A stretch of DNA of 64,000 nucleotides. Origin: Archivesica marissinica. Lineage: Eukaryota > Mollusca > Bivalvia > Venerida > Vesicomyidae. The translations under genes were made by a program, and so were the position numbers. The stretch spans positions 54,030,121-54,094,120 of the forward strand of contig CM026390.1 in the NCBI GenBank assembly GCA_014843695.1. The letters run 5' to 3'. This document shows positions 1-64,000 of the stretch, one piece after another. Every line of letters starts with the position of its first letter. Position 1 is the first letter of the stretch. The notes under the pieces are model-generated. The model did no database searches, was not told the DNA's origin, and saw only the letters and a program-made list of their open reading frames with translations.

Positions 1-142
1 TACCGCAAGACAGCTGCATAGCTTGAAGCCTTCCTCGCATGAAATCATTCGACACCCCCCCCCCAGTGGGATTCGAACCTACATCGATATGGGGCAAATG
101 ATTTGAAGTCAGCGACCGTAAACACTCGGCCACGGAGACCCC
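1..142 (-). mobile_element. tRNA-derived SINE, family A, cut by the window edge
   Basis: Read on the minus strand from 142: a tRNA-like head with A box (GTGGCCGAGTG) and B box (GGTTCGAATCC), then a body shared with 20408-20625. A poly-C run (about 55-64) follows the head. It is not a functional tRNA gene: the head does not end in a proper acceptor stem and it continues into the SINE body. Confidence 0.7.
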
Positions 143-559
143 TTAATGCATACGGTAGGCTTTACAGAATATTAACAATACTCCAGGTGCAGCGACAAAG
201 GAAGATAAATCAGTTTTTGCTTTTTAATATTAAAATCCTACCCAATAGTTTGGATAAGATATTTTTATGATCATGCGTAGCAGTATGTTTTTCCAAACAA
301 TCAAGTACAAAATTCACTCACAATCGAGCACAATATAAAAATATCATTTTCAACATAAACTGAATTAAAGCAGGAATCAGGGCTGACATTAGAAATTCCA
401 CATCGAGAGAAGAATTCTATGAGACTTAGGTCTTTCGTTCTTACCCTTTATCTAGTATTAATGTCACTTGTTGCCTGCGAGGTAATTCCTATGCATCAAC
501 ACATCACAACTCCAAAACGTTTTTATGCGACAATAAATATTTGAAAGACAAATAGTGTT

Positions 560-645
560 TCTGAAACAAGTGCTTGGTGTGCAAGGGAGAGGTGGTCCAA
601 CCAACTGTCCTCTATACTGTCTACGTGAAGACACCTCTTCCAGAG
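560..645 (-). CDS. Possible next USO1 exon after the 40-bp array
   Basis: After the last TATCTTACAG of the array, one frame reads LWKRCLHVDSIEDSWLDHLS and then LAHQALVSET. It resembles the family segment KR-G-ENFIEKLG-ISKHELYSRA only weakly, and about eight residues expected before it are missing. No convincing donor is seen, so the low-coordinate end is nominal. The array unit repeats this acceptor and the first ~19 bases after it (CTGAGGGAGAGGTGCCTTC against CTCTGGAAGAGGTGTCTTC), which suggests a real exon edge. Confidence 0.3.
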
Positions 646-1436
646 CTGTAAGATAGGGAGAAATGAGAAGGCACCTCTCCCTCAGCTGTAAGATAGGGAG
701 AAAAGAAATGAGAAGGCACCTCTCCCTCAACTGTAAGATAGGGAGAAATGAGAAGGCACATCTCCCTCAGCTGTAAGATAGGGCACCTCTCCCTCAGCTG
801 TAAGATAGGGAGAAATGAGAAGGCACCTCTCCCTCAACTGTAAGATAGGGAGAAATGAGAAAGCACATCTCCCTCAGCTGTAAGATAGGGAGAAATGAGA
901 AGGCACCCCTCCCTCAGCTGTAAGATAGGGAGAAATGAGAAGGCACCTCTCCCTCAGCTGTAAGATAGGGAGAAATGAGAAGGCACCTCTCCCTCAGCTG
1001 TAAGATAGGGAGAAATGAGAAGGCACCTCTCCCTCAACTTTAAGATAGGGAGAAATGAGAAGGTACCTCTCCCTCAACTGTAAGATAGGGAGAAATGAGA
1101 AGGCACATCTCCTTCAGCTGTAAGATAGGGAGAAATGAGAAGACACATCTCATCTCCCTCAGCTGTAAGATAGGGAGAAATGAGAAGGCACCTCTCCCTC
1201 AGCTGTAAGATAGGGAGAAATGAGAAGGCACCTCTCCCTCAGCTGTAAGATAGGGAGAAATGAGAAGGCACCTCTCCCTCAACTTTAAGATAGGGAGAAA
1301 TGAGAAGGTACCTCTCCCTCAACTGTAAGATAGGGAGAAATGAGAAGGCACATCTCCTTCAGCTGTAAGATAGGGAGAAATGAGAAGACACATCTCATCT
1401 CCCTCAGCTGTAAGATAGGGAGAAATGAGAAGGCAC
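640..1436 (-). repeat. 40-bp minisatellite repeating a splice acceptor
   Basis: About 20 copies of a 40-bp unit. On the minus strand each unit is a pyrimidine-rich stretch ending CCCTATCTTACAG, then CTGAGGGAGAGGTGCCTT. It fills almost the whole interval between USO1 exon 14 and the candidate exon at 645. A block of about 240 bp is internally duplicated: 1030-1180 resembles 1270-1420, including the longer unit with catctcatctccctc. Confidence 0.93.
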
Positions 1437-1550
1437 GTACGTGGTGAATGTCTCGTTCTGATCATCGTTACACAGTAAACATATAGCCAGCAGGAAGGCA
1501 CATAAACCCTGTACATTCTGCTCATTCTCGTCACCATCAGACGAGGCCAC
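1437..1550 (-). CDS. USO1: USO1 exon 14
   Basis: Acceptor GATATCACAG. Encodes VASSDGDENEQNVQGLCAFL, then LAICLLCNDDQNETFTTY, matching the family's EEE-LVQGLCALLLG and FNDN segment. The 3' boundary is ambiguous: GTGCCT after TAC (1437) gives 38 codons and phase 0, and GTACGT after CAC (1441) gives phase 2. Either donor abuts the 40-bp array directly. Confidence 0.82.
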
Positions 1551-4500
1551 CTGTGATATCATCTACAGTTAGTTAAGTAACAAATACACCCAACAACAGG
1601 TTAGTGCTTGTCAACATTACTTAAAATAATTACACTTAAAACAAAGCACTCGTAGACTAAACATCTACTGAATTCAGAATTTTAATTGACTAATTCTTCA
1701 TTAAACTGGTGGCTTTTTCATAAGGGTTTTTTAAAATTGCATTGCAAATTCTCACCAATGCTACCCAGGTTCGATCCTCGGACCGGGAAGTATGTGAGAT
1801 GGTACGATGGTCGCCAGATCAGACAGTTGGCTTTCTCTGGGTACTCCCGTTTCCTCCCACATGAATGACCACATATACGCTTTCATCCGAGCCAACGTAA
1901 GTGATTAATATAAGTTGCTAAAACTTGCTTCGCAATCATTGTAAAATAAATAGTTTAAAATAAAATTGCATTAAAATATCATTCTTTCACTGCCTGACTA
2001 GGAGCTTTATGTTAAGATCTTGTAATGGAGGCCAAGACAGAGGACATTTAGGACTCCATAGATGGGGGAGATGGGAGCTTCTAGTAATGGAGGCCAAGAT
2101 GGAGGACATCTAGTACCATAGACACAGGGAGATGGAGGCCAAGACAGAACACATATAGTACTCCATAGACAGGGGAGATTGGAGCTAATGGTAATGGAGG
2201 CCAAGACAGAATGCAGCTAGGACTCCATAGACAGGGTAGATGGGAGCACTTGGTAATGGAGGCCAAGACAGAGTGCATATAGTACAACAGAGACAGGGGA
2301 GATTGGAGCTAATGGTAATGGAGGCCAAGACAGAGTGCATCTAGGACTCCATAGACAGGGGAGATTGGAGCACTTGGTAATGGAGGCCAAGACAGAGTGC
2401 ATATAGTACAACAGAGACAGGGGAGATGGGAGCTAATGGTAATGGAGGCCAAGACAGAGTGCATATAGTACAACAGAGACAGGGGAGATGGGAGCTAATG
2501 GTAATGGAGGCCAAGACAGAGTGCATATAATACAACAGAGACAGGGGAGATGGGAGCACTTGGTAATGGAGGCCAAGACAGAGTGCATATAGTACAACAG
2601 AGACAGGGGAGATTGGAGCTAATGGTAATGGAGGCCAAGACAGAGGGCATCTAGGACTCCATAGACAGGGTAGATGGGTGCACTTGGTAATGGAGGCCAA
2701 GACAGAGTGCATCTAGGACTCCATAGACAGGGTAGATAGGAGCACTTGGTAATGGAGGCCAAGACAGAGGACATATAGTACAACAGAGACATGGGAGATG
2801 GGAGCTCCTGGTAATGGAGACCAAGGCAAAATACATCTAGGACTCCAAAGACAGATGAGATGGGAGCACTTAGTAATGGAGACCACAGCAAAATACATCT
2901 AGGACTCCAAAGACAGAGGAGATGGGAGCACTTGGTAATGGAGGCCACAGCAAAATACATCTAGGACTCCAAAGACAGAGGAGATGGGAGCACTTGGTAA
3001 TGGAGGACACAGCAAAATACATCTAGGACTCCAAAGACAGAGGAGATGGGAGCACTTGGTAATGGAGACAACAGCAAAACACATCTAGGACTCCAAAGAC
3101 AGGGGAGATGGGAGCTCCTGGTAATGGAGGACAAGGCAAAATACATGTAGGACTCCAAAGACAGAGGAGATGGGAGCACTTAGTAATGGAGGCCACAGCA
3201 AAATACATGTAGGACTCCAAAGACAGAGGAGATGGGAGCACTTGGTAATGGAGGACAAGGCAAAATACAGCTAGGACACCAAAGACAGAGGAGATGGGAG
3301 CACTTGGTAATGGAGGACAAGGCAAAATACATGTAGGACTCCAAAGACAGAGGAGATGGGAGCACTTGGTAATGGAGGCCAATACAGGGAACATCTGGAC
3401 TCAAGAGAGAGAGCCTAGATGGAGCATTTCACAAAAACCCAACCTGCATATGACAGTGTGTAAAGGATACATATGGTACATTGGACGTGTTGAACAGGAA
3501 GTGCGATACAGCTGTTGTACAGTCTGCCATCCATGTTGCCAGCAACATCAATATACCCAGTCTTGTCTGTACACGCCCACCCTGTAATGTACATACTGTT
3601 TTCATTTGTTATCTCCAGATGTAAGATTACCATTTATATTGACATTATATCTAAAACTAAGATATTGCAAATTAAATGATTTTATTATCTTCGCTATCCT
3701 TTTATGTTTGCTGAACCCGTAGTTCAACATTAAATCTTCCTAGCACGTGTCTATTAAAGAGTAGAAACATATGATGATTACAAATTCCGATTGATTTTTT
3801 CTTACTGATTTGCACTTACAACATGATGGTGCATAATGTTGGAGATTGTTAAAAAAGGATGCACCACAATGCATTTAGAAATCGAATGTACCCAATAAAT
3901 GGGGTTTACCTGGGCTAATATATAACAGCACTGTAGCAGTGAATGATGATGAGCTTGAATGTGTCCAATAAATGGGGTTTACCTGGGCTAATATATAACA
4001 GCACTGTAGCAGTGAATGGTGATGAGTTTGAATGTGTCCAATAAATGGGGTTTACCTGGGCTAATATATAACAGCACTGTAGCAGTGAATGGTGATGAGC
4101 TTGAATGTGTCCAATAAATGGGGTTTACTTGGGCTAATATATAACAGCACTGTAGCAGTGAATGGTGGTGAGCTTGAATGTGTCCAATAAATGGGGTTTA
4201 CCTGGGCTAATATATAACAGCACTGTAGCAGTGAATGGTGATGAGCTTGAATGTGTCCAATAAATGGGGTTTACTTGGGCTAATATATAACAATACTGTA
4301 GCAGTGAATGGTGATGAGCTTGAATGTGTCCAATAAATGGGGTTTACCTGGGCTAATATATAACAGCACTGTAGCAGTGAATGGTGATGAGCTTGAATGT
4401 GTCCAATAAATGGGGTTTACCTGAGCTAATATATTACAGCATTGCTGTAAGAGTGAGACAGGAGGGTTGCCGAGACTGGTGGCTAGCTGTACACGCAATA

Positions 4501-7500
4501 ACTGTTCCTTCTGGGTGGCGTTTTCCGAGATTGCATTTAACATGGCTACTGCAGCAAACCAGTTTGACAAGGAATCGGCACTGAACAGACCACCACACAA
4601 CAACTGGCCAGCTGATATTGTGTTCACTAAAATAAAAAGAAGAAATAACTAGATAGTCGGTTTTAAAACACCACCACCCAAACGCACGGTTACCTGCGCA
4701 AAATTTCAGCTGCACATCATACTGACACGGGGAACAATCATTAAAATTTATTTCAAGTGGTTGATGCTATAGAACAGACATCACATATTCATATAATGTC
4801 ATATATGGTGTGATCTACAATATCCTACAAATAGTTTAACAGACAAGAAGCAGATACATAATATGGTGCATGTGACCATTGTCCTGTGTCGCCATGATTT
4901 TTGCTCAAATTTCTGCATTAATAGAATTACCTTACAAATTAAGTAGTTGAATAGTCGTTATAGCGATGTTCATGAAAGCTGTAGCCGTTAAGATTGTGCC
5001 CTTAGGCAATGCACTTGAATTCCACATTGCATCTTCTCTTTCACACTCAAGGCAACGGATTCCATCAGGAATTAGGTTTCGAGAGTGATCTAACTAAAGA
5101 ACATGTTTCGCAATTGGGCTAAATACATGTGTATAAACTAAACAATTGAACATCCAGTACAAGTATACAAGTCCTGTCTTATTAAAACGGAAAGGTGTAT
5201 AAGTAGGGTAGCTCAATATAAATGTATTACACTCACCATCTGCTGAGGTAGGTAACAATGTTTGGAAAGGTGTAGCAGTAGGGTAGCTCAATATAAATGT
5301 ATTACACTCACCATCTGCTGAGGTAGGTAACAATGTTTGGAAAGGTGGAGCAGTAGGGTAGCTCAATATAAATGTATTACACTCACCATCTGCTGAGGTA
5401 GGTAACAATGTTTGGAAAGGTGTAGCAGTAGGGTAGCTCAATATAAATGTATTACACTCACCATCTGCTGAGGTAGGTAACAATGTTTGGAAAGGTGGAG
5501 CAGTAGGGTTGCTCAATATAAATGCATTACACTCACCATCTGCTGAGGTAGGTAACAATGTCTGCACAATCTGTGACTGACCCACTTCATTTTTATAAAG
5601 GAATGACTGAAAACAATAGAGCACTGCACATCGCAGGGTGAACGGCTGTTTCTCATTTACCATCGACATGAGGAGCACAACGATAGCCGGTCTGAAACAT
5701 AAACAGCAAGTGTAACAGGAGCACAATGATAGCCAGTCTGAAACATAAACAGCAAGTGTAATAGGAGCACAATGATAGCCGGTCTGAAACATAAACAGCA
5801 AGTGTAACAGGAGCACAATGATAGCCGGTCTGAAACATAAACAGCAAGTGTAACAGGAGCACAACGATAGCCCGTCTGAAACATAAACAGCAAGTGTAAC
5901 AGGAGCACAACGATAGCCCGTCTGAAACATAAACAGCAAGTGTAACAGGAGCACAATGATAGCCGGTCTGAAACATAAACAGCAAGTGTAATAGGAGCAC
6001 AACGATAGCCGGTCTGAAACATAAACAGCAAGTGTAACAGGAGCACAATGATAGCCGGTCTGAAACATAAACAGCAAGTGTAACAGGAGCACAACGATAG
6101 CCGGTCTGAAACATAAACAGCAAGTGTAACAGCAGGAGCACAACGATAGCCCGTCTGAAACATAAACAGCAAGTGTAACAGGAGCACAACGATAGCCCGT
6201 CTGAAACATAAACAGCAAGTGTAACAGGAGCACAATGATAGCCGGTCTGAAACATAAACAGCAAGTGTAACAGGAGCACAATGATAGCCGGTCTGAAACA
6301 TAAACAGCAAGTGTAATAGGAGCACAACGATAGCCGGTCTGAAACATAAACAGCAAGTGTAATAGGAGCACAACGATAGCCGGTCTGAAACATAAACAGC
6401 AAGTGTAATAGGAGCACAACGATAGCCGGTCTGAAACATAAACAGCAAGTGTAATAGGAGCACAATGATAGCCGGTCTGAAACATAAACAGCAAGTGTAA
6501 TAGGAGCACAACGATAGCCGGTCTGAAACATAAACAGCAAGTGTAACAGGAGCACAACGATAGCCCGTCTGAAACATAAACAGCAAGTGTAACAGCAGGA
6601 GCACAACGATAGCCCGTCTGAAACATAAACAGCAAGTGTAATAGGAGCACAATGATAGCCGGTCTGAAACATAAACAGCAAGTGTAACAGCAGGAGCACA
6701 ACGATAGCCCGTCTGAAACATAAACAGCAAGTGTAACAGGAGCACAACGATAGCCCGTCTGAAACATAAACAGCAAGTGTAACAGGAGCACAACGATAGC
6801 CGGTCTGAAACATAAACAGCAAGTGTAATAGGAGCACAACGATAGCCGGTCTGAAACATAAACAGCAAGTGTAACAGGAGCACAACGATAGCCGGTCTGA
6901 AACATAAACAGCAAGTGTAACAGTTCTAGCACAAGAACACATTACAATATCTACTAGTATACATCAATACATTATACAATACACTGATGATACTCAGTCC
7001 AAGATGAAATATTTCAAACAAAATATGTCACTTCATATATTATACATCATGTGATTCATACAGGCTACATCCGTTATGTCAAAGTCAGTTATGTCGAATT
7101 CTCCGGTTATCTCAAAGTCGGATCAAAGTCCCGTTTCAGACACTATATATTTTACATATGACTGGCCCCGAGGTTATAAAACTTTTCTCAGATCTCAAAC
7201 TCAAGCTCAAGTGATCTGATTGGTTGATTCTGAGTGTTACTGTCGGGTGAACCAATCAGACGGTTGAGACTGAGTTTTGAGATTGGAGGAAAGTTTTATA
7301 ACCTCCAGGCCTGGCTCCATTTATATAGAATTTCGCTAAGTCATGTCAAAGTATTTTGTTTGGTCCGACGGAATTCGACATAGCGGCTGTAGACTGTATA
7401 AGACATTTGCATTTTTAAATCTTTGCAGAGAATGCCAGTGTGACCCGCTTAACCATTTACACAAGATGTGGAATTATATAGTGAATGAAAACATTTAAGT

Positions 7501-10500
7501 CAACAACTAACCTGAAGTTTGTAAATTAGTTAGCATTGCAGGGGATAAAGATGCATGTCAAAAGTTGTTCCTTGCAAAATCTTGGAAAAACCAAAGTATT
7601 AAACACTGGAGATATAGACATTTCACTTGCTTTGATAACATACAAATGTAGCCAGTCATCTAGGCTAGATGATGTCATTGTTGTGTTTTACGTACAGGCC
7701 ATAGTTACCGTACACAGGCCATAGTTACCGTGTGAAGCATAGCCATAGTTACCGTGTGAAGCATATTCAAGAGTATAAAGAGTATGCTAAATGCTTAATT
7801 AATACTTATGTTATATGTGATATTCTTATTATTATATGCGGAATGCTAAATGGATACAAATATTTTCTGAAAGTAGTTCCAATAAAAAAACATGTGAGAA
7901 ATAAAATGTGTTCTTCTACTGCTTTCAACCAGTGGATTAACTCATTTTATTTCACTGGTAAATTTCTATATTTCACTGGAAAGCATAAACTTAATGCCAC
8001 AATTAACATTTCATGTGATATTTAACCGATTGTAACCATTTTTAATTAGTGCCAACTTTTGCTAATTCCTTCACCATCTTGTATATATAATATATATATA
8101 AATCTGGAGTGCATTTAAATATGCCCCTCAAACACCTTTGGGATATATTACTTCCTGTATATGTATATAAATAATCACTTCATTCAGTATGGTAGCATAT
8201 ATATGACCATACAGAATTAGACTAACTCTACCCAACATTAATAAGTAGTATACTAAACCACACATCCAACATAAACATATAAATATTACATGTGTTGTTT
8301 ATATTTTCTTCAACAATCTTGACCTTGTTGTGATAAACTATAGAATTTCAGTGCAGTGTAGACTTCTCCCATGTGCACAATCATCCATTTATATTTCATG
8401 TGTATATTGCTGTACCAATTTAACTTGATCTAATATTCTATGCCCATTTTGATTTGGGTTTAAAGTTGCACAGAGGGCTTGGGTCATATGAAAACTTCCT
8501 GTTATTTTGGCCTTTTTTATGGGGGAAATACCCCCAAAAAGGCAGTAGTTTTAGGCATATGGTTATAAAATTATAACAACCATACGTGTGTGTCAAATTT
8601 TCACACTTTCGGATGTAACAATAATTTCATAATCCGAGAAAGAACATTCCGTGAAATTGCCTAATTAGGTGTGTGTCAATAATATGAGCAAATTACACAG
8701 TATCAATGTAACATGGTTGACCCTAACATAATCCAATTGTTCAAGTGTGGTCATTTGTTTGAAGTGCCGACATAAACTGTGGATATAATTTTGTTTTTAC
8801 CACAGGGGAATGTAACAGTGCTTTGATAGTACGTATGGGGCTGGAACAAGTAAAAACAAAAATCATAAACAAGGCAATGTATATTGGATGTCGCCAGTCG
8901 AGAATATAATATTATTTTTTGGAAACAAACACATTATCCCCTATATAAGCAACTGGATATTGTAAACTAACGACGGATATGTAGTCCAGTGGTAATACGC
9001 TAGACTGGTAATCCAGGGATCGCAGGTTCGATCCCCCGTCTGACCGTAATAAAATTAACAGTCTTTCAGATGGGACGTTAAACCGAGGTCTTGTGTCGGT
9101 GCTTTACACCGTGCACGTAAAAGAACCAGGAGACTCTGGAATGGGTCTCTCTCTGTATCATTGCACTATTCTCCAAAAACCTAAAATGACTAATCTCTTC
9201 AGGAGGCGTCGCTCATATGGGCAACCGGTAGCGACGATAAATAAACGTAAAACACACACAAAAACTAACGACATGACGCCACACGAAACATGCAATTTCT
9301 CCCAAACTAAACAGGTCGAAAGCGTACAGGCAAGTATGTTGGCGACAAATTGGTGGAATTCCTGGCATTTTGAAGTTGAATTCTTAGCAATTTCGCTGTT
9401 TTCATTGGACAAGAGTACTGGATAAGAATTATACTATATAAAATACGATATCCAATATTGGTTCTGTACCTTGTTTATGCTTTAAAAATATTTTTACTTG
9501 TTTCAACCTCAATTATACTATCAAAGCAAATGTTACATCCCCCTGTGGTTTTTAGGATTTACATAGATCAGATGCATGGTGTCATAGGTCAAAGTGTATG
9601 CATAATAAATGCCAAATTGTGGAAGATAAGCCGACATTACATATGGTGAGTTGTTTATGATGATGCATGCGTCTCGTCTGTGTACGGTGTAGCTGGTTCA
9701 AATAAATGGGATCTCTCAACTTCATCAATTAGTGGTGAAATGGCTTCGACATAGAATATAATTGTCTTCACCCTAGTGTGAAATTTAACCAAGAATAATC
9801 ATGATGATTGGGCGCTTAGCAGACAAATAATAATAAAAAAACAAAGGTACATGTACGTGTAATTTTAGGAAAATTATTTATAAGTTGCTATTATAAAGGT
9901 AAATTATTGGTAGTCACCGTGATTCCCAGAGCACATATATTATGGCAATCGATAATGAACTGCCGTGTTGGCAACACGATGCAGCATGATGTTAGTGTTG
10001 ACTGGGAGTTGATGTCACTGTGCTGGGTGCATTGTCATATACACGGTAGTAAATCCAAAAACAAATAGATAAGTAGTATAACATGGTCCCAGATGCCAGG
10101 ATCACATCATTCCAAGATCACCCAAGGCGACGGTGCATTATATATCATGGTCCAAGATGTCGAGGTCATATTAATCCAAGATCACCCAGCGCAACCCAAT
10201 ACAACCAATCCAATTTACTGTGGAATGCTCATTTGACAAACATGAAAATTTATCAAAGACACTGAAGTCGAGTAGCAGGTTGCTGCGATTGATCGACATA
10301 TTTCAGTGTATCAATTACTCACAGTGGATGATTTATTGCATCAGATTGCGTAGGATGAAGAAAGACAGAAGGAAGTGAATATACTGATGTCGGGTATAAC
10401 AGAAAGAATTAATATGAAAATGAGATTCCCAGTACGAGATCCAACCGAATAAAATATACCAGTACATACACTTGACTCGGATAGCTTAAAAATATCAGCA

Positions 10501-13500
10501 TATTCAGTTATTCACTATTATTATTACAACATACAAGTGTATCTGTGCATTGCCACCCCGTAAATCAAGCAACACTAAGTCATATGCATATATCATAAAC
10601 AGTAGTGCATGTACGTTCATCGTGTAACAGGCATTATAGCCATTCAGACACTAGTTGTAAACAAATGTATCTCTTTGTTGTACTTGAAATTTCACACACA
10701 AACAATTTAAGTCAAATCTTTCAAACCTGTTCAAGCAAAAAAAACCAGCAATAACATTCAGCAGAGTTGTATTTTAAATGCCATTGAAAACAGACTATTA
10801 GTTGTATTGTATGGATGTTATATGTACAGATGTTATATGTAGGGATGGCAACAAATGGTGATTGTGATATTCGAATATTCGGATGATCTTCCGAACGAAT
10901 ATTTGAATATTCGCAAATTTCTCCGACTTTCGATTTCCACTACAGTTAGTATCTGTAAAACAAATGCTTCTCAGTTTGTGTCCTGTCAAATAGACTGCAT
11001 TAATCAATTAGTGACCCCTGTAAGGTGTGAACAACATGTCTTCACCCTCCTTTGTTATTTGGAGCCAAATCGCGATGACATTTCGCACCTTCGGGCACGC
11101 ATTGGGTCATTCTTTGTTTTCGAAATTTAATTGATTGAAATTTAAACAAACATATATATCATTTTAAGCTATGATTTAACTTAACTGCAATTGATTAAAA
11201 TTTGATATGAATTTTTTTTTTAATATTCGAATATGGTTTTAATATTCGAATATTCGGACGTTCGAACGAATATTCGAACATTCGTTGCCATCCCTAGTTA
11301 TATGTCATGTTTATCTTGATAAATAAAATATGTTTAAACCAACAGACCATTACATTGTTTAATAAAATTGCAACATGCAGGTGCTGACATCTGCTTTTTA
11401 TATATGATTGGAATTATTATAAGTACAAAACTTACAGGTCTATAACTTTTATATTTACATCGTTATTGTATTTGCTTCGATGAACGTATATTCCTTGTTT
11501 GTATATATTTTCGTATGAATTTATTCATTAATGATATGCAGCCTACATACACGCGCACGCTGAGTTACGGGCATGCGCATTTGCGTTGTTGGGCAGCGTT
11601 TCTTTGCTATTAAAGGTGTGTCTTACTGTATACACTGACACACATGAAAGTAGTTTTTCCAAATCAGATGAGCTCAAACTGAAAACAACACAAAGAGGTC
11701 AGAGACAGTGAAACAGAATGATGTAGATTGGTTTGACTAACTTCAAGCGTATTGTATTTATCAGTAACATACTCTGAAAATTAAAGACTTTATGAGCTCA
11801 AACTGAAAACAACACAAAGAGGTCAGAGACAGTGAAACAGCATAGATTGGTTCTAGGTATGATGTAGATTGGTTCTAGGCATGATGTAGATTGGTTCTAG
11901 GCATGATGTAGATTGGTTCTAGGCATGATGTAGATTGGTTCTAGGCATGATGTAGATTGGTTCTAGGCATGATGTAGATTGGTTCTAGGCATGATGTAGA
12001 TAGGTTCTAGGTATGATGTAGATTGGTTCTAGGCATGATGTAGATTGGTTCTAGGCATGATGTAGATAGGTTCTAGGTATGATGTAGATTGGTTCTAGGC
12101 ATGATGTAGATTGGTTCTAGGCATGATGTATATTGGTTCTAGGCATGATGTAGATTGGTTCTAGGCATGATGTAGATTGGTTCTAGGCATGATGTAGATT
12201 GGTTCTAGGCATGATGTAGATTGGTTCTAGGTATGATGTAGATTGGTTCTAGGTATGATGTAGATTGGTTCTAGGCATGATGTAGATTGGTTCTAGGTAT
12301 GATGTAGATTGGTTCTAGGCATGATGTAGATTGGTTCTAGACATGATGTAGATTGGTTCTAGGCATGATGTAGATTGGTTCTAGGCATGATGTAGATTGG
12401 TTCTAGGTATGATGTAGATTGGTTCTAGGTATGATGTAGATTGGTTCTAGGTATGATGTAGATTGGTTCTAGGCATGATGTAGATTGGTTCTAGGTATGA
12501 TGTAGATTGGTTCTAGGCATGATGTAGATTGGTTCTAGACATGATGTAGATTGGTTCTAGGCATGATGTAGATTGGTTCTAGGCATGATGTAGATTGGTT
12601 CTAGGTATGATGTAGATTGGTTCTAGGTATGATGTAGATTGGTTCTAGGTATGATGTAGATTGGTTCTAGGCATGATGTAGATTGGTTCTAGGCATGATG
12701 TAGATAGGTTCTAGGCATGATGTAGATTGGTTCTAGGCATGATGTAGATTGGTTCTAGGCATGATGTAGATTGGTTCTAGGCATGATGTAGATTGGTTCT
12801 AGGCATGATGTAGATTGGTTCTAGGCATGATGTAGATTGGTTCTAGGCATGATGTAGATTGGTTCTATGCATGATGTAGATTGGTTCTAGGCATGATGTA
12901 GATAGGTTCTAGGCATGATGTAGATTGGTTCTAGGTATGATGTAGATTGGTTCTAGGTATGATGTAGATTGGTTCTAGGCATGATGTAGATTGGTTCTAG
13001 ACATGATGTAGATTGGTTCTAGACATGATGTAGATTGGTTCTAGACATGATGTAGATAGGTTCTAGGCATGATGTAGATAGGTTCTAGGCATGATGTAGA
13101 TTGGTTCTAGGCATGATGTAGATTGGTTCTAGACATGATGTAGATTGGTTCTAGGTATGATGTAGATTGGTTCTAGGCATGATGTAGATTGGTTCTAGGC
13201 ATGATGTAGATTGGTTCTAGGCATGATGTAGATTGGTTCTAGGCATGATGTAGATTGGTTCTAGGCATGATGTAGATTGGTTCTAGGCATGATGTAGATT
13301 GGTTCTAGGCATGATGTAGATTGGTTCTAGGTATGATGTAGATTGGTTCTAGGCATGATGTAGATTGGTTCTAGGTATGATGTAAATTGGTTCTAGGCAT
13401 GATGTAGATTGGTTCTAGGTATGATGTAGATTGGTTCTAGGCATGATGTAGATTGGTTCTAGGCATGATGTAGATTGGTTCTAGGCATGATGTAGATTGG

Positions 13501-16500
13501 TTCTAGGCATGATGTAGATTGGTTCTAGGCATGATGTAGATTGGTTCTAGGCATGATGTAGATTGGTTCTAGGCATGATGTAGATTGGTTCTAGGCATGA
13601 TGTAGATTAGTTCTAGGCATGATGTAGATTGGTTCTAGGCATGATGTAGATTGGTTCTAGGTATGATGTAGATTGGTTCTAGGAATGATGTAGATTGGTT
13701 CTAGGTATGATGTAGATTGGTTCTAGGTATGATGTAGATTGGTTCTAGGCATGATGTAGATTGGTTCTAGGTATGATGTAGATTGGTTCTAGGTATGATG
13801 TAGATTGGTTCTAGGCATGATGTAGATTGGTTCTAGGCATGATGTAGATTGGTTCGACTAACTTCAAGCGTATTGTATTTATCAGTAACATACTGGACGT
13901 TATGCATTATTATAAAACCCAGCTACAAAAATATGTTAATATATACCTTGGTGGGTTAGACGGAGCCATAACTGAGGCAAAATACTCCTGGTTCTGTAAG
14001 CTGCCTCGAATCACTTCAGCCACTGTGTTTATTGTCTGGAATCATAGAGGAGATTACATATAGTACAATGTTTTAGAATTTATATAATGTGCGACGTAAT
14101 ACAACTTGCGCAGTAAGGACATGTATTTATTCACAGGTGCTTGCAGTTTTATCTATAACTGGCATAATGCACCAAAAGCATTGTACCTCTACCATAGATC
14201 CCCTCACTTAAACAAGGTACACTGAGATGGATTTATATTGTCTGACAGACACATTATTCAATAATTACAACACAATGCATAAAGTTAGCTAACTATTGTG
14301 GCATTACTTTCACAACTTTTATGTCAGGCTAAGATTGTGCATGTGCATCAATTTATGTTCAAATCCCTTCAATCAAACAGTAAATGACGATATAATGGTT
14401 GTGTACCATTAATAGTACTTGACAATTATAATAGTTGGGATCATTTGTAAGCGGCTGGTACCTAATGTAAATACGAAAATGTAAATTTATGTATGTGAAA
14501 AGCACACTTCCCCTCTAATTTCTCCTCACTGCTCCCTAATTTGGCTGGAGCATGAGCACAATTCACAACTCAAGATTTTATTGTCTCGTAAATGTATATA
14601 TGTTAACATTTATTATGCCGCATTATGGCCCCATTTTATCAGACACACTCTCGTGTGTATAATACCCCAGGGTGGGAAATATTGGTATACAAAATATTTT
14701 GCAGATACGCACTCAATGAATCACCAATCAACAGTAGGCTATACACACTCAATGAATCACCAATCAACAGTAGGCTATACGCACTCAATGAATCACCAAT
14801 CAACAGTAATGAGGTTGGTATTATGTGGATGCACAATCCATGTACCCCGAATCCACAATATTAACATTACAACAACCAACCTTCTGCAAGCTGATGTTAG
14901 CATTTTGTGGATTTACAATCCATGAACCACCAATCCACAATGATATCAACATTACAACACCCAACATTCTGCAAACCGAGGTTGATATTGTGTGGATATA
15001 CAATCCTGTAGTAACACATACAATCCTGTAGTAACACATACAATCATACATACAATCCTGTAGTAACACATACAATCATGTAGTAACACATACAATCCTG
15101 TAGTAACACATACAATCCTGTAGTAACACATACAATCCTGTAGTAACACATACAATCCTGTAGTAACACATACAATCCTGTAGTAACACATACAATCATA
15201 CATACAATCATGTAGTAACACATACAATCATACATACAATCATGTAGTAACACATACAATCATGTAGTAACACATACAATCATGTAGTAACACATACAAT
15301 CATGTAGTAACACATACAATCATGTAGTAACACATACAATCATGTAGTAACACATACAATCATGTAGTAACACATACAATCCTGTAGTAACACATACAAT
15401 CTTGTAGTAACACATACAATCATACATACAATCTTGTAGTAACACATACAATCATACATACAATCTTGTAGTAACACATACAATCATGTAGTAACACATA
15501 CAATCATGTAGTAACACATACAATCATACATACAATCTTGTAGTAACACATACAATCCTGTAGTAACACATACAATCATGTAGTAACACATACAATCATA
15601 CATACAATCATGTAGTAACACATACAATCATGTAGTAACACATACAATCTTGTAGTAACACATACAATCCTGTAGTAACACATACAATCATACATACAAT
15701 CATGTAGTAACACATACAATCATGTAGTAACACATACAATCATGTAGTAACACATACAATCATACATACAATCATGTAGTAACACATACAATCATGTAGT
15801 AACACATACAATCATGTAGTAACACATACAATCATGTAGTAACACATACAATCATACATACAATCATGTAGTAACACATACAATCATGTAGTAACACATA
15901 CAATCATGTAGTAACACATACAATCATGTAGTAACACATACAATCATGTAGTAACACATACAATCATGTAGTAACACATACAATCATACATACAATCATG
16001 TAGTAATACATACAATCATGTAGTAACACATACAATCATGTAGAAACACATACAGTCATATAGTAACACATACAACCATGTAGTAACACATACAATCATG
16101 TAGTAACACATACAATCATACATACAATCATGTAGTAACACATACAATCTTGTAGTAACACATACAATCATGTAGTAACACATACAATCTTGTAGTAACA
16201 CATACAATCGTGTAGTAACACATACAATCTTGTAGTAACACATACAATCATACATACAATCCTGTAGTAACACATACAATCATGTAGTAACACATACAAT
16301 CATGTAGTAACACATACAATCCTGTAGTAACACATACAATCATGTAGTAACACATACAATCATACATACAATCCTATAGTAACACATACAATCATACATA
16401 CAATCCTGTAGTAACACATACACTCATACATACAATCATGTAGTAACACATACAATCCTGTAGTAACACATACAATCATGTAGTAACACATACAATCATG

Positions 16501-19500
16501 TAGTAACACATACAATCCTACATACAATCATGTAGTAACACATACAATCCTGTAGTAACACATACAATCCTGTAGTAACACATACAATCGTGTAGTAACA
16601 CATACAATCCTGTAGTAACACATACAATCCTGTAGTAACACATACAATCATGTAGTAACACATACAATCATACATACAATCATGTAGTAACACATACAAT
16701 CCTGTAGTAACACATACAATCGTGTAGTAACACATACAATCATGTAGTAACACATACAATCTTGTAGTAACACATACAATCATGTAGTAACACATACAAT
16801 CTTGTAGTAACACATACAATCATGTAGTAACACATACAATCTTGTAGTAACACATACAATCATGTAGTAACACATACAATCATGTAGTAACACATACAAT
16901 CTTGTAGTAACACATACAATCATACATACAATCTTGTAGTAACACATACAATCATGTAGTAACACATACAATCATGTAGTAACACATACAATCATGTAGT
17001 AACACATACAATCCTGTAGTAACACATACAATCCTGTAGTAACACATACAATCTTGTAGTAACACATACAATCATACATACAATCTTGTAGTAACACATA
17101 CAATCATGTAGTAACACATACAATCATGTAGTAACACATACAATCTTGTAGTAACACATACAATCATGTAGTAACACATACAATCATGTAGTAACACATA
17201 CAATCCTGTAGTAACACATACAAGCCTGTAGTAACACATACAATCATACATACAATCATGTAGTAACACATACAATCCTGTAGTAACACATACAATCATG
17301 TAGTAACACATACAATCATGTAGTAACACATACAATCATGTAGTAACACATACAATCATACATACAATCATGTAGTAACACATACAATCATACATACAAT
17401 CATGTAGTAACACATACAATCATGTAGTAACACATACAATCATGTAGTAACACATACAATCATGTAGTAACACATACAATCATGTAGTAACACATACAAT
17501 CATGTAGTAACACATACAATCATACATACAATCATGTAGTAACACATACAATCATGTAGTAACACATACAATCATACATACAATCATGTAGTAACACATA
17601 CAATCATGTAGTAACACATACAATCATGTAGTAACACATACAATCATGTAGTAACACATACAATCCTGTAGTAACACATACAATCATACATACAATCATA
17701 TAGTAACACATACAATCATGTAGTCACATACAATCATGTAGTAACACATACAATCATGTAGTAACACATACAATCTTGTAGTAACACATACAATCATGTA
17801 GTAACACATACAATCTTGTAGTAACACATACAATCATGTAGTAACACATACAATCTTGTAGTAACACATACAATCCTGTAGTAACACATACAATCCTGTA
17901 GTAACACATACAATCTTGTAGTAACACATACAATCATGTAGTAACACATACAATCCTGTAGTAACACATACAATCTTGTAGTAACACATACAATCATGTA
18001 GTAACACATACAATCATACATACAATCTTGTAGTAACACATACAATCATGTAGTAACACATACAATCATACATACAATCATGTAGTAACACATACAACCT
18101 TGTAGTAACACATACAATCCTGTAGTAACACATACAATCATACATACAATCATGTAGTAACACATACAATCATGTAGTAACACATACAATCATGTAGTAA
18201 CACATACAATCATGTAGTAACACATACAATCTTGTAGTAACACATACAATCATGTAATAAGTTAATAACACATACAATCATGTAGTAACACATACAATCA
18301 TGTAGTAACACATACAATCATGTAGTAACACATACAATCCTGTAGTAACACATACAATCATGTAGTAACACATACAATCATGTAGTAACACATACAATCC
18401 TGTAGTAACACATACAGTCTTGTAGTAACACATACAATCATGTAGTAACACATACAATCATACATACAATCATGTAGTAACACATACAATCATGTAGTAA
18501 CACATACAATCTTGTAGTAACACATACAATCTTGTAGTAACACATACAATCATGTAGTAACACATACAATCATGTAGTAACACATACAATCATGTAGTAA
18601 CACAAACAATCATGTAGTAACACATACAATCATGTAGTAACACATACAATCATGTAGTAACACATACAATCTTGTAGTAACACATACAATAACACATACA
18701 ACCATGTAGTAACACATACAATCATGTAGTAACACATACAATCCTGTAGTAACACATACAATCATGTAGTAACACATACAATCATGTAGTAACACATACA
18801 ATCATGTAGTAACACATACAATCATGTAGTAACACATACAATCATGTAGTAACACATACAATCATGTAGTAACACATACAATCCTGTAGTAACACATACA
18901 ATCATGTAGTAACACATACAATCATGTAGTAACACATACAATCATGTAGTAACACATGCAATCATGTAGTAACACATACAATCATGTAGTAACACATACA
19001 ATCCTGTAGTAACACATACAATCATGTAGTAACACATACAATCATGTAGTAACACATACAATCCTACATACAATCATGTAGTAACACATACAATCCTGTA
19101 GTAACACATACAATCCTGTAGTAACACATACAATCGTGTAGTAACACATACAATCCTGTAGTAACACATACAATCCTGTAGTAACACATACAATCATGTA
19201 GTAACACATACAATCATACATACAATCATGTAGTAACACATACAATCCTGTAGTAACACATACAATCGTGTAGTAACACATACAATCATGTAGTAACACA
19301 TACAATCATGTAGTAACACATACAATCATGTAGTAACACATACAATCTTGTAGTAACACATACAATCATGTAGTAACACATACAATCTTGTAGTAACACA
19401 TACAATCATGTAGTAACACATACAATCATGTAGTAACACATACAATCTGTGTAACACATACAATCAACATACAATCTATACTAACACATACAATCATGTA

Positions 19501-22500
19501 GTAACACATACAATCATGTAGTAACACATACAATCATGTAGTAACACATACAATCATGTAGTAACACATACAATCATGTAGTAACACATACAATCATGTA
19601 GTAACACATACAATCATGTAGTAACACATACAATCATGTAGTAACACATACAATCCTGTAGTAACACATACAATCATGTAGTAACACATACAATCATGTA
19701 GTAACACATACAATCATACATACAATCATGTAGTAACACATACAATCATGTAGTAACACATACAATCATGTAGTAACACATACAATCATACATACAATCA
19801 TGTAGTAACACATACAATCTGTAGTAACACATACAATCATGTAGTAACACATACAATCATCAATCATGTAGTAACACATACAATCCTGTAGTAACACATA
19901 CAATCCTGTAGTAACACATACAATCCTGTAGTAACACATACAATCATGTAGTAACACATACAATCCTGTAGTAACACTTACAATCCTGTAGTAACACATA
20001 CAATCTTGTAGTAACACATACAATCATGTAGTAACACATACAATCATGTAACACATACAATCATGTAGTAACACATACAATCATACATACAATCCTGTAG
20101 TAACACATACAATCTTGTAGTAACACATACAATCTTGTAGTAACACATACAATCTTGTAGTAACACATACAATCTTGTAGTAACACATACAATCATGTAG
20201 TAACACATACAATCATGTAGTAACACATACAATCATCAATCATGTAGTAACACATATGCAGCATGGAGTGGAACATACCTCAGTGAGGACATCAGCTGGT
20301 ACTCCACTGGCCATCAATATTGTACACAACTGTTGAACCAAATCTGTAACATATATTGAATACACTATTTATAAAATGGACAAAACTACATGTAGCTACT
20401 GGAGTTGGGTTCTCTGTGGCCTTGTATTTATGGTGGTTGACTTCAAATCACTTGCCACTCATGCTGTAGGTTCGAATCCCACTGAGGGTGTCAAATTCTT
20501 TCACGTGAGGAAGCTACCTGTATCCAGCTGGCTTGAGGAATGTCAGTGGGTCTGCCCAGGTGCCTGTCCATGCCTGAAATACTGCTCGTAGGGACACCCA
20601 GGGTCTTTCTAATTCAATAATAACTGGACAGATGGTCTATGAACTATAAGCTATTACTGTGACCTTAAACCCCCAAAACACCACAGGCCTCTAAATAGGC
20701 TTACAAAAAAGTGTAGATCCAGATGAGCCGGCTCGTGACGAGCCGTCTCATCAGGATCTGCACTTTTTTGCAAGTAATATTACCATTTTTAGGGGGAAAA
20801 ATTACCCATTTTGATAAATGAACTGATCCAAATGTAATTTTCTTATTAATTTGATTGGTCTAAAAATATCATGGACCAGTCCATGTCAGTTACTTGGTGT
20901 TGAATGGGTTAAACCCAAAAAACAAAACAAATAAGCAAACAGCTTCTAAAATGTACACACACACACAGACATCAACACATGTGTAAGGATAGCTTTCCGC
21001 TAGCTTAACTGCAACAATACTTGAAATGTTCTTAGAACAGTCAAAGATATGAACTATTTCATGTTTCAAATTTGATTATTGACAGAACGTCTACCGTCAT
21101 GGACCACAGTTAGGACATGTTGGGTACGGCTTTAAGAACGTGATTATAGCCCAATCTAGAACTTACCACATGTGAACATTGTCTTCTGACAGGTACTAAT
21201 CAGCTGTTGAGGATTGCTCGGCGACACCAGTGACCTTACCAGCTGCAATGAAATAAAGTAGATCAATAGTCGACATAGACGTAACACTTTCTAGTGTGCA
21301 TTCACTTACTTGTTTACTGGGTTTACACGATTTCTTATTGATTTTGAAAAAGACTTCAACAATCGAAACATGTCAATATAAATTTTCAATATGTTTTGTT
21401 CATTAGTTTGATTTTCACGCTACTCGTTATTTCTGATATAATACATTATTTTATTATGTGCTGCTGCATTTCCTATGTACAACTGATCTTGCATTTTAGT
21501 CAGTATGAGAAACCATAAGAGGCTCGGGTAAAATCATTGGAATTCTGTAAACTACCAGGATGCTGTGTACTGACTAAGGTAGGACATAAACCAATGACAG
21601 ACAAGTGTGTCGAGGCCAGTGATGAGGTGTTAATGCACAAGTGGGTGACAGTACATATGAGTGTGGCGACAGTAAGTATGAGTGTGGCGACAGTAAATAT
21701 GAGTGTACACACAATCACTAAAATGCAGTTATCTCTCTGCTATGCTCTCCGTCTTGCTTTAGTTGTCACACTTGCCACAAGCAGAGGTAACTCTAGCAAC
21801 ACTTGCCACAAGCAGAGGTAACTCTAGTAACACTTTGCCACAAACAGAGGTAACTCTAGCAACACTTGCCACAAGCAGAGGTAACTCTAGCAACACTTTG
21901 CCATAAGCATACGTAACTCTAGCAACACTTGCCACAAGCAGAGGTAACTCTAGCAACACTTGCCACAAGCAGAGGTAACTCTAGCAACACTTGCCACAAG
22001 CAGAGGTAACTCTAGCAACACTTGCCACACGCAGAGGTAACTCTAGCAACACTTGCCACAAGCAGAGGTAACTCTAGCAAAACTTGCCACAAGCAGAGTA
22101 ACTCTAGCAACACTTGCCACAAGCAGAGGTAACTCTAGCAAAACTTGCCACAAGCAGAGTAACTCTAGCAACACTTGCCACACGCAGAGGTAACTCTAGC
22201 AACACTTGCCACAAGCAGAGGTAACTCTAGCAACACTTGCCACACGCAGAGGTAACTCTAGCAACACTTGCCACAAGCAGAGGTAACTCTAGCAAAACTT
22301 GCCACAAGCAGAGTAACTCTAGCAACACTTGCCACAAGCAGAGGTAACTCTAGCAAAACTTGCCACAAGCAGAGTAACTCTAGCAACACTTGCCACACGC
22401 AGAGGTAACTCTAGCAACACTTGCCACAAGCAGAGGTAACTCTAGCAAAACTTGCCAAAAGCAGAGGTAACTCTAGCAAAACTTGCCACAAACAGAGGTA

Positions 22501-25500
22501 ACTCTAGCAACACTTGTCACAAGCAGAGGTAACACTTGCCACAAGCAGAGGTAACTCTAGCAAAACTTGCCACAAGCAGAGGTAACTCTAGCAACACTTG
22601 TCACAAGCAGAGGTAACTCTAGCAACACTTGTCACAAGCAGAGGTAACTCTAGCAACACTTGCCACAAACAGAGGTAACTCTAGCAACACTTGCCACAAG
22701 CTGAGGTAACTCTAGCAACACTTGTCACAAGCACAGGTAACTCTAGCAAAGCCAGATCTTACTTATCTGATAATTATTCATACATGTATGCACTGATGGC
22801 AAACAAATAAATCAACTGCCTGCTTTTAGTTCAATAGATAACAGTGACTGTGTGGTGTTTGGCAGAACTGATTGCGAGTAGTCTTGAAAACTTAGAAATG
22901 CACATAACAAATTTCTTTAAATCTTTTATTAACATCAAATATAGTACTTTCCATTTCATTCCTAACTTTTTAAGTTCAAACATTTCAAATCATATTTAGA
23001 TTGGATTGTTCAATCGGCATGGATTTTTGCTAATGCAAAATGAAGATTTATTTATCAGGAGAAAAAAAGAAATCCAGTACACAACTTACCTGTAAGACTA
23101 GATGTATATTGGTAACCTTCTGTGCTGACCAGCCAACCTGTGACCTCTGTTGATCTTGTTCAAGTTCAAAGAATGGGGTTAAAAATTTCACATGGCTTCC
23201 TTCTCGGAAGAAGTTCTGATTTGATGAATTGTTCTTCAGCAAATTTAACAACAAAAGAATGCAGTCTTCAACAACAATTCCTGCAAGGAAAATACATAGG
23301 AGAATATTAGGTTACTGTCTTATAAATTTTAATTTATTAGGCAAGTTGGAGAAAATATACAAGACATGACCTAATATTCTATTTATCCTATCTTAGCACA
23401 GTGCCCAAGGTTATAACACTTTTCTCAGATCTCAAATGATTTGATTGGTTGATTCTGAGTTTTAATGCCAGCTGAACCAATCAAAAGCTTGAGACTGAGT
23501 TTGAGATAGGAGACATGTTTTATAACCTCGAGAGCATATCTAGACAAGAAGGAAGGTGTATCTACTCAGAGAGAATCTATTTCTTAACACACTGGCTTAT
23601 GGTGATTTTAATTCTTTACTCTTCAGGATATAAATATGCCATTAAATTAAACAGTACAGACGGATCTGTAGTCCAGTGGTAATTTCGATTCAATCCCCCA
23701 TCTGACCATAATAAAATTAACAGTCTTTCAGATAGGGACATTAAACCGAGGTCTCGTGTCGGTGCTTTACACTGTGCATGTAAAAGAACCAGAGGAGACT
23801 CAGGAATGGGTCTCTTGTCTGAATCATTGCACTATGCTCCAAAATTACTAATCTCTTCAGGAGGCGTCGCTCATATGGGCAACCGGTAGCAACAATAAAT
23901 AAACGTAAAACACACACACAGTACAAGATAAACATAATAGAAATATGGTTCTGGTAGTGCAATCTAGAATTGCTATCATACATATGCATACGTTTCTAGA
24001 CATTAATAACTGATCAAACGATTATGTAAATCAGAAGTTCATATCTACATGTCATTTCTATAAAGTATCAAATTTGCTTTGTTTCAGCAATTTAAATATT
24101 TAATATCAATTTACCTCCATCTATCCCACCTTCTTCACGTATGATGTCAAGAAGTCTTTCGAATGCATTTTCGAATGCCACAATTTTCTGTATGTTAGCA
24201 TTGTTCCTTGTAAGCTGGTTTAATAACAACAATGCCTGAAATGGAAACAGACTAATTACATCCATGAACTTCATACTTCCTTTACCGTACATGCTGTGGC
24301 AACACACCAAAGTCTGTATCATTAAACAAAAATATGTTTTAACTTTAATACAAGATTTGTATCCTTTGATAAAGTATTGTTCTTCGTTTCTTCTGGGATT
24401 TAGTTGTTATCCCTGCATTGAAGATCATGCATAGAGCTTTCCAGATTTACATGGTGAAGGAAGACCTTGGGTACATGAATGAACTGAGTGTTGGAGAAGC
24501 ACCTGAAGCACCACCAACCTTCCACAAGTCATATGCAGTGTTGGTCAAGTCTTACGATATATGTTTAGTGCATGAAATTTACAGATATTCCACTACAAGT
24601 TTGAAACTGTGCACACACAATCATGGCCATAATCATTTAGTGACTAATACATGTAACTAGAAAACGTAAACTAATAAAACAAGTACTATAACTCTTACTA
24701 ATTAAACTTATATATGTATGGACCTTTCTGACGTGGAATGATTCAATGTCCTTTAGTCTTGTGTGCAGAGCCCACCACATCTGAGAAACCATTTAGCAAA
24801 GGGCTTTGATTCTTACACACATATGTAACTTAATATCTTTGTAGATCAATTTGCTCAAAGATTGGAAAATTCATACATGTATTGTTATTAATTTTTGTGG
24901 CTGAAAACACTTCATCCCAAAAATTCTTCCAATAAGTTTATTTCAGGTACTGTGCAGACAGATTAATGAGATGGGACTATGTTCATAGGGAAAAGGCTCA
25001 ATAACGTATGTTATATTTCGGGTTTTACGCCTGCATCAGCACCATTTTGGGCTATATCGCCGGCGGGCAGTTTACCTAACAACACCTTTCCTGGGCAGGC
25101 TCCAACGGTTAACCAGTACTTGGGTGCACCAACCTCCGTAAGAAACTGCCAACTTTTTCATATAAATGAGACACGGTCTGAGCGGGGCTCGAACCCGTGA
25201 CCATCAGTAATGATAGGTTACAGTGGTATACAAGTCAGCGACCGTAACCACTCGATCACGGAGGCGGACTGGCTCAATAACAAACTTGTTAAAATAGTCA
25301 AATAAATAAGGACATACACAAATGTAGTTCAAACATCAGCACTGTGTGCTTCATTGCTGCTGGTAACATGCACATTGATATGTGGCCTTGAAAGAATATC
25401 CATAAAATTTGGATGTACTAATGAAATCGTACTAACATACAATACTGCATACTTACATCATTTCTGATGATTTCTCTACTGTCCGAGAGAAGGTCCATCA

Positions 25501-28500
25501 ACTTGGAAACTCCCATTGGGTGTACTAGTATACACTCCTGCAGATCTTTACACTTGTTTGTCAACAAAATGGTGATCAACTTTACTGTTGGCCATCTCAC
25601 ATGAAAGTCATATTCCTGTAGCGAGAAATAACATTTATTCTTGAAAAGTATGAGAATTTCATCCACTAAACAATTGTAAATAAAGTCCCATGTCTTGTTG
25701 ATGAAGCAGTTGGTGAAATCAAGTTACAAATGTGTTTTTCAGCCCATAAAAGAAGCTGTATTTTATACTTGATTTGCATAAATTCATACACACTCGCAAT
25801 TGATTGGTTTGACAAACCATCACATGGTGACATAAGGGATGGTGTATGGATGAACATAAATCAAACGGCCTGCCTAATTTGTATCTAAAATCAACTGTAA
25901 TGTATAAATACAAACCTCCAAAAGTGAGAGTAGGAGGCCTACATTATCAGCCTTCTTAACGAAGATCTCTGTGAACTGGGCACCAAGATCATCCGGACCC
26001 TCATCCTCCATATCTTCCTCTGCAAAACAAACAACTTTACAGCATGCCTTGGAAGATCCTTTTGCTGATATTAAATTGTTTACAATCACAATATACAATG
26101 GTGTTCAGCCTCCTTATCACAATATTAACCCTTTCAACACCACAGGCCTCTCAATAGGCTTACAAAAAGTGTAGATCCAGATGAGCCGGCTCGTGACGAG
26201 CCGTCTCATCAGGATCTGCACTTTTTGCCAGTAATATTACTATTTTAAGACAAAAATTACCCATTTTGATCAATGAACTGGTCCAAATGTAATTTTCTTA
26301 TTAATTTATTGGTCTAATAATATCAAGGAACAGTCCATGTCAGTTACTTGGTGTTGAATGGGTTAAGTGTTGTTAAGCCTCATTCTCAATATATATGCTC
26401 TGTTGTTAAGCCTCATTCTCAATATATATATGCTCTGTTGTTAAGCCTCATTCTCAATATATATGCTCTGCTGTTTAGCCCCATTCTCAATATATATGCT
26501 CTGCTGTTTAGTCCCATTCTCAATATATATGCTCTGCTGTTTAGCCCCATTCTCAATATATATGCTCTGCTGTTTAGCCCCGTTCTCAATATATATGCTC
26601 TGTTGTTTAGCCTCATTCTCAATATATATGCTCTGCTATTTAGCCCCATTCTCAATATACCGGTATATGCTCTGCTGTTAAGCCTCATTCTCAATATATA
26701 TGCTCTGCTGTTTATCCTCATTCTCAATATATATGCTCTGCTGTTTAGCCTCATTCTCAATATATATGCTCTGTTGTTTAGCCTCATTCTCAATATATAT
26801 GCTCTGCTGTTTAGCCTCATTCTCAATATATATGCTCTGCTGTTTAGCCTCATTCTCAATATACCGGTATATGCTCTGCTGTTTAGCCCCATTCTCAATA
26901 TATTTACTTTGTTGTTTAGCAATATTATAAAAATATACAGTATACAGTTAGCCTTAGGATATAATAATAATTAGACTGGCTTTCCTATTTTTCGAAGTAC
27001 TAAGACTTTAATCAGCATTAGCTCATTCATCCAAATTGATTTTGTCTTCATTTAAATTAATGTTTTAAGATATGTTTCCAGCAAGCAAATATTTTAGAGA
27101 ATATCAATTATGTTTCCATGTGACAAGCCTCGGAAGACAGCCATGTTTGGGTACAGTATTCATTTGAGGTTACCCTATTCTCGATGTATTGCTATGGTGC
27201 CTTGGATGGTGTTACTATTCAACAACAAACAACATGTTACTGATAGTGTATTTACTTTTACTCAAAGTGTAAATAAACTATTAATGAGATGTTTGCAATA
27301 TTGTCATCCCTTTTGGATAAGCAACATAGTGTCATGGAGGACCTAGCTTTATACCCTGGAAAAACTTTGAAACTACTCGCATTAAGCAGCACTAAAACAT
27401 TTGACATTTTATTTCATTTGATATGAAAATTAATTTTAAAAAGTCCCCAAATTGCTACAGACATTAGAATTAGAATCACTTCCATAATCTCAGCGATATT
27501 TAATGCTGCGATATAGTTACGACCATTTAATTTTTAACACTCTTCAAGTCATTTGTTTACAAATTATCAGGTTATGTCACCTCAACAGTGATTCATTCGC
27601 GCTTGGGATTGTTTGATTATTGTAAGTTCACTGTCAATAAATATACATATATATAGAAAGGCGTATGTGAGGCTAGTTTCTGTCTTCTAATTTAGTAACC
27701 TGATCCTTTCAATATTTATACTGGCCCGGTGTTTTACGATAGCGTTTACGGTCGAGTAAACATTTTATGACATACAGACAATTGTACGGCGGGCATGGAC
27801 AAAACGGTGTCCAAATAACATTTCACCTCGTGAATATGGGCCTAGCGAGAACACGAGAAGCTAGTATACCGCAGATCACAGATATGCTTATTTTGGAATG
27901 CAGCCTGACACTATGTACATGCATGTAGTAATTAATACATGTAATAATTATGATTTACGTGCTTCAGAGGTTGCATCGACCTTGAGTTATATAGGTCTGC
28001 CCGCCCGAAGGCACCTGTTGAGGCCAATTTAAAAAAATTAAATTAAGGCAAAACGGTTGGTGCTAAAGGGAAAAATGGTGGGCCTAAAAAAGGGCATAGC
28101 GCACCGATTCGCTCTAGAAACAAACAAAAAACCTATTCTGGATACGTAGTACATTAAACTAAAGATGACAATATATTTATAATTTAATGACAATAGTAAT
28201 AAATAGATTTTAGTAATAAATAGATTTTATCAATTAAGAAAATGGCATCTTATAGTGACTTTCATTTATGGACATTTAACCCATATGGTATCATGTGCTA
28301 CTTCTTAGTACAGATTGTGATTGTTGTAGATAAGTTGTTGTTGCTGGACTGTTAAATTGCTCATAAAATACTAATGTGTTATTGAGAGAGGATTCACTGA
28401 ATAACAAGTGGTGAGCCGTACCATCATCTGTAGGTTCATTGGACATGACATTACATAGAGCATCTAATGCATATCCTATAATCTCTGAGTCGCTTCTGTC

Positions 28501-31500
28501 CGTCTCCAACACATGTATGACAGCCTCCATGGCCTGTGTTCCAACCTCGAGTCGGAACTTCTGCAAATAGAAATGTAGGTTTCAAATCTGTAAAACAAGA
28601 AACACAAATATGTTAGCCGTTACTTGAGTGGTGATGACAGTCTTACTACAGAGTCTTGGGAGAAGCAGATGAAGAAATCAGTTTATTTTAGCAATATCAA
28701 ATTCAATTGACCAGTATGACCACCTTTGGGTATTGACCAAACTCAAACCCTATTGGGCTGAGCAATCACATAATATTAGTCTTAATACAGCCCAAAGTTA
28801 GCACATTAGAGCACAATGCAGTATAATGATGGAATAAAATCAATGTTGAATTTAGTAATTAACCACCAATCAACCGGTGTTGCCCACTTTGGGAGTATTG
28901 ACCAGGGTGGAAGGAAGTATTGACCAGGGTGGTTTTAACTAGTTAAAACTGCGGATTTAAACCGAAGGTGGTTTCGACTGGCAATAGTTGCATGCCTTGA
29001 ATCATAAACCTCACAAAATGACTATTTATCCAACTGGTAAATAGATGTACATACACGTGACAGTGCCTTGATAGCCCGGACAGCATCGCGTCTGTCTTCC
29101 AGGAGAGTGGATGATGATGCCCTATCAACTAGCCTTTCAACCTGAAAGAATTTCATTTCTTTATTGTTTTACCTATAATAATCTAATAGTAATACAGTAC
29201 AGACATAATGGCTCACACATTTTCCGCGCATCACTAAGAAATGCGGATGTCCGCCTATCTCCGCGTCAGAATCACGCGGAAGCAGAACCGGATCATGATC
29301 ACCTACACAATCCATGGCCATGACCTATCCATAGCTGTAGCAGGAAACTACACATCAAATGCTGGAAGCGAGTGTTAAGCGAATGATTAGAAGGCGAAAT
29401 AGGGCCTTTAAAAATACTAGGAAGTCAAGTACGCCTTCAAATCTCAAGAAATTCCTGGATCTAAAACATTTAGTGCGGAAAAAGGTCAAAGAGGCGTATC
29501 ACCAATATCTGGAAAACATCCTAAATCTAAACAGTGCTGATGCCTCCCATCCTTACAGACCAAACACCAAGAAACTTTATTCCATCCTTAAGCACTCCAA
29601 GCAAGACTCCAAACCAATGCCACCCCTAAAGCATGAAAACAAATTTCATCATGAAGAAGCTGCTAAAGCCACAGCACTGAACAAACAGTTTCAGTCTGTG
29701 TTCAGCTCCAAATCCCCACTAAGACTTACCTCCATTTGTAAAATGAAAATTCAGGACACAAATGGAAACCTGAATGGTCAATCCACGCCAAACATGAATG
29801 AGATCACAGTAAGTTCAAATGGCATAGAGAAACTACTCAATAATCTGAATCCCCATAAGGCTAGTGGTCCTGACCAAATTAAGCCAATCATACTTAAAAC
29901 CCTGTCTAAAGTCTAAAAAACTCTCACCTATCCTTGAAGTCTTATTCCAAAAATCCCTCAACAAAGGATCACTGCTGGCCCAGTGGAAGTCAGCAAATGT
30001 TGCTCCCATTTACAAAAAAGGGGACAAGTCAAACCCCACCAACGATAGGCCTATCTCACTGACATGTGTTCTATGCAAGGTACTAGAACATATAGCTTCC
30101 TCCTCGATAGTAAAACACTTCACTAACCACAGTATTCTGTACCATTTGCAGCATGGTTTTAGAGTAAAACGGTCATGCGTGACCCAACTAGTAATGCTAG
30201 TCAATGACTTGGTTACCTCTGTCTACAATAAGCATCAAGTAGATCTCATCCTATTAGACTTCAGTAAGGCTTTCGATAAGGTCAATCACGAGAAAGTACT
30301 ACTAAAAATGCATGACTATGGAGTCAGAGGTCAAACATTAAGGTGGATTAAGAGTTTTCTAGATAATAGACTCCAGTCAGTTGTCCTTAATGGTATTAGT
30401 TCAGAGGCCATTCTGGTGTCTACTTGGACCCCTGCTTTTCCTAGCCTACATAAACGACCTCACACAAAACATCAATTCCAAAGTCGATATCTTTGCAGAT
30501 GATACTGCAGTCTATCTATCATTGATATCTGCAAATGAATCGGTCACACTCCAAAACGATCTTAAGAGATTAGAAGAGTGGGAGTTGGAGTGGGACATGG
30601 AATTTAACCCCTCCAAATGTCAAGTTATCCACGTCACCAGAAGGAAACATCCTATTCCCAGTCAATTTAAACTCAATGGAGTCCTACTTGAGTCGGTCAC
30701 CTCAGCCAAATACCTTGGCGTGGATATCTCAAATAACCTGTTGTGGGACACTCACATAAAAAGGTCAACAAAGAAAGCAAACCAAACATTAGGATTTCTA
30801 CGTAGAAACCTCCAGGTCAAATCTGAATTCCTTAAGTCCATGGCTTACCAGACACTAGTGAGACCCCAGCTTGAATATGGCTCCGAGATCTGGTTGCCCC
30901 ATACCCAAACATTGATAGACCAAATTGAAGGTGTCCAGCGAAGAGCAGCCCGTTGGATAATGGCTGACTTCTATCGTACCTCTAGTGTTACAGACATGCT
31001 ACATTCCCTAAATCTACACAGACTAGATCAACGGCATATTGACAAAAGGTTATCCCGTATGCATAAAATTCATAATGATCTTGTTGCTATTCCCATTGAA
31101 AATTACTTAGTTCCTCTCTCCTGTCCTGCTCGCCATTCCTTAATATAGGTTAATTACAGCAACTACAGAATACTATAAGTTTTCCTTTTTTCCAAGAACA
31201 ATCTACCATTGGAACCATCTCCCTCCTGATATTGTCCATCTCCCTACTATAGAACAATTCAATAAGGCAGTTTGCCATATTGATCATGCCAGTCCCTAGT
31301 TGTTTTGCGCAGCTTTTAAACTTTTACCACAACTTACTTTCACTACTTTCTTAAATTATGCTTTTAACTACTCATACTTTTAACTTCTTTGCGGTTTTTG
31401 ACGCGCAACATGTCTACGTCCCCTCGAGGGGTTTGATATAAAAGAAAGATAGAGATAGCGAGTGTTTTATTTGTAGCGAGTGTTTTATTTGTTACTGTCT

Positions 31501-31870
31501 GTAAATTAATGTTTTATCGTTCATTTATAGGCTAGAGTAGGGCGATCTTTTGACGTCTGTATATGTATTACGATGCATTTGGCATATATAACTGGTTCAA
31601 ATGAACCATCCAGGATCTCTTGTCAAAACATAAATTTTTGACATGTCCAAAATTACCCCACCCATCATTTATGTACACGTAAACAGGACAATAACCGGTG
31701 TCGATTGCTAATGAAGTACAATTGCAAAAATAACACAAGTTCGGTTGTTTGAAGATAAACTGATACACAATGTATCTTTTCATTTATGAAACCATGAAAC
31801 ATACTGTCTCTGCACCAGTCGGCTGTCCTTCTCCAGGTTGTGCACCTAAATATTTACGGATGTAATCCAT
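1437..31870 (-). CDS. USO1: USO1/p115 vesicle tethering factor gene, exons 1-14 (3' part not visible)
   Basis: Whole-gene entry; the exons are listed separately. p115 is a cytosolic homodimeric tether for ER-to-Golgi and intra-Golgi vesicles that works with Rab1, GM130/giantin and SNAREs (family knowledge). Fourteen exons can be joined with consistent codon phase at every junction, giving about 561 residues that follow the conserved head in order: LLEDRRDAVRA, TDRSDSEIIGYALD, QFTEIF, HPMGVSKLMDLL, KIVAFENAFERLLDII, SNQNFF, GWSAQKVTN, RPAIVVLLMSMVNE, ENATQKEQLLRVQLA, VQGLCA. The head is an armadillo-like solenoid. The family's C-terminal coiled coils and acidic tail are not seen, so the gene is partial here. 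Introns hold almost all the arrays of 1-31 kb. Several splice junctions lie inside minisatellites that repeat the junction. Every exon is intact, so this is probably a functional gene. The identification is very secure; the exact ends of exon 14 are less so. Confidence 0.95.
1755..1955 (+). mobile_element. tRNA-derived SINE, family D
   Basis: Contains a B-box-like GGTTCGATCCTCGGACC, followed by GGGAAGTATGTGAGATGGTA and a C/T-rich body. The same sequence occurs inverted at about 43490-43680. It lies in a USO1 intron, antisense to the gene. Confidence 0.6.
2010..3395. repeat. 62-bp minisatellite in the USO1 intron between exons 13 and 14
   Basis: About 22 copies of a 62-bp unit containing gtaatggaggccaagacaga and gggagatgggagcactt. 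There is a subfamily switch near 2820: units on the low side read ccatagacag, those on the high side ccaaagacag. This gradient is typical of local unit homogenisation. The apparent reading frames on both strands are a by-product. Confidence 0.93.
3471..3581 (-). CDS. USO1: USO1 exon 13
   Basis: 37 codons (GGRVQTRLGILMLLATW to NTSNVPY), acceptor ACATTACAG, donor GTATCC (weak), phase 0 at both ends. It matches the family's QTRVGLLMLL and VTHFL--S-NVP-segment. Confidence 0.92.
3888..4440 (-). repeat. 73-bp minisatellite repeating the USO1 exon 12 donor
   Basis: Eight junction copies (one genuine, seven extra). On the minus strand each has the exon-like end TATATTAGCCCAG followed by GTAAACCCCATTTATTGG. 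Exon-last-base equivalents lie at 4421 (genuine), 4348, 4275, 4202, 4129, 4056, 3983 and 3910. Two copies (4275, 4129) read CAA instead of CAG before GTAAAC. Confidence 0.95.
4421..4626 (-). CDS. USO1: USO1 exon 12
   Basis: Starts after TTTATTTTAG and completes a Val codon (G|TG). It runs NTISAGQLLCGGLFSADSLS, ENATQKEQLLRVQLATS, LGNPPVSLLQQ and ends CCNILAQ before GTAAAC. These are diagnostic p115 segments. The donor is the first of eight tandem copies that extend to 3888. Confidence 0.96.
5187..5566 (-). repeat. 75-bp minisatellite repeating the USO1 exon 11 donor
   Basis: Five copies of a 75-bp unit: 28 nt matching the end of exon 11 (ATTGTTACCTACCTCAGC then AGATG), GTGAGT, and about 41 further intronic bases. 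Donor positions have exon-last-base equivalents at 5537, 5462, 5387, 5312 and 5237. The period is 25 codons and the reading frame stays open through all copies. Confidence 0.96.
5537..5691 (-). CDS. USO1: USO1 exon 11, flanked by arrays of its own splice sites
   Basis: Coordinates assume the exon-proximal splice sites: acceptor TATGTTTCAG (exon base 1 at 5691) and donor CAGATG|GTGAGT (5537). Encodes R/PAIVVLLMSMVNEKQP to TLLPTSAD, and joins exons 10 and 12 in phase. The acceptor plus the first 21 exon bases is repeated 27 times on the 5' side. The last 28 exon bases plus the donor are repeated 5 times on the 3' side. Alternative boundaries are therefore possible on both sides. The family lacks any insertion here, which favours the proximal sites. 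Confidence 0.92.
5666..6923 (-). repeat. 46-bp minisatellite repeating the USO1 exon 11 acceptor
   Basis: 27 copies. On the minus strand each unit is 25 nt of pyrimidine-rich intron end (TTGCTGTTTATGTTTCAG) plus 21 nt that match the start of exon 11 (ACCGGCTATCGTTGTGCTCC). Exon-base-1 equivalents start at 5691 and recur every 46 bp; three steps are 49 bp because of an inserted triplet. All three minus frames are open, because the period is not a multiple of three and the unit lacks stops in any phase. Confidence 0.97.
7170..7305. mobile_element. Short MITE with terminal inverted repeats GAGGTTATAAAAC
   Basis: 136 bp that can fold on itself: GAGGTTATAAAACTTTTCTC at one end and GGAAAGTTTTATAACCTC at the other, with further inverted blocks (GATTGGTTGATTCTGAG / GAACCAATCAG). 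A second copy is at 23407-23529. Both lie in USO1 introns. Confidence 0.7.
7316..8974. other. USO1 intron 10 sequence, no gene seen
   Basis: AT-rich intronic sequence. A short tandem repeat (ggccatagttaccgt, about three copies) is at 7697-7765. The open frames at 7536-8025 have no recognisable domain and a composition like the surrounding intron. Confidence 0.5.
8975..9261 (+). mobile_element. tRNA-derived SINE, family B, full length with target-site duplication
   Basis: The head has tRNA-like boxes (GTAGTCCAGTGG, GGTTCGATCCC). The body contains GATGGGACGTTAAACCGAG, and the tail is GGGCAACCGGTAGCGACGAT then AAATAAACGTAAAACACACA. It is flanked by an 11-bp direct repeat AAACTAACGAC (8964-8974 and 9262-9272). 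Other copies are at 23661, 35445 (minus), 38271 and 60063. The open frames inside it are SINE translation. Confidence 0.9.
9273..10831. other. USO1 intron 10 sequence, no gene seen
   Basis: No coding similarity recognised. At 10083-10200 a stretch has two imperfect copies containing atcatggtccaagatg and agatcaccca, a short degenerate duplication. Confidence 0.4.
10840..11296. mobile_element. hAT-type non-autonomous DNA transposon
   Basis: 457 bp with terminal inverted repeats TAGGGATGGCAACAAATG and CATTCGTTGCCATCCCTA, flanked by a perfect 8-bp duplication GTTATATG (10832-10839 and 11297-11304). An 8-bp duplication with TAGGGATG-like ends fits the hAT superfamily. Subterminal regions are rich in ATATTCGAATATTCG palindromes. 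No transposase is encoded. Confidence 0.85.
11671..11789. repeat. Unexpanded sister copy of the 22-bp array locus
   Basis: GAGCTCAAACTGAAAACAAC ... CAGTGAAACAG, then about one 22-bp unit (atgatgtagattggttt), then GACTAACTTCAAGCG ... CAGTAACATACT. The same flanks occur again at 11792-11842 and 13854-13892 around the expanded array. Confidence 0.85.
11843..13853. repeat. 22-bp minisatellite, about 91 copies
   Basis: Unit gatgtagattggttctaggc+at, very homogeneous, with a few recurrent single-base variants (ggtat, gacat, gatagg) that appear in blocks. It is in USO1 intron 10, about 90 bp from the exon 10 donor. Confidence 0.97.
13947..14035 (-). CDS. USO1: USO1 exon 10
   Basis: 89 nt between GATTCCAG and GTATAT. 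Encodes TINTVAEVIRGSLQNQEYF and then APSNPP with two bases of Arg left over (phase 2). It matches the family TINTVSEVIRG and NQ-YF-SV motifs. Confidence 0.94.
14036..15000. repeat. USO1 intron 9 proximal part with short repeats
   Basis: 14036-14700 has no recognisable feature. At 14706-14815 there are three copies of a 36-bp unit (cactcaatgaatcaccaatc then aacagtaggctatacg). At 14817-15000 two to three degenerate copies of a ~75-bp unit contain tgtggatttacaatccatg and attacaacacccaacattct. Confidence 0.7.
15001..20255. repeat. 5.2-kb minisatellite with a 20-bp unit, over 250 copies
   Basis: Unit catgtagtaacacatacaat, with a hypervariable base 2 (a, c, t or g) and an interspersed 12-bp short unit (catacatacaat). 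On the minus strand, the USO1 sense, every unit contains GTATGTGTTAC, a GTATGT donor-like hexamer. It fills most of USO1 intron 9. Long-range copies exist: the stretch around the unique variant atcctacata at 16515 recurs at 19061 (offset 2546). Confidence 0.97.
20279..20343 (-). CDS. USO1: USO1 exon 9
   Basis: 65 nt, acceptor ATGTTACAG, donor GAG|GTATGT. Encodes DLVQQLCTILMASG and then VPADVLTE, matching the family's QQLCTILMATGVPAD. The donor lies only about 20 bp from the edge of the 5.2-kb 20-bp array. Confidence 0.94.
20408..20625 (+). mobile_element. tRNA-derived SINE, family A
   Basis: Head with the B box GGTTCGAATCCCACT, then TTTCACGTGAGGAAGC and a G/C-richer body ending GGGACACCCAGGGTC. 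It is related to 1-142 (minus) and 32041-32150. Located in USO1 intron 8, antisense. Confidence 0.7.
20665..20912. mobile_element. TTAA-flanked MITE, copy 1
   Basis: 248 bp bounded by TTAA with inverted ends (TTAAACCCCC..AACACCA / TGGTGTTGAATGGGTTAA) and a strong central hairpin (GTAGATCCAGATGAGCCGGC ... GAGCCGTCTCATCAGGATC). TTAA target sites are the hallmark of piggyBac elements. No transposase is present. Sister copies are at 26125 and 45837. Confidence 0.8.
21167..21242 (-). CDS. USO1: USO1 exon 8
   Basis: A short exon of 76 nt (LVRSLVSPSNPQQ to KTMFTC plus one base), acceptor CATTGCAG, donor GTAAGT. It matches the family's LVR-LVSP-NP and CQK-MF segments. The preceding intron carries the 31-bp array. 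Confidence 0.93.
21770..22750. repeat. 31-bp minisatellite in USO1 intron 7
   Basis: About 31 copies of gccacaagcagaggtaactc+tagcaacactt, with a recurring 30-bp variant (gcagagtaactc) that always appears together with caaaacttgcc. This indicates multi-unit duplication. Confidence 0.95.
23090..23280 (-). CDS. USO1: USO1 exon 7
   Basis: Begins by completing a Gly codon (G|GA), then IVVEDCILLLLNLLKNN, SNQNFFREGS and GWSAQKVTNIHLVLQ; acceptor CCTTGCAG, donor GTAAGT. It spans the conserved loop between armadillo-like repeats. A SINE and a MITE lie in the intron upstream. Confidence 0.96.
23407..23529. mobile_element. Short MITE, second copy of the 7170 family
   Basis: Ends AAGGTTATAACACTTTTCTC and ACATGTTTTATAACCTC with internal GATTGGTTGATTCTGAG / GAACCAATCA, diverged from 7170-7305. 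It lies in USO1 intron 6. Confidence 0.65.
23661..23918 (+). mobile_element. SINE family B, internally deleted head
   Basis: Starts CGGATCTGTAGTCCAGTGG, but the middle of the tRNA-like head is missing (ggtaatttcgattcaatccc). Body and GTAGCAACAATAAATAAACG tail are present. Possible duplication ACAGTACA on both sides. Confidence 0.8.
24115..24235 (-). CDS. USO1: USO1 exon 6
   Basis: 40 codons plus one base (ALLLLNQLTRNN to EEGGIDG), acceptor CCATTTCAG, donor GTAAAT. QKIVAFENAFERLLDII is essentially identical to the vertebrate protein as I know it. Confidence 0.96.
25006..25270 (-). mobile_element. tRNA-derived SINE, family C, with 11-bp duplication
   Basis: Minus strand from 25270: GTCCGCCTCCGTGATCGAGT, B box GGGTTCGAGCCCCGCTC, then AGTTGGCAGTTTCTTACGG and GGTGCACCCAAGTACTGG. 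It is flanked by GGCTCAATAAC at 24995-25005 and 25271-25281. A second copy is at 57383. It lies in USO1 intron 5, on the same strand as the gene. Confidence 0.88.
25457..25615 (-). CDS. USO1: USO1 exon 5
   Basis: 53 codons (EYDFHVRWPTVKL to SREIIRND), acceptor CGCTACAG, donor GTAAGT, phase 0 at both ends. It contains FHVRWP and HPMGVSKLMDLLSDSRE, both highly conserved p115 head helices. Confidence 0.95.
25916..26019 (-). CDS. USO1: USO1 exon 4
   Basis: Starts after TTTTGCAG and ends at LLLSLLE before GTTTGT, phase 1 to 0. It encodes the end of the acidic loop (EEDMEDEGPDD) and then LGAQFTEIFVKKADN, matching the family's QFTEIF helix. Confidence 0.93.
26125..26366. mobile_element. TTAA-flanked MITE, copy 2
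   Basis: Best-preserved copy: TTAACCCTTTCAACACCA at one end, TGGTGTTGAATGGGTTAA at the other, same central GAGCCGGCTCGTGACGAGCC hairpin. It lies in USO1 intron 3. Confidence 0.82.
26370..26920. repeat. 33-bp minisatellite in USO1 intron 3
   Basis: About 16 copies of tgctctgctgtttagcctca+ttctcaatatata. Two units carry the variant caataccggtata. The period of 11 codons produces repeated frames on both strands, which I do not read as protein. Confidence 0.94.
26921..28421. other. USO1 intron 3 remainder, no gene seen
   Basis: AT-rich intron. The open frame at 27110-27346 has no family resemblance. At 28190-28225 taataaatagattt is tandemly duplicated. Nothing else recognised. Confidence 0.4.
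28422..28560 (-). CDS. USO1: USO1 exon 3
   Basis: 46 codons plus one base (KFRLEVGTQAME to NEPTDD), acceptor TTTGCAG, donor GTACGG, phase 0 to 1. TDRSDSEIIGYALD is nearly invariant in p115. The last residues enter the acidic loop that is variable among animals. Confidence 0.95.
29055..29141 (-). CDS. USO1: USO1 exon 2
   Basis: 29 codons from VERLVDRASSS to AIKALSR, between a TTCTTTCAG acceptor and a GTATGT donor, phase 0 at both ends. The LLEDRRDAVRA core is a signature of the p115 head. The intron upstream (29142-31804) contains an antisense LINE. Confidence 0.95.
29340..31450 (+). pseudogene. Non-LTR retrotransposon (CR1/L2/Jockey-like), 5'-truncated and frameshifted
   Basis: Plus strand in USO1 intron 1, antisense to the gene. 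It lacks the endonuclease. The reverse transcriptase is split over three frames: a linker (KKVKEAYHQYLENIL, NPHKASGPDQIKP), fingers/palm with IYKKGDKSNPTNDRPISLT, motif A DLILLDFSKAFDKVNHEKV, and motif C FADDTAVYL near 30495. A frameshift lies near 29910. A short deletion near 30415 removes the usual SGVPQGSVLGP segment. The C-terminal region (YGSEIWLPH, QRRAARWI) is present. The 3' end is near ATATAAAAGAAAGATAGAG. Inactive. The clade is not resolvable by eye. Confidence 0.9.
31805..31870 (-). CDS. USO1: USO1 exon 1, start codon exon
   Basis: Encodes MDYIRKYLGA and continues to TGAET (22 codons), then a GTATGT donor. The family N terminus is similarly short and ends in an (E/G)AET-like segment just before the first helix. 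The ATG at 31870-31868 is taken as the start because of that match and because exon 2 continues in phase 0. The 5'UTR and any upstream exon are not resolved. Confidence 0.88.
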
Positions 31871-31877
31871 TTTGGAA

Positions 31878-31900
31878 GTGTTAACGCATGCGCAACGACG
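31878..31900. promoter_or_regulatory. NRF-1-like palindrome just upstream of the USO1 start codon
   Basis: ACGCATGCGCAA at about 31884-31895 lies some 14 bp upstream of the USO1 ATG and is close to the NRF-1 consensus YGCGCAYGCGCR. Such sites are common at TATA-less housekeeping promoters. Function is inferred only from the match and its position. Confidence 0.3.
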
Positions 31901-32040
31901 TGGCAAAATTCGCAGTACACAAGCGTTTATATTTCGCAATAGTATCAAAGTACAAGAAGAATCTGATCAAGAAGTTTTCTAAATGGGCAATAAAATATTA
32001 GCTCATTTGGATGGTTACAAAAATACACGAACTATACATA

Positions 32041-32150
32041 TGGGGCCTCTGAGGTCGTTGACTACAAATCACTTCCCCCTCACCGCTGATGGTTCGAACC
32101 CCACTACTATTATGGAGGAAGCTATTCAGCTGTCTTGCACAAGGTCGGTG
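32041..32150 (+). mobile_element. SINE family A fragment abutting a LINE
   Basis: Tail of the tRNA-like head with CACTTCCCCCTCACCGCTGA, the B box GGTTCGAACCCCACT and a short piece of body (GGAGGAAGCTATTCAGCTG). It runs directly into LINE reverse transcriptase sequence. Confidence 0.55.
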
Positions 32151-33420
32151 ATTCTACACTTGTCCCCAGATGATTGGAGACATGCAGTTATATCTCCCAT
32201 ATACAAAAAGGGTCAAAAGTCCAACCCTAGCAACCACCGCCCCATTTCTAAAACATGCATAGCATCCAAACTCTTAGAATAGGGCCTACATCCTGGTTTC
32301 AACATCATGTCATTCTTTGACTCGCACCATATTCTTAGCCCACAGCAGCACAGGTTCAGGTCAAAACACAGATGTGACACCCAACGCATTGGTTTCACAC
32401 AGGAAATAGCTGATAATCTCGAACTCGGTCACCAGACGGATGTCATCATAATGGAGTTACGGTAAGCATTCGACAAAGTAGATCACCACAAGCTCATCCA
32501 TAAACTCAAACACTTTGGTATAAATGATAAAGCCACATCATGGATACACTCATTTCTCAAAAACGGGTCACAACAGGTTATCGCCGACGGTAAATGCTAC
32601 GACAGGTTACAAGTTCTCTCAGGTGTCCCACAAGGGTCTGTCCTGGGGCCCTGTCTCTTTTTATCTTATATAAATAACCTACCAAACAGCATCAAAGTCG
32701 GGCCCACCTCTTTGTCGACGACACCATCCTCTACCTCATCATTAAATCCCAGTCCTCAACAGAAGCTCTACATGATATATACACCTCTTAGAATCTTGGG
32801 GAAAGGAATGACCAATGGAATTAAACACCGATAAATGCGAACTATTAAGAATCCATAGGAAAAGAAACCCAACTATTTGCCCATACAAGTTATATAACAC
32901 ACAATTAAGGCCAACTGAACTCTACAAATATCTCGGAGTCACCATTAGTAAGAACATTAACGTGGCCCAATACATCAATAATAATTATTACCTCAAAAGC
33001 TAACATTATCAAAGTAAGTATACAAGTCAAAACAAATAATAAACAGATCAAAGAAAACGCATATATCACTTATACCCACCCACAGGTTGAATACTGCTCC
33101 ACAGTCTGGAAACCCTGGCAGAAACACCTTACCTACAAAATAGAAATGGTCCAAAGATCTTCAGCCCGATATATATTCAATGATTACAACTACACTAGTA
33201 GTGTATCACAAATTGTATCCACCCTCAATTGGAAAACTTTAGAACATAGACGAAATCAAGCCTCACTAATCATGTTGTTTTCAAAATAAGAAATGAACTA
33301 GTTGCTGTAGATCACCATCACCTTACACCCACAATAAACCTTAACTATCTAATCCAACAGTCAAAAACCCAATATCATGCAAACTCATTTCCCCAAGAAT
33401 AACTAGGCTAGAAGAACAGT
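32150..33420 (+). pseudogene. Second non-LTR reverse transcriptase fragment, decayed
   Basis: Related to the 29340 element: ISPIYKKGQKSNPSNHRPIS near 32190, a broken motif A (AFDKVDHHKLIHKL), SGVPQGSVLGPCLFLSYINN near 32620, and the catalytic FVDDT readable near 32710 only after a frameshift. Stops and frameshifts occur throughout. The C-terminal part (YLGVTISKN, VEYCSTVWKPW) is present. No endonuclease. Confidence 0.85.
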
Positions 33421-34100
33421 CGACCGACATATATACAATCGAGTTCCATCTGCCGACTTTTGTTAACAGACTGGACTCGTACTTCCTCTCATCGTTGTAC
33501 TGTCTGCTTTTAACTATAGCTTTGTAGATCTTTTCAACTTGCACATAACAGTTTATATTCACTTACTCTTCTAGACTGCGCGTGTCAATCATAATCCTGA
33601 CGGCAGTAAGAAGTTGAAGTCCTCACCCGTGCCCGAAATATTCTTCGGATGGGCACTTGTTGGTCTTCTCCACCAATAACTGGATTGAAATATAAGATCA
33701 TGGAAACACGCCGGTTGACCGGCCAGTGGTCCTTCGTGCACTGTTCCTTCACTTATAATGACTACGTATAAACTAAAATCACAAACAAACAGCATGGAGA
33801 ACACATGTTGATATTTACTCAAGCACCCTAGTGCAATATTCAGGAAAAAAGGACTTGATGATCTCCCAACAAAAACACCCAATTAGATAGAGAGATTTAT
33901 AACAGTTGTAGTTAGGAATTTATTGCATCTTAAGATCATTTAAAACACCCTAATTAGGAGATAAAATGTATAAAAGAAATAATGAAAAGTTCTAATTACG
34001 ACAAACCTCGTCTCATGCCATTGTACCTGTACTGCACACCATCAAGTGGAGCCCCTGTGATGTTATGGATATGATGTCCATCTCAAAATGATAATTGCGA
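33421..34100. other. Intergenic, no feature seen
   Basis: Short open frames on the minus strand (33341-33882) show no domain. Composition is ordinary. Probably decayed repeat or spacer. Confidence 0.35.
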
Positions 34101-35430
34101 TGCGACTTTAAAGCAGTTCGATCATTCTGATAATCATGCAACTACTTTTCAAGTGTTAGATAGGCACATCTCGATTGAGGAAATTACTACGGCAACTAAG
34201 CGATTAAACAATAATAAAGCATCTTCATGTGATAACATAATATACGAGTACTTTCAGGAAAGTATACACATCATTGCAAAACCGCTGGAATTGCTTTTCA
34301 ATTGTATTTTAGACCCTTAGACCTTTCCGCGTAGCTGGTCACAGGGTGTCATTATACCGTTATATAAGAAGGGCGATAGTACAGACCAAATAACCACAGG
34401 GGAATTACACTGCTATGCTGCTTCGCAGAGTTGTGTACGGCTATTTTAAATGAACGTATGAAAATTTAGATCAAAGAATACGATATATTAACGGATGCAC
34501 AATTTGGTTTTAAACATAGTGTTAATACAGTTGACGCTATAATTATGTATGCACTAATTCCTTAATTGAAAATGCTTTACATAATACAACGTCATACATA
34601 TGTGTAAACTAATTCGAGCTGGAGTTGATGGAAAGCTGTTCTCCCTTATCCGCTCAATGTATGACGAAATAAACTGTCCATCAAGCATATGGACAGTTTA
34701 TTCGACTTCTTCACTAGTAATGTGGGTTTATTGCAAGGGGAGATCACCGATCATGTTTAGTATGTTCTTGAATGACATTGGGTTTTCTTTACAAAATGGT
34801 TTGAATGCTGGAATATCGATCGAACAAAAATAGCTATTTATATTTTACTGTTCGCGGATGACGCTGCGATGTTTTCAGATACAAGTGAAGGTCTACAATC
34901 TTGTAGAATATTGCGCTAAATGGAATCTAACAGTAAATACTGATAAACCAAAAGTGTTGTTTTTAGTAAGGGTGAAGTTTTAAGCAAAACATATAATTGG
35001 ACATATGAAGGTAAACATATATAGATAGTTAGCAGTTTTAATTACCTTGGGGTAGTTCTTGTTTAATGACAGATATATTCGATGCGTCTCAATTTTAAAC
35101 TACAGTTGCAAAATGTGGGGCTTCATGAAAGCTGATCATATTGAAAAAGTACACAGAAAATTTTGCAAACATCTTATTAATGTAAAAATATCGACAAACT
35201 CGGTGTCTCTATATTCAATAATTGGGCGTTTTCCTTTATTCATTGGAAGATATTTAAGAATAATGAAATATTGGTTATAATTGTATGGGATCAAATAAAG
35301 AAACTGTATTATAAGCGCAATTGCATACTCACAAAGACATGATATATAAATAGTAAACCCAATACAACGAATTGGTCATCCAAAATTCGTGACATACTGC
35401 ATACATCCGGTTTTTCTGATGTTTGGTTAT
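34100..35430 (+). pseudogene. Third non-LTR retrotransposon, heavily decayed, part 1
   Basis: Frames with many stops read EEITTATKRLNNNKASSCDN near 34180, a finger motif (IIPLYKKGDST) near 34352, ELIRAGVDGKLFSLIRSMYD-like sequence near 34605, MFSMFLNDIG near 34755, a catalytic FADD equivalent (TTCGCGGATGACGCTGCGAT) near 34851, and CVSILNYSCKMWGF near 35085. It is a different lineage from the elements at 29340 and 32150. It is interrupted at 35445 by a SINE. Confidence 0.75.
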
Positions 35431-35444
35431 TTCATGAATCTGTG

Positions 35445-35693
35445 TGTGTGTTTTACGTTTATTTATCGTCGCTACCGGTTGCCCATATGAGCGATGCCTC
35501 CTGAAGAGATTAGTCATTTTAAATTTTTGGAGGATAGTGCAATGTTACAGACAGAGACCCATTCCAGAGTCTCCTCTGGTTCTTTTAAGTGCACGGTGTT
35601 CAGCACCGACACGAGACCTCGGTTTAAAGTCCCATCTGAAAGACTGTCAATTTTATTAGGGTCAGACGGGGGATCGAACCTGTGATCCCTGGA
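35445..35693 (-). mobile_element. SINE family B inserted in the LINE, 5'-truncated
   Basis: Minus-strand copy from ATCCAGGGATCACAGGTTCG to the GGTAGCGACGATAAATAAAC tail. It is flanked by a perfect 14-bp duplication TTCATGAATCTGTG (35431-35444 and 35694-35707). Most of the tRNA-like head is missing. Confidence 0.9.
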
Positions 35694-35707
35694 TTCATGA
35701 ATCTGTG

Positions 35708-36250
35708 AACATAAAACGTTTTTATATCAGTGCTGAAATGTCGACTGAGAGATCAGTACGTGTCACAATGGCAAATTAATATAGACGCGTCTTCTCGATT
35801 AGCTCTCAATTAACTATACATGTATACAAAGAACTATCTTTACAGCAAACGACCTAGCTACTTACATTTATTGTCTAACGTAAGTCACAGAAGCTGTATA
35901 GCTAAACTAAGGATTTCCACCCATGAACTTTTAATAGCGACTGGAAGACACAGAAACATTGAATGAAGCCAACGTAAATTTCAATTGTGTCCACTGAACG
36001 ACATAGAAGACGAGTATTATTTTGTATTCATGTGTCCATTCTACGAAACGCTCAGAAACATTTATATACCAACGTATTTTTCACAACGTCCTCATTTGTT
36101 TAAATTTATTGCTTTATTGAATTCCGATAAAAAAACATCTTATTGAACAAACTTGCACTATTTTGTATAAATGGTTTTAAGATTAGAGACAACATATTTA
36201 AACAGACTCCAATAACACCCTGGTATACAAGCATAGGATTCAGGAAGTAC
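35708..36250 (+). pseudogene. Third non-LTR retrotransposon, part 2 (C terminus)
   Basis: Downstream of the SINE the LINE continues. Near 35990-36120 it reads CPLNDIEDEYYFVFMCPFYE and then RPHLFKFIALLNS, the usual C-terminal zinc-knuckle-like region of such ORF2 proteins. It is disrupted by stops. Confidence 0.65.
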
Positions 36251-38270
36251 TGATGTTCATAAAAAAGAGGTGGCTCATAAGTCAGAACTACATGGCCCTT
36301 TAAATAGGGAAGACACTACAATAAACAAACACTTTACAGGCATTATTTGTTCTCTATAAAGTTGTGTGTGTATATTTTCTAATTAGGATTTCTTTTATCT
36401 GTTCAATCTACAAGTCTTATCTTGGAGTTTTTATCTTAATGATGACCGTTTACCTATTCTGTTATTATGACCCAGAGCTGTCAAGGGTGCATCGAGTGTC
36501 GGAGTGAGATATGGGGTTCGAAGGGGCGGCTGCCCCTCAGGGGGTCTGGGGGAAGCTGGATACACTCTATGGCTCATTTTCGTCATATTTGGTGTCAAAT
36601 GGCTTACATGAAATGCTACTTTGGCATCTAATGAAGGACACTTTTCACCAAGAAAACCTGATCAAGCACACATTTTATGGTAAAGAAAGCTTGCAAATAA
36701 CTTTTTGTAAGTTTTTTATTAAATTGACTTACACGTCAGGCGCAAACCTGTCTTGGTTGTCAATTTATAATAAAACTCCGATGTAATTTGCAAGCATTTG
36801 TCACCAGCTTGAGCAAAATCAGCGTGGTCTAGTGGTTACCACATCAGGCTGATTACAATTTCGGCACAAATTCAAACCCGGGTATGACTTGCCAATTTTT
36901 CATTGAGCAAGACCATTTACCATTACCATATTGCTAAGAACAAACCGTACAGTAAACGTTATTTGCCGAGCTTTGAGAAGCAATTACTGGATAATTAAGT
37001 GTCTACTTAGAATGAATCAAATGTAGATTTGTCAGGCGCGTCGGAAGGTAATTGTCATTGGGGTCGCGAGCCGCATGGTATGGCGGGGGGGAGTTTGGGG
37101 GTCCTCCTCCAAGAAAATTTGGAAAACCAGAACGCCTCCGACGCGATTTCCCGGTACACAGGTCGCTATTTCGCATGCCGCAAGTTGCACAAGTAACCGG
37201 TTCAAATGATGTTTTGCAGTAACATTTCATGATTTGGAGAACATTTATATTTGAAGGCTAATTAGATCTCCTGTTGAAAAAACAAAACTAGGCTTTGGGT
37301 GGGTTGCTTCCATAGTCCCATGCTTAGTGTGTGTGTGAGTGTATAGGGCGGACGGCGAAATACATTTGTGTGGCACAAATCAAGTGTAAGGATTAATCTC
37401 CGCACAACCTCGAGCCATCTTGTCAACATATTGGGACCGCCTGTGCAAAATAATGGGGCCATGTCGCCCACATATTGGGGCCGCGTTGCCCAAATATTAG
37501 TTTCTTCGTCTTTTTTTTGACAGGACTCTGTGATTCTGAAGCCATGGTTAACAAAAAGAGCGTCTACACCGTTAACAAAATTAATGTAAACATTACATTC
37601 GGCCTTCGTTAGTTTTCGGGAGCCAATCATAAGTGATTATTAACGCACGGAGAGTTCCGACATCGGTTCCGAGTAGTTACGATTGTACAGTGCGACGATC
37701 AGTTTCAAATATAGCCTTGAGACATTCTAAAAATAGCAATTTGGGAAACTTAATGTGTTGCGATTTTAAAATAGCACGGATATTAGTGTAGGTAAATCGT
37801 TTTTTAGAAAAAGCGTGACAATATTAAAGATACGCGTGAGAGTGTGATTTGAGGTCTAAAAGCGTGAGTCTCACGCCGAAAGCGTGAGACTTGACAGGTA
37901 TGATAATATATATTGACCGTTTATCTATTCTCACCCAATGTGGCATGCTTTACAGTGTTTTTACCTGGTCTCTCTAAATTACAACATTTCATCTGCATAT
38001 TAGTTCATTTCATCTACTTTTTGACTTGTTATCGTCAAAGTAGGCTCTTTGTATATAGGTTCCCTCTATATAAGAACGGTTCATCATGTAATCTGTTCTC
38101 TCAAATTTATATCCTAGTCATGCCATGAAGTTATGCCCTAATGGGTGCTTACTTTCTACCATGTGTTATTCCATAATTAGGACATGTACATATTAACTCA
38201 TTATTAGAAACACATTAGGGTATTTATTGATTTATATCCTAGCTTCCAGGTCCTGGACATACTTATAGAC
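36251..38270. other. Repeat-derived spacer, no gene
   Basis: A tRNA-like SINE head is at about 36822-36895 (GCGTGGTCTAGTGGTTACCA, then a B-box-like TTCAAACCC). The ORFs at 36511-36786 and 37003-37630 have no recognisable domains. 37905-38230 resembles the 36410-36480 sequence (gaccgtttacctattct), suggesting a shared repeat family. Confidence 0.4.
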
Positions 38271-38545
38271 GGATATGTAGTCCAGTGGTTAGCACGTACG
38301 TTGCACTGGTAATTCAGGGACCACAGATTTGATCCCCAACTGACCCTAATAAAATTAACAGTCTTTACATTGGACTTTAAACCGAGGTCTTGTGTCGATT
38401 TGCACCGTGCAAGGAATACAACCAGAGGGGACTCTGGAATGGGTCTCTGTCTGTATCATTGCATTATCCTCCAAAAATCTAAAATGACTAATCTCTTCAG
38501 GAGGCGTCGCTCATATGGGCAACCGGTAGCGACGATAAATAAACA
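38271..38545 (+). mobile_element. SINE family B copy
   Basis: GGATATGTAGTCCAGTGGTT head, GACTTTAAACCGAGGTCTTG body and GGTAGCGACGATAAATAAAC tail, with point changes relative to 8975-9261. Confidence 0.85.
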
Positions 38546-39790
38546 TATTTAACACAATTGCATGGACATACCTGTCTGCTAATGTGGACTTTCAACAAGT
38601 ATCTCCTTATTACAATAAAAATTGTCATAATTCGCATGAAGTGAAATGTGACGTGATTCAGATGGGGAGGGATTCAAGTTTAAATGACAGATTAGCCAAA
38701 TTACTTTAATACAAAGATTCAAATCATAAAACAAACTTCCTTAAAAGTTATTGTATCTGATTTTGAAATCAAAACTACCACTGCACCAGAGACACGAGAC
38801 AGTGACCTATATGTTCAACGATGCACGGTATGACTGTGTGATATGTTTATACACACATCAAATGCGAGACGAACTACTATATACATGAGGATTATTCATT
38901 TACCTTGGTAAGATTGTTGTTCTATTCAGAAGTGTACACAAAATGAACGGTTTTAACATGCATCTTTTAAAAACGATTGTCAGCAGTACTAACATAGACA
39001 TACAAGTATAATTTAAATGTGCGCAGGTAAATATTCTGTACAAGGGGTGCAGGTACATTTAGATATAGTCCTTGATAGTAAACTGGTAAAATGTTACATT
39101 TTTCAAGTCTAAATATTTGGACTAATTTAGATAGTATTCTTCATAATAAAGTGTACTATTGTTTCTGTCACCGACCCCGGTAAACCTTGCGACCCACACC
39201 ACATAAACACTTCCTGATTATAATGCATATTCTATATAATAACAACTAGCCTACAGGTTAATATCTGAATCAGCAAGTAAGTGTTTCATATTCTAGAAGA
39301 TAATTTTAATAAAATCAACAGTTGTTGCGTTTATATTGTGGTATACAATGGTCGGGTATACAATACATTTGTGCTGTTTAGAGTGTGTGGGGCTGTCAAT
39401 GTACACATGTTGTGCTAAACCTTTATTTGAGGTATCATGCCCGTAGCCAGGGGGTTGGGTGGGGGTGTGTACACAACTTTTTCGGACCCCAAAACCTGGT
39501 GCTTTCTGTTGGTGCTTTTTTTCGACAATGACGTATCTGTTGGACATCATAGTGTCCCCATATTACAAACACCGAGTCTCCAGAGTGCCAGACTGAGCCG
39601 GAAGTGTCCCTATATTAAATGTCTAGTCCTATATATATAAGATCTCTACATATTTTTTTTTTCAATCTGTTATTTCGAAAAGTTTTTCAAGTCTAATATT
39701 TGGACTACACTGCATGCAGTTCAATGTATCTTAACACTTTAATCCATTTTAATGCCACATAATTTAAGGATGGGGGCACCTGGTATGATG
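38546..39790. other. Intergenic, no gene seen
   Basis: AT-rich sequence without a supported feature. The stretch around 39437-39560 (gtagccagggggttgggtgg) resembles a dispersed repeat end but I cannot assign it. Confidence 0.35.
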
Positions 39791-39799
39791 TGTGCACAT

Positions 39800-41935
39800 A
39801 TAGATATGAAAACATTATGCAGGGACATGGGGCTTGGGCAGATGAAAACATTATGCAGAGACATGGGGTTTGGGCAGATAAATACATTATGCAGGGACAT
39901 GGGGTTTGGCAGATACAAACATTATGCAGGGACATGGGGGTTTGGGCAGATAAAAACATTATGCAGGGACATGGGGTTTGGCAGATACACACATTATGCA
40001 GGGACATGGGGTTTGGGCAGATAAAAACATTATGCAGGGACATGGGGTTTGGCAGATACAAACATTATGCAGGGACATGGGGGTTTGGGCAGATGAAAAC
40101 ATTATGCAGGGACATGGGGTTTGGGCAGATGAAAACATTATGCAGGGACATGGGGTTTGGGCAGATGAAAACATTATGCAGGGACATGGGATCTGGGCAG
40201 ATAAAAACATTATGCAGGGACATGGGCAACATTATACAGGGACACGTGTCTTGGGCAGTTGAAAACATTATGCAGAGACATGGGGTTTGGGCAGATGAAA
40301 ACATTATGCAGGGACATGGGGTTTGGGCAGATGAAAACATTATGCAGGGACATGGGGTTTGGGCAGATGAAAACATTATGCAGGGACATGGGGTTTGGGC
40401 AGATGAAAACATTATGCAGGGACATGGGGTTTGGGCAGATGAAAACATTATGCAGGGAAATGGGGTTTGGGCTGATGAAAACATTATGCAGGGACATGGG
40501 GTTTGGGCAGATAAAAACATTATGCAGGGACATTGGCAACATTATACAGGGACACGTGTCTTGGGCAGTTGAAAACATTATACAGGGACATGGGTGGGAC
40601 TTGGGCAGTTGAAAACATTATACAGGGACATGTGGCTTGGGCAGTTGAAAACATTACACAGGGACATGGGTGGGACTTGGGCAGTTGAAAACATTATACA
40701 GGGACATGTGGCTTGGGCAGTTGAAAACATTACACAAGGACATGGGTGGGACTTGGGCAGTTGAAAACATTATACAGGGACATGTGGCTTGGGCAGTTGA
40801 AAACATTACACAGGGACATGTGTGGGACTTGGGCAGTTGAAAACATTATACAGGGACATGTGGCTTGGGCAGTTGAAAACATTACACAGGGACATGTGTG
40901 GGACTTGGGCAGTTGAAAACATTATGCAGGGACATGGGGTTTGGGCAGATAAAAACATTATGCAGGGACATGGGGTTTGGCAGATACAAACATTGTGCAG
41001 GGACATGGGGGTTTGGGCAGATGAAAACATTATGCAGGGACATGGGGTTTGGGCAGATGAAAACATTATGCAGGGACATGGGGTTTGGGCAGATGAAAAC
41101 ATTATGCAGGGACATGGGATCTGGGCAGATAAAAACATTATGCAGGGACATGGGCAACATTATACAGGGACACGTGTCTTGGGCAGTTGAAAACATTATG
41201 CAGAGACATGGGGTTTGGGCAGATGAAAACATTATGCAGGGACATGGGGTTTGGGCAGATGAAAACATTATGCAGGGACATGGGGTTTGGGCAGATGAAA
41301 ACATTATGCAGGGACATGGGGTTTGGGCAGATGAAAACATTATGCAGGGACATGGGGTTTGGGCAGATGAAAACATTATGCAGGGAAATGGGGTTTGGGC
41401 TGATGAAAACATTATGCAGGGACATGGGGTTTGGGCAGATAAAAACATTATGCAGGGACATGGGCAACATTATACAGGGACACGTGTCTTGGGCAGTTGA
41501 AAACATTATACAGGGACATGGGTGGGACTTGGGCAGTTGAAAACATTATACAGGGATATGTGGCTTGGGCAGTTGAAAACATTACACAGGGACATGGGTG
41601 GGACTTGGGCAGTTGAAAACATTATACAGGGACATGTGGCTTGGGCAGTTGAAAACATTACACAAGGACATGGGTGGGACTTGGGCAGTTGAAAACATTA
41701 TACAGGGACATGTGGCTTGGGCAGTTGAAAACATTACACAGGGACATGTGTGGGACTTGGGCAGTTGAAAACATTATACAGGGACATGTGGCTTGGGCAG
41801 TTGAAAACATTACACAGGGACATGTGTGGGACTTGGGCAGTTGAAAACATTACACAGGGACATGTGTGGGACTTGGGCAGTTGGAAACATTATACAGGGA
41901 CATGGGCTTCTTGGGCAGATGGAAAACCATTCACA
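39800..41935. repeat. 36-bp minisatellite with an internal ~900-bp duplication
   Basis: Unit gggacatggggtttgggcag+atgaaaacattatgca, with a second subfamily (gggacttgggcagttgaaaa, cattatacagggacatgtgg). A long block recurs with offset 928: the unique variant atctgggcag at 40191 recurs at 41119, followed by the same order of variants. It lies upstream of ELOVL. Confidence 0.95.
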
Positions 41936-41994
41936 GAATATCAATTGTCATTTTATGGTATGAAATAACTTGAGGCAAGTGACATGTTATAAAG

Positions 41995-42150
41995 GTGAGT
42001 GACACAACTATGAAATAATCAAAGTGGAGTGACACCACTATGAAATAACTGAAGGTGAGTGACACCACTATCAAATAACTGACGGTGAGTGACACCACTA
42101 TGAAATAACTGACGGTGAGTGACACCACTATAAAATAACTGAAGGTGAGT
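41995..42150 (+). repeat. 30-bp array carrying GTGAGT, possible 5'UTR donor array
   Basis: About six units of 30 bp (gtgagtgacaccactatgaa followed by ataactgaag). An AAG|GTGAGT or ACG|GTGAGT donor consensus occurs at 41995, 42055, 42085, 42115 and 42145. It ends 270 bp before the acceptor of the ELOVL start-codon exon, so these could be alternative donors of a non-coding first exon. That role is inference. Confidence 0.6.
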
Positions 42151-42444
42151 GATGCTAGCATTTAATTGTATGAACTTTCAAGGTTACAACAAGTTGTTGT
42201 AAGGGGTTACATAGAGTGTGTACGGTAATTGAATGCTTTACTTTGCATACGGTACCCCCATCGTCATACTAGCAATGAGTGTAGGACATAAGATTTATCT
42301 AATCAGGCTGTGGAAGTAATAAGGAGTCAAACTCTGGACCTGAAGACCAAGTGTCACGGATCTGGTCCCACCACCATGGACAAGTTAATGGAGATGTTCC
42401 ATTCTTTACTATTTAGGATTGCTGTTTCATACACTGGCTGAAGG

Positions 42445-42588
42445 ATGGGTCTGACACCGGAGAAGATTATTTTGGGGTTGAAGTTTGTAACCCAGCTTGA
42501 TACATTCCCCATCTTCATTGGCTACATGTTCATGATTGCACTATCTGGACAATGGAAGAAATATACAAAACCACTAAGTCTCAGACCC
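42445..42588 (+). CDS. ELOVL fatty acid elongase, coding exon 1
   Basis: 48 codons from MGLTPEKIILGLKF to KKYTKPLSLRP, then GTAAGT. ELOVL enzymes are multi-pass ER membrane condensing enzymes that extend fatty acyl-CoA with malonyl-CoA in the microsomal elongation cycle. The exon carries the family's DTFP-like segment, a membrane stretch (IFIGYMFMIALSG) and the basic K-P--LR motif that precedes the conserved VYN of exon 2. An acceptor-like CTTTACTATTTAG at 42404-42416 suggests that this exon begins at 42417 and that a non-coding exon lies upstream. The donor region is duplicated 31 bp downstream (42619/42620). Only the proximal donor keeps the frame into exon 2. Confidence 0.88.
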
Positions 42589-42631
42589 GTAAGTAGTGCT
42601 GCCACTAAGTCTCAGACCCGTAAGTAGCGCT
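42573..42631 (+). repeat. 31-bp tandem duplication of the ELOVL exon 1 donor
   Basis: Two adjacent copies of cactaagtctcagacccgta+agtag(t/c)gctg, each with the exon end plus GTAAGT. The genuine junction is 42588/42589 and the copy 42619/42620. Use of the distal site would add 31 nt and shift the frame. Confidence 0.95.
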
Positions 42632-42727
42632 GTATTTTATGTTTTAACATACTGCTAATGCTAGTCGGTATGGATATTTGAATATTACAAAAACCACCAG
42701 GCATGTTCTACAGTTTGTGTATTTAAG

Positions 42728-42884
42728 AAATAATAAGTATCAACCGTGGTATATCGCAGAATAACCCGAGTTTGAAGTTCTTATGCGTAGAAATATATCA
42801 CGAAGGCCTGAGTGATATATTTCTACGCATAAGAACAACAACGAGGGTTATTCTGCGATATACCACGGTTGATACTTATTATTT
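42728..42884. repeat. Long inverted repeat in the ELOVL intron
   Basis: Two ~70-bp arms (AATAATAAGTATCAACCGTG ... ACGCATAGAAATATATCAC-type, and the reverse complement ending CACGGTTGATACTTATTATT) around a short AAGGCCTGAG loop. A short similar piece (GTATATCACAGAATAACCCG) recurs at 43252. Outside it, ATTCTAACACGAC (42887) and GTCGTGTTAGAAT (43312) form a further inverted pair, so a nested element is likely. Confidence 0.8.
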
Positions 42885-43489
42885 CGATTCTAACACGACT
42901 TACTTCTAATAATTTTAGACTAGAATCAAAGAGTATTTTCTTCAAACGCCGTGCATTTGACTTTCGAAATTTCCTCCTGCGTAAGGGGTGATGGCGTTAT
43001 TTTTTATGGAAAATATCAATCTAGTGCATAAATGAACAAAAGTTGTAACTGTCAAATAAAACTGTACAGAATAGTAACTGAAACGTTACTTAACAGAAAA
43101 ACAGATTATCTGATTCTAAAAATAGCTCACTTCCGCGAATTCCCACGGTAGTATTTACAAACATCACGTGACTTTCATTCATAAAACTTTACACGCATTG
43201 TATAAAGGGAATAGCCAAAACACGGTGCTTGCGCAGCATAGTTCAAGGTAGGTATATCACAGAATAACCCGAGGTAGATTTTACTCTACAAGTATGTATG
43301 TTATTAGCTGGGTCGTGTTAGAATTTAATTTAATTATTAATTACAGTTTATTAATCTTCATACAAGTAATAGAGGATCTTAATTTGCATTCATTAGTGTA
43401 AGACCGAAATTTAGTTTGTTTAGTGATCATCAAATCTTTATACGTCATGGAAATACATCACATTTATTTTACAATCGAAGCAAGTTCTA

Positions 43490-43680
43490 ACAACTTATAT
43501 TAATCACTCTCGTTTGCGCGGATGAAAGCGTATCAATATGGTCATTCGGGTGGGAGTACCCGGAGAAAACCAACCTGTCCGATCTGGCGACCACCGTACC
43601 ATCTCACATACTTCCCGGTCCGAGGATCGAACCCTGGTTGCATTGATGAGCGTGCTAACCACTGCGCTAATTGGATAGTC
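43490..43680 (-). mobile_element. SINE family D, inverted copy
   Basis: Minus-strand counterpart of 1755-1955: GGTTCGATCCTCGGACCGGG, then GAAGTATGTGAGATGGTACG, then GTACTCCCACCCGAATGACC. The head region with ttagcgcagtggttagcacg (A-box-like) is visible on the minus strand at 43650-43675. Confidence 0.65.
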
Positions 43681-43827
43681 TTCACTTAAACGACCACTTG
43701 ATGAAATAAATCCTTATCTTACAATAACAAATAAACATTTTATTTTGCAGAACAAATACATTTACATTATATTTTATAATAAACCATGTTCTGTGTCACT
43801 ATGAGAAAAAGGCTACAATACCCAAGC

Positions 43828-44077
43828 ATACCGTATACCCCCGTTTAAACGCCCATCCCTAATAAACGCCACCCCCCCATTTTGAAGCAAAACAAAATAA
43901 TTCTCACCTCAGTGCCTGCTGCTATCATATTCTGTACTGCTAGAAACACAGTGGTCTGTGTCGATGTCAAGAAGTATGAAGAAAGGGGGGCATTTAAAGG
44001 AGTCCCAGGCATACTTTGCATATAATTTGTCGCAAATTGCATCGCCCAATGGGCGTTTAAATGGGGGTATACGGTAT
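43828..44077. mobile_element. MITE with ~30-bp terminal inverted repeats
   Basis: 250 bp with ATACCGTATACCCCCGTTTA at one end and the complementary AAATGGGGGTATACGGTAT at the other, continuing inward as AACGCCCAT / ATGGGCGTT. It is AT-poor at the ends and has no coding capacity; the open frame on the minus strand here is MITE translation. Located in the ELOVL intron. Target-site duplication is not clear. Confidence 0.75.
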
Positions 44078-44284
44078 GCAACATGTTGTGAAACATAATC
44101 AAAACCTTCACTCTTTCAAAGCATTTCATTGGAATGCATAAAAGAAAAGTTGCTGTTTCATAAAATGTAATAAAGTAGGTATTACCTAACCAGACTCAAT
44201 TCCTTTTAACAAGATTGGAATAAAATTGGAATGTTAGCATTAATTTAACAGATGATATGTATTGGCCCATCCATCTATAGATGT

Positions 44285-45590
44285 AATTAAAGTAGCAGTT
44301 TTATAGGTGGAATTAAAGCAGCAGTTTTATAGGTGGAATTAAAGCAGCAGTTTTATAGGTGGAATTAAAGTAGCAGTTTTGTAGGTGGAATTAAAGCAGC
44401 AGTTTTATAGGTGGAATTAAAGCAGCAGTTTTATAGGTGGAATTAAAGTAGCAGTTGTGTTGGTGGAATTAAAGCAGCAGTTTTATAGGTGGAATTAAAG
44501 CAGCAGTTTTATAGGTGGAATTAAAGTAGCAGTTGTGTTGGTGGAATTAAAGCAGCAGTTTTATAGGTGGAATTAAAGCAGCAGTTTCATAGGTGGAATT
44601 AAAGTAGCAGTTTTGTAGGTGGAATTAAAGCAGCAGTTTTATAGGTGGAATTAAAGAAGAGGTTTTATAGGTGGAATTAAAGCAGCAGTTTTATAGGTGG
44701 ACTTAAAGCAGTAGTTTTATAGGTGGAATTAAAGCAGCAGTTTTGTAGGTGGAATTAAAGAAGCAGTTTTATAGGTGGAATTAAAGCAGTAGTTTTATAG
44801 GTGGAATGAAAGCAGCAGTTTTATAGGTGGAATTAAAGCAGCAGTTTTTATATGTGGAATTAAAGCATCTGTTTTGTAGGTGGAATTAAAGTAGCAGTTT
44901 TATAGGTGGAATTAAAGCAGCTGTTTTGTAGGTGGAATTAAAGCAACGGTTCTATAGGTGGAATTAAAGCAGCAGTTTTATAGGTGGCATTAAAGCAGCA
45001 GTTTTATAGGTGGAATTAAAGCAGCAGTTTTGTAGGTGGAATTAAAGCAGCAGTTGTGTAGGTGGAATTAAAGCAGCAATTTTATAGGTGGAATTAAAGC
45101 AGCAGTTGTGTAGCCTGTAGGTGGAATTAAAGCAGCAGTTTTGTAGCCTGTAGGTGGAATTAAAGCAGCAGTTTTATTGGTGGAATTAAATCAGCAGTTT
45201 TGTAGCCTGTAGGCGGATTTAAAGCTGCAGTTTTATAGGTGGAATTAAAGCAGCAGTTTTGTAGCCTGTAGGTGGAATTAAAGCAGCAATTTTATAGGTG
45301 GAATTAAAGCAGCAGTTTTGTAGCATGTAGGTGGAATTAAAGCAGCAGTTTTATAGGTGGAATTAAAGCAGCAGTTTTGTAGCCTGTAGGTGGAATTAAA
45401 GCAGCAGTTTTATTGGTGGAATTAAAGCAGCAGTTTTGTAGCCTGTAGGCGGATTTAAAGCTGCAGTTTTATAGGTGGAATTAAAGCAGCAGTTTTATAG
45501 CCTGTAGGTGGAATTAAAGCTGCAGTTTTATAGGTGGAAGTAGAGCAGCAGTTTTATAGGTGGAATTAAAGCAGCAGTTTTGTAGGTTAT
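44285..45590. repeat. 26-bp minisatellite in the ELOVL intron
   Basis: About 48 units of ggtggaattaaagcagcagt+tttata. In the second half some units carry an 11-bp insertion (gtagcctgtag) and recur as blocks. Confidence 0.95.
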
Positions 45591-45836
45591 GGTCCAAAGA
45601 GATGATATTAATATTCACTTGTCACTTGAAAATATTCTGTTCCACGCCAATGTGAGTTTTACCAATGCAGGTCCAATTAAATCGGCTAGCAATTAACCAT
45701 GTACTGTTGGGCTTTTGGGGTTCTTGGATGTGTTGAAGTAATTATTTCTGCTTCAAATTCTTGTGCAAATATGCTAAACAAGGGTAGGGTAATTCATGCA
45801 TCTAAGTTAACACATTCTGTCTATTTCAGATATTGT

Positions 45837-46079
45837 TTAACCCTTTCAACACTACAGGCCTCTAAGTAGACTTACAAAAAATGTAGATCCAGATGAGCCA
45901 GTTCGTGACAAACCTTCTCATCAGGATCTGTACTTTTTGCCAGTAATAATTATTACTATTTTTTAGATAAAATTACCCATTTTGATAAATGAACTGGTCC
46001 AAAGTTAATTTTGTTATTAATTTATTGGTCTAAAAATATGCACCAGTCCATGTCAGTTACTTGGGGTTAAATGGGTTAA
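45837..46079. mobile_element. TTAA-flanked MITE, copy 3
   Basis: Same family as 20665 and 26125, most diverged (TTAACCCTTTCAACACTA / GGGGTTAAATGGGTTAA). The central hairpin is partly degraded. Located in the ELOVL intron. Confidence 0.78.
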
Positions 46080-47077
46080 TACATGCAGCTTAACGCTCTA
46101 AATTCTGGCTCCTAACCGTCTTGCAACAAAACTTCGATTCGCGGTTTACCTACACTGAAGTTTATAAAAATCGAATGATGATAGCTTAACAGCATGATCA
46201 TAATAAAACAATGAAAGACAGCTCTAATTTTCTATTACCTCCCTTGGCAGATGAGTCTGATTTATCCCAAAATGTAAATAGGTTAATTTAGTTGGAATCC
46301 TTTGTTGTTCCCTAACCAGATGTTGCGGTAATTTGATAATGTGATTTTATCAAAGTTGTGTTAATTAACTGATAACATTGGGTTACAAATAAATACCCAT
46401 TGCATATACTGTAGGAGATCTGTTGAGATATAGTTATTTAATAATCATAAGAAGCGATAGTGGAATACAATTGCTAAGCATGTTGTGCAAAGGAAACAAC
46501 GATAATAACAGAGAGGAAAACGCTTAGTAGGACCTATCTACTTTTGGAGAGTATTCAGGGGCATTAACTGTCCGATGTATCTCATCATGAATGCTATGAC
46601 ATTCCTATATATCTCTGTGAAATTACTATCATCAGTTTTTATCACATATTTACATACATTGTATTGCACAATTGTAAAGATTAATAAGTGCATAATATAT
46701 AATGTGTCGCTTTGTGAGATCGATTCACTTTGTGAGATACAAAGCAAAACAAAGACTCTTTATATCAAAATCAAAATATATTACTTCCAAGTCATACATA
46801 AAATAAAGTAATGACGTAAGTAGGTACATTATTTATTTAATATTTCTAGAGGGTAACTCAGTTAGGCAACACTAATCTTCCACGATACCATCTACGATAG
46901 TTTATACATAAAAGTTGTATGAATTATAAAAAAACATACAATAGTGCATGCTATTAAAACAAACTACTACTAAATACTGTAAAATAATCTACCAGAAATA
47001 TATAACATATCTTTTGCTGTATAAATATAGTGGTGGTGTAATGCCTAAATCTATTGTTTCATGCTTTCCTGTTGCAG
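46080..47077. other. ELOVL intron remainder
   Basis: AT-rich intronic sequence leading to the exon 2 acceptor. Short open frames at 46538-46811 have no recognisable similarity. Confidence 0.4.
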
Positions 47078-47698
47078 GTTTTGGTGGTGTATAACCTAAC
47101 AGCCAGTGCCATCAGCCTTTACACACTGTACGGATTCTGCAATGGTCTATATCATGCAGAGTCATCGTTTGAGGGGCGACCATCACACCTGCTAACACCA
47201 GTATATAAAGTTTACTGGTTTACGAAGATGTTTGAACTTCTTGATACAGTTTTCATGTTGCTACGGCATAAACAACAACAAATCTCCTTCTTGCATGTCT
47301 ACCATCATGCAAGTATGCTCATCCTCAGCGACATCGGCTATCACTTTTACCCATTCTCGGCTATAGCTACGTATTTAGCACTGAATTCTGCAGTACATGT
47401 TCTACTGTACTTTTACTATGGTATGACTGCCTTGTATCCCAACAACCCACCTCAGTGGAAGAAATTCCTAACTCAGTTCCAAATAATTCAGTTTGTTATA
47501 GACTTAATGCATGCAACGATAGGGTACATGTATCATAATTACTGTATATACGGAATATTCTATGGCATTACTATGATCAGCTTATTTTCCAACTTCTATT
47601 ATAAGGCATATATAAAGAGACGTATTCCACGCACAAAATACGAGACAAATGGGCAAATAGCCGAGAGTGCTACACAATATGATACAATTAAGAAATAA
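47078..47698 (+). CDS. ELOVL fatty acid elongase, coding exon 2 (C-terminal)
   Basis: Acceptor CCTGTTGCAG, then VLVVYNLTASAIS in phase 0 with exon 1; 206 codons to TAA at 47696. Family motifs in order: KMFELLDTVFMLLRHK, the catalytic histidine box HVYHH, NSAVHVLLYFYY and TQFQIIQFVIDLMHA. Several hydrophobic segments are compatible with a 6-7 helix membrane enzyme. The total of 254 residues is on the short side for the family. Between the histidine box and the NS-VH motif it reads ASMLILSDIGYHFYPFSA, unlike the usual W-rich segment of ELOVL2/5 or ELOVL4, so I do not assign a subtype. The C terminus is ...TIKK, without a clear KKXX signal. A polyadenylation signal AATAAA follows at 47724. Intron 1 (42589-47077) holds MITEs and a 26-bp array. 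Confidence 0.93.
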   Translation, partial: VLVVYNLTASAISLYTLYGFCNGLYHAESSFEGRPSHLLTPVYKVYWFTKMFELLDTVFMLLRHKQQQISFLHVYHHASMLILSDIGYHFYPFSAIATYLALNSAVHVLLYFYYGMTALYPNNPPQWKKFLTQFQIIQFVIDLMHATIGYMYHNYCIYGIFYGITMISLFSNFYYKAYIKRRIPRTKYETNGQIAESATQYDTIKK

Positions 47699-47723
47699 CA
47701 TTTGTCTTTGTTATTTATTGGCG

Positions 47724-47729
47724 AATAAA
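47724..47729 (+). promoter_or_regulatory. Polyadenylation signal of the ELOVL gene
   Basis: AATAAA 26 bases after the stop codon, in T-rich sequence. The position fits a short 3'UTR. Confidence 0.55.
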
Positions 47730-47934
47730 ACATGGTTTGTCCTTCTGAGCGTCTGATAAGACAAATATTATTAATTAATTATGTCTATCATATTGTACAC
47801 AAATATTATATTATTAACATGATAAAAAGTACAAAAATAGTTGGCGTTATTTTTTAGAAAGTGTAAAATTTAATGACACTACAAAACTGCTAGTAAAATA
47901 ACGTCATGTTTGACACCACATGCTAAACCATGCA

Positions 47935-49660
47935 CAACAAGTACTTTACTATGACATCACAATAAGTACTTTACCATGACGTTACAACAAGTACTTTACT
48001 ATGACGTCACAATAAGTACTTTACCATGACGTCACAACAAGTACTTTACTATGGCGTCACAACAAGTACTTTACTATGACGTCACAACAAGTACTTTACT
48101 ATGACGTCACAACAAGTACTTTACTATGATGTCACAAGTACTTTACTATGACGTCACAACAAGTAATTTACTATGACGTCGCAACATATACTTTACTATG
48201 ACGTCACAACAAGTACTTTACTATGACGTCACAACAAGTACTTTACTATGATGTCACAACAAGTACTTTACTATGATGTCACAACAAGTACTTTACTATG
48301 ACGTCACAACAAGTAATTTACTATGACGTCGCAACATATACTTTACTATGACGTCACAACAAGTACTTTACTATGACGTCACAACAAGTACGTTACTATG
48401 ACGTCACAACAAGTAATTTACTATGACGTCACAACAAGTACTTTACTATGACGTCACAACAAGTACTTTACTATGACGTCACAACAAGTACTTTACTATG
48501 ACGTCACAACAAGTAATTTACTATGACGTCGCAACATATACTTTACTATGATGTCACAACAAGTACTTTACTATGACGTCACAACAAGTACTTTACTATG
48601 ACGTCACAACAAGTACTTTACTATGACGTCACAACATATACTTTACTATGACGTCACAACAAGTACTTTACTATGACGTCACAACAAGTATTACTATGAC
48701 GTCACAACAAGTACTTTACTATGACGTCACAAGTACTTTACTATGACGTCACAATAAGTACTTTACTATGACGTCACAACAAGTAATTTACTATGTCGTC
48801 GCAACAAGTACTTTACTATGACATCACAACAAGTACTTTACTATGATGTCACAAGTACTTTACTATGACGTCACAACAAGTAATTTACTATGATGTCGCA
48901 ACATATACTTTACTATGATGTCACAACAAGTATTTTACTATGACGTCACAACAAGTACTTTACTATGATGTCACAACAAGTACTTTACTATGACGTCACA
49001 ACAAGTACTTTACTATGACGTCACAACAAGTACTTTACTATGACGTCACAACAAGTACTTTACTATGACGTCACAACATATACTTTACTATGACGTCACA
49101 ACAAGTATTTTACTATGACGTCACAACAAGTACTTTACTATGACGTCACAACAAGTACTTTACTATGACATCACAACAAGTACTTTACTATGACGTCACA
49201 ACAAGTACTTTACCATGACGTCACAACAAGTACTTTACTATGACGTCACAACAAGTACTTTACTATTATGTCACAACAAGTACTTTACTATTATGTCACA
49301 ACAAGTACTTTACTATGACGTCACAACAAGTAATTTACTATGACGTCGCAACAAGTACTTTACTATGACGTCACAACAAGTACTTTACTATTATGTCACA
49401 ACAAGTACTTTACTATGACGTCACAACAAGTACTTTACTATGACGCCACAACAAGTACTTTACTATGACGTCACAACAAGTACTTTACTATTATGTCACA
49501 ACAAGTACTTTACTATGACGTCACAACAAGTAATTTACTATGACGTCGCAACAAGTACTTTACTATTACATCACAACAAGCACTTTACTATGACGTCACA
49601 ACAAGTACTTTACTATGATGTCACAACAAGTACTTTACTATGACATCACAATAAGTACAT
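47935..49660. repeat. 25-bp minisatellite with a CRE palindrome in most units
   Basis: About 68 units of tgacgtcacaacaagtactt+tacta. Most contain the perfect palindrome TGACGTCA; variants read TGATGTCA, TGACATCA, TGACGTCG or TTATGTCA. It starts about 210 bp after the ELOVL polyadenylation signal. Confidence 0.96.
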
Positions 49661-50280
49661 ATTTACAAAATCGGTCAAACTGCAACGTTCAGTCCGGTCA
49701 TTTGCGCAACGTTTAGCAAGTTTTACATTGGAATTGCTACTGTAGTTGGACATGGCTGTTGATGAATTTGGATTTGTAGTGTTAATAGCCCGTGATACAG
49801 GATTTATAGTGTTCACAGATGGAAGATGATTTTTGAAGAATACCGGTACTATTAATACATACAGTGCCCATTTGCATAGTTATTAAACTAGTGAAAAATA
49901 TGTAATAAAACCGTCTACAGCGCAAATTATGTTATAAAAGGTGTTATTCCACTGGTTGAAAGCAGCGGAATGACATTTTATTTCTTCCTGTTCTGCGAGA
50001 GTGGTCTTAACTACTGCATATTGAAATGTTGTCCATGCAGTATTCTGCAGACGTCTTCGTATTCAAACTCAAAAGTGATGTATAAACACTTCAGCCTAAA
50101 ATAAAAAGAATAATTGTTTGTTTTAGTGATTGATCGATTAATATTTCATTCATGAACATAGATAACTATTACTATCACTCGTGGCTAGCGACACTCGTGA
50201 TAATATTGCTTCCAATATTCATTCGGTCAAATATAATTCGGTCATACACCGAAACAAACAAATATCCTCTTATATTATCA
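49661..50280. other. Spacer between arrays, no gene seen
   Basis: Unique AT-rich sequence without a supported feature, between the 25-bp and 58-bp arrays. Confidence 0.4.
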
Positions 50281-51368
50281 TCACATGACTGCATTGATCA
50301 GCCGTATAGTGTACTGTATAACACAGTATTGTATCACATCACATGACCGCATTGATCAGCCGTATGGTGTACTGTATAACACAGTATTGTATCACATCAC
50401 ATGACCGCATTGATCAGCCGTATGGTGTACTGTATAACACAGTATTGTATCACATCACATGACCGCATTGATCAGCCGTATCGTGTACTGTATAACACAG
50501 TATTGTATCACATCACATGACCGCATTGATCAGCCGTATGGTGTACTGTATAACACAGTATTGTATCACATCACATGACCGCATTGATCAGCCGTATGGT
50601 GTACTGTATAACACAGTATTGTATCACATCACATGACCGCATTGATCAGCCGTATGGTGTACTGTATAATACAGTATTGTATCACATGACCGCATTGATC
50701 AGCCGTATCGTGTACTGTATAATACAGTATGGTATCACATCACATGACCGCATTGATCAGCCGTATGGTGTACTGTATAATACAGTATGGTATCACATCA
50801 CATGACCGCATTGATCAGCCGTATAGTGTACTGTATAATACAGTATGGTATCACATCACATGACCGCATTGATCAGCCGTATAGTGTACTGTATGATACA
50901 GTATGGTATCACATCACATGATCGCATTGATCAGCCGTATGGTGTACTGTATAATACAGTATGGTATCACATCACATGACCGCATTGATCAGCCGTATGG
51001 TGTACTGTATAATACAGTATGGTATCACATCACATGACCGCATTGATCAGCCGTATGGTGTACTGTATGATACAGTATGGTATCACATCACATGACCGCA
51101 TTGATCAGCCGTATGGTGTACTGTATAATACAGTATTGTATCACATCACATGACCGCATTGATCAGCCGTATCGTGTACTGTATAATACAGTATGGTATC
51201 ACATCACATGACCGCATTGATCAGCCGTATGGTGTACTGTATGATACAGTATGGTATCACATCACATGACCGCATTGATCAGCCGTATCGTGTACTGTAT
51301 AATACAGTATTGTATCACATCACATGACCGCATTGATCAGCCGTATGGTGTACTGTATAATACAGTAT
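50281..51368. repeat. 58-bp minisatellite with an internal perfect palindrome
   Basis: About 18 units of catgaccgcattgatcagcc+gtatggtg+tactgtataatacagta. The last piece is a 17-bp palindrome, and each unit also has TGATCA. The first half of the array has taacaca in place of taataca, which breaks the palindrome. Confidence 0.95.
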
Positions 51369-51379
51369 GCCTATTTTAG

Positions 51380-52294
51380 TGATCCATGATACATTAACAT
51401 GTACCTAGTTTACTGGTCCATGATACATTTAACATGTACCTAGTTTACTGGTCCATGATACATTTAACATGTACCTAGTTTACTGTTCCATGGTGCCATG
51501 ATACATTAACATGTACCTAGTTTACTGGTCCATGATACATTTAACATGTACCTAGTTTACTGTTCCATGGTGCCATGATACATTGACATGTACTTAGTTT
51601 ATTGTTCCATGGTGCCATGATACATTAACATGTACCTAGTTTACTGTTCCATGATGCCATGATACAGTAACATGTACCTAGTTTACTGTTCCATGGTGCC
51701 ATGATACATTAACATGTACCTAGTTTACTGTTCCATGGTGCCATGATACATTAACATGTACCTAGTTTACTGTTCCATGGTGCCATGATACATTAACATG
51801 TACCTAGTTTATTGTTCCATGGTGCCATGATACATTAACATGTACCTAGTTTACTGTTCCATGGTGCCATGATACATTAACATGTACCTAGTTTACTGTT
51901 CCATGGTGCCATGATACATTAACATGTACCTAGTTTATTGTTCCATGGTGCCATGATACATTAACATGTACCTAGTTTACTGTTCCATGGTGCCATGATA
52001 CATTAACATGTACCTAGTTTACTGTTCCATGGTGCCATGATACATTAACATGTACCTAGTTTACTGTTCCACGGTGCCATGATACATTAACATGTACCTA
52101 GTTTACTGTTCCACGGTGCCATGATACATTAACATGTACCTAGTTTACTGTTCCACGGTGCCATGATACATTAACATGTACCTAGTTTACTGTTCCATGG
52201 TGCCATGATACATTAACATGTACCTAGTTTACTGTTCCATGGTGCCATGATACATTAACATGTACCTAGTTTACTGTTCCATGGTGCCATGATA
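51380..52294. repeat. 42-bp minisatellite running into the assembly gap
   Basis: About 21 units of gttccatggtgccatgatac+attaacatgtacctagttta+ct. The first units lack gttccatggt and are shorter. It is cut by the N run, so its true length is unknown. Confidence 0.95.
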
Positions 52295-53294
52295 NNNNNN
52301 NNNNNNNNNNNNNNNNNNNNNNNNNNNNNNNNNNNNNNNNNNNNNNNNNNNNNNNNNNNNNNNNNNNNNNNNNNNNNNNNNNNNNNNNNNNNNNNNNNNN
52401 NNNNNNNNNNNNNNNNNNNNNNNNNNNNNNNNNNNNNNNNNNNNNNNNNNNNNNNNNNNNNNNNNNNNNNNNNNNNNNNNNNNNNNNNNNNNNNNNNNNN
52501 NNNNNNNNNNNNNNNNNNNNNNNNNNNNNNNNNNNNNNNNNNNNNNNNNNNNNNNNNNNNNNNNNNNNNNNNNNNNNNNNNNNNNNNNNNNNNNNNNNNN
52601 NNNNNNNNNNNNNNNNNNNNNNNNNNNNNNNNNNNNNNNNNNNNNNNNNNNNNNNNNNNNNNNNNNNNNNNNNNNNNNNNNNNNNNNNNNNNNNNNNNNN
52701 NNNNNNNNNNNNNNNNNNNNNNNNNNNNNNNNNNNNNNNNNNNNNNNNNNNNNNNNNNNNNNNNNNNNNNNNNNNNNNNNNNNNNNNNNNNNNNNNNNNN
52801 NNNNNNNNNNNNNNNNNNNNNNNNNNNNNNNNNNNNNNNNNNNNNNNNNNNNNNNNNNNNNNNNNNNNNNNNNNNNNNNNNNNNNNNNNNNNNNNNNNNN
52901 NNNNNNNNNNNNNNNNNNNNNNNNNNNNNNNNNNNNNNNNNNNNNNNNNNNNNNNNNNNNNNNNNNNNNNNNNNNNNNNNNNNNNNNNNNNNNNNNNNNN
53001 NNNNNNNNNNNNNNNNNNNNNNNNNNNNNNNNNNNNNNNNNNNNNNNNNNNNNNNNNNNNNNNNNNNNNNNNNNNNNNNNNNNNNNNNNNNNNNNNNNNN
53101 NNNNNNNNNNNNNNNNNNNNNNNNNNNNNNNNNNNNNNNNNNNNNNNNNNNNNNNNNNNNNNNNNNNNNNNNNNNNNNNNNNNNNNNNNNNNNNNNNNNN
53201 NNNNNNNNNNNNNNNNNNNNNNNNNNNNNNNNNNNNNNNNNNNNNNNNNNNNNNNNNNNNNNNNNNNNNNNNNNNNNNNNNNNNNNNNNNNNNN
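52295..53294. other. Assembly gap of exactly 1000 N
   Basis: The round number indicates a placeholder of unknown true length. It separates the 42-bp array from the truncated integrase of the LTR element, so the missing sequence probably contains the rest of that element. Confidence 0.98.
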
Positions 53295-53296
53295 AG

Positions 53297-54217
53297 TCAA
53301 CAGGGTCTGGGTTTTCCATGTCGAGATATTATCTCGATCAGGGCTTTTTGTGCATTAACAGCTGTCGCTGCGGCGCATGGGAAAGATTCCGTATATTTAG
53401 TGGCATGATCAATAAAATTCAAGATATACTGGTTCCCATTTATAGTTTTCTTCATGGGTCCAACGAAATAAGCGGATATAAATTTGAATGGTTGGGATAT
53501 AATGGGCAGGGGTTTCAATGGGGCTACAGTGGCTTTCTGTCCCTTACCCGCTCTCTGGCACGGCCCACAGCTATGGCAGAATCGTTTAACATCTGCGCGG
53601 ATTCCCGGCCAAAAGAAGCGGCGCTTAATGCGCTTCAGGGTCTTACCAGGTCCCTGGTGTCCCGTACTTAAACTGTCATGGGCGAGTCCCGTTATATGAT
53701 CACGGAATCCCCGTGGAACTACCACCTGATCATATATTTTCCAGGGTCGAACTTTGGACGTGTCTTGAGGTTGTTCTCTCCTCATAAGTAGTCGGGGTTC
53801 GAGCTGGATGTAATATCCTTGCCGAAGAGGTGTTCCTTCTTGAGCCATTTCCCAGAGGGGTGCTAAGGTCGGGTCATTATTCTGTTCTTGCAATAATTTA
53901 TCAGGACTCAAATCGTCAATAGAGGGAATATTTTGGGGTTTAACTGTACTGGCTTTCTCAGAGGGGGAATTGATCTCAATTGTATTCCGAAAAGGTAAGA
54001 CATTGTGATTTGTATCGGTCGTGTTTTCTGAGTCTGGGTTGGACGTGACAATTTCATCAAACGGGATAATTTTCTTATTTGAGCGTGTAACCACGCCACA
54101 GGTAATCAAATCAGTGACAGGGGCAGTTTCACAGTCGTTACCTATTATAAGATCCACCCCGCGGTGCATCTGTGTTTTAATACAGCCACCTTCAATGTTC
54201 CTTGGTATATTGGACAA
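53297..54217 (-). pseudogene. Retroelement integrase (Gmr1-like Ty3/Gypsy), cut by the gap
   Basis: Minus strand. The start overlaps the end of the protease (DLIIGNDCE). A linker follows (CGVVTRSN ... DKLLQEQNNDPTLAPLW), then an H2C2 zinc-binding domain (HDSLSTGHQGPGKTL, FFWPGIRADVKRFC, CGPCQ), then the start of the catalytic core with FIDHATKYTESFPC. At the expected first catalytic Asp the sequence reads SAYFVGP, so that residue appears to be Tyr: a probable inactivating change. The second and third acidic residues lie in the gap. No reverse transcriptase separates protease from integrase. Confidence 0.85.
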
Positions 54218-54501
54218 TCGACGCTAATCTTTGCTATCGGATAATTACCAGGGATATAATTGACACCGCGGATTGTTACCCGTTCACCTGTGTATTCTAA
54301 ATGATCAGCGGTCTGATCAGTAGCCGACAATAAACTAATTGTCGCACATGAATCTCTCAAATACGTCACTTGTGCGGTGTTATTATTTATGCGTGCTTGA
54401 CCTGTATATTTGACAAGTAATGGATTTACCATCTCGGTATTTTCATATGAGTTCACTGGCTCATTGGTTATAAAGGCTAAACTATGAGTAGTGTTTGACA
54501 C
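54145..54501 (-). pseudogene. Retroelement aspartic protease region
   Basis: Reads TYLRDSCATISLL near 54340-54370, where retropepsins have D-S/T-G-A, so the active-site Gly is Cys here. It is frameshifted relative to both Gag and the integrase frame, which carries the protease end DLIIGND. The reading frame is broken. Confidence 0.7.
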
Positions 54502-54515
54502 TTGGTGTCCGTTTG

Positions 54516-55697
54516 CTAGGTTTCTAGTACCCCTGTACCTAGGTGAATTGGGATCTGCCCAACACTCTGTTCGTCCGTGGCCATTACGCCTACAATAACT
54601 ACAATATTTTCTATCCGGGGAGTTCTATGGGTAGCTTGGGAATTATCTATCCTAATATTGGGTCGATACATGGGTGATGGGATATATGGCCTTGGGGCTG
54701 GAGGTCGGTGTTCTGTATCTCTGGGTTTCACATTCGGATTTGAATTAATCCGTGTCCTGGGCGCTAATCTGCGATGGAGTTTATATTCATCAGCCAGGGA
54801 AATACATTCCTGGAGAGTAGATGCTTTCTTATCCAGAATGAACAAATTGAGCTCATCACTTAGCTGGGAATCGAATCTATATCTCAAGAGCAGCTCGATC
54901 CAGTTGACCTCGCTCGGATCATTGTTCTCCGTCCATAGAGTCATTTGCTCCCTTAATTCCTTAATGAATTCGGAATATGTCTGCTGAGGTTTCTTTACCC
55001 AAGAGAAGAAATTCTTTCTATATACAGTGGGTGAGAGTCTATATTCATCCAAGATGGCGGCATTGAGGGTATCGTAATTATTAGCGTCTTGGACAGGAAG
55101 AGTGGCATATATATTTCTGGCCTTGTCGGACAACTTGTCTATAATATGGCCCACCCATGTTTGTTTGGCGACCTGGCTAGCTTCGAACAGTCTCTCACAT
55201 GTTGCGAAGAATTTATCTGGCCTCATAGTCTGGGTCCAAATAGGAACAGAAATGTTTGTCTTAGAGGGCCTATTATCTGTATGGAGGGGGTTATTTTGCT
55301 GAGATTCCTGATCTCTCTGGATTTCTCTCAGGCGAATCTCCCTCTGCATTTTCTCCCTTTGCATTCTTTCCTCCCTGTCCCTTTCTTTCTCTTCTCTTTC
55401 CCCTCTTTGTTTTACTTCATCCCTCCCTCTTTCTCTCTCTCTTTCTTCTCTTTCCCTCTCTCTTTCTTCTCTTTGTTTTACTTCTTCCCTCTCTCTTTCT
55501 CTCTCTCTTTGTTTTACTTCTTCCCTCTCTCTTTCCCTCTCTCTTTCTTTCTCATAAATCTCCCCCTGACGTTCCAGATTTGCCTGATTAAAGAAGGGAA
55601 GTCTCATTAATTTGTCCCATATCTCATCACCTGTTGTCTGCAAGTCGGGGTGAACCGGCCCCTCAGTTTCCTTATTAGCACTCCTAGTTGTAGCCAT
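54516..55697 (-). CDS. Retroelement Gag-like protein with a long charged coiled coil
   Basis: Starts MATTRSANKETEG. Residues ~45-140 are an extreme E/R/K/Q repeat (EREREREREEVKQ) predicted to form a coiled coil or single alpha helix. A capsid-like domain follows (FFATCERLFEASQ, WVGHIIDKLSDKARNIYATL, NFFSWVKKPQQTYSEFIKEL), resembling Gmr1/SCAN-type Gag. A CCHC zinc knuckle (CSYCRRNGHGRTEC) lies at about 54560-54600 but in another frame, so a frameshift separates it from Gag. The E/R tract is a simple-sequence region (ctctctttctctctctttct type). Confidence 0.85.
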   Translation of the reverse strand: MATTRSANKETEGPVHPDLQTTGDEIWDKLMRLPFFNQANLERQGEIYEKEREREREREEVKQREREREREEVKQREEREREREERERERGRDEVKQRGEREEKERDREERMQREKMQREIRLREIQRDQESQQNNPLHTDNRPSKTNISVPIWTQTMRPDKFFATCERLFEASQVAKQTWVGHIIDKLSDKARNIYATLPVQDANNYDTLNAAILDEYRLSPTVYRKNFFSWVKKPQQTYSEFIKELREQMTLWTENNDPSEVNWIELLLRYRFDSQLSDELNLFILDKKASTLQECISLADEYKLHRRLAPRTRINSNPNVKPRDTEHRPPAPRPYIPSPMYRPNIRIDNSQATHRTPRIENIVVIVGVMATDEQSVGQIPIHLGTGVLET

Positions 55698-56125
55698 TTT
55701 ATTTTTTTATTTCCCAAAATTTTTAATCCACAGAATGTATCTCCAAATGTATTATAGAATTGAGTTCAATAAAAGGAAGTAAATCACTAATATAATTTTA
55801 ATGATAATATTAAGCCTCTATGAAAAGAAAACTGGTACTTACCGAAGTCTGTCTCGTCCGTTAATCCAATATATAATTTATCAAATATTCAAAGTTTGCA
55901 CATTTCCAATAATTTAATCCATTTCATTAATTTAATAATTCGTTGACGTCTTTCACTTATTTCCAAATTCTAACACTGTCTCGCATGCACTTCTGTTTTC
56001 CCACGTTAATTAATAGTCCCTTGTATTCTTCATGTATACATCCTAGTGTCCTTCACAATATTCCATATATAAATCCTAGTGTCCTTCACAATATGTCACG
56101 ATATGTCACCTCTTCTTTATTTCCA

Positions 56126-56144
56126 ATCCCGGACGAGCGTCCCA
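56126..56144 (-). other. Putative primer binding site of the LTR element
   Basis: On the minus strand TGGGACGCTCGTCCGGGAT directly follows GCGACAAT, the expected position between the 5' LTR end (..CA) and Gag. It closely resembles the tRNA-Pro type site TGGGGGCTCGTCCGGGAT known from gammaretroviruses, with a short difference. The LTR itself would be at higher coordinates (to roughly 56.9 kb) but its other end is not delimited. Confidence 0.5.
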
Positions 56145-57020
56145 ATTGTCGCAAACTCTCCTTTTTCTTCTCGTAATAATATGTCTCGGTTGATACGGCT
56201 CTTACCAGGGTCTATCCTATTGTAGACTCGCTGGAGTTGTCTAGGGGGTTTCTTCGTTATTATATGTATTAATGATAACTCAACACAGTATTACATTTCT
56301 TCTATATAATATCTTGTTTATATTGGCATCAGAAATATCCATATATATATAATCAGTGATCTATATATATATACATCGTATCATTAAAAGCTTATTTAAC
56401 AATCCATTTGTGTGAGCCGACTATGCGCTTACACAGGATATTTAACATCCAATCTTTCTAATCCGTCATTACTCAATATCACTATAATCTAATCACTGTT
56501 TCTGATTAGATTAACTTTTAATCAACTTCGATATGGTTCGCCGAAACTATATGTTTCTTCTGTGGCTGAACAATTTAATTATTCGACAAATCTTTATAAG
56601 TTATATTTCTTATAATGTCAATAATATCTAAGTATCATAAATACAGTTTATATGTTCTATATACTAGATTGAGATCACGACCTTTCTCTCTCCTGGAGTT
56701 AGGCTCTAGTGTGTCTGATCTATGTTAATAAAATCCATTTCTTATATACATGATTGAATCAGTGTATATATGATATAACAATTCCTAAAACATCTGTTAT
56801 TCCTAAACATCTGTTATGTTATCTAATATTACACCATCAAACCAGTTCGGTGCCTTTGTATTACATAACTGGGCACCTGCAACCACGGCCTTGATAAACT
56901 GAGATTAGGCCTAACATCTTAAGTCATTTCCCGCGCGAAGCGAGATTGATAATTTTAGGCGCGAAAATAATAGCAGACGATTATGCATAAAACAAATATA
57001 TATATATTACATGGTAAATA
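56145..57020 (-). other. Probable 5' LTR region, boundary unresolved
   Basis: AT-rich sequence upstream of the primer binding site. Only one LTR is in the window, so the pair cannot be compared. No coding feature seen. Confidence 0.35.
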
Positions 57021-57035
57021 TTTGGCCATATATAG

Positions 57036-57345
57036 AAACGCACACACGACGTGATATATATATAACCTACCGAATAGTACACATTACATGTATGTGCACA
57101 CACGACGTGATATATATAATGACCTACCGAATAGTACACATTACATGTATGTGCACACACGACGTGATATATATATAACCTACCGAATAGTACACATTAC
57201 ATGTATGTGCACACACGACGTGATATATATAATGACCTACCGAATAGTACACATTACATGTATGTGCACACACGACGTGATATATATAATGACCTACCGA
57301 ATAGTACACATTACATGTATGTGCACACACGGTATGATATACCGT
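57036..57345. repeat. ~57-bp minisatellite, about five copies
   Basis: Units contain cacacgacgtgatatatata, acctaccgaatagtacacat and tacatgtatgtg. Alternate units differ by taatg. It abuts the family C SINE. Confidence 0.92.
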
Positions 57346-57382
57346 ATATTTTAAAACAGCTTTAATAAATATGTTTAACAAA

Positions 57383-57628
57383 GTCCGCCTTAATGGTCGA
57401 GTGGTTAAGGTCGCTGACTTGTATACCACTGTAACCTATCATCACTGATGGTCATGGGTTCGAGCCCCGCTCAGGCCGTGTCTCAGCTATATGAGAAAGT
57501 TGGCAGTTTCTTACGGAGGTTGGTGCACCCAAGTACTGGTTAACCGCTGGAGCCTGTCCAGGAAAGGTGTTGTTAGGTAAACTGTCCGTCGGTAATATGG
57601 TCAACCGGTAGCGACGATAAATAAACTT
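57383..57628 (+). mobile_element. SINE family C, full copy with a family-B-type tail
   Basis: GTCCGCCTTAATGGTCGAGT, B box GGGTTCGAGCCCCGCTC, body AGTTGGCAGTTTCTTACGG, 3' tail TCAACCGGTAGCGACGATAA+ATAAAC. The tail is nearly identical to that of family B. Confidence 0.88.
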
Positions 57629-57872
57629 AAATATAAAAACATGTTTGAGAACATCGCTAAATATCTTACCTTGCATGCTCTTAGATTGTTGATTTCTATT
57701 ATAGTATAGTCTATTCACTATCTAAGTTGATAGTGAATATGTAGAACCAATGTGAACGTCAACTATAAATTGTTTCACGGGTTTTCTCAAACGGAAACTG
57801 TGCTAAAACATATGTCATGCCGTTTTTACACAAACGATAGTAATTCTTGATTTGATTATGAATATGGTATCT

Positions 57873-57873
<1 letters not shown>

Positions 57874-57904
<31 letters not shown>

Positions 57905-57960
57905 GACTTTATTTAACGAGAGAACTCATTTAACAAAAGTTAATATACCATGAGGCCCTC
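57874..57960 (-). mobile_element. Retroelement 3' tail with (TTA)n, fragment
   Basis: On the minus strand the end reads CTCTCGTTAAATAAAGTCTT followed by about ten TTA/ATT triplets. An AATAAA-type signal followed by a triplet tail is typical of L2/CR1-like LINE ends. Only the tail is recognised. Confidence 0.4.
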
Positions 57961-58204
57961 AATATATCTTATAACAATATTACGTACCGTTACTTGCTAC
58001 AGTACAGGTTTTATCATATTTATCAGATATGTATTCAGTAATATCGTCATTTATTTGCATTGTATCACCTAAAGTATGTCCCACATACCCGTCCTACCTA
58101 CATGTACACTATATCTACTTCAAACATATTGCGGTTCCACGGTAAGTTGAGACCCGTGCAGCTGCTGATGTAATGTTTATGCACAATGTCACACCCTTTA
58201 AGTA

Positions 58205-59945
58205 CCGGGTTGGAGAGTGCATGTACGTACTATTGTACCGGACTACAGGATGTGTGTAGTACTCTTGTACCGGACTACAGGGTGTGTGTACGTACTCTTG
58301 TACCGGACTACAGGATGTGTGTAGTACTCTTGTACCGGACTACAGGGTGTGTGTACGTACTATTGTACCGGACTACAGGATGTATGTACGTACTATTGTA
58401 CCGGACTACATGGTGTGTGTACGTAGTGTACGTACTCTTGTACCGGACTACAGGATGTGTGTACGTACTATTGTACCGGACTACATGGTGTGTGTACGTA
58501 GTGTACGTACTATTGTACCTGACTACAGGGTGTGTGTACGTACTCTTGTACCGGACTACAGGATGTGTGTAGTACTCTTGTACCTGACTACAGGGTGTGT
58601 GTACGTACTCTTGTACCGGACTACAGGATGTGTGTACGTAGTGTACGTACTCTTGTACCGGACTACAGGATGTGTGTACGTACTATTGTACCGGACTACA
58701 TGGTGTGTGTACGTAGTGTACGTACTATTGTACCTGACTACAGGGTGTGTGTACGTACTCTTGTACCGGACTACAGGATGTGTGTAGTACTCTTGTACCT
58801 GACTACAGGGTGTGTGTACGTACTCTTGTACCCGACTACAGGATGTGTGTACGTACTCTTGTACCGGACTACAGGGTGTGTGTACGTACTCTTGTACCGG
58901 ACTACATGATGTGTGTACGTACTATTGTACCGGACTACATGGTGTGTGTACGTAGTGTACGTACTCTTGTACCGGACTACAGGGTGTGTGTACGTACTCT
59001 TGTACCGGACTACAGGATGTGTGTACGTACTCTTGTACCGGACTACATGGTGTGTGTACGTACTCTTGTGCCGGGCTACATACTGTGTGTACGTACTCTT
59101 GTACCGGACTACAGGATGTGTGTACGGACTATTGTACCGGACTACAGGGTGTGTGTACGTACTCTTGTACCTGACTACAGGATGTGTGTACGTACTCTTG
59201 TACCGGACTACATGATGTGTGTACGTACTCTTGTACCGGACTACATGATGTGTGTACATACTATTGTACCGTACTACAGGGTGTGTGTACGTATTCTTGT
59301 ACCGGACTACAGGGTGTGTGTACGTACTCTTGTACCGGACTACAGGGTGTGTGTACGTACTCTTGTGCCGGGCTACATACTGTGTGTACGTACTCTTGTA
59401 CCGGACTACAGGATGTGTGTACGGACTATTGTACCGGACTACAGGGTGTGTGTACGTACTCTTGTACCTGACTACAGGGTGTGTGTTTACGTACTCTTGT
59501 ACCGGACTACATGATGTGTGTACGTACTCTTGTACCGGACTACATGATGTGTGTACGGACTATTGTACCGGACTACAGGGTGTGTGTACGTACTCTTGTA
59601 CCTGACTACAGGGTGTGTGTACGTACTCTTGTACCGGACTACATGGTGTGTACGTACTCTTGTACCGGACTACATGATGTGTGTACATACTATTGTACCG
59701 TACTACAGGGTGTGTGTACGTACTCTTGTACCGGACTACAGGATGTGTGTACGTACTCTTGTACCCGACTACAGGATGTGTGTACGTACTCTTGTACCGG
59801 ACTACAGGGTGTGTGTACGTACTCTTGTACCGTACTACAGGGTGTGTGTACATACTATTGTACCGTACTACAGGGTGTGTGGACGTACTCCGTCTTGTAC
59901 CGGACTACAGGGTGTGTGTATGTACTCTTGTATCGTATAGCATGG
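58205..59945. repeat. 33-bp minisatellite, about 50 copies
   Basis: Unit gtgtgtacgtactcttgtac+cggactacagg+gt, with point variants (tacctg, tattgt, catgat) and occasional 10-bp extensions (gtgtacgtag). The period of 11 codons explains the many repetitive open frames. Long blocks are duplicated within the array (for example 59040-59170 and 59340-59470). Confidence 0.95.
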
Positions 59946-60062
59946 TGTGTGCGTGTACGTGATTGTGCGCATACGACATTTGACCAGCCAAGCAGCTCTT
60001 TCAGCCTCTACGCCCACAAAACAAACAACACAAACAGTATGACAACACGTATCTGCATACAG

Positions 60063-60348
60063 ACGGATCTGTAGTCCAGTTGTAACACGCTGGACTGGTA
60101 ATCCAGGGATCGCATATACGATCCCCCGTCTGACCCTAATACAATTGACAGTCTTTCAGATGGGACGTTAAACCGAGGTCTCGTGTCGGTGCTGTACACC
60201 GTGCACGTAAAAGAACCAGCGGGTACTCTGGAATGGGTCTCTGTCTGTATCATTGCATTATCCTCCAAAAATCGAAAATGACTAATCTCTTCAGGAGGAG
60301 TCGCTCATACGGGCAACCGGTAGCGACGATAAATAAACGTAAAACACA
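60063..60348 (+). mobile_element. SINE family B copy
   Basis: CGGATCTGTAGTCCAGTTGT head, GATGGGACGTTAAACCGAGG body, GGTAGCGACGATAAATAAAC tail. Flanking TCTGCATA occurs before (about 60050) and after (about 60354). Confidence 0.87.
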
Positions 60349-60359
60349 CACATGTCTGC

Positions 60360-61130
60360 ATAATGTACAGTCAAGCCGGTGATAATGACCGCCTCCGAAT
60401 ATACAACTCAAGTTTCTACCGACAACCAATTCGGTTTCCCGTCACGCCGTTATCAATGCGTTTTAATTTGTCAACAAGGACCACCTGTCAGCAAAGGCTA
60501 CCTGTCAACAAGGACCATATGTTAACATCAACTACTGTTTGCCATTCCCGCTGGTGGTCTTTGTAGACACGTGTACTGTATATGATAACATACGTTTTTT
60601 TGCGCTTTCATACACACCATGATTAAGCAGCAGAGAGTGTTGTGTTGCAATTGAATACTCTGCAATTATTGTTCGGAATTCTCAAGACATTTCCCTGAAT
60701 ACACACGTGCTTGAACTATTATAAACAGAAGCTTACTTTCCACAAACACGCGGCGAATTTCACAGAATACACATAATTATGTTTATACTTAGTGCATCTA
60801 CAATACACACTTGTACTTGCATCGACAAGGCACACGCACGTGTACACATGCAGTTAGATGCGTAGTATTGTCTAGTTAAATGTGGATTTAGTAGTAGTAT
60901 TTCCCCACACGGCAGGCTAAGGTGCCAACCAAACTCTGTATTGCAAACAGACAAGCCACATCCACGTAAAGATGCGATGGATCAACATAGGTTTGAAATA
61001 AAAATGATAGTATGACAGTATGTGCCTTAACATGCGAATCCTACTCGTTATGACCAAAGAAATCAATAGAGCATCCACATCCGGGAATTATGTCCATTTC
61101 TGCATATGCTTATAGCTGTGTTATTTAATC
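60360..61130. other. Spacer, no gene seen
   Basis: A short repeat of tgtcaacaaggaccacctg / ctgtcaacaaggaccatatg is at 60470-60520. No coding feature is supported. Confidence 0.4.
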
Positions 61131-61131
61131 A

Positions 61132-61485
61132 ACTCACGTTATCGACCTAGATATCATATGTCAAAGCCATAGCTACTATAGCAACCCCTACTCACGTTAT
61201 CGACCTAGATATCATATGTCAAAGCCATAGCTACTATAGCAACCCCTACTCACGTTATCGACCTAGATATCATATGTCAAAGCCATATCTACTATAGCAA
61301 CCCCTACTCACGTTATCGACCTAGATATCATATGTCAAAGCCATAGCTACTATAGCAACCCCTACTCACGGTATCGACCTAGATATCATATGTCAAAGCC
61401 ATAGCTACTATAGCAACCCCTACTCACGTTATCGACCTAGATATCATATGTCAAAGCCAAAGCTACTATAGCAACCCCTACTATG
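61132..61485. repeat. 58-bp minisatellite, six copies
   Basis: Unit cacgttatcgacctagatat+catatgtcaaagccatagct+actatagcaacccctact, almost identical between copies. Confidence 0.96.
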
Positions 61486-61689
61486 ACTATGTAATGTGAT
61501 AGATTAAACTGCTGTCAATGGTTGTCAAGAAAATAGACTTGTATATAAGTATGGGAAAATCCCAAATTGTTTCTGTTCTGAATTTAGCTCAGTAGATTGG
61601 TGTGTATCTGGCTATGGTAACAAGTTTGTCGGTTTGAATTATGATGTAATAGTATTTAGACGACAGAGTGATCACACTCACTCAATGAA

Positions 61690-62415
61690 CAGCCATTATC
61701 TCTCATTGCTACGGAACTCCGCTATCATGATTCCTGGTCATTCAGACAGTAACTGAACATTACCTCTAATTGCTACGGACCTCCGTGACCATGACTCCTG
61801 ATCCTTCAGACAGTAACTGACCATTATCTCTCATTAACACGGATCTCCGCTATCATGATTCCTGATCCTTCAGACAGTAACTGACCATTATCTCTCATTA
61901 ACACGGATCTCCGTGACAATGATTCCTGATCCTTCAGACAGTAACTGACCATTATCTCTCATTAACACGGATCTCCGTGACAATGATTCCTGATCCTTCA
62001 GACAGTAACTGAACATTATCTCTCATTAACACGGATCTCCGTGACAATGATTCCTGATCCTTCAGACAGTAACTGAACATTATCTCTCATTAACACGGAT
62101 CTCCGTGACAATGATTCCTGATCCTTCAGACAGTAACTGACCATTATCTCTCATTAACACGGATCTCCGCTATCACGATTCCTGATCATTCAGATAGTAA
62201 CTGACCATTATCTCTCATTAACACGGATCTCCGCTATCACGATTCCTGATCATTCAGATAGTAACTGACCATTATCTCTCATTAACACGGATCTCCGCTA
62301 TCACGATTCCTGATCATTCAGATAGTAACTGACCATTAACTCTCATTAACACGGATCTCCGCTATCACGATTCCTGATCATTCAGATAGTAACTGACCAT
62401 TATCTCTCATTACCA
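61690..62415. repeat. 64-bp minisatellite, about eleven copies
   Basis: Unit ccattatctctcattaacac+ggatctccgtgacaatgatt+cctgatccttcagacagtaa+ctga. Two subtypes occur in blocks (gtgacaatgatt and gctatcacgatt). Confidence 0.95.
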
Positions 62416-62423
62416 CGGATATA

Positions 62424-63290
62424 GAGTTAGAGAGAAGGAATGTAAAAGTTGGAAGGTTGGTATAGATTGTTCCGGATGCTAGAGTTAGAGAGAAGGGAGG
62501 TAAGAGTTGGAAGGATGGTATAGATTGTTCCGGATGCTAGAGTTAGAGAGAAGGGAGGTAAGAGTTGGAAGGATGGTATAGATTGTTCCGGATGCTAGAG
62601 TTAGAGAGAAGGGAGGTAAGAGTTGGAAGGATGGTATAGATTGTTCCGGATGCTAGAGTTAGAGAGAAGGGAGGTAAGAGTTGGAAGGATGGTATAGATT
62701 GTTCCGGATGCTAGAGTTAGAGAGAAGGGAGGTAAGAGTTGGAAGGATGGTATAGATTGTTCCGGATGCTAGAGTTAGAGAGAAGGAATGTAAGAGTTGG
62801 AAGGATGGTATAGATTGTTCCGGATGCTAGAGTTAGAGAGAAGGGAGGTAAGAGTTGGAAGGATGGTATAGATTGTTCCGGATGCTAGAGTTAGAGAGAA
62901 GGGAGGTAAGAGTTGGAAGGATGGTATAGATTGTTCCGGATGCTAGAGTTAGAGAGAAGGGAGGTAAGAGTTGGAAGGATGGTATAGATTGTTCCGGATG
63001 CTAGAGTTAGAGAGAAGGGAGGTAAGAGTTGGAAGGATGGTATAGATTGTTCCGGATGCTAGAGTTAGAGAGAAGAGATGGAAGAGTTGGAAGGATGGTA
63101 TAGATTGTTCCGGATGCTAGAGTTAGAGAGAAGAGATGGAAGAGTTGGAAGGATTGTATAGATTGTTCCGGATGCTAGAGTTAGAGAGAAGAGATGGAAG
63201 AGTTGGAAGGATGGTATAGCGTGTTCCGGATGCTAGAGTTAGAGAGAAGGAATGTAAAAGTTAGAATGAGTGTATAGCGTGTTCCGGATG
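62424..63290. repeat. 58-bp minisatellite, about fourteen copies
   Basis: Unit gagttagagagaagggaggt+aagagttggaaggatggtat+agattgttccggatgcta. The last units diverge and lead into a (GA)n tract at about 63296-63332. Confidence 0.95.
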
Positions 63291-63293
63291 ATT

Positions 63294-63336
<43 letters not shown>

Positions 63337-63554
63337 GAGGTAAGAGTTGGAAGGGGTGCATATATTGTCCCGGATGCGATACATCTCTAGTAATGCAATT
63401 AACTTATTTTTAATCTTTATAGATTCCATTTTGATACGCATCTAATGCAATCTATTTAATACAATGCTTATCTGCTTGTGCGTAATCTCTTTATAAATAA
63501 ATCAGGAAAGATTAATCACCTGTGCTCTTTTATGTGCTTATCGATAACCTGCAT

Positions 63555-64000
63555 ACTGCTGCACAAAATGCTGATACGAATGTGAACCGGGTTGTCCACA
63601 ATGATGCATTCTACTATTATTCGTACAAAATGCTGATAAGAATGTGAGCTGGGTTGTCCAAAATGATGCAATGTACTATTATTCGTACAAAATGCTGATA
63701 AGAATGTGAGCTGGGTTGTCCAAAATGATGCAATGTACTATTGTTCGTACAAAATGCTGATACGAATGTGAACTGGGTTGTCCACAATGATGCAATGTAC
63801 TATTGTTCGTACAAAATGCTGATACGAATGTGAGCCGGGTTGTCCAAAATGATACAATGTACTATTGTTCGTACACAATCCTGATACGAATGTGAACCGG
63901 GTTGTCTACAATGATGCAGTGTACTATTGTTCGTACAAAATGCTGATACGAACGTGAACTGGGTTGTCCACAATGATGCAGTGTACTATTGTTCGTACAA
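63555..64000. repeat. 62-bp minisatellite, at least seven copies, cut by the window edge
   Basis: Unit caaaatgctgatacgaatgt+gaactgggttgtccacaatg+atgcaatgtactattgttcg+ta. It continues past 64000. Confidence 0.94.

Follow-up and report, generated by a model that had tools for sequence, protein, structure and literature searches.

Four tandem arrays in the window, the 64,000-nucleotide stretch of the Archivesica marissinica contig CM026390.1 analysed here, run each across a splice junction verified by homology: the donors of exons 11 and 12 and the acceptor of exon 11 in the USO1/p115 gene, and the donor of the first coding exon in a neighboring ELOVL5-like elongase gene. Three donors and one acceptor are hit, in two adjacent genes. 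The exon parts of the arrays are conserved coding sequence, and the GT or AG dinucleotides are intact in the units. These structures are probably four ordinary minisatellites, which would have arisen from small tandem duplications straddling a junction, grown by slippage or unequal exchange, and been tolerated by splicing.

The coding part of the p115 gene within the window comprises exons 1 to 14 on the minus strand (1441..31870), as located by tblastn with bivalve and gastropod p115 proteins. From exon 1 to exon 14 the gene spans about 30.4 kb and contains 1,691 nt of coding exon, in agreement with the 31 kb of gene and under 2 kb of exon given in the preliminary description. The resulting model of 565 aa is 94% identical to the p115 of Mercenaria, with GT in 14/14 donors and AG in 13/13 acceptors. 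Exon 11 (5537..5691, minus strand), which has arrays on both flanks, shows 100% identity to Mercenaria over 52 aa, and exon 12 (4421..4626, minus strand) shows 96%. In the elongase gene, the first coding exon (42445..42588, plus strand) matches residues 1-49 of the Mercenaria protein at 67% identity, and the second coding exon, through the stop codon, lies at 47078..47698 on the plus strand (PF01151, E=2.3e-39; tblastn; acceptor position). A plasmid search with positions 640-5000 gave no match, as expected for animal DNA.

The arrays were delimited by TRF, complemented by lists of the units in p115 and by the sequence itself in ELOVL. The exon 12 donor array (3884-4441, minus strand; boundary 4420/4421) has a 73-nt unit made of 21 nt of exon and 52 nt of intron and carries seven extra donors (GTAAAC), with GT in 8/8 copies including the authentic one. 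The exon 11 donor array (5189-5561, minus strand; boundary 5536/5537) has a 75-nt unit, formed by the last 25 nt of the exon plus 50 nt of intron, and four extra donors (GTGAGT), with GT in 5/5 copies including the authentic site. On the other side of the same exon, the acceptor array (5671-6923, minus strand; boundary 5691/5692) repeats a 46-nt unit of 25 nt of intron, ending in TGTTTATGTTTCAG, and 21 nt of exon; three of its units are 49 nt long, and it holds 26 extra acceptors, with AG in 27/27 copies when the authentic one is counted. The ELOVL duplication (42571-42632, plus strand; boundary 42588/42589) consists of two 31-nt copies of 18 nt of exon and 13 nt of intron, adding one extra donor (GTAAGT; GT in 2/2 copies including the authentic one). 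Altogether, the four arrays hold 38 spare junction copies, all on the intron side of the authentic junctions. That arrays of this kind include both exon and intron bases, and are unrelated to one another, had been described beforehand; both statements are borne out by units of 18-25 nt of exon plus intron and by sequences that differ between the four.

An unbiased scan of 29 junctions led to the same set. For 4/29 junctions, precisely the four with arrays, it found a near-identical copy, with 0-1 mismatch over 24 nt, the 24-mer copy being identical for the exon 11 acceptor and differing by one mismatch for the exon 12 and ELOVL donors. For the other 25/29 the best 24-nt match has 9-12 mismatches, as it does for 681 of 751 control positions.

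The preliminary description counted four, probably five, exon edges as seeds of arrays; the four stand, and the edge near position 640 is not supported. The array in question (627..1436, minus strand; TRF, 40-nt unit) adjoins the exon 14 donor, is intronic, starting 4 nt into intron 14, and has no exon 14 bases inside. It displays 18 TTACAG and two TTAAAG acceptor-like sites, but with six bivalve p115 proteins as queries positions 1-640 yielded nothing of the exon that comes next in p115 and is conserved as SLRQIIEKRIGLEAF in relatives. A fifteenth exon at about 645-574 was considered and rejected: the frame from the acceptor-like site gives LWKRCLHVDSIEDSW instead of the conserved SLRQIIEKRIGLEAF, and the phase fixed by the exon 14 donor hits a stop.

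Minisatellites make up 41% of the known bases of the window, and arrays 43% of the p115 gene. In a genome so rich in them, some duplications would be expected to land across junctions. The first step is likely to have been a small, ordinary tandem duplication that happened to straddle a splice junction, and the array would then probably have enlarged through slippage or unequal exchange. Splicing would still use the site attached to the exon, and the arrays would for this reason be tolerated. Unlike a duplication inside an exon, one across a junction leaves a complete copy on the exon, so the surplus would leave with the intron. At exon 12 the array copies would encode Y in place of the N that stands in the exon itself (CCNILAQ) and in relatives (CCNIVAQ in Mercenaria), which makes the array the derived side. 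Boundary repeats of like anatomy in amphioxus, known as mirages, are reported to be without effect on normal splicing (PMC3087553, PMC3902484), in support of tolerance; the human boundary repeats discussed below do alter splicing (PMC2812944), so neutrality of the clam arrays should not be assumed.

It is very unlikely that the arrays are an artefact of assembly, in which short duplications were falsely expanded in a draft. The window does contain a gap of 1,000 N bases (52295-53294), which indicates that the sequence is a scaffold, and the mirage of the amphioxus globin gene BflGb6 is reported to have been misassembled in the draft genome. More than 9 kb, however, separate the gap in the window from the closest of the four arrays, the variants in the array copies are patterned and common to non-adjacent units, and four separate artefacts would be needed for four unrelated units at four junctions.

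Whether junctions attract arrays depends on how overlap is counted. The preliminary description held that overlap with junctions exceeds chance and proposed comparison with shuffled positions. Run at this locus by shifting, such a test gave a depletion, with 3/27 p115 junctions inside arrays against 11.5 expected. Counted with each array as one event, the claim fares better: the terminal unit lies across a junction in 3/15 p115 arrays against 0.33-0.36 (about 0.35) expected (P 0.004-0.006), a modest excess of about 8-9-fold that is based on small numbers, post hoc and from one locus. Across cut-offs and array sets, 3-4 junction arrays were observed against 0.12-0.86 expected, with nominal P from 1e-5 to 0.018; since uniform seeding is what pure tolerance predicts, some bias in seeding may exist. 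The exon portions of the units are also oddly similar in length (18-25 nt; P about 0.013, post hoc), an observation counted against plain tolerance.

These figures bear on the proposal that junctions are mutational hotspots, where co-transcriptional R-loops, stalled forks or nucleosome edges would make duplications start more often. The per-array excess and the clustered exon parts agree with this proposal, as do four further p115 arrays that follow a donor at distances of 4, 42, 68, and 91 nt. Nevertheless, the case is post hoc and built on four events at a single locus, the coverage count shows junctions to be under-represented inside arrays, and the donor-side bias of interior arrays is weak, with relative donor offsets of 0.02, 0.06, 0.13, 0.39, and 0.81 for the five larger ones in p115 and about 0.52 for the one in ELOVL. 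A hotspot is accordingly regarded as unlikely, if not negligibly so. Of the causes previously suggested, neither R-loops nor RNA-templated repair nor decoy selection was favored by any test at this locus.

Arrays off the verified junctions were scored for splice-like motifs against shuffles on one strand, that of the gene or, where the gene is not known, the plus strand. Scores above shuffles were found in 2/18 such units. One belongs to a candidate junction array with a 30-nt unit upstream of ELOVL (41992..42152, plus strand; TRF), which may or may not cover an exon edge and has five GTGAGT motifs, three of them as AAG/GTGAGT, with P=0.061 for the donor score and P<0.05, uncorrected, for the acceptor score. 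The other is at 57040-57331 (P<0.05 for both scores, uncorrected). With only these two unusual on the strand tested, splice sites are not obviously drawn into arrays as a rule, and the idea that arrays and splice-like motifs are linked in general found no support.

The arrays around exon 11 have an additional property. In a read-through translation the 75-nt donor unit keeps the frame and lacks stops, and all three frames of the acceptor unit are open; a single ORF of 615 aa consequently covers exon 11 together with its two arrays. If a distal donor were used, the protein would therefore gain 25 residues for each copy and would not be broken. Together with the GT or AG kept by all copies, and with the alternative splicing known for human boundary repeats (PMC2812944), this would fit selection of the copies as decoys in splicing or as switches between isoforms, which would tune site choice and give exon 11 optional in-frame repeats of 25 residues. 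Such selection is very improbable. Open units of that size are common by chance, arising in 49% of shuffled versions of the 75-nt unit and 19% of those of the 46-nt one, leaving selection for open frames unsupported, the high identity within arrays alone accounts for the intact sites, and the exon 12 and ELOVL donor units (73 and 31 nt) shift the frame. From 238 p115 relatives fetched, those with recognised flanking motifs were scored, and none has an array-sized insertion at exon 10/11 (145 relatives, lengths all equal) or at exon 11/12 (165 relatives, with differences of a few residues).

Among known systems, the closest are the amphioxus mirages, tandem repeats over exon-intron boundaries in Adh3, the globins BflGb6 and BflGb9, TnC, and PGBD5, with units of 10-72 bp in Adh3 as cited and about 150 bp in the globins, and with RT-PCR and length-polymorphism data (PMC3087553, PMC3902484). 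Judging from sequence, the clam arrays match them in anatomy: both have a unit of similar size across the boundary, affect 5' and 3' boundaries, and offer extra AG or GT sites. The edge copy of a mirage can escape homogenisation; here the exonic copy of exon 12 is unlike the array copies, and at the exon 11 acceptor array the edge copy belongs to the common type. The clam case differs from the amphioxus mirages in being from another phylum (a bivalve), in up to 26 extra copies, in one exon bracketed on both sides, in four cases in two adjacent genes, in one in-frame, stop-free unit, and in being known from one assembled sequence. Human genes in segmental duplications likewise show minisatellite expansion at the exon-intron boundaries of coding genes, as variable internal tandem repeats with units of about 30 bp on average (PMC2812944). 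These were reportedly found as differences between recent paralogs whose transcripts show novel introns and alternative splicing, whereas the clam arrays extend existing introns in two genes and are known from genomic sequence alone. With repeats at boundaries already in print for amphioxus and human genes, the suggestion that the locus defines a new class of genome structure does not hold.

Two further comparisons can be drawn. In the IFI6-type donor minisatellite, an array of repeats where an exon ends likewise offers serial donors, but two of its downstream units are reported as used donors. The Rogers model of intron gain, through duplication of an AG/GT proto-splice site (as described in PMC3087553), shares the tandem duplication of splice signals and differs in that the clam arrays extend existing introns. 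Reports on earthworm metallothionein (PMC12783039) and clam haemoglobin (PMC4732748) mention intronic repeats or splice sites, and their accessible parts mention no boundary-spanning array; no mollusc case of a boundary-spanning minisatellite is found among the literature matches listed (titles and abstract openings).

A bolder reading, that minisatellites in this clam lineage are born preferentially at junctions, convergently with amphioxus, and that the exon 11 arrays give a length-variable p115 through in-frame 25-residue repeats from serial donors, is improbable as a whole. The occurrence of four cases in two adjacent genes of a clam suggests a phenomenon general to minisatellite-rich genomes, which can be counted genome-wide. 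The arrays are a hazard in gene annotation, and their serial splice sites beside one exon provide material to ask how the spliceosome selects among many near-identical sites. They may also constitute a route to intron change or to in-frame exon extension.

Four tandem arrays straddle exon-intron junctions verified by homology, three in the USO1/p115 gene and one in a gene for an ELOVL5-like elongase (ELOVL). USO1/p115, recognised from its translated minus-strand exons, has 14 exons running from 31870 to 1441, located by tblastn with bivalve and gastropod p115 proteins. All 14 of its donors are GT and all 13 acceptors AG, and the 565-residue model is, over its whole length, 94% identical to the protein of Mercenaria mercenaria and 93% to that of Ruditapes philippinarum, which marks the animal as a venerid-like bivalve. 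The elongase (PF01151) has coding exons at 42445-42588 and 47078-47698 on the plus strand, the two genes (1441-31870, minus; 42445-47698, plus) forming a head-to-head pair. Their homologues carry consecutive locus numbers in Elysia chlorotica (EGW08_017801/017802), Tegillarca granosa (KUTeg_006547/006548), and Nucella lapillus (ACOMHN_039487/039488), which suggests a neighbourhood conserved across molluscs.

Tandem arrays make up 41% of the 63,000 bases known in the window, which has a gap of 1,000 Ns at 52295-53294, and 43% of the p115 gene. Other repeats include a plus-strand reverse transcriptase remnant (PF00078) in p115 intron 1, at 29341-31145, which looks like a non-LTR element and has similar fragments among the ORFs at about 32300-33300 and 34100-35300. 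An LTR-type remnant with an integrase zinc-binding domain (PF17921) adjoins the gap on the minus strand (53300-55706), and upstream of it lies an ORF with a long Glu/Arg-rich repeat. A dispersed repeat (YGQPVATINKRKTHT / EEISHFRFLED...) recurs in ORF translations in at least five places (9012-9433, 23616-23890, 35332-35726, 38204-38549, and 60011-60441).

At the exon 12 donor (3884-4441), the 73-nt unit joins 21 nt from the end of exon 12 to the start of intron 12 and provides seven extra GTAAAC donors; of the eight exon 12 donors in all, two have CAA in place of CAG just before them. The exon 11 donor array (5189-5561) repeats 75 nt, the last 25 of exon 11 plus 50 of intron, and holds four extra GTGAGT donors. 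The exon 11 acceptor array (5671-6923) has a 46-nt unit (49 nt in three units) made of 25 nt of intron ending TGTTTATGTTTCAG and the opening 21 nt of exon 11, giving 26 extra acceptors. The ELOVL donor array (42571-42632) consists of two copies of a 31-nt unit, 18 nt of exon and 13 of intron, with one extra GTAAGT donor. This amounts to 38 spare junction copies, and GT or AG is intact in every copy of the four arrays.

A 24-mer across each of 29 junctions (27 in p115, 2 in ELOVL) was matched against every 24-mer up to 400 nt away. Copies with 0-1 mismatch were found for four junctions, exactly those of the four arrays, while the best matches of the other 25 had 9-12 mismatches; among control intronic positions outside TRF arrays, 681 of 751 had 9-12 and 10 had 5 or fewer. 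The junction copies are therefore genuine, and no other close ungapped copy was overlooked within that distance. The direction of copying can be read at exon 12, whose end encodes N in the exon (CCNILAQ), in Mercenaria (CCNIVAQ), and in both gastropods compared, and would encode Y in the array copies, so that the conserved exon is the original and the array is derived from it. Here the edge copy in the exon is unlike the array copies, which resemble one another, as is reported for BflGb6 of amphioxus (PMC3087553); in the exon 11 acceptor array the edge copy is not distinct from the rest.

The preliminary description counted at least four, probably five, exon edges of two genes within arrays holding exon and intron bases, and this stands for the four verified junctions but not for the edge near 640. 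The array at 627-1436 holds no base of exon 14, its start being separated from that exon by the opening 4 nt of intron 14, and the next exon was not found at 1-640, so this edge is not a demonstrated junction. A candidate p115 exon 15 at 645-574 was rejected, since tblastn with six bivalve proteins did not find the next conserved exon (SLRQIIEKRIGLEAF...) at 1-640. The 40-nt units of this array show a higher-order pattern of lengths (45-40-40-40-40-40, twice) and 18 acceptor-like TTACAG sites, yet no exon was found after it. Another array (41992-42152), with five GTGAGT, three of them AAG|GTGAGT, precedes the first coding exon of ELOVL, in a stretch where homology is no guide to whether a 5' untranslated exon ends there.

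Donor and acceptor scores built from unaffected junctions were applied to 22 array units against 1,000 shuffles each, on one strand only. The exon 11 acceptor (P 0.003) and ELOVL donor (P 0.039) arrays exceeded their shuffles; the exon 12 (0.11) and exon 11 (0.27) donor arrays were unremarkable, and would thus be missed by score alone. Among the other 18 units, only 41992-42152 (acceptor) and 57040-57331 (both scores) fell below 0.05, the latter a 57-nt array where no gene was identified (donor P 0.025, acceptor P 0.015, uncorrected). Larger interior arrays lean at most weakly towards donors.

Whether the association exceeds chance depends on the question put. Positional shuffling, the check proposed with the original observation, pointed at this locus to depletion: 3 of 27 p115 junctions lie within arrays against 11.5 expected (circular shift, P 0.013 for the observed number or fewer), as is expected since arrays may not swallow exons. 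Counting one event per array gives an excess: in 3 of 15 p115 arrays the unit at one end spans a junction and has its exonic part facing outward, against 0.33 expected (P 0.0055), or 0.36 when placement forbids exon loss (P 0.004). With ELOVL, 4 of 19 gene-body arrays compare with 0.17-0.86 expected (P 1e-5 to 0.009, the range set by the overlap cut-off and by whether each array is reduced to a single unit), and the subset with some three copies or more and a period of at least 20 gives 3 of 12 against 0.12-0.59 (P 0.0001-0.018). These enrichment values are nominal, since the locus was picked for its pattern. The exonic parts (21, 25, 21, and 18 nt) are also more alike in length than random (P 0.013, in a test picked post hoc). 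The main rival explanation is a mutational process biased to junctions.

The favoured explanation is that small tandem duplications would appear throughout the minisatellite-rich p115 gene. One falling across a junction would keep a complete copy attached to the exon, so splicing would take out the surplus with the intron, and the array would later grow and become homogenised through slippage or unequal exchange. By eye, the repeat joint and the left flank have CT (2 nt) in common at the exon 11 acceptor; at exon 12 they share TACAG. Long homology would therefore not be needed. Duplication and its exonic source are demonstrated at the level of sequence; we infer tolerance and the choice of splice site.

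The four arrays fit the anatomical definition of the amphioxus mirages, tandem repeats whose unit spans an exon-intron boundary, with TnC and PGBD5 among the cases (PMC3902484). Variable minisatellites at such boundaries are likewise described for human genes in segmental duplications, where manual inspection left 27 intron modifications and both novel introns and alternative splicing are reported (PMC2812944), as is a human IFI6 minisatellite with multiple donors (PMC4526556). No mollusc case appeared among the literature matches listed, which is weak evidence of absence as subscription papers fall mostly outside them.

Exon 11 is flanked by arrays on both sides, and a minus-strand ORF of 615 aa (5094-6941) in its frame covers exon and arrays. 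Open units of such lengths are not uncommon by chance, at least one open frame arising in 49% of shuffles of the 75-nt unit and 19% of the 46-nt unit. Among the best-listed 238 p115 relatives, scored only where flanking motifs were recognised, no array-sized insertion was present at exon 11/12 in 165 (73 unscored) or at exon 10/11 in 145 (93 unscored); the spacing between motifs was 9 residues in 155 of the 165 (4-15 in the rest) and in all 145. In the acceptor array, the 46-nt unit keeps the frame at every third copy only. As the 75-nt donor unit contains no stop codon, every distal exon 11 donor would add an in-frame GECNTFILSYPTATPFQTLLPTSAD or a sequence close to it.
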